64,000 nt of DNA from Gracilariopsis chorda. Its lineage: Eukaryota > Rhodophyta > Florideophyceae > Gracilariales > Gracilariaceae. The stretch covers positions 1 through 64,000 of the forward strand of contig NBIV01000065.1 in assembly GCA_003194525.1 (NCBI GenBank), written 5' to 3'. A program made the translations under genes and the position numbers. The notes beneath the pieces are model-generated. The model did no database searches. It worked only from the letters and a program-made list of their open reading frames with translations, and had not been told where the DNA came from. Shown piece after piece: positions 1 through 64,000 of this stretch. Numbering within the stretch: the stretch's first letter is position 1; every line of letters starts with the position of its first letter.

Positions 1-324
1 TGCGCGGGCAAGCTTCATACACCCCGATTCGGGAGATCACGCAACCATCCGTTGCAACCCCCCGCTTATGCGGATAGAAACCCCCGTCAACGGATGAAGC
101 ACTCGTTGTCGAGGAAACCAACCCACCGCCCAAGGCGGAAAACTAACTGGGGAGTCCTCCCCTTTGGAGAGGCGTCCTCAAGAACAAGGCTGTTGGCGCC
201 CGAGGCGTCCTCGCCTCGCTCCTCGGTGAAAGTCCTCTCGAGGAAAGACACCGCTGACGCGGACTCTGCGCACCTCGGTGTGTTGCGTCGCCCGTGGATA
301 CAGAGTAAAAATCCCGGATTCCCC

Positions 325-740
325 GGTAGAGTCTTGGTCTTGGCCAAGCGCAATTATAAGGTCTATGCCGACCTTGCCCTTGACCCCCAGTTTATGGTGA
401 GGTTTCTCACCGTCCTGGATACAGGTGCAGGCCCAACTTTGTTGTGGAATCATTGTTACCACCCCGCTTGTGCGGTCGCGTATCCGCTCTGACGCGGTCC
501 CCGACATTTCGGATGCAAACAACAATCCGTTACAAACGGTGGGCACAGTGGACCTCGTCGTGAGACTTGGTACCTTCTGTGGTGAAGTTGGACTTCATCG
601 TTTGCCGTTCATTGGCAGCACCAGTGATACTGGGATGTGATTACTGCGACAGATTTGTCGACGCAATCAGGCCCCGCCTCAGGCGTGTAGAACTTGACGA
701 CGGATCGTCGGTTCCAATCGTTCGCCGCCCGCTAAAGCGG
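325..740 (+). pseudogene. Gypsy aspartic protease region, frameshifted
   Basis: The frame ending at 492 contains the retropepsin active-site motif V-L-D-T-G-A-G near 413-433. The frame then breaks. Conserved C-terminal protease sequence (the hydrophobic motif P-V-I-L-G-C-D-Y) reappears in another frame around 615-650. At least one indel between about 430 and 600 therefore separates the catalytic Asp from the rest of the domain. The sequence before the Asp (K-V-Y-A-D-L-A-L...) fits the flap-side strand of the fold. Some gag or linker sequence may lie upstream (1-325), but no zinc knuckle is visible there. The protease would normally mature the Gag-Pol polyprotein. Confidence 0.7.
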
Positions 741-1207
741 TCCTCTCGGAAACAAGTTCCGCTCCCTGCTGCGCAGGAACCACCGCCCGCGTCCCGCGAG
801 TCCACCAAGCTCCGCGTCGCTGCCTCGGTTTTCTATACGGCTGAGTCCCAAGTCTGGGTGCAGGTAAATTCCCGTCAACACGGTCTTCGGTTTATACAAC
901 CCCTCGCCTCGTTGTACGAGAAATCCCAGCTGGCGCTGGCTAATGGAATTGTCTCCATTTCCCCGATGTTCCTTTCCGGATATTGGTTGCCAACCTTGGC
1001 AAACACCCCCAGTATCTGGTCAAACACCAAGTAATTGGGAGTGTAACCCCCCATCCTATGGGAATGCTGCCAACAAAGATGACAGCCGCCGATGTACTCG
1101 GAGTTACCACCTCTTCTGAGTAGTTCGCCCCGCAATCTGAAGACGTCAAGTCTAAGGAGGGGGAGGAAACGGCTACTTCAGCGTCGAACATACCGAGTAA
1201 CTCGGAA

Positions 1208-2400
1208 TTGCGAACCACACCTGTTCCACAGGACAATGCTACATCGAGCAACGACCGGATTGATCCGGAAAAAGCACTTGAAGCGCTGGACTTCAGCCAC
1301 GTACCAGAGTCGCACCGCGACAAACTCCGTACTATGTTACGGGAATTCACCACAATGTGGGATGGCTCGCTTGCCGAGATTAATGCAACGGAACACCGGA
1401 TCGATTTAATCCCCGGTGCGCGACCGGTTGCAAAACCCCCTTACAGGGCAGGTCCGAAAGCTCGGGAAGAGGACCAGTCCCAAGTGGACAAGATGCTCCG
1501 CACAGGTGTGATTGAGCCCGCTCAATCACCCTGGGCATCCCCAGTTGTACTGGCTTTAAAGGCCGACGGAACCTGAAGGTTCTGGGTCGACTACCGCCGG
1601 CTCAATGCCGTGACTGTTAGGGACACGTACCCCATCCCTCGTATGGACGAGTATATTGACTCCCTTGGAGACGCCACCGTGTTCACGGCCCTCGATGCCA
1701 ATTGGGGATATTGGCAAGTACCTGTCAGACAGGAGGATCGCGACAAAACCGCATTCACCTGCCACGCAGGAACGTACCGCTTCAAGTGGATGCCATTTGG
1801 ATTAACCAACGCCCCCGCCACCTTTCAGCGTGCAGTAGATATTCTACTCAACCGCTTTAAGTGGCGGAGCTGTCTGGTCTACCTTGACGATATTATCATC
1901 TTCTCCAACTCGTTGGACGACCATTTCACTCACGTCAGAGACGTGCTGACCGTACTCCGCGATGCAGGAATTACCCTCAAGTTGAGGAAATGCGAGTTTT
2001 TCACAGATACTGTGAAGTATCTGGGTCACATTATCCGTCCTGGACGGTTAGCGATCGAGAAAGCTCGAGTCAAATCCCTCGTTGAGGCGAAAGAACCCCG
2101 TACTCAAACGGAACTGCGCTCCTTTCTCGGGCTGTTCAACGTCTATCGACGGTTTATCCCGAACTTTTCGGATACTGCGGCGCCCCTAAACACGCTGTTG
2201 CGAAAGGGGAACCCCCCAAAACTGGGAACATTTACGCCCGAGCAATCGGAAGCTTTTAACTCCTTAAAGGAGGCTGTCACATCAGCACCAATCCTACATC
2301 TCCCAAAACTTGGGTTGTCATACTCTGTAGATACAGACTCGAGCGACTACCAAGTCGGGTGTGCTCTTTTCAAACCACCCCCGAGGGGGAACGACATCCA
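1208..2400 (+). pseudogene. Gypsy reverse transcriptase with in-frame TGA and frameshift
   Basis: The frame gives a typical Ty3/Gypsy RT: the entry motif V-D-Y-R-R-L-N at about 1586-1606, a D-A-N-W-G-Y-W-Q-V block, the fingers/palm motif M-P-F-G-L-T-N-A-P at 1790-1818, and the catalytic Y-L-D-D at about 1880-1892. A TGA at 1574-1576 interrupts it where the family normally has a Trp (G-x-W-R-F), which fits one G-to-A change. At about 2369 one T appears to be missing from a run, so the last RT/first RNase H residues shift into the frame that continues to 4653. RT would copy genomic RNA into cDNA in cytoplasmic particles. This copy cannot make it without suppression. Confidence 0.92.
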
Positions 2401-4653
2401 ATTGGTTATTGGTCGCGCTCGCTCAATGTTCATGAGCGGAACTACTCCGTATCGGAGAAAGAGTGCCTCGCCGTCGTATGGGCGATGACCACTCTGCGCC
2501 CCTACCTTATGGGAGTTCACTTCACCGTGTACACGGATCATTCCTCATTGAGGTGGTTGATGAATATCTCCGACCCGTCGGGACGCCTCATGCGCTGGAG
2601 ACTCCGCCTCGCGGAATATGACTTTCAAGTCATTTATAAAAGGGGCGCGCAGAACACCCAAGCCGACGCTCTGTGGCGGTTACCCACAAGTGGGAAAGCA
2701 CTCCCAACGGAGGATGATGAAGTCCCATGTTTCATGGCCATAGACCCGGATGATCCGGAATGTGCCGTCGAGGCTGGGCCAGAAACCTGGGACGAGGATG
2801 CTGATTTTGACGAACTACTCGCATCGCGAGATAAATCTGAGAACCCGTTACCGGGAAACTTTGTACCAGGATCACCGGAAGAAATGATCCGAGAACAATT
2901 CGGCGACCCATTCTGTACGAGGATTCGTGCCCGTATCAACGGTGGTGAAGATCTCCCTTTCGGGGTAAACGACAAAGGCTACCTCGTAAGGAAGGTCGAA
3001 GCCCGCCCACAGATTGTGGTACCACATTCCCTGCAATCGCGGGTGTTACATCTATCACACTACGCCCCCATTGGAGGTCACCCAGGTGGGAGGAAACTCT
3101 ACGTAACCCTGCAAAGGGATTTCTATTGGCCCGCCATGGCGGTGGATTGCTACGCAACTGTGCGGTTTTGTAGCGAATGCGCGAAGAATCGCGTCAAGCT
3201 CCGCAAAAATGCGAAGAAGATGAAACTATTCCCCGCAAGGGCGCCACTCGAGTTTATCGCAATTGATCTTCTCGGACCACTACTCACCACGAAACGTGGA
3301 AACAAGTTTCTACTTGTCATCACCGACCGCTTTTCTAAGCTGGTACGGACTGTCCCTCTTCGGAGGATAACCGCTCTCACGGTGGCCCAGGCTCTGGTGA
3401 CGCACTGGATTTTTGTCTACGGTCCCCCTGTGGAGGTGCTCTCCGACAACGGGAAGCAGTTCGTGAGCAAGTTCTTCCAGGATGTTTGTCGCATCCTGGA
3501 TGTCAAGAACTTGTTCACGACTAGCTACCACCCCCAGTGTAATGGGCAAGTTGAACGGTTTAACCGGACGTTACTCGCGGCGTTACGTTCCTACGTCGCT
3601 GACCACCCAACGAATTGGGATCTCTACGCTGATGCGGTAACCTACGCGTACAATACGCAGGTACACCGGACTACCGGAGTTTCGCCATTCGAGTTGGTTC
3701 TATCTAGAACACCCCCGCCTGTGGCGCTGGAACCCCAAGCTACCTTGGACAATTTCCCATCTGTGGGTATCTACCGGCAGCAATGGAAGCAATGGCTTTC
3801 CAAGCTGGTCCCCGCTGCGCGGAAGTCTATGGCACGGGCCCAAGCCGCTTACAAGCGGGATTTTGACGCTCGCTTGCGAGGAACAACCCCCCCGATTCGG
3901 GCAAATATCTACGTCTTCATCAGGAAGGAGTACTACAACCCGGAACGGGAGAAGCGTCACAAAACCCTCGCCTGTAGCGGATGGACCCTCAAGGTCATCT
4001 CTGTTAACACCGACACTGTCGTGGTAGAGATGGGTGACACGCACGAACGGATTTCCCGTGATCGTGTTGTCCTTGCCCCTCCTCCCTCGTCAGAGGTAGT
4101 CCTGGATCCAGGCAACCCCGTTTCTACGGACTCTGCAACACCGGAACGATCCGGGAGTACTAGACCTATGGTACTACCACACCCCAGCCGGGGACTCTCA
4201 GACCTACCGACTCTGTCGGACTCACCGGCTCAGCCGGGTAATTCGGGCCCCTCAGCGCCCGCCCCTACCACGTCTGCCCCACTGGCGCGCATCTATACCC
4301 GCCAGGCGGGGAATGTTATCCCTTATCCCGCCGCTCCGTCTAAGGAGGGGGAGGAGAACACTCGTTTTCGAGGAACGATATCGCCGTCGCAACGGGAAAC
4401 ATACCGTAACATACGGAACACTGACCGTGGAGCACGGAGTATGTCACGCGACACTAATCCCCCGTTCCCGGGCAGTGCTGTGCAACAGGAACCAGACGCA
4501 CAGGCCCCGCAAAAGCGGCAAGTACACCGTTTGTCACGGGAAAAACGAGAAGCCTCCCTCCAATACCGCAGCAGCGGAAATGCAATCGCCCAATCCATCC
4601 CCGGAGGCATCGCCACAAACGCGGAAAATATACCGTGCTACACGGGACGTTGA
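2359..4653 (+). pseudogene. Gypsy RNase H and integrase
   Basis: RNase H shows the T-D-H-S-S-L-R-W block near 2535-2555 and ends with a degenerate A-D-A-L-W-R-L (normally ADALSR) near 2665. The integrase N-terminal zinc site follows as H-x3-H...C-x2-C (roughly 3055-3185). The catalytic core has D (I-D-L-L-G-P, about 3262), D (S-D-N-G, about 3445) and E (Q-V-E-R-F, about 3550), the D,D-35-E arrangement. A Y-H-P-Q-C-N-G-Q motif sits just before the catalytic Glu, as in most Ty3/Gypsy integrases. The frame is long and unbroken (about 760 codons). It begins by frameshift from the RT frame and runs into the low-complexity linker before the chromodomain. Nothing essential in the integrase core looks mutated, so only the upstream lesions silence it. 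Confidence 0.93.
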
Positions 4654-5871
4654 AGCACAACTACCGCACATCCCTGTCAGGGAAGGATCCCCGATAAGGG
4701 AGTATGGTGACGATTGCCCCCAATCCTCTGGGCAGAGCGATGCATCGAAGCCGCCACTGGCGGATGCCCACGCGGAAGCGGTTCAATCAGGTCGATCAGA
4801 CCCGCGCCTTGCGGAGAAGGGGCGCTTAGATACGCCGGTCTCACAGGGAAATACCCACACCCCTCTTGGGGAAAAAGGCAGCCAAACCGCAGTCGAAGCT
4901 TCAGGCCCTGGCGCGCAAGCGCCGGAAACGCCTCCCGTCGTCAACGGAATCGAAGCCCCCGCTCCGGGGAATAACTTGCGCCCACCCCCGCAACGCTGCG
5001 GCGAAGAACCGAGGAACTCGGGAATAACGCGCGCCATCGCATGCTCGAAACTGGTCGTACCGGACGCTGCTCCTCCTCATGGAGATGGTGCACTGCGCTT
5101 AGCGGCAATTCCCCTGAAAAGGGTGTCATCGGCACCTGCCCGGCACCCCCCAAAGGGGAATTTTGACCAAAATACCGGCGTACCGAAGTTAGCCCCAGGC
5201 AACCCGTCAGTAGCCGGGGACACCACGGCATCGCCGGAACGTATGGTGTAGAGCGCTCGTGCGCCTTGCAGGGAGGCGGTTTGCCACCCAATCACCGTGT
5301 CGCACGGGACCCCCCAGGGGATTGTGGAAATGCCGATCCCGCAGGAGCGGTCATCTTCCCGCAAACTCGCGGTTCGTGAGCTCAACCGCGAAGGCGGAGC
5401 CCAAGTCCCCGCCGACTGGCGGTCCGCCCGCATTACCGCGAAAGCGGAAATGAACCTACCCCAATGGGGAATGACTTGCCGGTGAAAACCGTGGCACCAC
5501 ACACCCTCTTGAGGGATATCTTCCCGCATGAGCAGCGGCAGCTATCACATCGCACGGCATCGCCGGAGTTATCGCCGAACACCCTGCTAAGGGACATTAT
5601 ACCGCACAGCGGGCAGCCCCCGCAAGGAAGTACAACCACCACCCGGCACGGCCGGCAGGTCTACGAACGAGAGTTCGTAGTAGACCGACTTGTCGGACAC
5701 ACCTGGGACCAGGATGGTATTCTACAATACCGCGTCCGCTGGCACGGGTACGACCCCAGTGGGGATACGTGGGAGCCAATTGAACACCTCCCACGGTCGC
5801 AGGTCCTGCGATACCACCGTCAAACGGGAACTGCAGCCCCAGCCACGCTGGTTAATGCCCAAGTTGGGTAA
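4313..5871 (+). pseudogene. Linker and C-terminal chromodomain of the Gypsy integrase
   Basis: Between the integrase core and the element's C-terminus lies a long Pro/Arg/Thr-rich linker (about 4080-5640). It is spread over two frames (one to 5251, another from 5464), so at least one indel interrupts it. The last 70 codons form a chromodomain (about 5665-5825). It has an aromatic/charged start (E-F-V-V-D-R-L), the core Y-R-V-R-W-H-G-Y-D, the W-E-P motif and a terminal helix with L-P-R-S-Q-V-L. This family of domains binds methylated histone H3 tails or other chromatin marks. The linker DNA is unusually full of short palindromes (see findings). Confidence 0.88.
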
Positions 5872-6167
5872 CGTTGCCGCGCGAGCGAAGAGCGAAAGGA
5901 AAGGATAACAAGGCAAGGTCCGTCGAAGACGGGGAACTCAACCGAGAAGCACCGTTCTAAACGGGAAAGTTTATTCAAGGGAGCAGCTAGCTCCCCACAA
6001 TACTACACTACACTAACTGGCATAGCCAGGGAAAGAAGAAACAGGAAACTGGACTAGAGGTTTCACTCACCCCCATGGTCCGGGGCGTAACCCCCAGCAA
6101 GGCGGTAGGCCAACGCGTGCGCCATGGTGGTGACATCCCCCGATATCTCGGCAGCGCTAAGACCGGC

Positions 6168-6253
6168 ACCCCGGAGGAAACGTGCGATGATTTCGTTTTC
6201 ATTCGCCGTCACCCCGGAGGAAACGTGCGATGATTTCGTTTTCATTCGCCGTC
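6168..6253. repeat. 43-bp tandem duplication, two copies
   Basis: Positions 6168-6210 and 6211-6253 are identical 43-bp direct repeats. Since 43 is not a multiple of three, the duplication shifts the frame of the antisense gene running through it and creates the stop at 6199. In a single-copy arrangement the antisense frame would run on to about 6063. Confidence 0.95.
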
Positions 6254-7784
6254 ACCCCGCTGGGGATAGAAGGTCCGGCACTTGCCGCCGAAGGGTCAGC
6301 AGCCTGCTCGGCCGGAGATACCCCCTCTGGGAAAGCTTCCGGGCTAGCGCCGGTTTCCTCTACGTCCATCTCCCCGGGTTCTTCCGGTTCATTATCGACC
6401 ATTGGGTCATCCCCGCCGTATGCGCGGTAGTAGTCGTCAGAATCGACGTACCCCACCGGGTGGTCTTCCGGCACATGCCGGGGCGTATCGCGAAGCTCGC
6501 GAGCCTCCTCGGAGGAAATTTCCCGGCACTCCCAGGGGTCGAAGTAGATAAAATCCCCCGCAAGGGCGGTGTTTCTACCGAGTCCCGGACCACCGGTGTT
6601 ACCACTGCCGCCGTCCAGACGACCGCTTTGCTCCAGCGGGACCTCACTCCAGCTAACGCTGTCGATGTAACCAAGTAATTGGAGGACCTCTTCATTGTTG
6701 GCCTGGCCCCCAAGGGGGATGCGAAGATCCAGGTTTCGGATCGCTGCCCGCACACGCGGGTGAAGGAACCAGAGACGATACTGGTCGTACGCCTCGTTGA
6801 GGATATAAGCCGCACTGCAGGCCGCCCACTCCGTAACCACTACGGACCACAACCCCGACCGGGGATCCTGCATGAGCAGCGAACCGAGGTACGTAAGTAC
6901 CGGCGGGAGTTCTATGTAGCACCCCCGGCAGGCTTCATGGAAGCGCCACCACTCGGGGAGTGCTACATACCGACCTAGTCGGTGAGGCGGCGCAATCCGC
7001 TTTATCTCCACGTTCTGATACGGGATAAAATACCCGAATCGGGATCGCCAACGCCGCTCGTAGCGGATGAAGTTTTGGAGAAAGTTGGACCGGTATTGCC
7101 GGGGAAGGTACCTGAACTCCACCTGAATAATCGGTCGCTCCCAGCAAAGGGCTTCTTGCCGCGCTGCGGGGAAATTCCTCCAAGCGAGGGTCTCGAGGCG
7201 GAACAGGTTCTTGCAGTACCCAATCTCCCCGCGAGTGCGGAAGTAGCTAACGTCGAAGCCAAACTCCGGTGGGACCGGTACATCGAATGGAGCCCGGCTT
7301 TGCCGTTGATACGCCATGCGCGTCAACGCGGTCTGTGCCGCAGCGACGGTCTCGCCCGAATTTCTTCGGAGGTGGTGACGCGGAATCGCAATCCGGTGAC
7401 GCCAATCCCACGACGTGGTGACTGCTCTGGGCAGATCCACGGAAGGGTGTCGGAGCAATCCGCATAAGCGGTGACCAATCCCTCATTGAGGACAGCGAAC
7501 GGGTGGAACCACGGGGCAAGGCGCAGGCGCGACGCGTGATTCCGATTCATCGGGTTGAGCCCCACCAGGGTGTTGTAAGTTGGCCAGTTGGACACCGGAG
7601 TGGTTCCGGAGGACACCACCGAAGGTGGTAGTGCGAAGGGATGGTCGGCTGCAGCAGCCATATTCCCCGGTTGTACCCGATGTCGATCGCCCTGAGGCAG
7701 GGGAACTGACCGGAAACCGGTGGTGTATCGCCCGAGAAGTCTCGGAGGTTGGCTGTGGTTGTTGGTGTTGTTGTCGTTGTTCAT
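6199..7784 (-). pseudogene. Antisense ORF of the chromovirus, unknown function
   Basis: A minus-strand gene sits between the chromodomain and the 3' LTR. The best start is the ATG at 7784-7782 (M-N-N-D-N-N-T-N-N, an Asn-rich leader), about 95 bp downstream of a TATA box. The frame holds to about 7440, where a one-base shift moves it into a second frame that stays open to 6199. Together this is about 520 residues. The middle is rich in Trp, Tyr and Arg (for example R-Y-E-R-R-W-R-S-R-F-G-Y-F). The C-terminal third is acidic and Pro/Ser-rich. I recognise no domain. Antisense ORFs at this place are known from some plant Ty3/Gypsy elements, but homology cannot be judged here. A 43-bp duplication truncates the C-terminus, which would otherwise extend about 45 residues. 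A captured host gene is possible. Confidence 0.6.
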
Positions 7785-7877
7785 TTTTCCCTTTTGGAGG
7801 GTGGCTGTTGTTGTTGTTTGTGCGCTCGATGACTCTGGTGCAGAGGGATTTACCGGAGAACCGGAGACAGAGCACGC

Positions 7878-7888
7878 GCTTTTATAAC
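7878..7888 (-). promoter_or_regulatory. TATA box of the antisense gene
   Basis: The minus strand reads T-T-A-T-A-A-A-A-G-C-G here, a consensus TATA element. It lies about 95 bp upstream of the antisense ATG at 7784 and 60 bp inside the polypurine tract/LTR junction. An ATG at 7892 in the same frame lies upstream of the TATA box and is unlikely to be in the mRNA. Confidence 0.55.
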
Positions 7889-7936
7889 CCATTTTCGTCT
7901 GGGAATCCTCCCCGTCCGCGGTCGTTTTCCCGTCTT

Positions 7937-7948
7937 AGTGGGGGGATA
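7937..7948 (+). other. Polypurine tract of the chromovirus
   Basis: The sequence agtggggggata lies directly before the TG that opens the 3' LTR. A G-rich purine run in this position primes plus-strand DNA synthesis in LTR retroelements. It fixes the LTR start at 7949. Confidence 0.75.
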
Positions 7949-8773
7949 TGAAGTGCAACGCCCTCAGGGAGGGATTCTAGGTACTTGAACGCTTTCCCGA
8001 TATTATCGGTTGTGTAGTGTGTATATGAACTACGCCCCACTATGGTGGATATGGACACGTGGGACACGGTTTTGGGTCAATTGGCGGTTGGCCACAGTAG
8101 TGGATGTTGCCACGAAATGTGGAGTGTTTTAGTTAATATTATTTATTATTTTCACACCCATTTCTGGGAAGCTAGTACTTAGTGCGACGGCGCCCTGCCG
8201 TCGCACTAGTAAACCTTCCCCAACAAGGGACCCCAATCTGGGGAATTGGCTCTAGTTGTTGCCGCTTGCGCGCGTACTCTACTCCTCCTTGGAGGGAAAC
8301 GCCGTAAACCACGGGACATCTAACCCCCTTGCACATCTAAAGGGACCCATCCTTGGGAGTATAATTGTTCCAATTGCATTCGTGTTTCGCCCTGTATAGG
8401 GATATTGTTACCGGCATCGCCGTTAATCCCCGTCGCTCTCGCGACTCACTTCGCCCTCTCTTCCTCCTCTTCGCCCTTCCTTTTCCCCCTTTTTAGGGTA
8501 GCAACTCCCGCTGTCCGCGGCCCTCGTGTGCGCATCCACTCACACACCCCCACTTACGTGGAAACATACCTCTACTGAGGATCACACCCCGCTCACGCGG
8601 ATACCGATTTTTCGCCTTCACCTCCCTGCGCGAGTCGCGACAGGTGTCCCTGGTCTTACAAACCGGCTTCGCCGTGACACCTCTGGGAGGGCTCTACCCA
8701 ACTGGGTTCACCTCGTGAGAGGAAGATCCCGAACGTCTTTCGGTGTTTTTCCCCTTTGGGGCATTGCACCACA
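7949..8773 (+). repeat. 3' LTR of the chromovirus (825 bp)
   Basis: It opens TGAAGTGCAA and closes TTGCACCACA, giving TG...CA ends and short inverted terminal repeats. The first ~540 bp match the reverse complement of 35493-36011, and the last ~280 bp match the reverse complement of 34268-34570. This defines a family. The LTR is dense with small palindromes of 4-5 bp arms around ~4-nt loops. Open frames inside (for example 8526-8900) are not genes. Confidence 0.9.
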
Positions 8774-9216
8774 CTCTTGGACCAAAGATATCAGGGAGGA
8801 AAGGAATTTTGGAGGGCTATGCATCCCAAAAGGAAGCCAAGGAATCGGTTGCTTAGTTTGGATGAGGAAAGTGAAAATAGAAAAATTTCATCGGATATGA
8901 TTATCGTCGAAAATTATTTCGGTTGCTTGTGAAGTTTGTGGTCTATTTTATCTTTCAAATATAGGTGGAACGAAAAATTGTATGACAAACTTTTTAAATT
9001 TCGTCTTGGAATGACAAACATGCATGTAAATTTGCATTCGCTCCGAAACATGGATGGAGAATTTTATGTGCGTGTCATGAACAGACAGTATGCTATAGGG
9101 GAGGAAATTGGAAAAAGAGGAGATTGGCTATTCAGAAACGTCGCGAAAAGCCGCAGCGCCGCTTGAACGTTCAGTTTCGTAACGTTGCGAGCGATGACGA
9201 GACGCTAGATCCGCGT
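8774..9216. other. Unassigned DNA between elements
   Basis: AT-richer than the LTR before it. One open stretch at 8936-9166 (about 76 codons, no recognised motif) may be a fragment of an older element. I see no gene. Confidence 0.4.
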
Positions 9217-9760
9217 TGTTGATTCCCAAGTACGTAATTTGGAGTTTTACTGGTGTGTTTAGCTAAGCACACTAGTACTACATTTTATGATACGTTTATG
9301 ATTAAATGAATTGTTTGCATTACATGCGGTGCTGTGCGATACACGCGCACTAACTCGATATCAATGCAAATCCAAGGTCTTTGCGTTTCAGTAGAGTAAC
9401 TGCTTTGTAGTCTTAGTGAAGACACTTTGTCTAAGATAGCTAGAGATAATTAGGGTTAGAGAATTGAAAACCGAGAGCTTGCGAAATTCCGGACCAAAGT
9501 AACCGAGAGTACCCTCCCTGGGTACTAGTGGACCGAATTGTAACATACACTTCGTGAATGGACGCATAGCGATTACGACGCCAGCTCAGTTTGGATTACG
9601 AATTCAACTGCAACCGTAGATCGTCTATATAAGAACACCTCTAATTTTCTTATGACAGAAGGAGATTGATGAGTCTCCTTTTCTAAAATTTTGAACTGAT
9701 TTTGTTGTTGTAAAAGAACAGAGCATCCAAATCACTCTTTTACATTTGGTAACATCTAAG
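9217..9760 (+). repeat. Possible LTR and primer site of a second Gypsy remnant
   Basis: This block directly precedes a gag-like frame. It contains a TATA-like tatataag near 9628 and ends with ...TTTACA followed by TTGGTAACATC, which could be a tRNA primer-binding site at about 9746. No second copy is visible in the window, so the LTR assignment is tentative. Confidence 0.3.
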
Positions 9761-9799
9761 GAAATTCTTTTTCACAATAATTGTTCAGTGCGCACAGAA

Positions 9800-11114
9800 A
9801 TATGCGTCTTGCGACGTGCAGCATGGAGTTATGAATTCAAAACTCTGCAGATGACAGTTCCACGTTGAATGCTGTGCAATGTGAAGTAAAAAGCTTGTAG
9901 AATATCTTGAAGAACAAGAACGAGCTAATTGGAAAGTTACAAGCCCGTCTACAAGGTACGAAAGAGGATACGGTACATTCTGAGAATATGTCAGTAAGCA
10001 GAAGATCTATCAAAGTACCTCATTTGTCGGTGTGTAAAGGAAAAGTGAAAGACAGGAACTTAGAGAAGGTGAAAAGCTTCTTCTATTCGATTCAAAAATA
10101 TGGCAAGCTCTGTAATTATTCCATGGAAAACATGCTTGATTTTGAAGAATCTGACCTTCAATACAGAGCGGTCTCTTGGGTAATGTGTCTTGAGAAAGAA
10201 GAGTGGAAGCCCAAGTCCTTGGAAGAGCAGCAAAAAGCAATGATTCATAAATTTTTACCGGCCATCGAGAAGGATGCGGCTCGAGGTAAGCTCATGAACT
10301 TACGTATGAAAGATTTCACATGCCTGGATGACCATATTACAAAGTTCGAAGATTTGATATCTATCTGTAGCACTACAGACAACGAATCATACATTCAATT
10401 CTTCAACAGCCTCCCAAGAACTATCAAGGCAAAGTATGCGGAGACTTTTCTTACGCTGCAGCCAATCAATCAGTCAGGTTTGCCTTCCATTCAACCTGCT
10501 TACGACTATGCCAGAAATCTAGCGTTGTCTCTACACCTGTCTGGAGAGAGTCGGAAGGAGCAGAGTTACGATGGAAAGATAACGGAGAAGAACAAATATT
10601 CCAAGGAATAAAACCAGCACAGCAAGGTTTTCAAGCGAAATACAGAACAGAAGGTTGAGAAGGACCCAGACTCCGTTTCATTGGAAATGCTAAACGTGGA
10701 GAACATGGCCCTTAAAGAAAACATGATAGATGCTTCAAATGCGTTGTGAAAGGATGGCGCGATCCACATCATGTTTGTAGGAGGAATAAGGGACTGGAAT
10801 ACTTTCTTTCAAAAAAACTAAGTATGCCGCTCAGAAGGACGGCATGTACCAGCGTAGCAGATATTATTGCGCCACATTTGTCTGCAATCGGTTTTGCAGA
10901 TCATGAAAACTGGAAGTATGACGGACTAATAAATGGAAACCCAGTTCAAACAGTGATTGATTCTTTTGCCTCTCATACCTTTATCTCCACCGAGGATGTG
11001 ATGAAGCTTGGATTAGAAATCAAGGACGTGAAGGGCCTTCATGTAGAGTTAAAAAGGTACATAACTTTTGCTTGGAAGGATTGCTTGAGACGTCACCAGG
11101 AGGACAGGGGTTAA
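9800..11114 (+). pseudogene. Decayed gag and protease of a second Gypsy-type element
   Basis: The frame 9907-10611 (about 234 codons) has the character of a Ty3/Gypsy Gag capsid. It is Lys/Glu-rich and helical, with a central W-V-M-C-L...W and a later Q-F-F-N-S-L-P-R-T-I-K-A-K-Y block like the capsid motif 'F...LP..lk..v'. It has no good ATG at the left; the frame opens at a TTG. A second frame (10746-11114) holds a retropepsin-like segment, N-G-N-P-V-Q-T-V-I-D-S-F-A-S-H-T-F-I-S. The catalytic D-S-G has become D-S-F, which would abolish activity. The order gag then protease and the 130-bp gap of frameshifted sequence fit one decayed element. No RT follows, so the rest was deleted or displaced. 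Confidence 0.6.
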
Positions 11115-11762
11115 CATACCGTTAGAATCTTTAAGCCCGAGACAATCGAGACGAGACGCATCGTACTGTATGCGTAGTAGCCGAAAGTTGTAAGTTGCAA
11201 CCATCTCAATGTGATTCAGGTGAACGTGTATCGATACTGATACGGTTCAAAAGTATCACCAGCGTGCCCCCAGCTTCACTTAAGTTAGCAAACATTTGTT
11301 AAATGCAATACTACAATCAAGTTCAGAGCCATCTTGCCGATCGAACCTCACAAGTTCAGAACTGCCCCGCATTACTAATTTTTCATCTCATATTCTGCAG
11401 GGAAATAAGATACTGAAGTCACTGTCGATTGAGTGCTATGGTTTCTAAGTGCAACTCGTTTGTTGAGTTCTGCACAATAAACAATAATCAATTACAGGCT
11501 TACAATCTTTCCACAAGAAGTTGTGTTCCAGAGCTCATTTGGGCCTATGGTTGAGGTTGGGGCCTCTAATATGGTAAGCGGTTGCACCACTGTAAAACCT
11601 GTGTCACGGTGATGTAGATCACCGTCCCTATGTTTGTGCGAGACTGACAAACACGGAGAGCGCACAAGACGAACCATCTAGCAATACGAACCATCATGCA
11701 ATCACAGCACTGTCAATCACTTTCAATGTATCGTAACCAAAAACACTGGGACACATTTCCCG
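11115..11762. other. Non-coding flank left of Copia-I
   Basis: About 650 bp without a convincing gene. The short minus frame at 11492-11677 has no features. The last bases, tttcccg, resemble the tttccgg that follows the right end of Copia-I, as expected for a worn target duplication. Confidence 0.4.
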
Positions 11763-11919
11763 TGAATGGAGACACGCTGGCCACCAGTTGGGACGTGGTT
11801 TACAGTTCACTCGTCCCGACTGGAGGCACCAAATAAATTACCTCGCTGATCTCCCTGCCTTCACTAGAATGAGGGGAGGGGGCATACAGTGAGAAGCCAC
11901 AGAGCAACACACAGCTACA
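11763..11919 (+). repeat. 5' LTR of Copia-I
   Basis: Begins TGAATGGAGACA and ends ...CAGCTACA. It aligns along its length with 17589-17745, both 157 bp, with scattered substitutions. Confidence 0.85.
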
Positions 11920-11931
11920 TGGTAGCATCGC
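11920..11931 (+). other. Primer-binding site of Copia-I
   Basis: TGGTAGCA follows the LTR directly. The eight bases are complementary to the 3' end ...TGCTACCA typical of eukaryotic initiator tRNA-Met. Copia-II has the same eight bases. Confidence 0.65.
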
Positions 11932-12149
11932 ATGCGGTTATCGATAACACCGTCAATGCCAAAGAGGCGTATCGAAAACAATATCGAAAACGTAAGGAAC
12001 ACAGCAACCGCCGGCGCAAAAGCCGACACTAAATAAACCCTGCTTTAGGCTTCTCTCCATCACAAGGCTTATCTACACAAAAGAGTGAGAAAAGCTAACG
12101 TTCTCCACTCTCTATAGCGCTTGCGCCTTCGGCGCGCCTTGCGCCCGAC

Positions 12150-12560
12150 CACTTTCTCCTGGCTGCGCCGACTGGTGTGGCGCTCCCGAACCATCTCCCG
12201 CCCCCCGGCAGCCAGTGCAAATTCCGTCTTCTCCGCGCCGGACTACTCTCCCGCTTGCGTTCACTGGTGTGGCGCTCCCGAACCATTTCCCCCCCTGGCA
12301 GCCCGTGCACACTCTGCCTTCTCCGTGCCGGACAACCTTCCCCCGCCTGCACCAATTGTTGAGTCGCTGCCAAACCCCCCCCTCCAGCACGTGCAGCCTC
12401 TACTGTCGCTACAGCACACAAGCCTCCTTCCCGCCCGCGTGGCACTGCCCGAAAACCCTAAGCTCGTGCACGCTCCGTTTTCGCCGCGCCGGACAAACCC
12501 CCCCCCTCCCCTTTTCCCCCGCTCGCACCTTTCCTGGTTGTCCGTGCCGAGCCCACAAAA
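12150..12560 (+). repeat. Degenerate ~90-bp tandem repeats in the Copia-I leader
   Basis: Four to five C-rich units of roughly 75-95 bp follow one another. Each carries a version of 'GGTGTGGCGCTCCCGAACC' and/or ends near 'CTCCG(C/T)GCCGGAC'. The first two units (about 12150-12330) are most alike. No coding role is evident, and open frames here are by-products of the low-complexity sequence. Confidence 0.75.
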
Positions 12561-13160
12561 CCCCCCCGTATCCGGTGTTGCGTTAGAGCGTGCGCACTAG
12601 AAGCTTCTTGAAAGCCACCGTGTCGTTGAACAACCCTTGCCCCTGGCTTGTGGTCTGGACCGATCACCTGAAGCTTCTAGTGGCGACACATCGCAGTTAG
12701 AGCACGCTCCGCATAACCGCTTTCACCATTGGACCACGAACACAGACGGTGAACCGGAATTATTATATAAAGACCTGAATAAGGCCTCCGCCACTATTAA
12801 ACCTTGAGGGAAGTTAGCACTTGGCTGAGCTAAGGTTCGCAAGCCGAATACCGGTTGGGAATCGGCTGGGGACTTGAACTTAGCTGCGGATAGCGCACTT
12901 GCCGTATAACTGGCACAGCTGGGGTGAGTGTAGCCGTTCGTAAGGGGACATGGTTTCTCGTCGTTTGGCCCGGACCTTAGTGAAGACAAGGACGTTTCAA
13001 GGAGCAAGATCGCCGCGCAAGTAGCCGTAAGGAATTAGAGGAGGCCAACTGGTGAACACATATCACGTTGTTAGTAACCTCTCCTGGAGATTCCGTAGTT
13101 TGCACACATCCTCGTTCTGGATTGTGCAGAACTTGGACGGGCCGCTGAAATGGCATCTCA

Positions 13161-13221
13161 CCGAGAGAGTCTTACTCGGAGCCAGAGGTCTGACCTTTAG
13201 GGAACCGGAGATAGTATCTCC
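13161..13221 (+). promoter_or_regulatory. Conserved hairpin module in the Copia-I leader
   Basis: Three hairpins follow each other: CCGAG-9nt-CTCGG (13161-13179), AGGT-ctg-ACCT (13086+100, i.e. 13186-13196) and GGAGATA-g-TATCTCC (13207-13221). The same arrangement with different but still paired stem bases occurs in the leaders of Copia-II (21994-22054) and of the fragment at 36839-36876. It lies about 115 bp before the gag start, so a role in packaging, dimerisation or translation of the genomic RNA is an inference. Confidence 0.75.
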
Positions 13222-13335
13222 TGCCAGTGGACCCGGCTACGCAAAAGTAGTAGAAGGATCCCTCAACCGGTAGGGGACCGGTGAAGAATTCTATTTGCCA
13301 GTCTCCGTTAGTCTCGCGTTGAGTGATACTCTGCG

Positions 13336-16300
13336 ATGGACTCTGAAACTTACCAAGAGAATAAACTTATACCCCATCTAAAAGGGGCGCCGATTAATAC
13401 ACTTGGCGCATATACATTAGGGATCTCATGCACTCCCTCCAATCATTATTCTTGCTTTCGGAACCTCGTCAAAATGAAGCATCCGCTGCAGCTCGAAAGA
13501 GATGGGACGACGCCGATGGTAAGGCAAGATCGGCCATCGTCCAAAGCCTTCACACATAGCCGATCGTCGCAGTTTCGGAACTACTCGAAAGAGAACACTG
13601 CTCTGCTTTGGAGGTATGGAATAAACTCGAGTCTACATATAAGAAGGACAACATACAATCCGAATTGAACCTCCGCCAAAAGCTAAGCACCTTGACATTC
13701 AAGGATGGCGACGACGTACAGAGACATTTACTCGAGTTGGAGACAACATACTTAGAACTTGCTAGACTGGGTGACCCACTCACGGAAAAGGAGCGAACTG
13801 TGACTCTGCTCCGTACCTTGCCAGACTCACTAATGGCAATCACATTATTGGTGGACGCAACCAACATGGAATACGATCAAGTCTTTTCGCTTGTGCGATC
13901 CCAAATGGACCGACGTGTTCATCAGGCATCGACATATACCACGAAGGCCACAGAAGCCAAGAAAGATAGCATTCACCCTTACCCCGCTGCGAAGAAGAAT
14001 AAAACCCGACGCAAGCAGCATGCAAAAGGGAACAAGAATGGAGTGATATGTTGGAATTGTGGACGCATAGGCCACATCAGGGCCGAATGTTGGCGCAAGA
14101 AAAATAAAAACAAACAACAGCCCAACAATAAAAACTCCAATAATAATAAACATAACAAAGGCGAAGGACGCAATAACAATCGAGCTTGGGACTCTAACAA
14201 CTTCACCGGCGCCCACAACCAAGTGCTACCAAACGCTAACCGCCACCACAGCGACAGAAACGGGAAGCACTACCGTGGATTCATAGCATTAGCTATTGCC
14301 AGTCTCCACCAGCACAACATAACCCCAACATGGCTGGACTCTGGGGCTAGTCATGTTTTCATCAAGGACAAATCGTTGTTCTGGGAATATAACCAAACAC
14401 CTCCGCCCACAGTAATCACTTGCGAACACCAGTCAGAGATCGTAGGTTGCGGAAAAATAAAGCTACCCTTAGGAACCGTACTCATATTACCGGCCAAACA
14501 TACTCCAACCTTCGACTCTAACTTGGTACCCTTATCTCTCCTGGTGAATTTCGTCGAGGTGCAATACTCAAACGGATTCGTAATTAAAGAACGCACAACG
14601 GGCCAAGTCATACAACACTCCACCTCGAAGAACGGACTCTATCCCCTACCGAGCCCAGTATCAAGACCACAGGTACAAGCTGCAACACATGCACCTGGCA
14701 ACAGAGCCAAGGATTGGCACAAGAAACTCGGACACCCTGGAAGAGAGCAACTCTTGACATGTATTGATTTGTGTCAAAGGGTACCTAAACTCTCTCCAGA
14801 CGAAGTCAAAAACGTCATATGCACTCCGTGCATTGACGCCGGTACCAAGCGTGCTCCACGTCGACATTCACACTCAGTAGTGCAGAGACATTTGGAGTTA
14901 ACGCACACCGACCTCACTGGACCCATAACCCCGACCTCTTTACAAAGTTCGAAGTATATGCAAGTCCTCATTGACGACAACACAAGGGCAAGCTCAATAT
15001 ATTTTCTAAGTAAGAAGAAACAATTCTTCATATCTGTCCGCTGGTACAAGGCTCGCGCAGAAACCAAACTACCTCCCAACCTAATGTACTGCGTTCGCCT
15101 TGACGGGGCGGGTGAGAATAGGTCAGACGATTTCGTCTCATACACGATGGAAAATGGCATAGTACTAGAGTTCACCCCACCGTACGCACACCAATCGAAC
15201 GGTGTAGCAGAGAAAGTCATCCAAGACTTGTGGAAGATGGCAGGAACATTCCTGTTCCCCTCCAAGCTACCGCATGAGCTATGGGAAGAAGCCATTTCAC
15301 ACGCAAACTACTTGAGAAATCGCCTACCAAATCATTGAGCAGGAATGAAGGTTCCTTACACCTTATGGTTCGGACGAAAACCGGACTTCACAAACTTACG
15401 GAAGTTTGGGCAAGATGGCCACGCGTTCATATACAGGCCTGAAACCGTCGCAAATAAGAAGTTCCTACCACGCCCTATTCCTGGACACTTCGTGGGGATG
15501 CAAAGCCCACGGAAACTGTATAGGATATACATCCCATCCATGGGAAAGGTAATAAAGTGCCGCGAGGCAGATTTCAAGGTTACCAAGGAGTCCCTCCCTT
15601 CAATCAAAGACCTTATGGATTTCTCGTCTCTCAGACGATACGAAGCCGAGAAAACTATGGGTGAAGATGATGAAGACCATCTAGACGCTTCTCTTGCTCA
15701 TTGCCTTATCGCACACTCACGCTCCAAAGACCTCCGGGATGATGGCAGAGTCCCCAAGAGCTTTGAACAAGACAGAATGATGCCAGGATGGGCAGAAGCA
15801 TTCGACAAAGAGAACGATGCGTTGGTGGAAAGAGGAACTTGGAAGCTGATTGATAGAGAACCTGGCATGAAACCATTGCCATTCTTATGGAGGTTCTTAG
15901 CAAAATTATTAAGCTCCGACCCTCCGCGTATCCTTCCAAAAGCGCGTTGCGTAGCACGGGGCGACCTGCAACGCCCGTACTTGGATTACGACCCAGACAA
16001 CTTATACGCCCCGGTTGCTCGTCTTGAAACCATTCGTCTTTTGTTGGCAAAGGCCGCAGCTCAGGGCCTGATACTAGAGACTATGGATATTAGCAATGCG
16101 TAACTGTACGGTGATCTAGAAGAGCCTCTAATCATGGAACAACCCCAAAACGCATCTGGATCCTCATTTGTTCCTGGAAATGTATGCTTGCTTCTACCGT
16201 CAATATACGGCGCAAAACAAGCCGGACAAATATGGGGATCTCTCATGCACAATGAGCTATTGTGCTTGGGATTCAAGCAGTCGAGCACCGATAGCCGACT

Positions 16301-17321
16301 ATATATATACAAGTCCAACAGCGGAACCTTAGCCATAGTAGGGGTCGTTGATGACTTACTGACATCTTGTAACTCCCGGTCTCTTCTGGAAGAACTCAAG
16401 ACAGAGATGCAGAACCTCTTTAAGGTTACGGTCCTTGGAGAGGAGAAAAGTTTCGTTGGATTTGACATAAAGAGAGACAAGAACGGAATAAAGGTACAAC
16501 AAAGCAGTTATATTGACAAGATACTGCTGGAAAATGGTCTGGCCAACTCCAACGTTGTTCGAACTCCATTGCCGTCACAATGTCACATCACAGCTCGTCG
16601 AGAGGACGAACGGCGTATTCCATCCGGCGTACATGACCGCTACCGGAAACTGAAAGGACGTTTGATGTACTTAGCCGTCTCATCGAGGCCAGATATCATG
16701 TTTGCCGCTTCAATGCTGGCAAGGCAGGTCCATGATCCATGTATGAGGCATGTTGGGCATGCAAAGAGATTACTGAGATACTTGAAGGGTACAAAGGGTC
16801 TTTGCTTGTTCTTTCCCGCCAATAACACAGCACCAATGGAGGCATACTGTGACTCAGATTGGGCCGGTTGTCGTGAGACTAGAAAGTCTACGACAGGATT
16901 ATTAATAAAGGTAAACGAAGCACCTATTATCTGGACGACCGAGAAACAACCTCTTGTTGCTCTGTCGTCTGAGGAGGCGGACTACATTGCACTGTCGTAT
17001 TGTGGAAAAAAACTAACGTGGTTGCGTAGAATATTCTGGGAACTACGCAACGAATCAGTCCTGGGGGATGAACCTCAAATTCCCCCCATATCCATAGCAA
17101 CGGATAGTTCGACTGCTTTGTCGATCATAAAGAGTCCGAACATCTGGGAAAGGAACAAGCATATTGTTCTAAAACATCACTACATAAAATAGCTGCTGGA
17201 GACCAAGATAATTGACTTGAAGTCAATAAGGACTGATGTGCAAGCTCCCGACATATTTACTAAGCCTATTGTCTTTGAAAAGCACAGGAGACTGACGTTA
17301 CTTTGTGGCTTGAAAAAATAG
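13336..17321 (+). pseudogene. Copia-I gag-pol
   Basis: The gag start is the ATG at 13336, matching the Copia-II start. Shifts scramble the frame until about 13600. From 13608 the frame is clean: a UBN2-type Gag, a zinc knuckle C-x2-C-x4-H-x4-C (C-W-N-C-G-R-I-G-H-I-R-A-E-C, about 14049), protease W-L-D-S-G-A-S-H (14329), integrase zinc site H...H...C-x2-C and catalytic D...D...E (H-T-D-L, L-D-G-A-G-E-N, N-G-V-A-E-K). Stops follow at 15336 (TGA where Copia-II has CGA), 16101 (TAA within A-Y-L-Y-G-D) and 17190 (TAG); the homologous C-terminus ends at 17321. RT carries V-V-D-D instead of Y-V-D-D. RNase H motifs (S-D-W-A-G, D-S-S-T-A) are intact. Confidence 0.92.
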
Positions 17322-17588
17322 TATTGCTACTTGTACGTATTATCTGAATAGGTTGATTTCTAACTAACCTTGCTTCTATACTACCAAGTTTTGTTTTGAA
17401 AGTAGATTCTTATATTTCATGGTGATAAGTATTGGATGCAGTAAGAGTATCATACCTTTTCCTAGACTGCGGATTTTTCCTATAAAGTTTTGCTGTGTAC
17501 AGGTTTTTAATGGTGGTTACTATGCTTCATAATCATAGAGTAGATTAGTCGCAATCTGCGCCAAATGACTTGCTTGCGAGGGACGGTT

Positions 17589-17745
17589 TGAATGGAGACA
17601 AGCTGGCCACCAGTTTGGACGTGGTTTACAGTCCACTTTTCCCGACTGGAGGCACCAAATAAATTACCTCGCTGATCTCCCGGCCTTCATGAAAATGAGG
17701 GGAGGGGGCAGACAGTGAGAAGCCACAAAGCTACATACAGCTAAA
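17589..17745 (+). repeat. 3' LTR of Copia-I
   Basis: 157-bp partner of 11763-11919. It starts TGAATGGAGACA and its last bases are ...CAGCTAAA, so the terminal CA has mutated. It is preceded by the purine run gcgagggacgg. Confidence 0.82.
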
Positions 17746-18016
17746 TTTCCGGTGTTCAATGAGGACTGTTGCGGCTATTACACGCATATCATCCACCACA
17801 AACTGAAATCTGACAAGTGATCAACGATTCCGTTTTGTCGCAGATAGTTGAGCTTTGAAGTAAATGCTGCGCTTTTTTCTGTTCTGAATTTCCGTTGAGA
17901 TTCAATTGCCCCTCGCTCCGTTTTGGCCTTTGGAAGCAATAAGATAGATAGATCACGTGGAGCCCTCCTGTTCAGGTTATTTCATTGTGAGAGATGCACT
18001 TCTCACACTATCCTGG
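17746..18016. other. Short non-coding spacer
   Basis: Contains no visible gene and ends with cctgg, the left target duplication of the solo LTR that follows. Confidence 0.5.
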
Positions 18017-18918
18017 TGTAGTGCAATACCCGCAAGCGGGACAACACACGAAGACGTTCGGAATCTTCCTCTCACGAGGGTAACACAGCGAACGGAGCCT
18101 CTCCGGATGAGTACGACGAAGTCGGGTTGTAAAGCCGAGGCTCACCCTCACGCCAAGCGGGGAGAGTTGAAACGGTAGGATTAGGATCACCACGAATGGG
18201 AAAACAGCCCTTCCAAGGAGTACGAGTCCACGTAAGTGGGGGAAGACGTCACGGGATACCGGCACGAGAGACACGCGTCAGCGGTGACGAGCAACCACAC
18301 AAAGGGGTAGGAACCACGAGAGTGGGGTAAGGGAAATACGGGGGATGCCCGATTGGGGGCGACAGGGGTGTGGGCCAACGGGACCACGGAAAAAGGTACA
18401 AAAGAACCCTATACAGGGGCGAGAACACGGCGGTGGTGAATTAAGTGACAAGTGCCCAAGGCGGTGATACTCCTAGTGACGCAGGGTGGATAGGTCTACC
18501 GTTAGTAACGCGGCTTTACCTCCGAGGAGTGTAGAAGACTCGCGAAAGCGGAAAAGACTTAGAGCCAAGAACCCTGGTTGGGGAAGTTTACTCAGTGTCA
18601 AGGCGAGGTCACCGAGCCACTATATAGTGTAGTATTCTCCCTACTGTAGCGTAGATAAATAATAAATAATAAATATAAGTTAACTAAATGTCCACACCGT
18701 GGTGCCAACCTCCTCTTGACTATCCGTGTCACACGTGGTCCACTGACGCCTTGGGCGGCACACGGCGCATGCACAGGTGTGCACCTGGCGCACAGTGCGG
18801 ATCCGCTGAGGGCTGAGACACCCCCTAATAACGGTAGTAATCATAAACACGCGAAAGCGGCAAAAACATCAAGTCCACAGGGCATCGCTGAGTAATCCTC
18901 CTTGAGGATTGCACTTCA
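18017..18918 (-). repeat. Solo LTR of the chromovirus family (902 bp)
   Basis: On the plus strand it opens TGTAGTGCAA and closes TTGCACTTCA, the mirror of the LTR at 7949-8773, so it lies in minus orientation. Five bases, cctgg, flank it on both sides (18012-18016 and 18919-18923), a perfect target duplication. No internal sequence adjoins it, so it arose by LTR-LTR recombination. It is diverged from the LTR at 7949-8773 but keeps the many mini-palindromes and the a/t-rich stretch at 18655-18680. Confidence 0.92.
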
Positions 18919-18923
18919 CCTGG

Positions 18924-20127
18924 TCAGGTGGTGAGGAGATTTTAGATACAACGGACCATCTCACCATCTTTGGGGATGGTGAAAAAGCGTCCTGTCTTCT
19001 CACCATTCCCGAGGATGGTGGGATGGTTGCTTACAATTCCGTATTGATGCGCGCATCTTAGGATAGTTGTAGTCGAGAACGACGACTAACGTCTTTCTCC
19101 ACTGGTATAAAAGGGAGAGAACAGAGCTCGGCCCTAGTCTCTCGTCTGTTCCCCAACCCATTTTTCTACATCCACTTGTCTATACTGAGCAAAAGTACTA
19201 CAGTTTTCTTGATACTAGCCGTACCTACCGCTGTATCGCTTTTTCCAATAATCGAGTTTTATCGACATTCAGAAACACTGTATGATACATGTAGGTGTAC
19301 GAGGTGGAACAAGTGACCGTGTATCCGTTCATATCCAACATGCTCAATACTAATGTAAGTTAATAGGAGCATCAAGCACAACTTTGAGCCGAAAGTGAAC
19401 CTAACAGAATGATGGATGTTTGACGGTACCCTTTTAACCCCAAACTCCGACTTGTTGTCTGCCATAAGTGTACGCCAACATGCTGAAAAGGCTGAAAGGT
19501 TGTTGGTCTCCGTTAGAGACCCAATCGCCTGTCCATTTCGCTTCCCTCGTTGGCAGAAGGAAGACCGTACACCTTGTGAATGCGGATCGGCTTGTACCCG
19601 CCATCATGCGATCCAATCGCCGACCGAATCAAAAGGTGCAGGAAAGCAATAATCTTCTTCAACAAGACACGCTTCGTTGTCGCGCGATTGAGGCTGACCG
19701 CCTCCGTTAAGTGAGGCACCCACTCTTATCGCCAAACAATTGGTGAAAGCATGCTTAAAGCTTAACCTCGAAAAATGTTCGTGTACCTTTTATGGCCGCG
19801 CGACAGTGTTTCGTCTTCAATGCCACAAGGGCCGAGTCACGTTTCTTGCCCGTGACAAAACATCACGAACCGTATTTCGCAAGTCTGTGCTTGTGGACGA
19901 CTTGTTAAATGTGATTCTGTTTCTTGAAGAGAAAACTGGGCTGTAAAGTGTTGGGTCTTGTAACGAGTAGTGGAAGTTATCGAGGGTATATAAAAGCCAC
20001 CGGATGCATGCCTCAAGGTAGAAACGCATTCCGCTAGGCAGCTCTCTCAATGTACGTCTGACGGGTCATTAGCATTTCTTGCCTTCCGCTCTTCTCCGCA
20101 ACACACGGTTGAAACATTCCGGTCAAC
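18924..20127. other. Non-coding region upstream of the GH6 pseudogene
   Basis: No gene recognised. It holds paired CACCAT...ATGGTG words (18955-19025), a TATA-like tataaaag at about 19106 followed by a pyrimidine-rich stretch, and at about 19495-19610 a minus copy of a dispersed repeat also seen near 55860, 60660 and 62500. A second TATA-like box (tatataaaag) at about 19989 lies 130 bp before the GH6 start and may be its former promoter. Confidence 0.5.
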
Positions 20128-21200
20128 ATGTTCACGTTGGCTCTTTTGGTTGTCCGTCTTTCATTGGTACCATGCGTTTGCAACCCATTCAAAGGGCATC
20201 CTTTCCACGTCAACCCCGGGTACAGTGAACAGATACGACGAACAACATCCACTTCGAAACCATCCGATCAAAGGCTTCTTAAACCATTTCTAAACGTATG
20301 AACAGCAGTATGCATAGACAAACTCTTTCGTACAGATCCATCCAACACGTCCGACGTCGGCACTGTAATGGGAACACTCACAAACGCGGCATCACAATCT
20401 CCAATTCCGATTGTGACATTTGTGGTGTACAATGCCCCCAATCGGGATTGCTCTACAGAAACGTCCGTGGGAGAGATATGCTGTCTTAAACGGTAGGATG
20501 GCAGTTGTGACTTTAAATCTCCTTCTTGTAATGGTGGCTATTCAGAGTATCGTATGGCGTATATAGATGTGCTTGCAGTGATGGTTGGGGAGTTTTGTGA
20601 TCGAGTTCCAATAGCGTTTGTAATCGAACCAGATTTGATTCTGAACCTGATTACTAATCTGGATAATGATAGATGTGGAGTGAATGATCAGTTACCACAA
20701 CGGCATTCCATGCGCAGTGAATGCCATCTCGCCAGCATGTGCTTCGGACAGTATCTGCGTTGACGGTTGGCTCGGATGAGAAAGCAAAGCAGAGGGATAC
20801 TTATCGGAAATCAAAGTGATGAACATTGCGCATTTGATAAAGGGATTGCGGTAAACGTGGCCAACTACCAACCACTCACTCGGTATTCGATGCGAGACCA
20901 TCGGCATGTGTGATGGCGGTAACAGTACCAACAGTACCGACCTGTGCTGCAAAAAGCACCCCTGTGAGCTATCATCAGGGTTTAATGCAGGGTTCACCGA
21001 ACTGAACATGAAGACGAGGGAGGCAGTACAAGGATTTTAACCGCACTTCATCATCGACACATTTAGAAATAGAGTGGAAAATGCAAGACAAGCGTGTGCG
21101 AATTGGTGCAATATACGCGGAGCTGGCATTGGAACATTTCCCACTACGGACACGGACAATGAATTGATAGACGCCGACGTATGGATTAAACCACCTGGAG

Positions 21201-21411
21201 TGTGAGGACACGCAATTTGTACGGCTGCACTATCGGCTGTTGTAATTCAGTGTCAGTTGCATTTGTAATCTTGTCCAACTCTCTTGATTACAAATGCAGA
21301 CCTCTCCTAATTACGTACATTTTAATTAGAATTGTAGGACTATAAAGAGCGGCCGGCGGCGCTGACCTGAGCACCACCGGCCGGAGGAAACACCCTCCAC
21401 AACCTTTCACA
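21201..21411 (+). repeat. 5' LTR of Copia-II
   Basis: TGTGAGGACACG...CCTTTCACA, 211 bp. It contains an internal inverted repeat (gcatttgtaatc / gattacaaatgc, about 21259-21306), a TATA-like actataaag at 21340 and a palindromic ccggccgg context near the 3' end. Confidence 0.95.
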
Positions 21412-21423
21412 TGGTAGCACTCG
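21412..21423 (+). other. Primer-binding site of Copia-II
   Basis: TGGTAGCA directly after the LTR, complementary to the usual initiator tRNA-Met 3' end, as in Copia-I. Confidence 0.65.
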
Positions 21424-21993
21424 CTCAACCCTCCCCGCCGCCTCTCCCCTCGACAACCGCTGACCAACCTTCAACCGGCGCTCCGCAACGCTCTGTACCG
21501 AACCATTCCTTGGACCCACGGAAGCATCAACATACAACCTTTCTCTTCTCGCTGATAAAGGGCTTTTTTTCATCTTGTATCTTTGTGTTATTTGTTTTTC
21601 TTCTTTTTTTCATCTCTTTTCGTCGAACGGATAAAGGCGTGGTAGCTTGCAAGCTGAGCACCGGTACGGGAATCGATTGGGCACTTGAAGTAATCTGCTA
21701 GATTTGACATTCCTTCCGGATAACCGGCTCTGCTGGGGTAGGCTCTGTCTGCTAGTGGTGACACGGTGTGTCGTCGTTTGGCCCAAGCTACCGCATACGC
21801 CGGTGGAGTTTTGTACTATCTCCTTCAACCTATCGCTCCGCAGAACGCCGCGCAGCATTCCTGCAAGAGGCCAGAAGGGGTCAACTGGTGAAAACTTATC
21901 TTCAGTTAGTAACCTCCCTTGGAAGCTTCGTAAGGATTCAAGGCACTTTGCTTCTTTTCGCGAGAAGCTTAGCAGGCAGATCAAAGCGACTCA

Positions 21994-22054
21994 CCGGGAG
22001 AGTGTGACCCGGTTCCAGGGGTTGAACCCTTAGGGTAGCGGAGGTAGTTTCTCC
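21994..22054 (+). promoter_or_regulatory. Conserved hairpin module in the Copia-II leader
   Basis: CCGGG-9nt-CCCGG (21994-22012), GGGTT-g-AACCC (22019-22029) and GGAG-7nt-CTCC (22040-22054). The stems differ in sequence from Copia-I but keep pairing, and the 9-nt loop of the first hairpin is conserved (agagtgtga versus agagtctta). Confidence 0.75.
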
Positions 22055-22182
22055 TGTCAGTGCGCCCGCTCGAAGGAAGACTAATAAAAGGTACCTCGCT
22101 AGCCAGAGGTCAAGCAGACTAACAAAAGGTACCTCGATAACCAGAGGTCAATTCACTCTTTCTCTACTCACAAGGCATCAAC

Positions 22183-25100
22183 ATGAGTGAGAACAGAGAA
22201 GAAGGCAAGCGCACTATTCCCCGCCTTAAAGGATCCTCGGACTATTACACATGGAGGATCTACATAAGGGACTTGATGAATGTTGACCAAGTTCTCTTCG
22301 TCTTAACCGAACCCAGACCATTGGAAGGCGAGAGCTCAGCCCAAGCCCGCCGCCGATGGGATGATGCGGATCGAAAAGCTCGTTCGATTATTGTTCAAAA
22401 CCTTGGAACACAACCAGTAGTTGCCGTTTCTGAATTACTGGAACGCGAACAATGTTCTGCGTTGGACGTCTGGAGGAAACTGGAGGGTACGTACAAGAAG
22501 GATAACATCCAAACCAAGATGAACCTTCGACAGCGCCTGAACAATCTCGTTTTCAAGGACGATGGAAATATCCTTGAACATCTCCACGAAATGGAAACAA
22601 TCTTTCTAGAACTGGCACGCCTAGGAGATGCTCTCAACGATAAGGAGAAAACTGCTTGCTTACTCAGAACTCTACCAGACTCTCTTATGGCTATCACACT
22701 ACTTGCAGACGCCAACGATATGGAACATGACCAAGTTGCTTCTTTGATAAGATCAGAAATGGACAGACGCAAACACAGGGACTCGAGAAACCAAACAAGC
22801 CCCGCACCTCCACCACCAAATACACAGCACCCCTACATGGCTGCGAGAAAGACATCCTTAATTTCCTCCGTGAAGAAAAGGAAGTCTAAATCCGTTAGAT
22901 GTTGGCATTGTGGAAAACTAGGTCACATTCGTTCCGAATGCCGGTTGAGAAAAGAAAACAACCCCAACCAAAACCATCGCAGGGGTCCCCAAGCCAACAA
23001 ACACAAACACCAACCATCTAGTACTGGAAACAGGAACTGGGACTCCAACGGAGGATCAAACAAACCCTCAAGTCACTACAACCGCAACCCCCAGCCCCGA
23101 GGTTTCGTAGCTATTGCCGAAGCTAAATATTGTTCAGTGAACAATGGAACTACAACCTGGCTGGATTGTGGAGCGACTCATGTGTTTGTAAACGACAGAA
23201 ACCTCTTCTGGGATTATGAGCCTGTGGAAAATGAGTCCGTCTGAACATGCGACAGACAATCGGAAATAGTTGGAGCAGGGACAATTATGCTGCCAGTAGG
23301 AGACGGAATAAGGTTACCTGCGAAGCACACACCTTCGTTTGACTCAAAACTTATTTCATTATACGTCTTATCACAGCACACAAACGTTTCCTTTTCCAAC
23401 GAAGACTCCTTTCATGGATTTGTCCTAAGTGACGTCAAAAACGGGAAAGAACTTCATCGCTGCAAAGCTAAAAGCGGTTTGTACCCACTACCAAAGCCGA
23501 TCGCTCCATCGACAGCCCAAACCGCACAAGTCATGCCCGGAAACACAGCAATTGACTGGCATGAAAAACTCGGACACCCCGGCAAGGACAGGTTGCTTCG
23601 CACAATCCCGCAATCTTCAGGAATTCCTAACCTTCCGCCGACGGAAATCGAAAATATACATTGCAGTCCATGCATTGAGGCAAAATCGAGGCGATCTCCA
23701 ACCCAACGCTTGCATTCAGTGGCAAACCAACCCTTAGCTTTGACACACACAGACCTCACAGGCCCAATATCCCCACCTTCGTTACAAGGATCAAAGTACA
23801 TGCAGGTACTACTTGACGACAATACAAGGGCATCATCAATATACTTCCTGACTAAGAAAGACCAATTCACGCAATCAATACGTTGGTACAAGGCTCTCGC
23901 AGAAAACGAACAACCCCAAAACCGTTTGTACCGCGTTCGCCTCGACGGAGCTGGTGAGAATAGGTCTAATGAGTTCATCCATTACGCATTAGATAACGGG
24001 ATCCTCTTGGAGTACACTCCTCCGCATGCACATGAGTCTAACGGCGCAGCGGAGAAAATTATCCAAGACTTATGGAAAACGGCCAGAACTCTGCTCTTTG
24101 CATCAAAATTACCACTCGAACTATGGGACGAAGCGATATCGCATGCAAACTGGCGGCGAAACCGCCTTCCAAACTCACGACTCGACATGAGAATCCCCTA
24201 CAAAGAGTGGTTTGGACAGAATCCATCGTTCGATACATTACTGAAGTTTGGACAAGATGGCCACGCCTTTATATACAGGTCGGAAACCATTCCCAACAAG
24301 AAAATACTCCCACGCGCCATCTACGGCCACTTCGTTGGAATGGAGAGCTTCCAAACACTGTATCGGGTATACATACCTTCCCAAAAGAAAGTGATCATGG
24401 TGAGGCAAAGGGACTTTAAGATGGCCAAGAAAAGACTGCCTTCCATCAACGAGCTTCTCGACTTCTCGTCCTTGGGCAGGACAGAAGCAGAAGAACGTAA
24501 TGACGAAGTGGATGAAGAACACTTGGACTCAGCTTTGGAACATTGTCTAGTGGCACACACTCGTTCAACAAATAACAGTGAGCTGGACAAAGTACCAAAG
24601 ACATTTTCCCAAGCAAGGACAATACCAGAATGGGCAGACGCAATCGACCGAGAGTATGACGCTCTCATCGAACGCAAAACATGGAAGCTCATTGACCGAA
24701 AACCAGGAATGAACCCAATCCCATTCCTTTGGACATTTACGGCAAAACAACTCAGCGCAAAACCTTTGGATATCCTTCCTAAGGCACGTTGTGTAGCGCG
24801 AGGGGACATGCAGAAACCGTACATCGATTACGACCCTGAAAACCTTTATGCCCAGTCGCAAGACTTGAGACAATAAGGTTGGCATTGGCAAAGGCTGCTG
24901 CGCAAGACCTTTTGCTGGAAACAATGGATATCAGCAACGCCTACCTGTACGGCGACCTCGATGAACCATTGATCATGGAACAACCCCAGAACTCGTCTGG
25001 AACTTCATACGTTCCGGGAAAAGTATGTCTACTGCTGAAATCATTATACGGGGCAAAGCAGGCTGGACAGATCTGGGGATCGTTTCTACACACGACGTTG

Positions 25101-26162
25101 ATCACACTGCAATTCCGTCAATCGAAAACGGACTACCGTCTCTATATATATCGATCAAGCAGTGGGATACTGATTCTCGTCATCGTTGTGGACGACATTC
25201 TGATGTCGTCTGACTCGAGGTCTCTTCTGGAAGACTTTAAAGCCGAAATGAAGAGACGTTTTCAAGTGAAACTATTGGGAGAAGCCAAATCATTCGTCGG
25301 ACTTCATCTCAGTCGGGACAGACATGGCATCAAGGTTAGTCAGGAAACGTATATGGATAAGCTGCTACGAGAATATAACCTCGGAAACGCAAACTCTGTG
25401 CAAACACCGTTGCACCATGGCTACTCTATCATGGGTACAAGCGAACAGGAACAGAAGCTGCCTCCTCCACTCCACCGGAAATATCGGAAACTGGTAGGAC
25501 AACTGATGTATCTAGCCGTGGCTTCTAGACCAGACGTCATGTTTGCAGCTTCAATGCTGGCGAGACAGGTTCATAAACCTTGTTTAAGGCACTTAGCTTT
25601 GGCAAAGCGAGTGCTTAGATATTTAAAGGGAACAAAGAACCTTTGTATGCACTTTCCCGCAACCAGTGTATCACCTTTGGAAGGTTTTTGCGATGCGGAC
25701 TGGGCAGGATGCCGAGAAACAAGGAAGTCAACGACGGGAGTACTGATCAAAGTCAACGATGCTCCAATCCTATGGACTAGCAAGAAACAGACAATCGTGG
25801 CTTTGTCTTCGGGAGAAGCTGAATACGTTGCTTTATCGTATTGCGCTAAGTTAGTGACTTGGATCCGAAGACTATTTTGGGAGCTTCATCATTGCCAAAT
25901 TCTGCAAGAAGAGCCTATCGGAATGTATCCCGTCTGTATCTATACAGACAGTTCTACGGCAAACTCTATTGCAAAGACTTCGAAAACGTCTGAGAGAAAC
26001 AAACATATTTCTCTGAAATACCATCATGTCAAAGACCTTGTGAAGTCTGGAATGCTGAAAATACTTGAGATCAGAACTGATTCCCAGCCGGCTGACATAA
26101 TGACAAAAGCTGCTAACCGAGAAAGCTTATACCAACTTTCTGTTTTGTGCGGACTACAATAA
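22183..26162 (+). pseudogene. Copia-II gag-pol (TGA and frameshift)
   Basis: The ATG at 22183 begins a UBN2-type Gag. Next come the zinc knuckle C-W-H-C-G-K-L-G-H-I-R-S-E-C (about 22902), the protease W-L-D-C-G-A-T-H (D-S-G changed to D-C-G, 23158) and a TGA at 23242. The same frame resumes through the integrase (zinc site about 23560-23680; D, D, E at about 23751, 23943 and 24051). Near 24850 one C is missing from the codons for A-P-V-A-R-L, so the RT/RNase H continues in a new frame to the natural stop at 26162. RT has V-V-D-D at about 25185. RNase H shows D-A-D-W-A-G, S-G-E-A-E-Y and D-S-S-T-A. Full length is about 1,325 codons, usual for Copia elements. Apart from the two lesions and the D-C-G protease it looks intact. 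Confidence 0.93.
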
Positions 26163-26403
26163 CTGTTGAACATTTATTGACCAATCTTTTTTTGTTTGTT
26201 TCTTGTTTTGTTTTTGTTTCTATGCGTTTTATCCAGATTATCTGTTCTTGAAAACACTATTTTGGATTTAGATAAGTATTACATTGCTATACCTTTTCCT
26301 AACTATGCAGCTTTTTATCCTATATGGTTTTTGCTGATATTTAGGTTTTTAACGGTGGCATTAATGATGCGCAAATAACTTTAGAGTTGTTTGCGAGGGA
26401 CAG

Positions 26404-26614
26404 TGTGAGGACACGCAATTTGTACGGCTGCACTATCGGCTGTTGTAATTCAGTGTCAGTTGCATTTGTAATCTTGTCCAACTCTCTTGATTACAAATGC
26501 AGACCTCTCCTAATTACGTACATTTTAATTAGAATTGTAGGACTATAAAGAGCGGCCGGCGGCGCTGACCTGAGCACCACCGGCCGGAGGAAACACCCTC
26601 CACAACCTTTCACA
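26404..26614 (+). repeat. 3' LTR of Copia-II
   Basis: 211 bp, identical by eye to 21201-21411. It is preceded by the purine-rich gcgagggacag. Confidence 0.95.
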
Positions 26615-26795
26615 TGGAGAAAGCGACGGATGTACGAAGATTTTGCCGGATGGGAGGAGTAAACGGTATGACGAATCTTGTGCATCGGAGGACAGCACTG
26701 GCTCTCTGCCCGGTGAACCACGAGTTTTCGATTCTGGGGGATTGCTTGAGTATTATCTCAGGGAGCTTGTTAGAAACTCGGCCGCTGCGAAATGA

Positions 26796-28459
26796 GAAAC
26801 GTTGCGATCTAGTGGAGTTGCCACGTTTAGGCTCTGAGCGTGAGGTTTGTGCCGTGTGAACGGCACGCGTCGTGTTCTTGCGCTGCCACATGGCACAATC
26901 AAGGCGCGGTTGTAACACACGGGGAGAGGGCGTAGCGGAGACTGAGGTATTACTACACGGGCACAATGTGCAGCCTTGCCCGTCCTAGAGGTCTAACGGG
27001 TGCACAGCTCGCTATGGTCTTTATTTGATTTGGGGAGATGCACGCACCGCTGGCGTCCAAGCTGTGTAGATACTGCTGTCCTGGGCTGTAGAAAGGTATC
27101 CCATCCCACTCCTAACCGTACTATGTAATCGGCAGCCAAGCTCGCCATACCAACTTAGCATAGCTGCCAAAAAAGCCAACAGTTTGTTAGCAATTTGACC
27201 GTCTAGGTGCCAAGCCCCGTGCCAGGCTATTGTGGTAGTATATAGTTGCAACGGTAGCACGCTAATAATATCTGAACCCTTTTAATGAGGCGCAGGATGC
27301 GAATTATGGAACGGTGACGCGTGTGAGCACGCGAGAGTTGTATTTTCTTTCAAGATACCCGGTGGTGTGTTTGGAGAACGCAGCAAACTGTTGAACGTTG
27401 TGCGATGTTGTGTGTGACATTGCGTCATACTTGTAGTCGGATGGTTGTGCTTGTGTGCGGCGCTGAAGACGATAAGCGGCAGAAACAGGGAAGCAAAGCA
27501 AATAGTAGTACAACAAGTTTGTTGACAAACGCGCAGAGAGTTGCGCTCCCTTTTCGCTTTGCAACGCACGGAAGCAAGCACTGATGAGCAAGCTGACCCG
27601 TGATCAGATTGAATCGTGTTACATGTTGCGGGAAGCACGACAGAATATGCGCGACGAAGCGCTGTCCGCGATTGGACGTCGCGCGAAAGATGGCGGAGAG
27701 GTGGACAAGAAGTGTGCGCGCTGGTTTCTGTAGCCGTGGCCGTTGGGAGCGGTGGCAAAGTGGATGGCTAACATTTAATAGCGTGTGTGTGTTGTTGGAG
27801 GCAATTAGCTGCCGCACGGCGTGAAGTACAGCGCGGCTCGTTCTCGTCGAGACCAGTTTTGTTGATGGTGCGGACTGGAAAGGCTCAACGTCGCGGTCGG
27901 GCGCCTCTTCACAAGAACAGTCGTTAACGCGCAGTGACAGTTGTCGGCAGCCATAGAGAGACACCCACAAACCAGCGCAGCGAAGCATCATCTCGTCAAT
28001 CAAGATACCAAGCACAACGTCGGAGAAGACGGCGTTATGGGCGAGGCGAGCTCACGCGACGAGCGGAGGGGGAACGACGGCGCGCTCATTAATTAGCCGC
28101 CATGCCGCGCTTACAGCGGCGCTAAAGCGCCCACGCGCGCGTCAACAAAGCGCCAGCAATGCCGCGGTGCCCGCCGACCCACTGACGTTTGCTTACTCGC
28201 CTGACGCGCGTATTCATTGAGGTCGTCCTTTTTTACCGCCCACAGACGGCGCTCACCACCCCCCCCCGCATCACCCGCTCCCGATTAACATCCACCGCCC
28301 TGTTATACTCCTCACGACGCTTTTCGCCCAATTTGTATCGTTTCCCTCGTTTTTGACCTTCCCCCGTTACCGTTGGTACGCAGCCTTTTCACGCCTCCTC
28401 ACACCTCCCCACACCTCCCCACACCTCCTCTTCCCCTCCCCCCCACCCTGCCCCTCAAA
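26796..28459. other. Non-coding region, GH6 remnant to membrane-protein gene
   Basis: 1.66 kb with no convincing gene. The longest frame (27425-28015, minus, 196 codons) has no recognisable domain and no compositional sign of coding, and I do not annotate it. The last 150 bp before 28460 are strongly pyrimidine-rich with repeated cacacctcc(c/t), plausible 5' UTR/promoter of the next gene. A CGCG-rich segment lies at 28080-28210. Confidence 0.5.
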
Positions 28460-29698
28460 ATGGTGGAAATCCCTCTCAAGTCCCAGTTCGTCAGTCTCAT
28501 CGTAACCCTTATCTCTGGCCTAGCCGAGCTCTTCCTCTTCGGTGCCCTTCTCGGCTTCAACAAGTACTCAGAATGCATCGCCCTGCGAAAAGGCCGGCAA
28601 GTAAGCGTTCGGCTGCATCGAATTCGAGCCAAATTCCTCGCCGTTCTGGCAATGGTTGTCTTCATCTTTCTCGAAGTCATCATGTCCTTCTTCAGTGACC
28701 CCGCCATCGAGATCAAATTCCGCACCGATGAGTGTCTCGCCGTCGACCGAATCGACCTGCGTGAAGGCTTCACCGGCGACACGAATGACGAGGATTTCAT
28801 CCTTATTCGATGCATCGGTATCAAGAAAGACGGCTTTCTTCAACGCGCCGGGAATTTCAGCCTCAACCCAAACACAAAAGCGAGGGTGCGATGTGGTAAA
28901 CATGCACTTTATGAATATCCCAACGAGGATGACCTCCAATTCACTCTAACCAACGTCACCCGTACCGGAGGTACCGACACAGACCTAGTCCTCGAATGCA
29001 TCCTTCCCACACCCGCTGTTGGCGAAAAACCCCCAACTGAAAGACTCTGTGCCGCCGTCAGACAACTTCCACCAAATTCAATCGGTTTCACCAACGTCTA
29101 TCTCTCTGCTGCCGTTCGCGAAAGTGAAGTTGGTCCACTTGTAAACCAACAGGTGGTCATTCCGTTCTTGGAAACAAGCGTTAGATACAACACCTCTGGC
29201 CTCTCCCGCAACTTCGCCAGGCGTCTCTTGCGCGCTTATGATAAAGACGTCACCGATCCCATGGAGATTCGCAAGCGCGTCTTCATGGGAATCGAACGGA
29301 GAAAATGTGCGTTTGAACACAGGAAGAAAGATCTCACCACAGTGCCTCTCGGTCTTGTGTACGGTATCGTCGCCGCATGGATCTTATCATTCCTCACATT
29401 CGCCAGTACCCTATTGTTGAGAAGAAGTATCTTTTATGATATGAGTGATCCACTTCATTGGGCCCAACGCACGTATCGTCATATCGATGAGCCGATCGTT
29501 GGAAATCCAGTCGTTACAAGTGTCTATGAACACGGAGAACGACTAATGTACGTGTCCGGCTCCGCTTCTAACGACGATGATCTACTGTCTAGAATGAGAA
29601 ATATTCGCATTACTTGGCCGTGGAGGAGGAGGAACAGGGACAATGCTCCTAACGTTGAAAGACAACACTCATTTGTTGAACAACAGGCAAATGTGTGA
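28460..29698 (+). CDS. Three-span membrane protein, function unknown
   Basis: The first ATG of the frame is at 28460, after a pyrimidine tract; the frame upstream opens only with a TTG. The product is 412 residues. Hydrophobic segments lie at about 12-33, 59-78 and 296-319. Between the second and third lies a 215-residue soluble loop with six or more Cys and several N-glycosylation sequons (N-F-S, N-V-T, N-T-S), so this loop is probably extracytoplasmic. The C-terminal ~95 residues are polar with a W-P-W-R-R-R patch and would face the cytosol. There is no intron. I recognise no family; a lineage-specific surface protein is likely. No TM helix carries obvious transport motifs. Confidence 0.75.
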   Translation: MVEIPLKSQFVSLIVTLISGLAELFLFGALLGFNKYSECIALRKGRQVSVRLHRIRAKFLAVLAMVVFIFLEVIMSFFSDPAIEIKFRTDECLAVDRIDLREGFTGDTNDEDFILIRCIGIKKDGFLQRAGNFSLNPNTKARVRCGKHALYEYPNEDDLQFTLTNVTRTGGTDTDLVLECILPTPAVGEKPPTERLCAAVRQLPPNSIGFTNVYLSAAVRESEVGPLVNQQVVIPFLETSVRYNTSGLSRNFARRLLRAYDKDVTDPMEIRKRVFMGIERRKCAFEHRKKDLTTVPLGLVYGIVAAWILSFLTFASTLLLRRSIFYDMSDPLHWAQRTYRHIDEPIVGNPVVTSVYEHGERLMYVSGSASNDDDLLSRMRNIRITWPWRRRNRDNAPNVERQHSFVEQQANV

Positions 29699-30601
29699 CA
29701 AACATCCCCAGCCCACTTCGCCACTCTTTTCTAGGTCTCTTCAACGATCTTATCCCTGCACATCTCCCCGTACTTGCCCATTCGTTTCACTCCCGTCTCT
29801 CTGGTTCTCCGTTCCCGGGCTCCGTGGTTTTACCTGCCTTTTTCGCTTTCTGTACAGCAGCGTCATGCTTACGTGAGTCCTCGTCTCCGTGCGCTCCGCT
29901 CGGCCTGCGCGCTAAAAGCTTTACAACTCGTTTCTTTCAATGGCCGTATTGTGTACTACCTTCAAGCAACCACTACTCCAGATCATACTTTGTGATCGTC
30001 AAACGTGGAAGAGTGCCCGTTTCTCGCCCTAAAAACCTCGCAATCATGAACGTGCGTCCCACACCAAGGGGAAGGTCATCCATCGGTTCTTCACAAGGCC
30101 GTCGAAAACAACGCCCAACTGTCCCCCGACTGTAGCGTCGCAAAGTTAGTATCTACAATAAACGCCAAAGAAACGTGCCGTTCTCGTTAAACGGCTCACC
30201 TACTACAGGGTACGCCAAAACATGCACGCGCTTTTCGCAGGACTAGCGGACTGCTAGCAATCTAACCCTGGGATACTAAAAGAGCACTTCGCGGTACAGT
30301 GCCTCCCTACTAGTCTCGAGTCGATTTTCTCAACCCAACCAAACGAGCGGTGAGACGCGTGTCTTTTTCGCACACCCTTGGTAGTTGGCAACTTGGTAAG
30401 GGTTACGTCTCACGTTCCACGCTCCGCTCACCCCATGCAGCCATTCCCACTGTATGCTGTACCGGCCAGTCATGACATCATGCACGATAACTACAAGACA
30501 CATGCTTTACACAACAAACTATTCTATTCCACAGTACGTACACCAAAATATAACCCTTTGACTCTCCCCTGTCCCTATTTAACGCGCGGGCAACCACTTC
30601 A
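29699..30601. other. Intergenic, convergent 3' flanks
   Basis: About 900 bp between two converging genes. Short open frames (29695-30135, 30378-30770) show no coding character. It should hold both polyadenylation regions; AATAAA-like 'caataaac' occurs at about 30152. Confidence 0.45.
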
Positions 30602-32026
30602 TCACAGCGTGAACTCATGCCCATCTACAAATACGCTATTGAGCTTGAGATTAATTATTGCCACTCCATTCGTTTCCCTCTGCTTCACAGCGCGTACAAA
30701 AAAAGTTGCATCCGCTTCCAGATCCGATCGTTTCTCCTTCATGATCGACTGCAGCAAACCCAACGTGTGATTACACCCGTCAACTGTTCGACGCACGTAG
30801 CACTGCCGATTCAAAGCAACCACGAGATGGGCTTTTCCGTTTCGTGTATATTCCACCTCCGGGCCCTGTACGCGTGTCCAACCCTCTTTTCTAAGGCGGT
30901 AATACTCTTCAGAGTTCTCATCAACACCGCTTAGTATGGATTCACGAAATAATTCCACGGAATTGCGTTCGATTTGATAGAGCACTTTTTCACTCATTTC
31001 AATCTCTATAGCGGAGTGTCCTTCGCATACCGACCAGGGACTTTGCTCTCGTTCCAACGAGCCATCAGTTCCAATGCCATCATGATACAACAACGTCACA
31101 TTTTGGACCGGCACGTATGGCAGCGTTGTCCCATCCGGATAATGAAACCCAAAGTACGTTATCTCTGTGCCGTCACAAGTTTCATCCGGTTTGAATGGGG
31201 TGTACAGTTGGAATTTGCACGGCACAACGGGATGTTCATCCACCATTTGTGCAAATGCCGGACGACGAATCACGCATTCACGGTACTTTTCCACGTATCC
31301 TACAAACGCGCTGTCATACTTTCCGGTTGTACCCGCCACCTCGATGCCTGTTTGCAACGTGTAGCACTGTTCTGTTGGTCGTTCGAAGTCCCATGTGTCC
31401 GGGGGGTCGTTCACCACCCAGGTCTCGTCCGGCGACAACCACGGCTCGTCTTTCTCGGGGTTTGTAGGGGCGCTCATTACCCATGGGGTACATTCGCTGT
31501 TGTCCGCTTCCCACGTTGAAGCGTGCTCTGAGCGCGGAGAGGACGGCGTCGATACAGAAGACCAAGCGCCAGTATCAGGCCAGGTATCCGTGTCACTTCT
31601 AGTCAAGGGGAACCAGAGCTTGTCTGTGGTTTCAACCGGCACCTCGAGGTAGCCTATACGGCGCTTCAGTCTCTTGATCTTGCTCTTCTGAATGTTCACC
31701 TTTTTCTGAAGAGTCTTGACGCGTTTCGAAGCCTCTTCTAACTCCTGCTGAGTGCCCTCGGACTTCACTTTTGCCTCCGCTTCCTGCAACTTCGCGTACA
31801 CATCCTTGCTGCTTGTGTGCAGCGTCTCGGCATGGGAGATCAGGTCGAATAACGCGTCGTTAACTCTCTGAAGATGCGCTACCGGCACGAACTCGTTCCC
31901 GTCGATCACTCGACGGTTTTCCCTCAGCATGCGTTCGGCGCGCTCAAGGGATTGCGGAAAGTGCACCAAATCGAACTCGATGTGCAGTTGACCACTCTGT
32001 TCTTCGTTCTGATTGGGAGGATCCAT
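30602..32026 (-). CDS. Coiled-coil protein, function unknown
   Basis: The ATG at 32026 is the first in frame (seven codons upstream the frame opens only with TTG), giving 474 residues. Residues about 60-135 form a coiled coil rich in Lys/Glu (A-K-L-Q-E-A-E-A-K-V-K to K-I-K-R-L-K-R-R-I). A Ser/Thr/Trp/Asp-rich spacer follows to about 215, with several D-T-W repeats. The C-terminal ~250 residues are mixed and globular-looking, with G-F-H-Y-P-D-G-T-T and E-G-W-T-R-V-Q-G-P-E motifs. There is no signal peptide or TM segment, so it is probably intracellular. I recognise no domain. The gene is unbroken and intronless. Confidence 0.72.
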   Translation of the reverse strand: MDPPNQNEEQSGQLHIEFDLVHFPQSLERAERMLRENRRVIDGNEFVPVAHLQRVNDALFDLISHAETLHTSSKDVYAKLQEAEAKVKSEGTQQELEEASKRVKTLQKKVNIQKSKIKRLKRRIGYLEVPVETTDKLWFPLTRSDTDTWPDTGAWSSVSTPSSPRSEHASTWEADNSECTPWVMSAPTNPEKDEPWLSPDETWVVNDPPDTWDFERPTEQCYTLQTGIEVAGTTGKYDSAFVGYVEKYRECVIRRPAFAQMVDEHPVVPCKFQLYTPFKPDETCDGTEITYFGFHYPDGTTLPYVPVQNVTLLYHDGIGTDGSLEREQSPWSVCEGHSAIEIEMSEKVLYQIERNSVELFRESILSGVDENSEEYYRLRKEGWTRVQGPEVEYTRNGKAHLVVALNRQCYVRRTVDGCNHTLGLLQSIMKEKRSDLEADATFFVRAVKQRETNGVAIINLKLNSVFVDGHEFTL

Positions 32027-33139
32027 TGGGAGAATAGAAGAGCTCAATCGATCAACGGTTCTTTGTTGTTTCTTCGGGGGGCTGGGTGGATGTATGCTGG
32101 AAAAGCAGGTGACTCTAACAGCTCTCCTTGCCAGGGCAGGCTGGAAGAGCAGTGGCGCATGTGTTTAAGTACTGAAAACGAAGCGGAAGAGAAGTGTTTA
32201 AGAGGCGTTCTTGCGAATACGGCTATTCCGCTGGACAAGTGCGCGTTTACCGACGGTAGGAGAACGCGCCACACACGTTCGGAACGCACTCTACATGGCG
32301 CGGAGGCCCTTCTGAGGGGTCCCGAAAGAAAGAGGAGCTTGAAGCGTTTCGGGTGTTGCGCTCCCTATCCAGCCGGAGCTCCGAAGGGAGGGCCAGCTTG
32401 AAGTCGTGCCGTTCACGTATACCTCTTCGGGACAAGCCCCGTTCGGACTGACTTGTTGTGGCCGGAGAAGACAGCTGCTTCTGTAGCGCATTGGTGAACT
32501 GGAAGCATCAGTGTCGGTCAAGTGTCTGTGAGAGTGTCATGTTAAGGGCAGTTTTGTAGGAAGAATTTTGAACGCTTGGTGTGTTTCCCGCTGCAGGCCG
32601 GCTGATTTGGCGCGCCGTGTATGTTGGTGTGGACGACTCTGTGAATGTGTGGCTGTAAGCCTCACTTTCACATGAGCTCCCGCACGGGTGGAAACCTAAC
32701 AGACTGTTCCGCTAGTTAGAAAGTTTAGTCTAGTTACTCCACTGTCTCGGTCTCTACCCTGAAAAAACAGATAGACAAGTTGAAGATTAGCAGTAAAGGG
32801 TAATACGGTTGTCCGTATCCGACTGCGGACAGAGGCTGTTGTCAGCTCTGGTCTTCAAAGTCTATTCTACTTTACTCTACCAATTATCCTACAGGTTTCT
32901 AATCGACCGTTTGGGTTGGATACTGTTGGACAGCCACCCCTTCTTTTGTCCTAAGTAAAGAAGTACATATGAGACTGGATCTCAAAATCTTATGCGGACA
33001 GTCCCTCTCGCTCCTTCCACTAAAACCTTCCACTCTCCGTTTCGTTCACTACCACCGCCTCCACCACCAGAACCTAAGCGCTACCGCTGCGCCCCGCGCA
33101 CCGAACCGCATTCTCGTCCATCCCTCCCCGTCCACCAGT
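32027..33139. other. Intergenic, promoter side of the coiled-coil gene
   Basis: 1.1 kb. The first few hundred bases should hold the promoter of the minus-strand gene. A G-rich segment with palindromic words lies at 32270-32420. No other gene is supported. Confidence 0.4.
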
Positions 33140-33253
33140 ATGTTTCGTCAGACTGCCGCCACCGCGCCCCTCGTACAGCCCACGCGCGTCTCTGCCCAGA
33201 GTGCCGCCTTCTTCACGATGCTCACCGCCTATACCAAATACGCATTCCAATAA
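33140..33253 (+). CDS. Possible 37-residue small protein
   Basis: An ATG at 33140 opens 37 codons ending in TAA. The peptide is Ala/Thr-rich with a hydrophobic-aromatic end (F-F-T-M-L-T-A-Y-T-K-Y-A-F) and a basic, acid-free composition like a mitochondrial presequence or very small organellar membrane subunit. The frame extends upstream to an ATG at 32969, but that part is Pro/His-rich and looks non-coding. It could equally be a chance frame or the first exon of something not visible. Confidence 0.2.
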   Translation: MFRQTAATAPLVQPTRVSAQSAAFFTMLTAYTKYAFQ

Positions 33254-34267
33254 GCTTTCCGTGAGCATGCATTTCGCAAAACGCAAGCTATAATAATAAT
33301 GGATCTGTTTGCTTTCAAACCCAATATTTGGGCGCCTGCGCAAAGTTGCAAGCCCGCGCACCCACTGCAACTAATCTGGTGCTGCAGTGCCTCGCGCAGG
33401 AACGCTTAGCGACACTTGCGCCGCCACCACCCGCAGTACGACATCTCTATTGCAAGTTATACACACAAAAAAAGAAGTTTATTGGCATCATACATAAAGA
33501 TGGTAGCATATATTAGTCATATCTTTGCCATTCTACATCTGCTGCTGTGGCCACAGAGAGTATAAAATCCCTCACAAGGGCACCCCGACGAATCCGCGCA
33601 ACAAATACCATTCCTTTGAGATTCTCATTTATATAGAACAGGTAGAGCCGCTCAAACCAATATTTATGAGAAGGCTGCAGCTCAACTACTTTCTGGTACC
33701 TCCCCGTTAGAGCCAGGAGTAGGCAAAGAAACTAAGTAACCGCGTAAGATGGGTTGATGGCACTGTCCTGAAGCGTCACAAGGTACTATGCCTGAATGGA
33801 GAGCACTTTTTCGGATAAAAGCCTGGCCTAAGAAGCTTGGTCATCGATGAAAGGACTGCGTTTACAAGATGGTTCCGGAAACGAGTCGTCGGATATCTCT
33901 CGAGCGAGCCAGGTGACATACGGACGTGCATGTTTAGACGTCATGATGTGGTTGGAGCAATAGTGCTGCAATCGTCTTATGAGGGCACAAGGTATAAAAA
34001 AACCAAAAATACCCTTTAAGGTACAATACCTTTCGCCAAACTGGTCCTTCACGGCGAGGAAATGTCTTATAACCATTTGTTTTGATTTGTTACTTATACC
34101 TAGTATGCAAGACTAGAGGGTATTTATATTTACCGATTGCCTATTAAAGCGCGAGTTTGGTGGCCTCCAAGCCAACTCCGCCCAGACCACTTCTTCTCCG
34201 TTTGGCAACCCCTATCTTCTCCAAGAGCAGTCTGGTCCTCCCTGCCATCAACCAAACTTTTCACCAC
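33254..34267. other. Non-coding spacer before nested LTRs
   Basis: No gene seen. A TATA-like gtataaaatc lies at 33560. Open frames under 85 codons show no features. Confidence 0.4.
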
Positions 34268-36011
34268 TGTGATGCAACGCCCCAAAGGGGAGAAACACCG
34301 AAAGACGTTCGGGATCTTTCCTCCGTGGAGTTGAAACCAGTTGAGTAGAGCCCCTCTAGGGGTGGCACGGCGGAGCCGGTTTGTAAGACCGGGGCAACCC
34401 TTTGCGACTAGCGCAAGAGGGTTTAGGAAAAGAATCGCTATCCGCGAGAGCGGGAATGCGTCCACGCCAGAGGTAGGTTTCCACGTAAGTGGAGGTGTGT
34501 GAGCGGATGCGCACACGAGAGCCGCGGTTAGCGGGAGGTGCTACCCTAAAAAGGGAAAAATGGAAGGGCGAAGATGTAGTGCAATACATTCCCGCGTACG
34601 GGCGATGGTGAAACTCATATCTGAGGTGTACTCGGTGCGAGCGATGAAGCGGGATGCATGAATTTTAGCCCCCGTTTACCGGGCTAATTGGCGGTCGGGT
34701 TACCCAGGGTGGTTATGGGAACATTCATATTTTGTGGTACCTGCCTGGCAAGGGTGGTGGACACGTGGCTACAGCCCCGGCCAGGAGGCCCAAAACGGCT
34801 ACTTATTTTAGTATAGTTTAGGGGTTAATTTTACTTAGGCTAGTGCACTACCTACTGTACTGCACTGAGCTAGTACTTGAGCGTCGGCCGCACGGCGGCG
34901 AGCTCACCAAGAAAAGTAACAAGAGTTCGGCTCTGACTCTATTCGCCATGCGAAGTGTCTAACTCCTCGCGGAGGTACACCGCTTGCCCGATAGTTTCAC
35001 CCGACTCGCACCACCGAGGAGACCGTGCTCGTCGTACCCAGTGGGTTGTGACCACTCGTGGTATTCGTTGTTGTCGTGTGACCGCCCGTACAGGCCCTAT
35101 CTCCGCCCCAGTTTTGGGTATTGATATTACCGACGTGTGTCGTGAGACCGTGAGACCATCCCTTCCCCTCATACCCCCTAACCGCCGCGCGGTGCGTGTT
35201 CGTGTGTGTGTATCGGCACCCCCCTCCGGGGTCTGTTCCCGCTTTCCGCACGCCCCCGTCGGGTGGTCCCTTTCCCTCTTTTGTTCCACTGTTCCCAGGC
35301 TACTTCCGGACCAGCCGTGGTTCCGACCCGTTCTAACCCCTAAACCTCCGAGGTACATCCAGGCTCCCGACGGAGTTACACCCGTCATACGGGACACGGA
35401 GGGCTCTACCCAGCTGGGCCTACCTCTCCAAGAGAGCAAGGCTTCGAGCTGCCTTGGGTGCCTTTCCCACACCGGGATTGCACCACAGAAGAGGAGGAAG
35501 AGAGGACGAAGTGAGTCGCGAGAGGGACGGGGGTGAACGGCGATGCCGGTAACAATATCCCTATACAGGGCGAAACTCCAACGCAATTGGAATAATATGA
35601 CTCCCAGTGATGGGTCCCTTTAGATGTCCAAGGGGATTAGATGTCCCGTGGTTCACGGCGTTTCCCTCCAAGGAGGAGTAGAGCACGCGCGCAAGCGGTA
35701 ACAACTAGAGCCAATTCCCCAGTTTGGGGTCCCTTGTTGGGGAAGGTTTACTGGTGCGACAGCAGTGCGCCGTCGCACTAAGTACTAGCTTCCCAGAAAT
35801 GGGTGTGAAAATAATAAATAAAATCAACTAAAATACTCCACATTTCGTGGCAACATCCACTACTGTGGCCAACCGCCAATTGACCCAAAACCGTGTCCCA
35901 CGTGTCCATACCCACCGTTGTGGGGCGTAGTTCATATACACACTACACAACCGATAATATCGGGAAAACAATCAAGTACCGGGAATCCCTCCCTGAGGGC
36001 GTTGCACTTCA
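34268..36011 (-). repeat. Solo LTR of the chromovirus family, interrupted
   Basis: On the plus strand it opens TGTGATGCAAC and closes GTTGCACTTCA. Without its insertion it is about 826 bp and matches the reverse complement of 7949-8773 closely. No PPT or internal sequence adjoins either end. The 5-bp flanks (accac and gcagt) do not match, so the copy is old or recombinant. A second LTR sits inside it at 34575-35487. Confidence 0.85.
34575..35487 (+). repeat. Nested solo LTR (913 bp) inside the LTR at 34268-36011
   Basis: It opens TGTAGTGCAA and closes TTGCACCACA and is flanked by gaaga on both sides (34570-34574 and 35488-35492). Removing it and one gaaga restores the host LTR exactly as in 7949-8773. 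Its end resembles the end of the LTR at 7949-8773, so it lies in plus orientation, opposite to its host. Mini-palindromes are frequent here too. Open frames within (34939-35586) are not genes. Confidence 0.93.
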
Positions 36012-36102
36012 GCAGTCAAGAATCTCGTACCCAATGAAATACGTATATTCTGCAGCACTTATCGTCTTGGCATCAGTGCTGTCGGTCGCCAAATTGGTAA
36101 AA

Positions 36103-36880
36103 TGTTCCAGCACTGCTGGAACACACGTTTAGAGTGCTCCAGCAGTGTCTGAAGCATTCTAAGCTTCGCTGGCCCAGCATTACCACTGTACTTCGGTGAT
36201 GCAGGCGCCAGTTGCTAAATTAATATTGGTTAGTGTGCAGCACCAGAGGCTTCTGGAAGCCAATGGAGTAACCTAGACGCACACATGAGTAATTATAAAG
36301 TAGTAATGCGTTTCTGTGTTGTTTTGAATGCTTTTTGACTCTATAAAAGGGCGACTTGAGTCTCAAACTTTAGTCTGGACTCATGTCAAGAACGAAATCA
36401 AGACTTCTTCACCTCCACAACTTTCTTCTCAACTTTTAGTATCAACCATCAACTCTCAACCGCACTTAAGGATGCGCTTACCCCTTTTTGCATAATTTAG
36501 GTGGTGCATTACCGTCGCTGAGACCAGTTAAAGCGCCGTTGGCGTGAACAAAAGTCGGGTAGTTGTAACAAAGGCGCTTCTGTCATCTGTGAGCCCCACC
36601 AGAGCGTTGATCTGATAATTTTGACGGTCGAAAGACCTGGTGGTTTTCGGACGGAGTTGCTTGACGGGAGCTGTCCGCAGGCGACTTGTTGTGCAACCTC
36701 TTCTGCAAAACGCTAGATTTGGTATAGAGTGAAGGCATATACCGCTGTTAGTAGCTCTTCTCTGGAAGCCCTGTAAGGATTGTACGGACCTGCTTTTGGT
36801 TTGTGCAGAAGTTGGTAGGCTGGATAAATCACTTTACATCCGGAGTGTCTTACCGGAAGCCAGGATTCTGAGTCCTAGTG
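36103..36880 (+). repeat. Third Copia-like LTR/leader fragment
   Basis: A perfect 19-bp palindrome, GTTCCAGCA-c-TGCTGGAAC (36104-36122), starts the block. A TATA box (ctataaaagg) follows at about 36340. The segment 36730-36876 aligns with the 5' leaders of Copia-I and Copia-II, including the GTTAGTA...GTAAGGATT block and two of the paired hairpins. No gag or pol follows, so it is a deleted or non-autonomous relative. Confidence 0.6.
36839..36876 (+). promoter_or_regulatory. Conserved hairpin module in the third leader
   Basis: TCCGG-9nt-CCGGA (36839-36857; loop agtgtctta) and AGGATT-ctg-AGTCCT (36862-36876). They correspond in order and spacing to the first two hairpins of the Copia-I and Copia-II leaders. 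Confidence 0.7.
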
Positions 36881-37638
36881 ACCCTTGAAATAAATTTTGG
36901 GTTTTGCGCCGTTTCAAGAAGTATCAAGAATTTTGTATTTGGATTGAGCCTTGTGCTCTCCTTTTGTATTTGTTGTTATCGTTGCAGGTTGAGTCCTTTT
37001 CGTCCCTGCGTTGGTTGTTCGTTTGATCTTTTGTTCGTGTCGTTTCATTTTGTTGGGGCTTCGAGCTACGAGGAACACGCTTTTTAGGCTAATTTGTCAT
37101 TTATTTTGGCCCCCTCCGTCACTGTCTCGTGATGGCGCCCACAAGTGCGTACCGCATTGGCGCAGTTGCGTGTAGTCCGCAACATAAATGCTGACGGAGT
37201 GTAGCCTTACAGCAAGCGCTGTCGTGCAGGAACAAAACGCCACTTAATCCCATTGCGCTAATTTCTTTTTTGACAAACCACTTCACATCTACGAAGCCGC
37301 GGCGAGGCCTGCAACGTACAACGAATCGGAGCCTTGATGGACACATTTGTTGTCTGTGCAGGCCTTCGTCGAAGCTCCGTGTAGAACTACCGTTGGTACA
37401 GTCGTAGGACAACGGGGGTTGTACCGAAGGTAAAGAGATTATCCGAATCCAGTCGTCACTGGCTGTAATGTTCTTATTGTTGTCTTCTTTAGCTCCCCGA
37501 CGTCGCACGTTGTTCGCACTTCGCGACTTATGATACAAGCGCGGACAAGTGCCATTTACATCATATACATACTGTAGTAACGATCTGAAACGGACCTAGC
37601 TCTGTTGTATAGCCTGTAACAGTCGACCAATTCTTGGG
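36881..37638. other. Intergenic, upstream of the methyltransferase fusion gene
   Basis: About 750 bp. A T-rich stretch to 37100 may be the tail of the retroelement fragment. The minus frame 37119-37538 shows no features. The last part should hold the promoter of the next gene. Confidence 0.4.
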
Positions 37639-39438
37639 ATGGACCCTCTCAAAACTACGATCCCGAAACGAGTTAAAGGGCTCGACTTTAAAGCCGCAGA
37701 GCAGCTAACCCGCCGTTTACTACTGCACGATGCAGCCCTTCCAGTGTACTCGCTTTTGCCTCCCACACCGCCCTCACCTACAGTCACTGCATTCCTACAA
37801 CCAACTGGCTTCTCCGTCTTGCCGTCGGCTGTAGACCCTGCTTCTAAAGGCCACACCGGCCTAACTCCTCGTTACGGTGTTCCACCCGCACGAGCAGATA
37901 ACAAGCGTTCGCAAATACGCTTCCTTATCTCGGTCTTGGCCGTTTTCGTTGACGCTCACCCGAACCCAAATCCAGTCGTTGTCGACTTCTGCGGTGGTTG
38001 CGGTCACGTAGCCCTTGTGATCGCCGCCGTTTTCCCTCAGTGCCGTGTATACATCGTGGATGGAAACAAAGTGGCCTTGTCTATCGCCAAAGAACGGGCG
38101 AAATCGGCAGAGTTACGGAATGTCCAAACGTACCACACCACCGTTCAGAACTTTTCTCTTCGCTTCGATATAGCGCTTGCTCTGCATGGATGCGGTGGTG
38201 CCTCAGATGCTGTCATATCTGCCGCGGTGCGAACTCGCGCTGCGCTTATCGTTGTGCCATGTTGCGTAGGTGCCATCGTCACTTCACGTGGCTCAGTGAC
38301 TGGCGCCGCAATATCTCACAAGGACTCGGTCTTGGATATTTTCGGGAAAGCTAAGATAGACTGGCATGTGCCGAGGAGTGCCTTGTTTAGGAGCTTGTTC
38401 CGTGAAGGCGACTATGACTGTCTTGCAAAGGCTGCAGACTTTGGTGAACATGGTGTTGACGACTGGCGAAAAATCTCAAAAGCTCTACTCGAGTGGGATC
38501 GTTTGCAATGGCTACGTGAGGGACAATACCATGCAAGATTAGCCAAAATGAGACCTTTGTCGTGCACGCCAAAGAATGATGTACTACTTGCCTGGCCGCG
38601 GACCTACTCCTCTTCGTTTCAGCCTGAGTGGCCTCTTGATGGACTCGCCAACGGTTTTGTTCGGGACGTGGTTGAGGGTAGTGTGTTGAATGGCCTTGGT
38701 CTCGCAGAAGTAACAGAAGTGGAACGCATGTTACAGAATCTAGTTTGTGATGCAAATTCTCCGGGTGTCTACCGTTCTTCGGCTGGTGCGGGCAAGAGGC
38801 GACGCAAGGTAGTGCACGCTGTGGCCGAATCAATGGGATTGTGGCACCGAAGCGACGGAAGAGGTACCCAGCGCTCCGTTTTGGTCCGAAGAACGCCGCA
38901 CTGGCCTTTCTTTCTTGATACTTATGTTGGAGTTGGAGGCCCTATCATTGAAGCAATCAGTGCAGCTTTTGTGAGCAAGGTCCCAGAGCATCTTGCAGAT
39001 CGGCGTGTGCTTGTACGAGGGCGTCCGCACCATATAACTATTGTTTCACCGGTTGAGTATGGTTGTTTGGATTCGCAGTATAGGACGGACCGCGCTGCAT
39101 GTCTCGAGTTGGTGAGTCAACAGCTGTTCGGAACGTCGCTTAAAGTGATGGGACTTGGGCGCGTTCAGCGTTCCGCAAAGCCATCGACCCTGGTATCGTG
39201 GGATGGAAATGCAGTAGAAGATACCACAAGCTACTACCCTAACGACGTGAAACATGAGGTGTTCTTTGTGGTTATCGAATGGCCAGAAGCGCAACAGTTA
39301 CGAGGTCAGATGGGTTTACCAGTTAAGGACCTCCATATAACACTTGGTTTCACAGAAAAGGACATACATAACTGCCGCAAAGACCTCAATACTTTGATAT
39401 ATCCAGTTTCGAGCGAATACAAACTTACTGTTCCTTGA
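37639..39438 (+). CDS. SAM methyltransferase / R3H / 2H phosphoesterase fusion
   Basis: 599 residues from an ATG, intronless. Residues about 95-230 form a class I SAM-dependent methyltransferase resembling the METTL25/GSTCD group: motif I V-V-D-F-C-G-G-C-G-H (about 113), an acidic-strand region V-Y-I-V-D-G-N (about 137), and A-L-H-G-C-G-G-A-S-D then V-V-P-C-C-V-G (about 182-210). Residues about 388-418 fit an R3H nucleic-acid-binding domain (R-x3-H...A-x4-L-x-H-x-S-x-G-x-G-x-x-R). The C-terminal ~180 residues have two H-x-T motifs (H-H-I-T-I-V about 464, L-H-I-T-L-G-F about 565), the signature of 2H phosphoesterases, which act on 2',3'-cyclic or related RNA ends. An RNA-modifying or RNA-repair role is inferred; the substrate is unknown. 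It converges on the REJ gene with only 151 bp between stops. Confidence 0.82.
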   Translation: MDPLKTTIPKRVKGLDFKAAEQLTRRLLLHDAALPVYSLLPPTPPSPTVTAFLQPTGFSVLPSAVDPASKGHTGLTPRYGVPPARADNKRSQIRFLISVLAVFVDAHPNPNPVVVDFCGGCGHVALVIAAVFPQCRVYIVDGNKVALSIAKERAKSAELRNVQTYHTTVQNFSLRFDIALALHGCGGASDAVISAAVRTRAALIVVPCCVGAIVTSRGSVTGAAISHKDSVLDIFGKAKIDWHVPRSALFRSLFREGDYDCLAKAADFGEHGVDDWRKISKALLEWDRLQWLREGQYHARLAKMRPLSCTPKNDVLLAWPRTYSSSFQPEWPLDGLANGFVRDVVEGSVLNGLGLAEVTEVERMLQNLVCDANSPGVYRSSAGAGKRRRKVVHAVAESMGLWHRSDGRGTQRSVLVRRTPHWPFFLDTYVGVGGPIIEAISAAFVSKVPEHLADRRVLVRGRPHHITIVSPVEYGCLDSQYRTDRAACLELVSQQLFGTSLKVMGLGRVQRSAKPSTLVSWDGNAVEDTTSYYPNDVKHEVFFVVIEWPEAQQLRGQMGLPVKDLHITLGFTEKDIHNCRKDLNTLIYPVSSEYKLTVP

Positions 39439-39589
39439 CTACACGACAAAAAGAAAAAGACAGAACCTCAACAATCATTTGCTTACTGCTGAAGCGTGTT
39501 GTTGGAGCAAGCCGTATCGCAGTTAGATTCTCCCTGAAAAGGGAGTTCGAAAGTTGAATTGAAGATGTTCTTGCTTGAGTATCCCAGAC

Positions 39590-42500
39590 TCATGTAGAGT
39601 CGTTGGACGGAAGCTTGGCACCCTTCGGTAAGTAGTGTTCAGCTCTATAGTTGCGATCTGTTTCGTCTTCTTGTAGACCGCGACCAAAGTTATCACGTTC
39701 AACGTATTCCCAGTCTTCACCGACTGCAGCAGCAGAAGGTGCCACCACCACCACGTGAGTAGCCGCAAACCACGTGACTAGAACGGTACCGAGTACAAAT
39801 GCCACACCTATGCCTAAGACGATTCCTAGCGTGCCATTCTCCGCCAGATCGCTTCCTCGAATGTCCTCAATGGGCCCTGGTGCTCTTTCCTTCGGAATAC
39901 CTGCGATGAAAAAGCCCTGATTCTTTGTAGATATGGTCACGTCAGTGTCTGTGACTTGGACTATGTCATCATCATCCGTTCTGAATATGAAGCAATTGTC
40001 TCTACCGCAAACGTCTAGAGGGACTGAGCTATCGTTCCAAATGATCCCGGCCCTCGTTTCTTCCGATGATCCACCCAGTGTCTTGTTTATCTCCATCGTA
40101 ACTCGGAAACATTCTGGCGGAATCTCATCTCGCACGATGCCTCTCACTTCGAGAATTGGGCAATGTGTCACACGACTGTCAATATCTAGCAAGAGCCCAG
40201 TAGCCCTCACTGACTCTTCTGGAATTATGACAAAGGACGCAACCATTCGTCTTGATGAAATACTCTGCAAAACACCCGGACACAACTGTTGTTGCACAGC
40301 TGACAAGCTAAGTGGCTTACTGACCTGGTTTTCATCGCAGGAAACCTGCACGTGAAGCTGAACCGGTGGAATCCTTGAGTCGCTCCTATTTCTTGGGACC
40401 TGCCGTGTGACTTCCGATTCTCTTAGGGTCGTGGACTCGATTCCTGAAAACCCACAGGTCTCTTGTTGCGCCCTGATAGATGCAATTAGTTTCGTTGTCT
40501 TCAACAAAAGGACGCCATAAGCTCTACGAAGGATGCCCGTGTCTCGCTGTAATCTTCTCCTCGAGGTTCCCTCTTGACCGATATTGAAAGCCGTAGCAAG
40601 CGAAAGGTTGGCAATAGTCGAGACCTTCTCCACAAGCGAATCACTGACCAATGCTTCAACAGTGCTGTCCTCGGTAATCTCAATTGCACTTTCAGCCTGT
40701 TTCAGTGCAGCGAAAAGGGTGTTTTCGTCTTCAAACAGACTTTGCGGCACAAGCAGAAGGTAAAAAGATAGATCAATGGCTGTAGCGATCTGATTCGGAC
40801 GGTATACTGTCGTTGTGGTAAGGGTCTCACTTATTCGACTCAAATTCGCGACATATGATTGTGTCTGGTCCACTAGTTGCTGCGCCTCCTCTGAAGCATC
40901 GGAATCAGTCACGGAAACGACTATGCCCGCAATGCTGTTAGCAACTGATATCAACGATATTAAACACCCATGGTCTCGCATTGCTTCACATAGCTCGGCT
41001 TCCTCGGTAAGATTAGCAACACGGTCTGACAAGTTCTCCAACACTGTTTGATCCTCTGTCGGAGTTGGTGGAACGATAGACAGTGTAGTGTTCAGTAAAA
41101 CTCTGTCAACTAAAGCACCACTTGTTGTTCGGGCTTCGCATTCAATCTGATAGATCCCTTCCCTATGAAATGTGAAGGATGCAAAAGGAACGGAGCTGCA
41201 TCCCTTTCCCACAGAAAACCTCTCTTCTGGTGAGGACGACAAAAAGAAACAGTATTCGATGTTCTGTGCTTCGAAGGAAAGCTGTCCACTGATTGTGAAC
41301 ATCGTTTCGGACAGTATTCCAACATTCTCAATAGGAGCGGTGCATGATAGCTTCGGAATTTCAGATGTGAGAAATGATATTTCATACTGTTGTACAATAG
41401 AGCTCTCAGTCGAGTACACAGATACTTGTACGGTGTATTCCGTTCCTTCTTCAAGAGAGTTCGCTGCAAAGGCCAATGGAAGACGGGATCGCTGTCCTCG
41501 TACTGAAACGTAACCTGGACCATCTTTTAGCACTCCTCCCTGAAGAAGAAGATACTGTTGGCTGATTCTGGTCATATCAAACGACCATGAAACCGTGGCA
41601 TCGTCACTGTTAGGCTGGATCACAATATCGGTAAGCGTGTTTGCGCTCTTCACATCGATGGCTATTCCTTTGCTGTCCACAACTTCTAATGTTGTGAGTG
41701 CTGGAACAGGCTCTGAAGAGCTCGACGTACGTAGTTCGAAATACGAGTACGTGACAGCCGTTCGGTTGTCCTTTGAGACTGTCAGTCCGAATGAGAAGAA
41801 CGTAGGATTCGGATCATTACTATCATCCAAGCGTGAATCGAAAAGATTACTAGCCAGAATGGTTATGTTCACCGAATTCAAGATTTCTGGAAGAATCCCT
41901 GAGCAGTCTTCAACATCGTTCGTGAAGGATGCATCAAGAGATTTCTGACAGCTGAACCAATCGTACTGTATTTCTGTTGTCGGGTTACTTTCATCGGGCA
42001 GTACGTCTGGATCAAACGAGTTACCTCCATGCAAGTTCAAATCGGTTCCAGAGAGTAAGAGAGTGCCGTTTAGCCCATCGTTGATAATTGCTTGAAGCTC
42101 GGAATGGATAACGACGATGTTAACCGCGTCTCTGCCGCTGATAATTGGATTCGATATCAGGGTTGCAATGAGTTCTAGCCTGGAAACACCCATCACAAGA
42201 TCTTGGCGAGCTATGTTGAACTCGAGGCCTAACTTGGTAGGACCTGTTACGCTCTGCCCTGCAACTGAGCTGTTTCTGAACTGCGTATTCTCGTCAACAA
42301 CATAACTTCGATTTCGGTAAACCCATTCCAAAACCACACCAGTGTAGTTGCTGGTTTCAACCACGAGTGACGCCTGTACTAAGGTGGTGGAATTCAACGA
42401 GCGGGTTAGGACCTCCACTTCGAATACATTGACGAGAATGAACTCAACAACGGGAGTTGCAAGCTCTATTGTCACTTGAGAAGTATCCGATAACCCAACA

Positions 42501-44365
42501 GAGTTTTGGACAGTAGCTTGTAAGATAAATGGCGTTCCGCTCGGGCTAATCATGTCCGCCGTAACCGTGAAGATTTGTTCCGTTAAGGTGGTGTTTTCTA
42601 GAGGAATTTCCTCACCGTCAGTGGATAGCAATTGCCAAAGATAACTTGCACCGTTGTTATTTTCAGATACTTCAGCCACAAAAGTAGCCTCTCCGTCGTA
42701 AGGAATAACGTAAGAAGTTTCTTCGTTCGTGCTGCTATCGGCAGCTGTGATCGTGAGCAACGGTGCAACGTTGTACATCAAAGGAAACGGCTCAGATCGC
42801 TCGGCACAAACTTCAACCAACACATTATATGAAAACTGCTTGCCGAGTGCCGAAAGAGGAGGGCTTGTGAAGGCCAGCTCACTGCTTGAACTTATTTGCA
42901 CATCGCTTCCACGAATCTCGAATCCACCAATACGAATGACGCTTGTTGCCTTGAATCCGTCAAATGTGCCGACGAGAACGATCCTTGAACCTCCTTCTGG
43001 CTCTGATACATTCGGTGTGATTCCAAGGAGTTCGGGGGGCGTGCTGAAGTCTAAAGAAAAGAGAGATGATGCGTCATCTTGTAAGTAAACCGCGTCAACG
43101 AAGTCGGAGCCGTACAGTGCTCTTATTGTGAACGGCACGTTTCGACCTACACCACCCACACTTTCAAGCACAAATGATGAGGAATCAGTTAGTTGATCAT
43201 ATAAAAAAGAATCCGGTTTCCCTTGCCATACAGAAAGCGTGCCATCTTCATTGCTAGCCAACAGCTCTCTCTTGTCGCTGAGTCTGAAGTTGAATCCTGT
43301 TACATTGAGAGTCTCAGTGCCGCACGGTAAACTCTGGTAAATAGATTGCTTCTCAACACTGGTTATTACTGGAGGTGCTCTCTCAACAACGCTGAAGACA
43401 ATCGCTTGTTCATATACTTCCCCAGTGGTTCCGATAGTGTCCCAGTTCAGCTGCAATGTAAACTTTCCCGACTTGTATGGCCGAAACTGTGCTCCAAGTA
43501 TGGGAAAGGCGGTTTCGGAACTCACAGCCATACCAAGCCCGCATTCGCCTGAGTTATCTAAAACAAGAGTTCCGGAAATAAACGCCGCCCCTGTTATGGA
43601 ACATTCAGATACATTGTATCTGAATATGTAGTCATCAACAACAACAGAAACAGTGGCTAAGCCAAGGAAAGATATGCCATCCGAGCCAGTGTACGCAGTA
43701 CCAGCCGGAAAGATCCCATATGATGGGATATCACGTAATCCCTGCAGTTCTCGATCATATGAAGCAAGCTCATATGTGTTCGCATAACCCGAAACGATAA
43801 TAGCGTCCTTTGAAACTCCGCCGTCTTGGTCAGGAGTGTAGAAGACGATCCCATACACATTTGCAGGTAGGCTCTCAGAAGGAAACTGTTGAAGCTGTCT
43901 CGCAACTGATGTTGCTGTGAGGGTACAAAAAGTTTCGGCCGGAAACCTTTCGAAGGTGCATACGACAGTGGTGTTGTATGCCGTGGCTTCCGTGCCCACA
44001 ATGTCGGAAATAGTGTTCGTGATTGAACACGAATCATTGAATAGTACGATGTCAGATTCACACCCAAAACTCATGACGTATTCCTCTGGGCTCGAATCGC
44101 TTGGCGGCATGAAGATGAAGTTTGCGACCAGTTCCTCTGATTCTCCATTGATTAAGTAGAAGTCCGTTTCACTCTGTGATACGACACTGATTCCAACTGG
44201 AGGTATGGAGTTGAGCTGTCTGGAAGTCCCAAGTCCAGTACGAAGTCTGGAAAGAGCAGGTAGATCGAAGGCCAGCCCTCCGTTGCACCAGATGAGTAGA
44301 CATATTGAAAAGAGAAAAGTGACCAATGTTGGGTTGCGCGATAGGAATCGATGCTCGTCTCCCAT
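39590..44365 (-). CDS. Large REJ/IPT-domain single-pass membrane protein
   Basis: The first ATG in frame is at 44365 (the frame upstream opens with TTG), giving 1,591 residues. A signal peptide (about 1-33; hydrophobic T-L-V-T-F-L-F-S-I-C-L-L-I-W) is followed by a very long Ser/Thr-rich ectodomain with many N-x-S/T sequons. Recognisable parts are an IPT/TIG domain (about 450-535, I-T-P-N-x-S-E-P-E-G-G), a PKD-like Ig fold (about 540-630) and a REJ-type region (about 640-1090, with L-x-L-x-G-G-N-S-F-D-P-D and Y-D-W-F-S-C as in polycystin-1). A GPS-like Cys/Trp segment precedes one TM helix (about 1508-1536) and a 55-residue acidic tail. Unlike polycystins it lacks further TM helices. Adhesion or recognition at the cell surface is an inference from the domains. 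Confidence 0.82.
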   Translation of the reverse strand: MGDEHRFLSRNPTLVTFLFSICLLIWCNGGLAFDLPALSRLRTGLGTSRQLNSIPPVGISVVSQSETDFYLINGESEELVANFIFMPPSDSSPEEYVMSFGCESDIVLFNDSCSITNTISDIVGTEATAYNTTVVCTFERFPAETFCTLTATSVARQLQQFPSESLPANVYGIVFYTPDQDGGVSKDAIIVSGYANTYELASYDRELQGLRDIPSYGIFPAGTAYTGSDGISFLGLATVSVVVDDYIFRYNVSECSITGAAFISGTLVLDNSGECGLGMAVSSETAFPILGAQFRPYKSGKFTLQLNWDTIGTTGEVYEQAIVFSVVERAPPVITSVEKQSIYQSLPCGTETLNVTGFNFRLSDKRELLASNEDGTLSVWQGKPDSFLYDQLTDSSSFVLESVGGVGRNVPFTIRALYGSDFVDAVYLQDDASSLFSLDFSTPPELLGITPNVSEPEGGSRIVLVGTFDGFKATSVIRIGGFEIRGSDVQISSSSELAFTSPPLSALGKQFSYNVLVEVCAERSEPFPLMYNVAPLLTITAADSSTNEETSYVIPYDGEATFVAEVSENNNGASYLWQLLSTDGEEIPLENTTLTEQIFTVTADMISPSGTPFILQATVQNSVGLSDTSQVTIELATPVVEFILVNVFEVEVLTRSLNSTTLVQASLVVETSNYTGVVLEWVYRNRSYVVDENTQFRNSSVAGQSVTGPTKLGLEFNIARQDLVMGVSRLELIATLISNPIISGRDAVNIVVIHSELQAIINDGLNGTLLLSGTDLNLHGGNSFDPDVLPDESNPTTEIQYDWFSCQKSLDASFTNDVEDCSGILPEILNSVNITILASNLFDSRLDDSNDPNPTFFSFGLTVSKDNRTAVTYSYFELRTSSSSEPVPALTTLEVVDSKGIAIDVKSANTLTDIVIQPNSDDATVSWSFDMTRISQQYLLLQGGVLKDGPGYVSVRGQRSRLPLAFAANSLEEGTEYTVQVSVYSTESSIVQQYEISFLTSEIPKLSCTAPIENVGILSETMFTISGQLSFEAQNIEYCFFLSSSPEERFSVGKGCSSVPFASFTFHREGIYQIECEARTTSGALVDRVLLNTTLSIVPPTPTEDQTVLENLSDRVANLTEEAELCEAMRDHGCLISLISVANSIAGIVVSVTDSDASEEAQQLVDQTQSYVANLSRISETLTTTTVYRPNQIATAIDLSFYLLLVPQSLFEDENTLFAALKQAESAIEITEDSTVEALVSDSLVEKVSTIANLSLATAFNIGQEGTSRRRLQRDTGILRRAYGVLLLKTTKLIASIRAQQETCGFSGIESTTLRESEVTRQVPRNRSDSRIPPVQLHVQVSCDENQVSKPLSLSAVQQQLCPGVLQSISSRRMVASFVIIPEESVRATGLLLDIDSRVTHCPILEVRGIVRDEIPPECFRVTMEINKTLGGSSEETRAGIIWNDSSVPLDVCGRDNCFIFRTDDDDIVQVTDTDVTISTKNQGFFIAGIPKERAPGPIEDIRGSDLAENGTLGIVLGIGVAFVLGTVLVTWFAATHVVVVAPSAAAVGEDWEYVERDNFGRGLQEDETDRNYRAEHYLPKGAKLPSNDST

Positions 44366-45611
44366 CTCATGAAACCGCAAAGCAAACCGGCAACCAAGAC
44401 GAGAATAAGAAAAGGGAGCAGAATCAGGATGCTCAATGCTGGAACGAAGAGCTTTCCCGGCGACCTGATGAGGAAGTTACCCCTGACAGCAGTATGGCCA
44501 AGCGTGTGTCTTGATTATACACATAGGAAAACACATTCAGCCTGCCCCCTGGGTAGAGCTCCAAAGGGTACAAACACATGTTCAGGTAATCGCTGACAAT
44601 GACGCCGCGTATGATAGTAGAACTAACTTAAATCAAGGTTCCGTAATCCACGGCGTTAGTAATGGACAGAAACAAAGAGCCGTGTGGATCTAAAGTCTTT
44701 ACGACTTGACTACAATTCCCGGTTTCGCCGTTCTGGCAGACCCTTGGCGTGCTGCCCGTGAGCCGTGAGAGCAAGCCGAATCCGTGGACGACTGCGGCGT
44801 CTGCTTCTGAGCAGTGCTTGATGGTCAAAAAACGGCAAAGTTTATCTACTAGATCTGGATCTCTAGCTAGTCTGTGTTTCGAATTGGTCGTGTCAGCTTT
44901 TTGTCTGTGCGCCGTGCTCGTAGCCTTTTCTCCGGACGAACAACGTTGACAAGAAGATGATTTTGGGGTGAGAAAGGCCATGTTTCGAAACAACTCCAAT
45001 ATTTACCAACGGTAGGTGGCTTCCCAAGCTGCAACAAGCAAGCAGAAGTGAGGCATTCAAAAAAGATGAGTGCGAGTGAGGTCGGAGCCAATCAGCGTTG
45101 AAAGATGCGCTGCTTAGGCGCAAACAGATGGTAATGAATTGGGGCAGTAACTTCTTATGTATAGTATGGTAAAGGATTAGCGGTAGCAACCTACCGTTCG
45201 TAGCGGTGTACCCCTGGTTTGCGCGGGGAGTATCATAATTTGCAACCCTGTATTGCAAGGCCGCGTTCGTTGAGGGGGGATGACGCTGGAGGTGCGTAGT
45301 ATGCAGCACTTGACTAAATGATGATTTACGGTAACCTTGGTAGAACAGTTGTCATGGTGGTTGGTTGGGTCAGACCCATTTCAAGACTTGCACGACGATC
45401 AGGGGTACGGTGAGTTACACCCGCAACCTGACGCCAGAAATACTGAGCAAAGATGCAAGCGGGGATGCAAAAAGTAAAGAATAGGTGGAGGCAAGTTTAG
45501 ATAGCCGGCTGAATTGGACAAGACGTCCATCCACAAGCTACAAAAGACAAGCAAGCACAAAGGCGCACAACCAGAGGGTTAAAAGGGCTTTACAGAAAAG
45601 CTGCGAAAGCA
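44366..45611. other. Intergenic between REJ and eS1 genes
   Basis: 1.25 kb containing the promoter of the REJ gene and the 3' end of the eS1 gene. Frames of 60-140 codons on both strands (44749-44949 plus, 44893-45309 minus) have no recognised motif. Confidence 0.45.
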
Positions 45612-46631
45612 TTAGGCCGGAATGTCTCCTGGAATAGGTTCCTGCGGTGCAGCAGGTTCCTCAGCGGTGCTTTCAACAGGGGCACCAACGTCTTCCGAAG
45701 CGCCACCCGCCTCATGCAGTTCCATCAACTTGGTAATATCAAACTTGGGCGCCTTGAGAATCTTCACTTTTCTAATATGCACATCTCTCAACGGGTAAAT
45801 TCCGGAGGTAGACTTGACAATTTCCTTTCCAATAACCTCGAGCGTGAACTTTCTAACCAGTTCCTTGAGGTCACATTGCGACGCATCTCGAATCATGATT
45901 TCCACCATCTTGGCACGAATCTCGCGAATCTGACTGCTCTGCGCGTAGGTGGTCTTCTTGACCTGCCCGTCCCTACGCTTCGTGAAGCCAATGGCGAAAA
46001 TTCGAAGCAAGTAGCCATCAGTGGTTTTCACATCGACATGGGCCTCAATGATAGTTTGCCACTTTCTAACAAGCGAGCACAACTTATCGCGCGTGAGATC
46101 CATGCCGTGGAAATTGGTAAGACACGAGCGGCCCTGCACCTCCTCGCACTTCAGGCGGATCTTGCGGTAGGCCATGTCCTCAGATTTTTGCAGATCGGCC
46201 AGAATGACTTCGTAAATACGCCCCTTGAGCGCTTCCGAGGCAATCCTGGTGCCTTGGGTGCGGGATACGAGCGTTTTACCGACCTGACGCACGTTGAAGA
46301 TTGAGGGCGCTTTGATGTCGTACCACTCCTTTTTCAGAAACGGGTCCATGATCTTCTTGCGCGATCCTTTGCCCTTCTTGGACAGACGCTTGTTCTTGCC
46401 GACGGCCTGTGTTCGCGCGGTCGCAGGGGTGCATTGGTGATTGTTTGCAAAAGGTGTCAGTGGGCTGCGCGCAGATTGGGGGGGGGGTGGTTATGCAAGA
46501 TACGGGATGTATCGATGGCGACTGCGCGGTGCAGCGGTGGCGAGTATCGATCGAAACGAGAGATCGGGAGCGTTGACGCGGTTCGGAGTCAGTCGCATTG
46601 GGGGGGGGGGGGCATTGAATGAACATACCAT
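45612..46631 (-). CDS. RPS3A: 40S ribosomal protein eS1 (S3a), one intron after the ATG
   Basis: Exon 1 contributes only the start codon (46631-46629). The intron is 46628-46407 (222 bp, GTATGT...ACAG) and exon 2 runs 46406-45612. The spliced product is 265 residues, the usual eS1 length (about 260-265). It begins [15 protein letters not shown] and continues [14 protein letters not shown] and [15 protein letters not shown], the family's most conserved stretches. Exon 2 alone lacks the basic N-terminus: the ATG at 46349 is an internal Met. eS1 is a structural protein of the small subunit near the mRNA exit. The C-terminus is Ala/Glu/Pro-rich and variable, as in other eukaryotes. The intron carries two long C runs on the coding strand. 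Confidence 0.96.
46407..46628 (-). other. 5' intron of the eS1 gene
   Basis: 222 bp with donor GTATGT immediately after the start ATG and acceptor ACAG before GCC-GTC-GGC. It contains C-homopolymers on the coding strand (opposite 46481-46489 and 46600-46611). Confidence 0.88.
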
Positions 46632-46905
46632 GTTGAGAACGAAAGGGGCTACAAGGCTGCGATGAAGACGGAGGGGCCAAGCAGCTCGGACAGCGGCTAC
46701 GAAGAAGAGGACGGCGAGCGTCGTCGCCAAACAAAAGATAGAAGGCGATCAAAAGGGCGACGCCGCGACGGCGTACGCCGACCGTCGTCCATAGTGTGCA
46801 ACATTGTCCCACACGTGTCCACCCTTCGTACACGTGTGTCCCTTTCTGTTGCGATAAATTGCGAATTTGCTGGTCCCTGATGCCACCGAGAGCATGCGTA
46901 GGGAC

Positions 46906-47004
46906 GCGTCTTTGGCCGAGTGGTTAAGGCGGCAGACTCAAGGATATCTACTGGTGCATTCTGCTTCACGTTTGTGAGCATGGGTTCGAACCCCATAGGA
47001 CGCA
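46906..47004 (+). tRNA. tRNA-Leu (CAA) with short intron
   Basis: The acceptor arm GCGTCTT pairs with AGGACGC (one G-T). The D-arm carries GGCCGAGTGGTTAAGGC. The anticodon stem is GCAGA/TCTGC with a loop opening C-T-C-A-A-G. About 16 extra bases (gatatctactggtgca) follow the base 3' of the anticodon, where nuclear tRNA introns sit. A long variable arm (TCAC-gttt-GTGA) and the T-arm ATGGG-TTCGAAC-CCCAT complete a type II tRNA. The discriminator is A, and CCA is not encoded. A plus-strand frame over this gene is not coding. Confidence 0.95.
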
Positions 47005-47295
47005 TTCGCTGGAAAACCTCCTTCTGCGCTGCTCACTCCATCTTTTTTCCTTTCCACTTGTACGCGCGAGTAGCTCATAGCGTTCTCGCAATCATGGCGC
47101 CGCTGTTACCATACAAGTCCTGTTTTGTTTACCACGGCGTACTTTTACAACGGGAGCGACTCTCCTCTATCTCTTTCGAGTCAAGCTCCACAAACAAAAA
47201 AGGGGAAACAAAAACACTACATTCATACTGATACAAACCTACAAAACGGCCTCACACCAACAACAACAACAACAACAACAAGCGAAAAAGCCAAG

Positions 47296-48780
47296 TCAAG
47301 CCTCGCGTCTCCAACTTCGTTCAAGTTCATCCACAACGCGTTTGGTGTGACCAGAGTCGCAAACCGAGTCGCAATCAAACCGTCTCAAAGCGCGTCGAAT
47401 GTCCTCAAAAAAGGCGTGCTCCGCCTCACACCGTCCGCAATTCACAAACGCCGAAAAGTGAGCAAGAGCCGCCTGCAAGTCCGAGCATCGTATACAAGCC
47501 GCCACCAATGTGGCCACACCATCCATTCTCAACACACACTCATTTCGCTTCACATCGCTCACAATTTGTTCCACAAAGTCCAGGTCCATTCCCATCCCCG
47601 CCGCGTCAAGCGCCATTCGATAGCTCACCTGGTTCGGCTGAAACCTGCTCTGTTTAATCCGCGCGTAAAGCTCCCTCACGCGCGCCGTGTCGCGCTGCGA
47701 CAGCGCGCACTTGATAAGCGCGTGGTATGTATATCGATCGCCCTTGAACGCGGTCGTAGCAATCATCTCTTCAAAAATCTCAAACGCCTTCTCACTATCG
47801 CGCCCCTCGCAAGCCGCAATCAAGATGTTGAACGTATTCTGCGTGGGCGAAACGCCAAACACGGTCATTTCATCAAACAGAGCCACTGCCTGATCAACGT
47901 GTCCAATGCGTCCAAACGCCGATATCACCTGTCCGAACGCGGACGAGTGCACCGAAAGTCCACATTTCCACATATCTCTCAACGCCGTCAACGCTTTGTA
48001 CGGCCCGCCTGTGGCCACATGGGCGCGAATCAACGCCGACACCGTGTACGCATCGGGCGGTATCGACGCGCCTGTCATGTAGCGATGCACCGCTTGCGCA
48101 GCGTGCGCATTGTGCGTGGCGACGAACACGTCGATGAGCACGTTGCACAAGGCGGTGGAGCGCGTTGGCGACGATGAGAATATGCGCAGCGCGAGCGGAA
48201 CGTGCGGTTGTTTTGAGCGCGCGATGACGGTGAGTAAATTCACGCGCAAATGATTGTCCAACGGAACGCGCTGTTGCTGCAAGAGTTGGTAAAGACGCAT
48301 TGCCTCGTTCGTGGCGCCCGCCCTCGCGCAGGCCGTTAACAGCAAACTGTAGGTATACTTGTCCGGGGTGATGCGCTGTTGGTGCAGTTGGTCGAATACG
48401 GCCAGGCAGGTTTGCAGCGACTTGGGGCGTTTGGAGAGCGACTTGAGACGGCGGTTTGCAGCGTGTAGCGTTAGTGGGCGCGCGGGTTGGTCGGTGGACG
48501 ACGGCCGTTGTGTGGGTGCGGCGGATGGGCGGAGGGAGGGCTCGAGGAGAGAGGGCGGTGGGAATGGCATGTAGGGGGGTGGCGGGGATGGCGGGGGTGG
48601 AGGGGGCGGGGCGCGTGGGGCGGCGACGGAGACTCGAGTGGTGGTGCGGTGGCGATGGGAGGGGTTGCGACGGCGGGCGGGGCGGGCTGTGGAAGGTGCG
48701 GAGGCGGACGAGGTGATGGGGAGGGCACAGCGAGACGAGAGCGTTGAAGACGGCACAGCGCCATACGCAAAGGCAAGCAT
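47296..48780 (-). CDS. Pentatricopeptide repeat (PPR) protein
   Basis: 494 residues from the ATG at 48780. The first ~85 residues are Ser/Arg/Pro-rich without acids, including a P-P-P-P-P-P-P-S-P-P-P-P run, and look like an organelle targeting leader. From about 105 on there are roughly ten PPR-type helix pairs, such as P-D-K-Y-T-Y-S-L-L-L-T-A-C-A-R-A-G, P-D-A-Y-T-V-S-A-L-I-R-A-H and P-T-Q-N-T-F-N-I-L-I-A-A-C-E, of the P type (35-residue units). There is no DYW, E or SMR domain at the C-terminus. P-type PPR proteins bind single organellar transcripts and affect their processing, stability or translation. Plastid versus mitochondrion cannot be decided from sequence. The gene diverges from the biotin carboxylase gene across 707 bp. 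Confidence 0.9.
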   Translation of the reverse strand: MLAFAYGAVPSSTLSSRCALPITSSASAPSTARPARRRNPSHRHRTTTRVSVAAPRAPPPPPPPSPPPPYMPFPPPSLLEPSLRPSAAPTQRPSSTDQPARPLTLHAANRRLKSLSKRPKSLQTCLAVFDQLHQQRITPDKYTYSLLLTACARAGATNEAMRLYQLLQQQRVPLDNHLRVNLLTVIARSKQPHVPLALRIFSSSPTRSTALCNVLIDVFVATHNAHAAQAVHRYMTGASIPPDAYTVSALIRAHVATGGPYKALTALRDMWKCGLSVHSSAFGQVISAFGRIGHVDQAVALFDEMTVFGVSPTQNTFNILIAACEGRDSEKAFEIFEEMIATTAFKGDRYTYHALIKCALSQRDTARVRELYARIKQSRFQPNQVSYRMALDAAGMGMDLDFVEQIVSDVKRNECVLRMDGVATLVAACIRCSDLQAALAHFSAFVNCGRCEAEHAFFEDIRRALRRFDCDSVCDSGHTKRVVDELERSWRREA

Positions 48781-49487
48781 CGTTCCTTGAATATTTTGCG
48801 GGCAGCGGCGACGGCGGTGCGCGGCGGCCGGGCGGGGAGGGAGACGGGGAGGGAGACGGGGAGGGGGGTGGGGGGATGGGGGGATGCGCGCTTAAGAGGG
48901 TGCGGCGGGGGGGAGCACATGTGAGCAGACGGGCGGCAGGGTAAATGGGAACGGGAAACGCCCCACACGTCGCATCCAAAGATATTTTGGCCGATTTTGT
49001 CCGAGCCACGCGCTGCGTATCTGAGCCGTCATGGCGCGGCTGCAGTCATTCCGCCGCGCCGTGCGCTTAACCCTTTTGCACCACCACATACAAAAAGGCT
49101 TTAAGCCGCCACAGCCATCCGCTCTGTCCTTTGTTCTCCCTCTTACTCCCTCCAATGGCTCCGTCCAATGGCCGCCGCGCCGCGCGCACCCCGCACAGCG
49201 CGCGAAAAGGGCTTAACCCTTTTGCACCACCGCACACAAAAGGCTTTAAGCCGCCACAGCCATCCGCTCTGTCCTTTGTTCTCCCTCTTACTCCCTCCAA
49301 TGGCTCCGTCCAATGGCCGCCGCCCGTGGAAGCTGCCAGAACGCCGATCATCCCAACCGGATCTGAGATGCGATCTCGCTGCCGCCGCCCGATCTCACCC
49401 TACCTCTACAGGTACCCTACCGAAGTTACACTACCCATCTTCATCCGCTCAACTCCTCCTCGCCACCGCCCACAACCGTCCGTCACC
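48781..49487. promoter_or_regulatory. Divergent promoter region of the PPR and biotin carboxylase genes
   Basis: The only 707 bp between two divergent genes. On the PPR side (48831-48894) lies a block of G runs, ggggaggg agac repeats followed by gggggg-t-gggggg. It has far more than four G3+ tracts and is a strong quadruplex candidate. On the other side lies a 146-bp tandem duplication. No TATA box stands out. Confidence 0.6.
49065..49323. repeat. Tandem duplication, 146-bp period
   Basis: Copy one runs 49065-49210 and copy two 49211-49323 (incomplete at the right). They differ at few positions (caccacatacaaaaaggc versus caccgcacacaaaaggc). It lies 165-420 bp upstream of the biotin carboxylase ATG. 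Confidence 0.93.
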
Positions 49488-51035
49488 ATGGCGCCCGCCT
49501 TCGCCGTTCCGCTCCCCGTTCCCACCTCCCCCGCCACCTCCGCCTTCACCACCCCGCGTCGTCCCCCCTCCCACAATGTCCACCCACCCGCCCGTCGTCC
49601 CCTCCACCCGCCCCTCAACATGGTCGCCCCCGCCGCCCCCACCACCTCTCAACCCGCCACAGTGCAGCAAAAACCCATCAAAAAGCTCCTCATCGCCAAC
49701 CGCGGCGAGATCGCCATCCGCGTCATTCGCGCCTGTGCAGAGCTCGCCATACCCTCCGTGGCCGTCTACTCACAGGCCGATCGCGACGCCCTTCACGTCT
49801 CCTTGGCCGATCAAGCCATATGTATCGGAGACGCTCCATCCGCCACTTCCTACCTTTGCGTCCCCAACATTCTCGCCGCCGCCGCCGTCACCGGCGCCGA
49901 TGCCGTCCATCCGGGCTACGGTTTCCTAAGCGAGAACGCTGAATTTGCCGATATTTGTGCCGCGCATGGCCTGCGATTTGTCGGCCCGAGCCCAAACGCA
50001 ATCTCCAAAATGGGAGACAAGGCCACGGCAAAGGAAACCATGCTTGAGGCGGGTGTGCCGTGCGTGCCCGGTAGTCGCGGTGTGCTTGCCTCCGTGCAAG
50101 AAGCGATACAACTTGCAACGCAACTTGGATATCCGTTGATGCTCAAGGCCACAGCTGGCGGCGGTGGCCGCGGCATCAAGATCGTCAACGCCGAAGGCGA
50201 GCTTCAAAACGCGTTCAAGACTTGCTCAGCAGAGGCGCAGGCCGCCTTTTCAGACGGTGGCTTGTACATGGAACGCTACGTGCAGGCGCCGAGACATGTG
50301 GAAATTCAGGTGCTGGCAGACAACTACGGAAACTGTGTGCACCTGGGAGAGCGCGATTGCTCGGTGCAGCGACGTAACCAGAAGCTTATCGAGGAGGCGC
50401 CTTCGCCGGCGCTCAACGAAGATTTGCGGGAGAGGATGGGAAAGGCGGCCGTGGATGCGGCAAAGGCGATTGGATACCGCGGCGCGGGCACGGTGGAGTT
50501 CTTGTTGGATCGCGACGGGCAGTTTTACTTTATGGAGATGAACACGAGAATTCAGGTGGAGCATCCGGTGACGGAGGCTATCACCGGCGTGGACTTGATT
50601 CAACAGCAGATTCGAGTGGCAGAGGGACATGAGTTGGCGTTCGAACAAAAGGACATTTGTTTGAACGGACATGCGATTGAAGCTCGAATCAATGCTGAAG
50701 ACCCTGCGCATAACTTCCGACCGATGCCGGGAAAGGTGACGGGCTTTCTGCCGCCGGGCGGAATCGGGGTGCGTTGGGACGGGCAGGTGTTTACTGGGTG
50801 GCGAATTCCTCCGAACTACGACAGCCTTTTGGGCAAGCTCATTGTGTGGGCGCCGACTAGGAGGGAGGCGATTCAGCGCCTTAAGCGCGCGTTGAATGAG
50901 ACGGCGGTGCAGGGGGTTCCGACTACTATAGCGTTTCACTTGCGCGTGGTGGAGAACGACACCTTTGTGAAGGGCGAGGAGATCTACACCAACTTCATTG
51001 AGACGGAACGGCTGCTGGAGCAGCTGCGGGGGTGA
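49488..51035 (+). CDS. accC: Biotin carboxylase subunit of plastid acetyl-CoA carboxylase
   Basis: 515 residues from the ATG at 49488, chosen because its context caccATGg is good and the following ~60 residues are Ser/Pro/Ala/Arg-rich without acids, like a transit peptide. The open frame extends upstream through non-coding repeats. The mature part starts about residue 63 (K-K-L-L-I-A-N-R-G-E-I-A) and is about 450 long, the size of bacterial AccC. It has the ATP-grasp glycine loop G-G-G-G-R-G-I (about 223) and the catalytic E-M-N-T-R-I-Q-V-E-H-P-V-T-E (about 348). There are no BCCP or carboxyltransferase domains, so it belongs to the multi-subunit enzyme that makes malonyl-CoA for fatty acids. 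In red algae other subunits are plastid-encoded while this one is nuclear, which fits. Confidence 0.94.
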   Translation: MAPAFAVPLPVPTSPATSAFTTPRRPPSHNVHPPARRPLHPPLNMVAPAAPTTSQPATVQQKPIKKLLIANRGEIAIRVIRACAELAIPSVAVYSQADRDALHVSLADQAICIGDAPSATSYLCVPNILAAAAVTGADAVHPGYGFLSENAEFADICAAHGLRFVGPSPNAISKMGDKATAKETMLEAGVPCVPGSRGVLASVQEAIQLATQLGYPLMLKATAGGGGRGIKIVNAEGELQNAFKTCSAEAQAAFSDGGLYMERYVQAPRHVEIQVLADNYGNCVHLGERDCSVQRRNQKLIEEAPSPALNEDLRERMGKAAVDAAKAIGYRGAGTVEFLLDRDGQFYFMEMNTRIQVEHPVTEAITGVDLIQQQIRVAEGHELAFEQKDICLNGHAIEARINAEDPAHNFRPMPGKVTGFLPPGGIGVRWDGQVFTGWRIPPNYDSLLGKLIVWAPTRREAIQRLKRALNETAVQGVPTTIAFHLRVVENDTFVKGEEIYTNFIETERLLEQLRG

Positions 51036-51102
51036 GCTGTGACCCGTGGCCACGTAAAAGAACGTACGTGTACACGCGTGCCAGCGCGTACAGCTGTGAG
51101 AG

Positions 51103-51205
51103 CGTGCGGCGCGCGCACGCGCGCGTGACGTGCGTTGTGTGTCGGTCGCGCGATGGGCGGCGCATGCGCGCGCGCGCGCGAGCGCGCAGGGTGCGCTGCA
51201 GTTTG
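51103..51205. repeat. Alternating purine-pyrimidine (CG)n tract
   Basis: Dense gcgcgc words, including gcatgcgcgcgcgcgcgcgagcgcgc at 51160-51186, in the 221-bp gap between two same-strand genes. It is a candidate Z-DNA-forming stretch, probably within the promoter or 5' UTR of the MATH gene. Confidence 0.7.
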
Positions 51206-51256
51206 AGCCTGCGCCGCTACGCGCGCCGCTGCTTCGTGCTCCGCAGCTTGACTCAT

Positions 51257-53137
51257 ATGGCTCACGCTACGCGACCTTCGTCGCCTTCCGATTCCTCCGC
51301 TCCCCCTCCCCTTGCGCACCCCCGCCCCGCGCCCTCCCTGCTTAAGGGCTCCTCGCCTTCGCCCCCCTTCCATGACCGCTCCCACCCTCGGCAGCTGCTG
51401 CAAACAGCCTCGCTGTTCGTTTCGCAAGCCCTTGTTCAACGCCCATCCGGCTCTGACGACGACGACGACGAAGACGACGACGACGACGACGACGACAACG
51501 CGGCCAACCACTACCACCGCGATCTCTCTCACTTGATTCTTCGCGACTTTCAACCGGCCTCGGAGCTGCCTTGCTTCAGTGACGCCGACATGATTTCCAC
51601 CGCGCAGAGTCGACGCGACGCCGATTCTGCCCCCGCTGCGAAACGCGCCGTCTCTAGCCGCGCCGCGTTTGTGTTCACGCGGAAGTGGTACGATCAAATG
51701 TGTTTGGAGGCCGTGCCGTTAAAGTTCCAAGTGCCTGTACATGTGTTGCACCCGTCCTTCTTTCGAATCAGTTGTGCATTTCACAACTCGCTGTTCCCGC
51801 CAGAGGCGTCGTCCTCGCCCGTGTCCGCCGCATCCGTGCCCGCCGCGCGCCACAGCGCCGAGGCCAACGTGCTTTATCAGGCGTTGGCCTTCCTGCAGGA
51901 AAACCTCAACCAGTTGTTTGATATTATCACCGAGTATCTGGAAGACGAGGATCATTCGATTGGCGATGACGTGCTTGTTCAGATGCGATCGAATTGGAAG
52001 CACCTGCGGGGCACTGTAGAAATGCTGCACTGTCGGTATGACTTGCTTTGTGGCTATCGTTTGTGCGATCGCAGACAAACTGCCTTGATGGAGGCGCACA
52101 TGAACCTGCCTTTGGGCGCCAGCGCCCTTGCGCATGCCGTTCACCACGACGTGCGTGGAGGGGCCACCGCTGCAGAGGAAGAAGGCGACGACGCCAGTGC
52201 CAAAGCTAATGGCGCCAGAAAGAGCAACACAGTGTACGACGACGAATACAAGTGGAATTCATCTTCCTCAAAGCAGCGTGAAGAAGAGCAAGAGCAGGAG
52301 GACGGCGACGACGACGACGATGTCGAGTGTTCAGAAGAAGGTAATACAGACGCTCCGCTCGCTGCTGAACACACACCGTCTCGCGCGTCGGGAAAGAAGA
52401 AAAATCGAAAAGTTACCTGGGCTGATCAACCGGAGGCCACTCCTGAGTTCGTCGTCGTTTTGAGACGGTATGATATGATCCGCGCGCGTGTGGTTCGCAC
52501 CGCTTGGCATGTAGTGCAGGGGATTCGATGGAGGTTGGTCATTTACCCGAGCAAGGAAAAGGGATTCTATTCACATATGTGGTGTTATTTACAGTGTGGA
52601 GGGCCTGTTGAGCTGCTTGGAGAAGACGCGGAGCGTGCTGATGTTGGTGGAGAGGATGATGAGGACGGTGCTGAGCGAGAACATGAGCGTGAGGAGGAGG
52701 AGGAGGAAGATGATGATGATGATGATGATGATGGAGAGGGAGACGAGGGAGACGAGGGAGAAGATGGTACGTCACATACGGTGGAACCTGTACTGTGGTG
52801 TAGACCTACACAATTTGAATTACGCGTCGTACATGCTACCGCTCCGCTGGCACGTGCAGCAGTGCGCTCCGGATTGGACGTGCTGCACAGCGTGGAGAGC
52901 GTGGAAAAGTCCAAATGGTGGGACCCTTCAGAACCGGAAAGCGCATACCCCGACCTTCGACGCACTGAATATCACGCCTTCCGCAACACCGCTGACGACT
53001 GGGGCTTCACCGTCGCACGATATTGTGACTTGCAACCGGGGCTTTATGCCGATAACGACATGAACGTTGTCTTCGCTATAGAGCTCACGTATATGACGTT
53101 TGAGCAACCGCTCCCAAGACGCGACTCGGCTGCATGA
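51257..53137 (+). CDS. Acidic MATH-domain protein
   Basis: The ATG at 51257 gives 626 residues. An in-frame ATG at 51163 would add 31 Arg-rich residues and cannot be excluded. After a Ser/Pro-rich leader there is an Asp run (about 66-82, GAC repeats), a helical segment around 205-290 and a second acidic linker. The C-terminal ~205 residues resemble a MATH (TRAF-C) domain: R-W-R-L-V-I-Y-P-S (about 424), Y-L-Q-C, then F-E-L-R-V and D-D-W-G-F-T-V-A-R-Y (about 580) and N-D-x-x-V-V-F-A-I-E-L. A Glu/Asp run of about 60 residues interrupts the fold between strands (GAT repeats, about 52700-52735). MATH domains bind peptides and often recruit ubiquitin ligases. No BTB, RING or protease domain is present, so the role stays open. 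Confidence 0.72.
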   Translation: MAHATRPSSPSDSSAPPPLAHPRPAPSLLKGSSPSPPFHDRSHPRQLLQTASLFVSQALVQRPSGSDDDDDEDDDDDDDDNAANHYHRDLSHLILRDFQPASELPCFSDADMISTAQSRRDADSAPAAKRAVSSRAAFVFTRKWYDQMCLEAVPLKFQVPVHVLHPSFFRISCAFHNSLFPPEASSSPVSAASVPAARHSAEANVLYQALAFLQENLNQLFDIITEYLEDEDHSIGDDVLVQMRSNWKHLRGTVEMLHCRYDLLCGYRLCDRRQTALMEAHMNLPLGASALAHAVHHDVRGGATAAEEEGDDASAKANGARKSNTVYDDEYKWNSSSSKQREEEQEQEDGDDDDDVECSEEGNTDAPLAAEHTPSRASGKKKNRKVTWADQPEATPEFVVVLRRYDMIRARVVRTAWHVVQGIRWRLVIYPSKEKGFYSHMWCYLQCGGPVELLGEDAERADVGGEDDEDGAEREHEREEEEEEDDDDDDDDGEGDEGDEGEDGTSHTVEPVLWCRPTQFELRVVHATAPLARAAVRSGLDVLHSVESVEKSKWWDPSEPESAYPDLRRTEYHAFRNTADDWGFTVARYCDLQPGLYADNDMNVVFAIELTYMTFEQPLPRRDSAA

Positions 53138-55027
53138 CCTTGCGTACTTGGCCTTCTTTGAGGCTACGAGGTGTATCTGTTGTAGTTTACTAGTAGCTGA
53201 GGGTTATATAACGCAAGCGCCATTCGTTGTCACAACGCTGTCTTTCGCTTTTCTTTCCTTGTTACACCCCATCTCGAGAGCGCGCCTGCAGTTCTGCCCA
53301 GATGGTCTGCACCTTGCCGCCGCACATTGTGGTGCTCCGCAGCTCCCTGCGGAGCGTATATCTCTCGTACGTGGGCGTTCTCACACAGTCGCACGCCACT
53401 CCAGAGCCAGGGTGCGGATCTCGTGTGGCGCGTGCTTGCAATGCGCATTGTAGGACAAAAACTCAAGCGACGCTTCAGCTTCTGCAACGTTCACGTGGCA
53501 CGCTCGTGATTTCGTTGCCTTCCGTCTCGAGATCGCATTCGCCACGTCAATTTATCACGAACGCGTTGTTCTTTCTTGTGCCATCCGCTTGGACGGCGCT
53601 ACTATAAGCGCCTGCTTAACGGCCCGCCCACCCCCGCCTTTCCTCAACCTCAAGCACTGTCTCCTCTGTTGTTTCCAGGCGTCCTGCCGTGTCCATGAAT
53701 ATACCGGTTCGCTCAACTGTAGTCATTCTCCCTCCCGTCTTGCTGACCGCACGATAAAAGCCTGGGCGCGAAACGCAGAAGAGTACAGCACTTCCTTTCT
53801 TACCTCGCGAGACGACGAAGGGCTTGGTTGGATGCCCCAAGCTTACCACTGCGCTGTTGTCCGCCCTCTCTCACCGTTCATATTCTCCTTCAAGCTTGCT
53901 GGGTCCGTAACCCCCACTGATGACTCTCTCCCTTTACATCCGGCCTGCAACTTCTCCGTTCGTGTTCTACCCGCGCCGTCCTAAAACAGTCGACAGCCAT
54001 TTCTGTGACGAACGGTAGGACAGCATTTATTGGCCGCTCGATAAGTATGGGTTCACTTATCAATATGCGAAGGGCAAAAAGGACATTGTTTATGCGCTCC
54101 CCTTCTACGTGATTTCTCTGCTGTCAGGTTCGCCTATGAAGCTGTCCAAATGGATTGCCAATCACATGCGTTCCACCACTGTCTTCGGTGCAAACCCTTC
54201 ATACCCAAGATACAGTTGTTGATTTGTACAGTACCCTTGGATCTACCCGGTCGAAGAACTTCCTTGGCCCGTTGACGTAGGCTATCAAGAAGTGAAGCTT
54301 CCTAAACCGTTTTTCTCACCTGTCCACCAGGTGCCCGTGGATTTTGACTTTCGTTTTGATTCGCACGAACCTAACTTAGAAAGAACGGGGAATGCATTAT
54401 CTTATACTGCCCGGGTAGGACCGCTGCTGTTTCCCACTTGATCCCACACCGCAGAAAGGATATCTCCGTAGGATTAACTTCATAATGTTACTTTTGTCCA
54501 ACACAATTGACTTTGCCACCTTTGCCACCATAGTCCCAAACGACTCATCAACTGGGCTGCCGCAGACTTCTTGTCCTACGTAACATCAAGCTGAGGAAGG
54601 GTTAGATTGCTAACCCACATAGACTGGTCGGTCAACCCAGGTTTCATTTTCTTCTGGCATACAGTATATTAGGTGCAGCCTCATTCATTCATTCGTTTCG
54701 AAATGTAAGCCCCCCCTCTCGAACATAGGCGCATGGTTGAAAGCCAACTTTTTGAGTCCCGGGACAAACGTATGTAACTTTACCCTTGGTACAAGGGTAC
54801 TTTCCAACTAGTCTAGCAAGGTATTAAATGGTTACTTGTGGAACATGATTCCGGCTTGCGACTTGGGATGCCCTGAGGCTACAAAAGTTATGTAATTGAT
54901 AGACTTTGCTCCCCGAATGCAACACGTGCAGCATTGCTGCTGTCATGCCAGTGACATGGTATGCCCCCCGGCATGTATGGGAACTACTGGTCCTTTAAGA
55001 CTCGTCGCTTCTTCATACATTTCTGAG
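53138..55027. other. Non-coding region with possible Gypsy scraps
   Basis: 1.9 kb without a convincing gene; frames to 131 codons (53589-53984) are unremarkable. Around 54042-54130 the plus strand translates as Y-G-F-T-Y-Q-Y-A-K-G-K-K-D-I-V, which resembles the end of a Gypsy RNase H (Y-x-F-x-I-x-Y-x-K-G-K-x-N). It may be a very old fragment. Confidence 0.4.
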
Positions 55028-55145
55028 TGTGTTTGTGTGTGTATATGAGCTTGTGTCCCTAATTCCAGGACTGCGGTCGGGGTTAAAGTGAAAAGAACCC
55101 CTCTCGCTAGAGACGAAACAGCAACTTTTCTTTCCATGTTTAGGA
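55028..55145 (-). repeat. LINE 3' end, truncated copy
   Basis: Matches the 3' end seen at 60783 onward: gtgtgtgt-atatgagcttgtgt-ctaattccaggac-tgcgg, then gaaaagaacccctc and acttttctttccatgt. The CA/TG microsatellite marks the 3' end on the left. Confidence 0.75.
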
Positions 55146-55854
55146 CTTGACCCCTCACCGCCGCCATATGCCAACGCATCGCTTCTGCTTACAGATACAG
55201 ATGAGGATACAGATGAGAATGATGGCGCCATCAACAATGGCTTCAGAATGGCAGGGGTCCGAGAAAGAATTGCTCATCGCACATTAATGATACTAAGTGC
55301 ATGTTTAGCGAAGAATGATTGGCAGCGAATACGATAGTGTCAACGTATGGCGCGGTCAATAAGACCCCGCTGATGCATCATTCTTGATGCTGTATCGGTC
55401 TCACCCCGCTGAAATGAAATGGCTTGAAAGCTTTTTAAACGTTTGTTGTCTACCTATTAAGAATACCTACAGAAAGTAGTTGCGTTTGACTGAGTCTTCT
55501 GACAAGGGCAGATCTTTTACCATTTCAGCCTACGCATGTGTAACGCCAAACAGTTGGCCCAGGCTCCTCGGGTTTTAGACAAGCCGTCTGTATGTGAGCG
55601 TGTATATGGACGCGGGGCCTACTTCTGAGCTCTCGGAAAGGATTCTTCGAGGTATCAATTCCAGATAGTTCAACATTTCTATCGGCCACTTCATAAGGAA
55701 CTCAGATGCGTGAAGAATCTTTGGCTCCCGCAATGGGAGCTTTTGCCGACGTACCGGAACACGTCGGCTGCACCTTACGATTTAACGGAACGGTGATTCT
55801 GGTTAAGGACAGAGAAAACTCTGAAGGATGAATCATACCCCTTGCAAAGGTATG
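55146..55854. other. Non-coding spacer
   Basis: No gene visible. Short palindromic words (ggctcccgcaatgggagc at 55722-55739; gacgt-accggaac-acgtc near 55749) occur just before the repeat at 55855. Confidence 0.4.
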
Positions 55855-56055
55855 AAGGGTACAAGCCGATCCGCCTTCACGAGGTGAACCCTTCTTTCCT
55901 CCAGTAACGAGGGAAGCGAAATGGACAGGCGATTGGGTCTCTCACGGAGACCAGCAATCTTCCGGTTCTTGTTTACGTTTCCCAAGGGTAGCGGCTAACC
56001 CCTACCGAGTCCTGGAATTAGGGCCACGAGATCACTTCTACACACACACATTGTA
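55855..56055 (+). repeat. LINE-type 3' end, second subfamily
   Basis: Begins with the dispersed block gtacaagccgatccgcc...gggaagcgaaatggacaggcgattgggtctctcacggagacc (to about 55953) and ends with cctaccgagtcctggaattagggccacgagatc...acacacacac. The same two parts in the same order occur, inverted, at 62403-62550; the first block alone occurs at 19495-19610 and 60655-60740. Confidence 0.7.
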
Positions 56056-56788
56056 ATATAGTGGCACCCACTAAGACATACGACCATTAGATGTGATTAC
56101 ATCGCAACCGTTTAATTAGTATAAGCACTGAGGTCATTCCGAGAATGACAGTCAACGTTCTAGTCATCGGCAGTTGCACTGCAGCTCTGAGCTGTCGATC
56201 ATCAGGTAAACATGTTGTACCTACCCGCTCACTTGCACTCTCTTACACACATCGGAAACTCTGCGATTTTTGAAGCGCATGCCGTGCTTTTGTTGTAGTT
56301 ATTTTAATGGCGGCCCACGTGGCCGCAGCACCGTAGACCTGTGACGAGTTGAGACGAGTCGCTACTCTCCGGTGTAAAACGGCACAACCGGTGGCAGCAA
56401 AGAATGATCATGCCCGTTCTTAACAAGCGTTTATTCACCATGAATCCACGGTTATGGAGTATCATGACGATCTCTCAGGTACAAAAAGAGCTGTATAACC
56501 TCGTCATCATAACTGAAGGCAACAGAGCTCAATCTGGCCAGAATTCACCAACATGCTTCTGTGAAAAAATGAATCAAGGGTACAAAGGTAGAAGGCGTCT
56601 ACAGTCTACCCTTGGTGGCTACAACGGCCCTGGTAGACACCAGAGCAATTGGAGTTTAAGACACGTTAATCATGACACGACCTTCTGGCTTTTACCTGGT
56701 AACCCGTAACCTAAAGAAGTTAGTGTCCTTCCCATCCTCTCTTAGGTCAAATTGCAAAGGGTATAGGGCATCGGGGTGAGGGTTACCA
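56056..56788. other. Unassigned, possible retroelement remnant
   Basis: A frame at 56404-56709 (101 codons) shows no sure domain. In another frame, 56593-56634 reads L-V-A-T-T-A-L-V-D-T-R-A-I-G-V, similar to a retropepsin A-L-V-D-T-G-A-x-G with Gly lost. It is too weak to annotate as a gene. Confidence 0.35.
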
Positions 56789-56920
56789 GAATCAATAGTA
56801 AGGACATGGCCAGAAAAGCGGTTGGTTTATATAGAGAGAGGGGTTGTTCTCAATGTAATCCCTACCGTAGTCTTGGAATTAGAGACGCGAGCTCATATAA
56901 ACACACACGCACGGACACAG
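56789..56920 (+). repeat. LINE 3' end, truncated copy
   Basis: gaatcaatagtaaggacatggccagaaaag...ggttgttctcaatgtaatccctaccgtagtcttggaattagagacgcgagctcatataaacacacacgcac. It is very close to 60084-60213 and to the reverse complement of 60783-60925. Confidence 0.85.
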
Positions 56921-58413
56921 GGAAAGGGCTGAGCTAACCCACCCTCTAACCCTTCCCACTAACCCTTAGCCTTCTAACCCTTGCAGAGGCAGTCTTCCCT
57001 ACCCTTAAGCAAAGTTGTAAGAATAAGGGACGGCTAATCCTTCAACTCATTTCCACGTTCACCGCCTCTGGAAGAGCATTATGCCAAGGAGGACCATGGC
57101 ATGTAGGGCTGCAATAGTGGTATTGAGGTGATTGGAAAACAGAAGTTGTTGGCCGCGCAGCTCTGCCAAAGAAAGTGCGAGAGGGGCACGTGCATCTCGC
57201 CTTCACGTGGTGTGCCTGACTCCGATCCCTCGTCACCGGGGCGGAGCGAAATGAGAACGCATACGGATCTCCAACGGTGAAAAGAGAAAGCTTTTGCTGA
57301 AAGCTCTCCTTCAGTTTCGTAATAGAAAGCTGTTGTCCACAATAAAGAAGAAGAAGAAAGTGCGAGAGAGGCGGGAAGCTGTTTTTGCGCCTCAATAATT
57401 GGGGGAGATGCGCTGAGGAGGAGCATCTCGAGACAGCACGATTCTGCAGTCGTGAGGGACACTTATGTCACAACAGATTTTGTGAGCCTTGCTGGCACCC
57501 CCAAAATCACGTTTCCGAAGTACATATGCCCCACAAAGCTCGCGGACAGCAGCAGCATGATGCTGTGCAGCATTGTACCTTTTTGAGTTTACACTTGTCT
57601 GCCTCCGCCCATGGAGAATGTCTCTTACATGCTACACCTGCTTCGCCCAGATAGGTTGGTTATCTCACAGGCGCCCTTATCTCACCTGTTAGAATCTCCA
57701 TTTTGAACCTTTGTTTATGCTAAAATGGAAACTCGACTCCAATTCTGTCCTGATAGAGATTGCACTGGAGCCATCCGAAACACAGCAATTTTGTAGTTTG
57801 CAAAAATCCCGGCAGTAGGAGGACTCCCTCTCACAAAGTATGGGTTACGCGGAAGTGCAATCCACTCTCTTCGTGATGTTGGTATTCACTACAATAATAG
57901 ATGTAAAAGCTTGATACCAGGAACCATCCGACTTTGGTAACCGACTGATTTGGTGCCGCGATTCCGTGCGAGAACCACGTGTTATGTAATACCAAGGGTA
58001 TGCGTGAAGAAAGCGAGAGAGGTTTCTTAATCTTTCGTTGGTTAGTTTGTAGAGAGTAGGCGCTGCGGGTTATCGTCCCAACAGCAATGCGAACCCTTCT
58101 CGACACCTCATTCGTTCGCAGCTTGCTAAAGTGTATGAACTACCGATTTTCGGGTGGTCCCATTGCCTTTGCCTTTCTGTCTTGTTGTTACTTCAGTGCT
58201 TAAGACCTGTTATTCTGGGGTTTTTGGGGCGGTGTTGACGTGTGTATTGGGGCCGTATTCCAACTCACCAACGCAAAAGAGAAGCCCTTTCTTTCTAGAC
58301 TAAAGCACCTCCTTCTCCCACCTGCTCAACCTTCTCGTTGTCCCAAAGAACATCCACACTACCGTACCCGCAAAAGAACTGGTTTCAATTCTCATATATG
58401 CGATATCGAGATC
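56921..58413. other. Non-coding region upstream of the ZZ gene
   Basis: 1.5 kb. A telomere-like gg(g)ttag / ctaaccc cluster (56935-56985, several ctaaccctt words) is present. Minus frames 57042-57462 look non-coding. A pyrimidine-rich segment at 58290-58360 precedes the ZZ gene start. Confidence 0.45.
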
Positions 58414-59996
58414 ATGGCAGCACTTAGCCGGGAAGTGAACGTCAAAAACATCACTAAGGATGCTACCATTCCCCAAAATGATGTAGCAAAAGTGATGGTA
58501 AGTTGTTTAATAGTCCAATACATTCATGGACCTGCCTTTCAAGACACAATGAAGCCAAAAGCCTGACGCCATCATGTTCACTGAAGTACTATCTTAAATC
58601 CGCGACCAAAAACTGCGGGTTGGACTTTCTGCAGGATGACCTAATCGACTATCCACACTACTACCGCCTCAGCACTGAGCGTGGCGATGCGGTCTTTCTC
58701 GCAGCCTATCAGTGCTCCCCAGATGAGTTCATGAACAAGACTCTCTTTGTAGACCGCTACAACCGGGTGTGCGGCCATCGCACAGGCATTTTCCTAAAGA
58801 TTACAGAAGCAACGCATCTGTTCGCCGTCCAGAGCGAAGCCCTTATTCTTGGCAGGAAGACGAGTGTTAACACTATACTAATTGTTCGCGAGGATTGGCT
58901 CGAACAGTACTATGTACAGCCTATGAAGAACAATATTCATCGCTTAACTCGCGCCATTGCTGCTGCCCGAGCCTCATCTGGACCTTCTCTCGGAGGTCTG
59001 CTTGACGCTCTAATTGAATCTGTTAGCGATAGCCCCAACCACTGCGCTCACTGTTCTGGGAAAGCTTCAAAGTGTTCATGCACCAGGGGCTGTGCTTTGA
59101 GCGAGAATTCCAAATGCTACCCCTCGCATTGTCAGCACTGCACTGGCAGGAACTCTGCATGCTCATGTACAAACGGGTGCGCCTTGAATGCGAATTCCAA
59201 ATGCTATGGGCTACACAGCATACCTTGCGATCTGTGTGGCGCGTCGAGCATTCGTGAGTCACGCTATCGATGTGCCTCATGCTCAACGTTTAACGTCTGT
59301 CAGAAGTGCTATAGAGAATGCATCAAGTTGAACAAACATGACGCTTCTCATGCTTTTATGGAGTACGCAAGGGAGGGGACGCAGCCAAAGTTGCATCCTG
59401 CAGCTAGACCAGCAGTTCCGAAGGCTAGTTCTTCGGGATCACGCTCGAAACTGCCAGCCCGCAGGGAAAGTAGTCCTGCGTCAGAGCTGGGTACACAGAC
59501 ATCGTCGTCTTCGGAAGCAAAAGATAAGCAAGGGTACTTCTATCTCAAAATGTCCACAGGAGAACTAAAGCAGTACCTTCGTGAGAATCATGTTTCTTTC
59601 CACGATGTGCTGGATCTGGAAACGCTTCAACGCCGTGTGTGGGAATGCTATTGCGACAGTGTGAGCAGCAGCGAACTAAACCAACTGTTGGCATCTATCG
59701 GCGTCGAGATACAGGCCGGTATGAGGATAGAAAGCCGTAGACGCCTTGCAAAGCAGAAGTTCAATGCAGGGCCGCGGCCCTCAGCGCCAAATGTGACACG
59801 GTGCCCGTTTCGTGCTGGAGAGAAAGTGTCTCTTCGGAATCTCAAAACTGTCAGTTGGAATGGTAAGACGGCAATTGTTATCGAGACAAGTGCTGCTACA
59901 GGCCGTGTTACGGTGCGTCTCACCGATACCGGCAAGCAGTATAGCGTCAAGTTTGAGAATCTTGCCCCTCACGAAATCCCAGAGTCTCTGGATTGA
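58414..59996 (+). CDS. ZZ-type zinc finger protein with Cys-rich repeats, one intron
   Basis: Exon 1 is 58414-58497 (28 codons), the intron 58498-58586 (89 bp, GTAAGT...AAG) and exon 2 58587-59996, giving 497 residues. Splicing is inferred from the consensus donor and the kept frame; without it the downstream frame lacks a credible start. After a ~150-residue mixed N-domain come two 28-residue Cys-rich repeats (about 178-240), each of the form H-C-x2-C-x6-C-x-C-x3-C-A-L-x5-K-C-Y. A ZZ finger follows (about 240-286, C-x2-C...C-x2-C...C-x2-C...H...H). A Ser-rich linker leads to a C-terminal SH3-like segment (about 432-497, L-K-T-V-S-W-N-G-K-T-A-I-V...G-R-V-T-V-R-L) seen in many algal multidomain proteins. 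ZZ fingers bind protein tails; the function here is unknown. Confidence 0.75.
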
Positions 59997-60028
59997 TCTT
60001 CAAGAAGTGTAGTGCTGCTTGTGTTAAT

Positions 60029-60224
60029 CACCGCAAGATTCCCAGCGTCGAGAGCTCCCACCTCTCCGCGAGAGGCAGGGCACTGACGCGGAATCAATAG
60101 TAAGGACATGGCCAGAAAAGATGTTGATTTATCTAGAGAGGGGTGTTCTTCTCAATGTAACTCCTTCAATAGTCTTGGAATTAGAGACAACAGCTCATAT
60201 AAAGAAACACACACACCGCAAGAT
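60029..60224 (+). mobile_element. 5'-truncated LINE insertion with 11-bp target duplication
   Basis: caccgcaagat occurs at 60029-60039 and again at 60214-60224, bracketing 174 bp of LINE 3' end that finishes in a CA microsatellite. The body matches the reverse complement of 60783-60980. It lies 33 bp past the ZZ gene's stop codon, so it is in or near that gene's 3' UTR. Confidence 0.9.
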
Positions 60225-60782
60225 ACACTCCCAGTGGAATTGTAGCAGATTTGTCGGATATTGATGCATTTCGGAAGAAACGCCGCTTCGATTTCAACAT
60301 GCCAAGTCTTTATTGTCCTTTGGCATCATAAGTTGAGAAGAAGCTAGCATTATGTGGCTGTGGCCGAAGCATGAAGGGAGCCGTAAGCCACTACCCTCAA
60401 GTCGTCACGCCCATAACACTGGGAAGGGAAGCAGCTTAATGCAAGTGACAAGCGCGGCATAAGTGTTCAGGAGGTTCTTTCACATTGGCAGCAATGTCTG
60501 GTTTCCGCAGGGAGAGAATACCACCGGCACTTCTGGGGAAGCTTCTACGACGACATCGAAGTGAGGCACAGATATTCTAAACCTTACCAAGGTGTCGTAG
60601 TCAGTCCTCTATATGCTCATACTAAAGAACGACAGATTCTAGTGTAACTCTAAGGGCGTGTACAAGCTGGTCCGCCTTCCCTCCTCCAACCGGGTAAGCC
60701 AAACGGAGTGGTGATTGGGTCTCTCAAGGGGAACGGCACCTTTTCGGTCATCAAAAACTAAAAAGAACAAGGCCAGAGAAGT
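60225..60782. other. Spacer between inverted LINE copies
   Basis: No gene. It holds a copy of the dispersed block at 60655-60740 (gtacaagctggtccgcc...gtggtgattgggtctctca). Confidence 0.45.
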
Positions 60783-61521
60783 TGTGTGTGTGTGTGTTAT
60801 ATGAGCTCGTGTCTAATTCCAAGACTACGGTAGGTGTTAGCAATCTAGCAATCCTACATTGAGAAGAACCCCTCCCTCTCTATATAAACCAACAGCTTTT
60901 CTGGCCATGTCCTTATGATTGATTCGGCGTCAGAGCCCTGCCTCTCTCGGAGAAGCGGGAGCTCTCGACGCCGGGAATCTGCTCTTCGGCGGCATCTAAG
61001 AACGAAATGTTCTACACTATTGAGTACGTTGAGCCCACATCCGAGGGGGTAGAAACATTTCCTGTTGTGTAGAAACGTAGAGACTGGATGTAGCGTCGGA
61101 ACGTGACCGGTAAATAATTGCGACAGGGCAGTATGCGCCCTCTTTAGAGTCAATACATTTGACAGTGACTCTGGGATTTTGCTTACTGGCTCTGCGCTAG
61201 TGAGACGGACGCGAGCTCTCTGTTTCACTTCCAGAAAGTCGATATCTTTTTGGAGCTGCTGCGCTGTGGGGAGACCAAGGCTTTTCTTTGCAAGTTCGTC
61301 GGCGGCTTCGTTTTGTGGTAACCCGCAGTGTCCAGGTATCCAAAACGACACGGGATGTCGTTAAACTCTCCCAGGCGATCGGCGGACTGGTCGCCTTCGT
61401 CGACCCGGGATATCTCTAAAAGCGACCAGGCAGTCGGCAGACCGACGGCCCTAAGCGACCTGGGTGGCACTGTCCAGAAAAGGCGCCCGCTAAGCTGTGC
61501 GAAACGGTAGGCACGACGCAC
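60783..61521 (-). pseudogene. LINE 3' part: RNase H and zinc knuckle
   Basis: On the minus strand the frame 61351-60854 reads a LINE-type RNase H C-terminus (W-I-P-G-H-C-G-L-P-Q-N-E-A-A-D-E-L-A-K-K). A segment typical of the end of non-LTR ORF2 follows (R-A-H-T-A-L-S-Q-L-F-T-G-H...C...H-F-V-L-R-C). The preceding RNase H strands lie in another frame (61521-61225), so at least one indel breaks it. The stop is at 60854; the 3' UTR ends at about 60783 in (CA)n. No RT core is recognisable further upstream, so the copy is 5'-truncated or decayed. This copy identifies the short repeats at 55028, 56789, 60029 and 62403 as LINE ends. Confidence 0.85.
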
Positions 61522-62402
61522 GCGCTTCCCGGAAGATCTTGCCAGCCTTTCCCTGAATTTTCCCCGAAGGGTGAGGAGTTTCCTACGGAAACTGAGGCGG
61601 GAGTCTTACCTCACGCAGCATCTCAGCATCGCGTGGATAAATAATTCAAGAAAACAGGCCCGCCCGTACAAGGATCTGAATGGTTTTACAGGGTTTTTAC
61701 GGAACTTGCGCCAGGATCGAAGAAAAAGCACGTGTGTTAGGTCGGTTCAACTACCCGAAATCGCCAAGGGTAAAGAGGAAAGGGTGGGTAGAACGTCGTT
61801 AGTGACGACGAAAACGAGGCACATTGGAATCCGCCTTGTCGTGGTGTGCCCCTTAGCTGACGTCCTCTAGTGGAAAGGGAAGGAATAGCAGAGAAAATAA
61901 TGGAAAAGGCGAACCGCGTCAGAACGAAATGGATCCGATCTCGGGTCTTCCCGTAGAAGCTTGGTGCTGATCTTTCCATGTTCCGAGATAGTGCCTAGTG
62001 AGCGCAACACGGCTGCTGCAAGGTGAGAGCAAGCAGCAGTCATCGGCTACATTTCGGGGACATGAATAGAGATTGGTACTACGAGACAGAGAAAATCTTT
62101 CTTTCCGAGGAGCTTTTCGTACATAGAGTTTAGCATGCTAGACGAAGAAAAGCTCCCCCGTAGAGTTAGGTTCTACCAAAATGCCGTAATCAGGTAATGT
62201 GTGCCCATAAAACAGAAAGAAGAAAGAAGAACAAACCTCCATTCTAGAAGGTACAGACCCAGATGTTGCACTATCTTTCCACTATATTTCGAAACCTCGT
62301 GCACCAACGCTTCGAGGGTTTAGAAAGCACACCCGAAGCGTATAGTGTTCTGCATCCACAGAGGTTCCATTTTTCCTTTCCATCCGATTGAATACCCTTC
62401 TG
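61522..62402. other. Probable decayed LINE continuation and spacer
   Basis: Minus-strand translation just upstream of 61521 (to about 61700) continues Arg/Leu-rich and may be RT thumb sequence, but it has stops. Beyond that I see no gene. Confidence 0.35.
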
Positions 62403-62550
62403 TGTGTGTGTTTACGGGCTCGTGCCTCTAATTCCAAGGCAACGATATTCACTTTCTACAAGTAGAATGCTAATTATCTATTCCACGGCTAAATTCCCCT
62501 AACAGACCCAATCGCATCTCCATTTGGCTTCCTCATCCGGCGTTACTTTA
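62403..62550 (-). repeat. LINE-type 3' end, second subfamily, inverted
   Basis: tgtgtgtgtgtttacgggctcgtgcctctaattccaaggc on the left and cagacccaatcgcatctccatttggcttcctc on the right. This is the reverse complement of the arrangement at 55855-56055. Confidence 0.65.
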
Positions 62551-63999
62551 TAGTGGTCGGCACACCTCGACCGGCGGAAGTGCATGTGCCCTGAGCGAGT
62601 CCCGCTAGTAGCGGGAAGTGGTCCCTCACCACAACGGTATCCCGTTCAAAGCGATTTAGCATCGTGATTCCAGATGGGCTACGACAACTTTCACACCCCG
62701 AATACCCTTCTACTCGCACGTCTACTCGCACGTTGCTTACGTCGAGCAGGCTTACTTCAATTTCATGACCACTCTCGTCAGAGATGACGTTTTTACCATC
62801 TTTCTTGTAGCACATGCGTAACTCTTTACCAAGTATACTTGGATTCAAGTCAAATATGGTAGGGACGATGCACTAGTGCGATAATACCTCCTGGTTCACT
62901 ATCTTGACAAAAGGTTGTGGGATATACAAAAGGGCTGGCCAAAGTTCTAGAAGGCCTGGAACATAGCGGGTAAGAGCGAATTCGCCGAGTGATTGGTGGC
63001 GAGAACCAATATCAGGGAAGGCAAGCCGCAAAAACTCGAGTCAGCAGTATTTGACGTTGTTGTCAGGGTTGTTTTGCAATCGATTGCAATCGCTAGGATT
63101 GCAATTTGCAGCCGACTCTGTATTTGACACCTCAGATTGCTATTGAGGGGTGAATTGAAGCTTACAAGAACTCTCAATGATCTCTTTTTTTGACCCCTTT
63201 TATGCCGTTCAAGCATCACTCTTCCGTTACAAACAGTCATATCTCTCGTAAACAACATCCTTAGAAGGCTCTGAAACATCTTGTAAACCTTCCCTCTTTC
63301 CATAAAACTTTCCAAAAACATCGGTTCAATGTGCAACTGAGAAAGGATCCTAAGCACATCATGTGATATGTTCTCCTTCCCGCACAATGGACAGCCCACC
63401 CTCGTCACCAAAACCTAAACTGGTGATTTACTCACTGGAAAAATACATACGCACAGGAGTTAGTCCCATCAACAATAATGGTACGGCAACTGTCAGTCGA
63501 TCGCCATTTGCTAAAATAGCGGGCAAAGAACTCTTGAGCTCCTTGAGGCAACTATATTTTTGCTGGTGAATGGACTTGGGACCTGCAACTTGTTGAAGAA
63601 GCATTTGCGCTTGTAGCAAGCGAAAGCAAGTCTGGCCGATAGACATTCTTGCGTTAGAAATACGATTAGATAGTACAAAGACAATGATATGACAATCTGA
63701 GTAAAGCAATTGTAGTGCGATTTCGTCTTCTACAGAAGAGTGCGATCGGATTGAAGTTCTTGTGGAAGAATTGCAATCGAGAATGGGATTGCGATGTTGA
63801 AAGGTAATCCCCTCCCCCTGAGTTTGGTTACACTCCTGGTGGTTGCTTTTGGGCAGACGAAGCCTAATCCCGACTTCGGTATACCAGCTCTCTAAGAAGC
63901 TAGTCTCTGCGGCGAAGACCAAATTCTCGAGGGAGTCCCCTTTGCGGATCCGTACTGCTTCCTCTTGATTCGTAGGCAGGACCTGTCCATGGCATATGC
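62543..63999. other. Unassigned right end with broken minus-strand frames
   Basis: Minus frames at 63922-63428 (165 codons) and 63411-62947 (155 codons) adjoin with a shift and may be one decayed gene. The second begins M-V-T-R-V-G-C-P-L-C-G, a C-x2-C that could be half a zinc site. A further frame is at 62848-62543. I recognise no domain. A perfect 16-bp palindrome lies at 63074-63089. Confidence 0.35.
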
Positions 64000-64000
64000 A

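Follow-up and report, generated by a model that had tools for sequence, protein, structure and literature searches.

A predicted RNA domain common to Ty1/copia leaders and to the LTR of a Ty3/gypsy family in Gracilariopsis chorda

A structured module in two Copia leaders and a gypsy LTR

The window analyzed here is a 64,000-nucleotide stretch of the Gracilariopsis chorda genome (contig NBIV01000065.1) that contains two Ty1/copia elements, Copia-I and Copia-II, and a solo Ty3/gypsy-type LTR (Table 1). In both Copia elements a primer binding site (PBS) lies upstream of the module described below and Copia-type gag and RVT_2 lie downstream, as in a Ty1/copia leader, with the Copia-I copy being decayed. 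A first-pass annotation had described the same hairpins, in the same order, at three places in this window. When we checked these against the sequence, hairpins 1 and 2 (H1 and H2) were at their assigned coordinates in all three copies and hairpin 3 (H3) in the first two only, the corresponding register of the gypsy copy being unpaired (TTGA/TTTG). The shared module thus stands, but its proposed extent of ~60 nt does not, as the structured module is far longer: the annotated hairpins form the 3' portion of a more extensive predicted RNA domain with a core of ~210 nt and six covarying helices. From 5' to 3', this core consists of a Pa-Pb-Pc stem with a long closing loop, the hairpins Pd, H1 and H2 and, in Copia copies, H3. 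The Pa-Pb-Pc loop is highly conserved in Copia-A and gypsy copies (e.g. GUUAGUA) and altered in Copia-B. For the 5' half of the Copia-I module, the only clear relatives are in other Copia families.

Table 1. Positions of the elements, module copies and predicted helices in the window.
Element	Feature	Position	Strand	Basis or remark
Copia-I	5' LTR (approximate), then PBS TGGTAGCA	11767..11919	+	
Copia-I	Leader module	12808..13236	+	cmsearch R1, 222.8 bits; alignments
Copia-I	Module 3' core	13024-13236	+	cmsearch R1, alignments
Copia-I	Pb GGAAT/ATTCC (13031-13035/13090-13094), Pc nested inside	13031..13094	+	helix search, RNAalifold, sequence check
Copia-I	Hairpin Pd GTTCTG/CAGAAC	13114..13132	+	
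Copia-I	Hairpin H1 CCGAG/CTCGG	13161..13179	+	9-nt loop
Copia-I	Hairpin H2	13184..13198	+	
Copia-I	Hairpin H3 GGAGATA/TATCTCC	13207..13221	+	weaker support
Copia-I	Probable gag AUG	13336..13338	+	module +99 nt; by eye against L069 frame
Copia-I	3' LTR	about 17593-17745		
Copia-II	5' LTR; PBS from 21412	21201..21411	+	
Copia-II	Leader module	21640..22069	+	cmsearch R1, 218.5 bits
Copia-II	Helices Pa, Pb, Pc	21859..21936	+	
Copia-II	Pa	21859-21862/21933-21936	+	
Copia-II	Module 3' core	21860-22069	+	cmsearch R1
Copia-II	Pb GAGGC/GCTTC	21867-21871/21925-21929	+	
Copia-II	Hairpin Pd GCTTCT/AGAAGC	21950..21968	+	
Copia-II	Hairpin H1 CCGGG/CCCGG	21994..22012	+	
Copia-II	Hairpin H2	22017..22031	+	
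Copia-II	Hairpin H3 GGAG/CTCC	22040..22054	+	
Copia-II	gag AUG	22183..22185	+	module +113 nt
Copia-II	3' LTR	26404-26614	+	identical to 5' LTR
gypsy	5-bp duplication AGTGC	36075-36079, 37144-37148		flanks solo LTR
gypsy	Solo Ty3/gypsy-type LTR	36080..37143	+	87.5% to L051 LTR over 1070 nt
gypsy	Module core	36702..36913	+	cmsearch R1, 183.6 bits (R1 includes this copy)
gypsy	Hairpin Pd CTTTTG/CAGAAG	36793..36811	+	
gypsy	Hairpin H1 TCCGG/CCGGA	36839..36857	+	
gypsy	Hairpin H2 AGGATT/AGTCCT	36862..36876	+	
gypsy	gag AUG counterpart	37132..37134	+	12 nt before LTR end; comparison with L071

The third copy had been taken for a fragment of a Copia leader. Copia-type gag and RVT_2 were not found downstream of it; the match to a related LTR and the protein domains of its relatives instead place it inside a solo Ty3/gypsy LTR with its own boundaries and target-site duplication. 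The internal part of the related element (L051) had no match within 35801-37400. Among 40 listed relatives of this LTR, 14 form seven same-strand pairs spaced 5.68 kb apart; the two elements that we examined have LTRs of 1.04-1.07 kb and one contains PR-RT-RNaseH-INT domains, with RVT_1, RT_RNaseH, Integrase_H2C2 and rve flanked by the LTRs (Pfam). A 213-position covariance model (R1), which was built with the window's gypsy copy included, matches precisely these three places in the window (cmsearch, E up to 0.1), and an nhmmer profile made from Copia sequences only also finds the gypsy copy (as L013; E = 8.3e-20).

A helix search of a 12-sequence alignment that took no account of the annotated hairpins (stems of at least 4 pairs) placed H2 at rank 3 and H1 at rank 8 among the best 40 helices listed. 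Ranks 1 and 2 were Pb and Pd, which are absent from the earlier annotation, and ranks 4-7 were overlapping or unconfirmed alternatives. H3 is a weaker fourth hairpin of the Copia copies, with 78% of cells paired over all copies, and an outer helix, Pe (53% of cells paired), is not established. A loop pseudoknot, GGTGA/TCACC, is a candidate but likewise not established: 87% of its cells are paired, yet the tree test recorded no double change for it.

Searches for known RNA classes returned one Rfam match in the whole window, a tRNA located elsewhere than the module, and a lenient Rfam search of 11700-13700 gave three matches, all sub-threshold. A tRNA-like identity was rejected, as neither Rfam nor ARAGORN (bacterial mode) reported one, as was a known self-cleaving ribozyme, there being no match to an Rfam ribozyme family. 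We also rejected a protein-coding module: each of 12 representatives has 5-17 stops per forward frame in all three frames, although the longest open stretches reach 129 codons.

Covariation in the predicted helices

The first-pass annotation had proposed that the stems change in pairs, as in an RNA structure under selection. This proposal gained support from many more copies and from held-back families, using alignments made from sequence only, without reference to structure. Covariation is already evident in a 12-sequence alignment. In 29 sequences, 84.2% of cells pair, compared with 74.4% when partners are shuffled and 37.6-52.3% when they are slid. For 19 hold-out clusters, some of which come from families already used to define the structure (additional copies of Copia-I, Copia-IIb and gypsy), the value is 86.2%, compared with 36.3-54.4% when slid. 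Most other copies do pair at these positions, the opposite of what would have spoken against a conserved fold. When RNAalifold was run on the 29 sequences without sight of the defined structure, it predicted 29 pairs, 23 of them with compensatory changes. G-U cells outnumber A-C cells (104 vs 37), which points to the sense RNA as the folded molecule.

As to whether this covariation exceeds background, a tree-event test and a pair-by-pair test gave different answers. In the tree-event test, the hold-out clusters contained 18 pair-keeping double changes compared with 2.4 after shuffling (0 of 5000 shuffles reached 18), the Copia-only hold-out contained 7 compared with 0.9 (0 of 5000), and a set of 27 clusters contained 26 compared with 3.25 ± 1.9. 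In an R-scape-like G-test with APC on 59 sequences, a set dominated by a few big clades, none of 28,920 column pairs reached E<0.05. Breaks of paired cells, too, are more frequent on the 27-cluster tree than after shuffling (84 vs 55.4, with 4998 of 5000 shuffles at or below 84), an excess to which the larger number of initially paired cells and the decay of many copies contribute. Folded singly, the three regions have unremarkable energies (z = 0.90, -0.43 and -0.83). For the core, chance pairing or descent alone is strongly disfavored by the hold-out pairing and the tree-event double changes.

Distribution across superfamilies and position relative to gag

Leaders from at least two Ty1/copia groups contain the module, and so do gypsy LTRs. 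A sequence profile made from Copia-A copies only (22 clusters) detects both the copies in gypsy LTRs (E of 7.6e-17 to 2.2e-24) and those in Copia-B leaders (E of 4.6e-12 to 8.7e-18), and all three Copia-B leaders that were retrieved by their gag protein contain the module. The exact Copia-B core lies 339-387 nt upstream of gag, on the same strand, at 43 of 52 gag places listed for contigs C1-C408 (from 150 listed among 1129 first-look candidates), while neither the downstream side nor the other strand of these 52 places has one. Among the nine places that lack the exact core, one (C212:116997) nevertheless has the module; the core of the others may be divergent or absent. We therefore show one predicted RNA domain common to several Ty1/copia families, in their leaders, and to a Ty3/gypsy family, in its LTR. 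The earlier proposal that the module outlived LTRs of unrelated sequence was too narrow, as its occurrence spans two superfamilies.

Core identity between gypsy and either the Copia-A groups or Copia-B is 54-61%, and between Copia-B and the Copia-A groups it is 53-62%. We infer that the sharing across superfamilies arose by recombination between element RNAs, not from a remote common ancestor, and the domain may have passed between the two LTR-retrotransposon families. Viral relatives were sought with three patterns in IMG/VR; with an E cutoff of 1, the model matched none of the 16 stretches recovered, and we take them to be chance matches.

To our knowledge, no known leader fold has many-family covariation in both Ty1/copia and Ty3/gypsy elements, and the open-licence PMC literature that we searched contains no description of such a domain by title or abstract. 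In pararetroviruses, recombination is reported to make noncoding regulatory sequences alike between species in one host (PMC5491270); the present case differs in joining Ty1/copia and Ty3/gypsy elements and in having a covarying RNA fold. Noncoding parts are conserved across divergent Sirevirus Copia elements as well; those named in the abstract are PPT, LTR-repeat and border motifs, whereas the module is a folded leader domain, and that abstract does not mention sharing with gypsy elements (PMC2829016).

The 3' end of the module is about 100-220 nt upstream of the gag AUG (Copia copies: 99, 113, 101, 101, 129 and 128 nt; gypsy copy L071: 191 nt), a place in the 5' leader near gag as expected of a packaging or dimerization signal. 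The order is PBS-module-AUG in Copia and flips to module-AUG-end of LTR in gypsy, where the PBS presumably follows the LTR. Six leaders are AUG-poor, with 7 ATG observed compared with 45.1 expected from dinucleotides. Leaving aside the ATG at the LTR|PBS border, there is none upstream of the module in Copia-II (225 nt), L069 (707 nt) or L058 (680 nt), two in 887 nt of the decayed Copia-I leader (8.3 expected) and one in 120 nt of L071 (1.1 expected). The border ATG is forced because the LTR ends in CA and the PBS starts with TGG. It opens a short ORF (caTGG) of 13-96 codons in all four Copia leaders examined. This ORF is not in the gag frame, stops 480 nt or more ahead of gag and is followed by an AUG-poor stretch.

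Possible functions of the domain

The presence of the domain in both great LTR-retrotransposon families suggests an important job on element RNA. Among LTR elements, individual cases of a structured leader are known, in Ty1 and in retroviruses. In the latter, the psi region or 5' leader is AUG-poor, structured and located between the RNA 5' end and gag. The putative signal described here differs in occurring in two superfamilies of one genome and in having no Rfam match. The Ty1 packaging region extends into gag, whereas the module is untranslated and common to gypsy LTRs. The likeness lies in the structured 5' part of the Ty1 RNA, itself of Ty1/copia type: it has a packaging region at +230-580 and a 5' pseudoknot with Gag-bound stems and is linked to packaging and dimerization, and the part of that report relied on here does not mention sharing of the leader with Ty3 (PMC8396678).

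Our leading interpretation, which we hold tentatively, is a psi-like leader domain. Like the 5' leader of a retrovirus, it would be cis-acting on the full-length sense RNA. Gag, which is of zinc-knuckle type in both superfamilies (Copia zf-CCHC by Pfam; two gypsy CX2CX4HX4C motifs seen by eye and unreported by Pfam), or a partner of Gag would recognize the domain, so that genomic RNAs are selected and paired. The occupied domain would hold back translation, Gag would be made by scanning of, or reinitiation on, the AUG-poor leader, and recombination would account for the sharing between superfamilies. The position of the module, after the PBS in Copia and before the LTR end in gypsy, makes a role in priming less likely. 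With somewhat less confidence, we consider it possible that the RNA domain is mobile and cis-acting, and that Ty1/copia and Ty3/gypsy elements have exchanged it and keep it just ahead of gag, either as a common signal read by host machinery or because it lets elements of both superfamilies share particles. If so, unlinked element families would compete or cooperate via one RNA code. The alignment, consensus structure and natural compensatory variants provided here make leader requirements, and the sharing of cis signals between superfamilies in one host, directly testable.

Since Gags as unlike as those of Copia and gypsy need not read one signal, the sharing is explained no less well by a host factor. 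A host protein or RNP might bind the domain for export, stability or localization of unspliced RNA, in the manner of a constitutive transport element, a function that we regard as rather unlikely overall. Elements of both superfamilies would profit through a common host, not a common Gag, which would suit their different Gags, the sense-strand RNA and a gypsy-to-Copia core identity as high as that between Copia groups. An export element would not need a steady place 99-191 nt before the gag AUG, however, and no such factor is known.

An internal ribosome entry site (IRES) that recruits ribosomes upstream of gag would fit the long, structured leader and its steady place before gag. The interval from module to gag ATG is ATG-free in all six leaders tabulated, as an IRES would allow, but several of the 27 cluster representatives, many of them decayed, have an earlier ATG (21, 29 and 60 nt past the module in L043, L072 and L073). 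ATG is also rare upstream of the module, which an IRES would not require, AUG-adjacent sequences differ between families, and no Rfam IRES matches. An IRES, at one time our leading idea because of this ATG-free interval, was demoted once the whole leader proved ATG-poor, which favors scanning or reinitiation, and we now consider it improbable.

Even less probable is a caulimovirus-like passage, in which ribosomes translate the border ORF and then, by reinitiation or shunting, reach the gag AUG by going past the structured module or through it. In a caulimovirus-type shunt leader, a short 5' ORF ends just before one long hairpin. The border ORFs and the AUG-poor stretch after them recall this arrangement, but their ATG is forced, their lengths differ, the Copia-II ORF terminates within the 5' half of the module, and no single long closing hairpin was seen in the predicted structures. 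Finally, the module could reflect shared ancestry alone, with no special function, or be a DNA element such as a promoter or enhancer, its pairing then being due to chance or ancestry. This would fit the ordinary folding energies and the G-test result but is very improbable given the hold-out covariation, the tree-event test, the excess of G-U over A-C cells and the compensatory changes in most RNAalifold pairs.

The conserved module and its extent

The window lies on contig NBIV01000065.1 (C65) of a 91-Mb genome. Two Copia elements occur in it, along with a third locus that bears related hairpins. The positions given for these hairpins in the first-pass annotation were exact in all three copies, and we found that the hairpins form the 3' tail of a longer conserved module. 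A 3' core of ~210 nt was common to the copies studied, while the 5' half varied by family and showed clear likeness in alignments only within some Copia groups. Searching the whole window with Rfam at gathering scores returned no match to the module and a single match, a tRNA, elsewhere; the Copia-I leader gave only weak, sub-threshold matches.

Features of the window and the observations that define them
Feature	Positions	Basis or observation
Copia-I leader module	~12808-13236	Alignment with Copia-II leader
Copia-II leader module	~21640-22069	Alignment with Copia-I leader
Solo Ty3/gypsy LTR	36080-37143	AGTGC on both sides
Direct repeat in Copia-I leader	12141-12401	Upstream of module; ~175 nt, 75% identical
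Tandem repeat, Copia-II module-gag interval	22078-22152	AGACTAAYAAAAGGTACCTCG...CCAGAGGTCAA; each unit with a possible small hairpin
Inverted copies	7949-8472 / 35488-36011	524 nt, 94% complementary, 27 kb apart; second copy ends 68 nt 5' of the solo LTR
599-aa frame	37639-39438	Methyltransferase, R3H and 2H phosphoesterase (2H-SAK) domain matches; the combination looked unusual
1596-aa open frame	39590-44380 (minus)	Sole domain match a borderline IPT/TIG
tRNA	46906-47004	Found by Rfam, missed by ARAGORN (bacterial mode); 99-nt length suggests an intron

Covariation in the module

A stem search over 12 sequences ranked highest two helices that the first-pass annotation had not named, Pb and Pd, with hairpin 2 (H2) third and hairpin 1 (H1) eighth. 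We fixed a 33-pair structure on these 12 sequences and tested it, on a sequence-only alignment, in the 19 of 27 clusters that none of them represented; some of these clusters come from the same families as the defining sequences (Copia-I, Copia-IIb and gypsy). In these hold-out clusters 86.2% of cells were paired, in comparison to 36.3-54.4% when partners were slid by 1-3 columns, and new pair types appeared (for example, GC and TA in Pb, and CG in Pd). On a tree of the same clusters there were 18 pair-keeping double changes in comparison to 2.4 with shuffled partners, and 0 of 5000 shuffles reached 18; the counts were 7 versus 0.9 without the gypsy copies and 26 versus 3.25 for all 27 clusters. 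With added helices, pairing across 29 sequences was 84.2% (shuffled, 74.4%; slid, 37.6-52.3%). Given the alignment of 29 sequences alone, RNAalifold predicted 29 pairs, 23 of them changed on both sides, that cover helices Pa, Pb, Pc and Pd, H1 and half of H2; hairpin 3 (H3) was absent. The excess of G-U cells (104) over A-C cells (37) matches the expectation for a sense RNA. The hold-out pairing and the double changes bear out the earlier claim of a covarying RNA structure. H3, which had been described in the two Copia leaders, was weaker than the rest (78% paired), and its same-register pairing was absent in gypsy.

Other results stand against the fold. Folding energies of the three window regions were ordinary, a G-test with APC and a custom tree-based null on 59 sequences, dominated by a few deep clades, placed 0 of 28,920 pairs at E<0.05, and pair breaks on the tree exceeded those in shuffles (84 versus 55.4). 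We do not regard as established either the outer helix Pe (only 53% paired) or a loop pseudoknot (zero double changes on the tree).

The third locus and the distribution of the module

The third copy had been taken for a Copia fragment, which is wrong: the locus consists of a single LTR bounded by AGTGC repeats, and we assign it to a solo Ty3/gypsy LTR. Fourteen of its 40 listed relatives form seven same-strand pairs spaced by 5.675-5.684 kb. One fetched relative has 1066-nt LTRs (97.7% identical) flanking gypsy-like frames; another has 1039-nt LTRs (99.7% identical) enclosing aspartyl protease, RVT_1, RNase H, Integrase_H2C2 and rve domains. The misassignment hid a more interesting point, that a single RNA domain occurs in two superfamilies. 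In the gypsy family, as seen in element L071, the gag AUG is within the 5' LTR, 12 nt from its end; the bases 3' of this LTR (TGTTACTCTCGAG) start without the usual primer-binding-site TGG.

A 20-place pattern of the conserved loop matched 187 genome places (0 when read backwards), and a looser pattern matched 217 (3 backwards). A 213-position model of the module region (R1) gave 73 matches over 67 sources (E 1.4e-20 to 1.9e-55), a search that left out copies similar to others or from the window itself (L001, L003-L009, L013) and L068, the sole fetched looser-pattern match with unrelated-looking surroundings. In Copia-B, a second Copia group located via its gag protein, the core was present in 3 of 3 fetched leaders, and its core 20-mer occurred at 279 genome places (control, 0). 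Contigs C1-C408 account for 52 of the listed gag places; in 43 of these the exact 20-mer precedes gag by 339-387 nt in the same orientation, and in none does it lie downstream or on the opposite strand.

A profile built from 22 clusters of Copia-A, the groups that include the Copia-I and Copia-II types, needed only sequence to recover copies from gypsy and from Copia-B. Gypsy cores were 54-61% identical to those of the Copia groups, Copia-B cores were 53-62% identical to those of Copia-A groups, and identity among Copia-A groups reached 81%. As the gypsy core is as close as the Copia-B core, exchange would fit this sharing better than descent from the superfamilies' common ancestor. Noncoding control regions shared through recombination are described among pararetroviruses (PMC5491270), a precedent for such exchange. 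Cores are also evenly spaced on one strand of C10 (~5.68 kb), C184 (~5.84 kb) and C281 (multiples of ~4.06 kb), which suggests tandem arrays of LTR-sharing elements.

Position before gag and possible roles

From module end to gag AUG we measured 99 nt in Copia-I, 113 in Copia-II, 101 in each of the module copies L069 and L058, 129 and 128 in Copia-B and 191 in L071; in the solo LTR of the window, the counterpart of this AUG lies 218 nt from the module end. Copia leaders run PBS, module, AUG, and gypsy elements run module, AUG, LTR end; the module keeps its position relative to gag rather than to the border of the LTR. Two superfamilies carry this conserved RNA domain of the sense strand, and the distance that separates it from the downstream gag is fairly steady.

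Six leaders totaling 5087 nt contain 7 ATG in comparison to 45.1 expected from dinucleotides; the other five orders of these letters occur 35-79 times each. For the two Copia-B leaders the count starts where the fetched sequence begins, and for the gypsy leader at a position deduced from its TATA box. This sum leaves out L078, in which the motif did not locate the gag start, and the decayed Copia-I copy (4 ATG in 1415 nt). Also outside it is an ATG at the LTR/PBS border (caTGG), forced by the CA/TGG junction and present in 4 of 4 Copia leaders examined (11919-12032 and 21411-21701 in the window; L069, L058). It opens an ORF of 13-96 codons that terminates before gag, and the rest of the leader is ATG-poor.

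Because the leader is ATG-poor, it seems that ribosomes scan it or reinitiate on it and meet the fold on their way, and a regulated leader is likely. By analogy with Ty1 and BARE, the module would most likely be a psi-like domain for packaging or dimer formation, acting in cis on full-length RNA and also tuning translation. In Ty1, the 5' region has roles in packaging and dimerisation and contains a pseudoknot bound by Gag, although mutations in the pseudoknot stems left packaging undisturbed (PMC8396678); for BARE (PMC3735527), one RNA serving two uses is presented as a general problem. A host-factor site is the next most likely role. A shunt is less likely, as is an IRES, which a scanned or reinitiated leader would not need. 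We regard the module as a new RNA family within an established kind, the leader domains of retroelements; its distribution is unusual.

Several Copia families also have a small GAGT/ACTC-type hairpin directly 5' of the gag AUG (13319-13336; L058, L069), and by eye CGTCAC/GTGATG flanks the AUG in the gypsy LTR.
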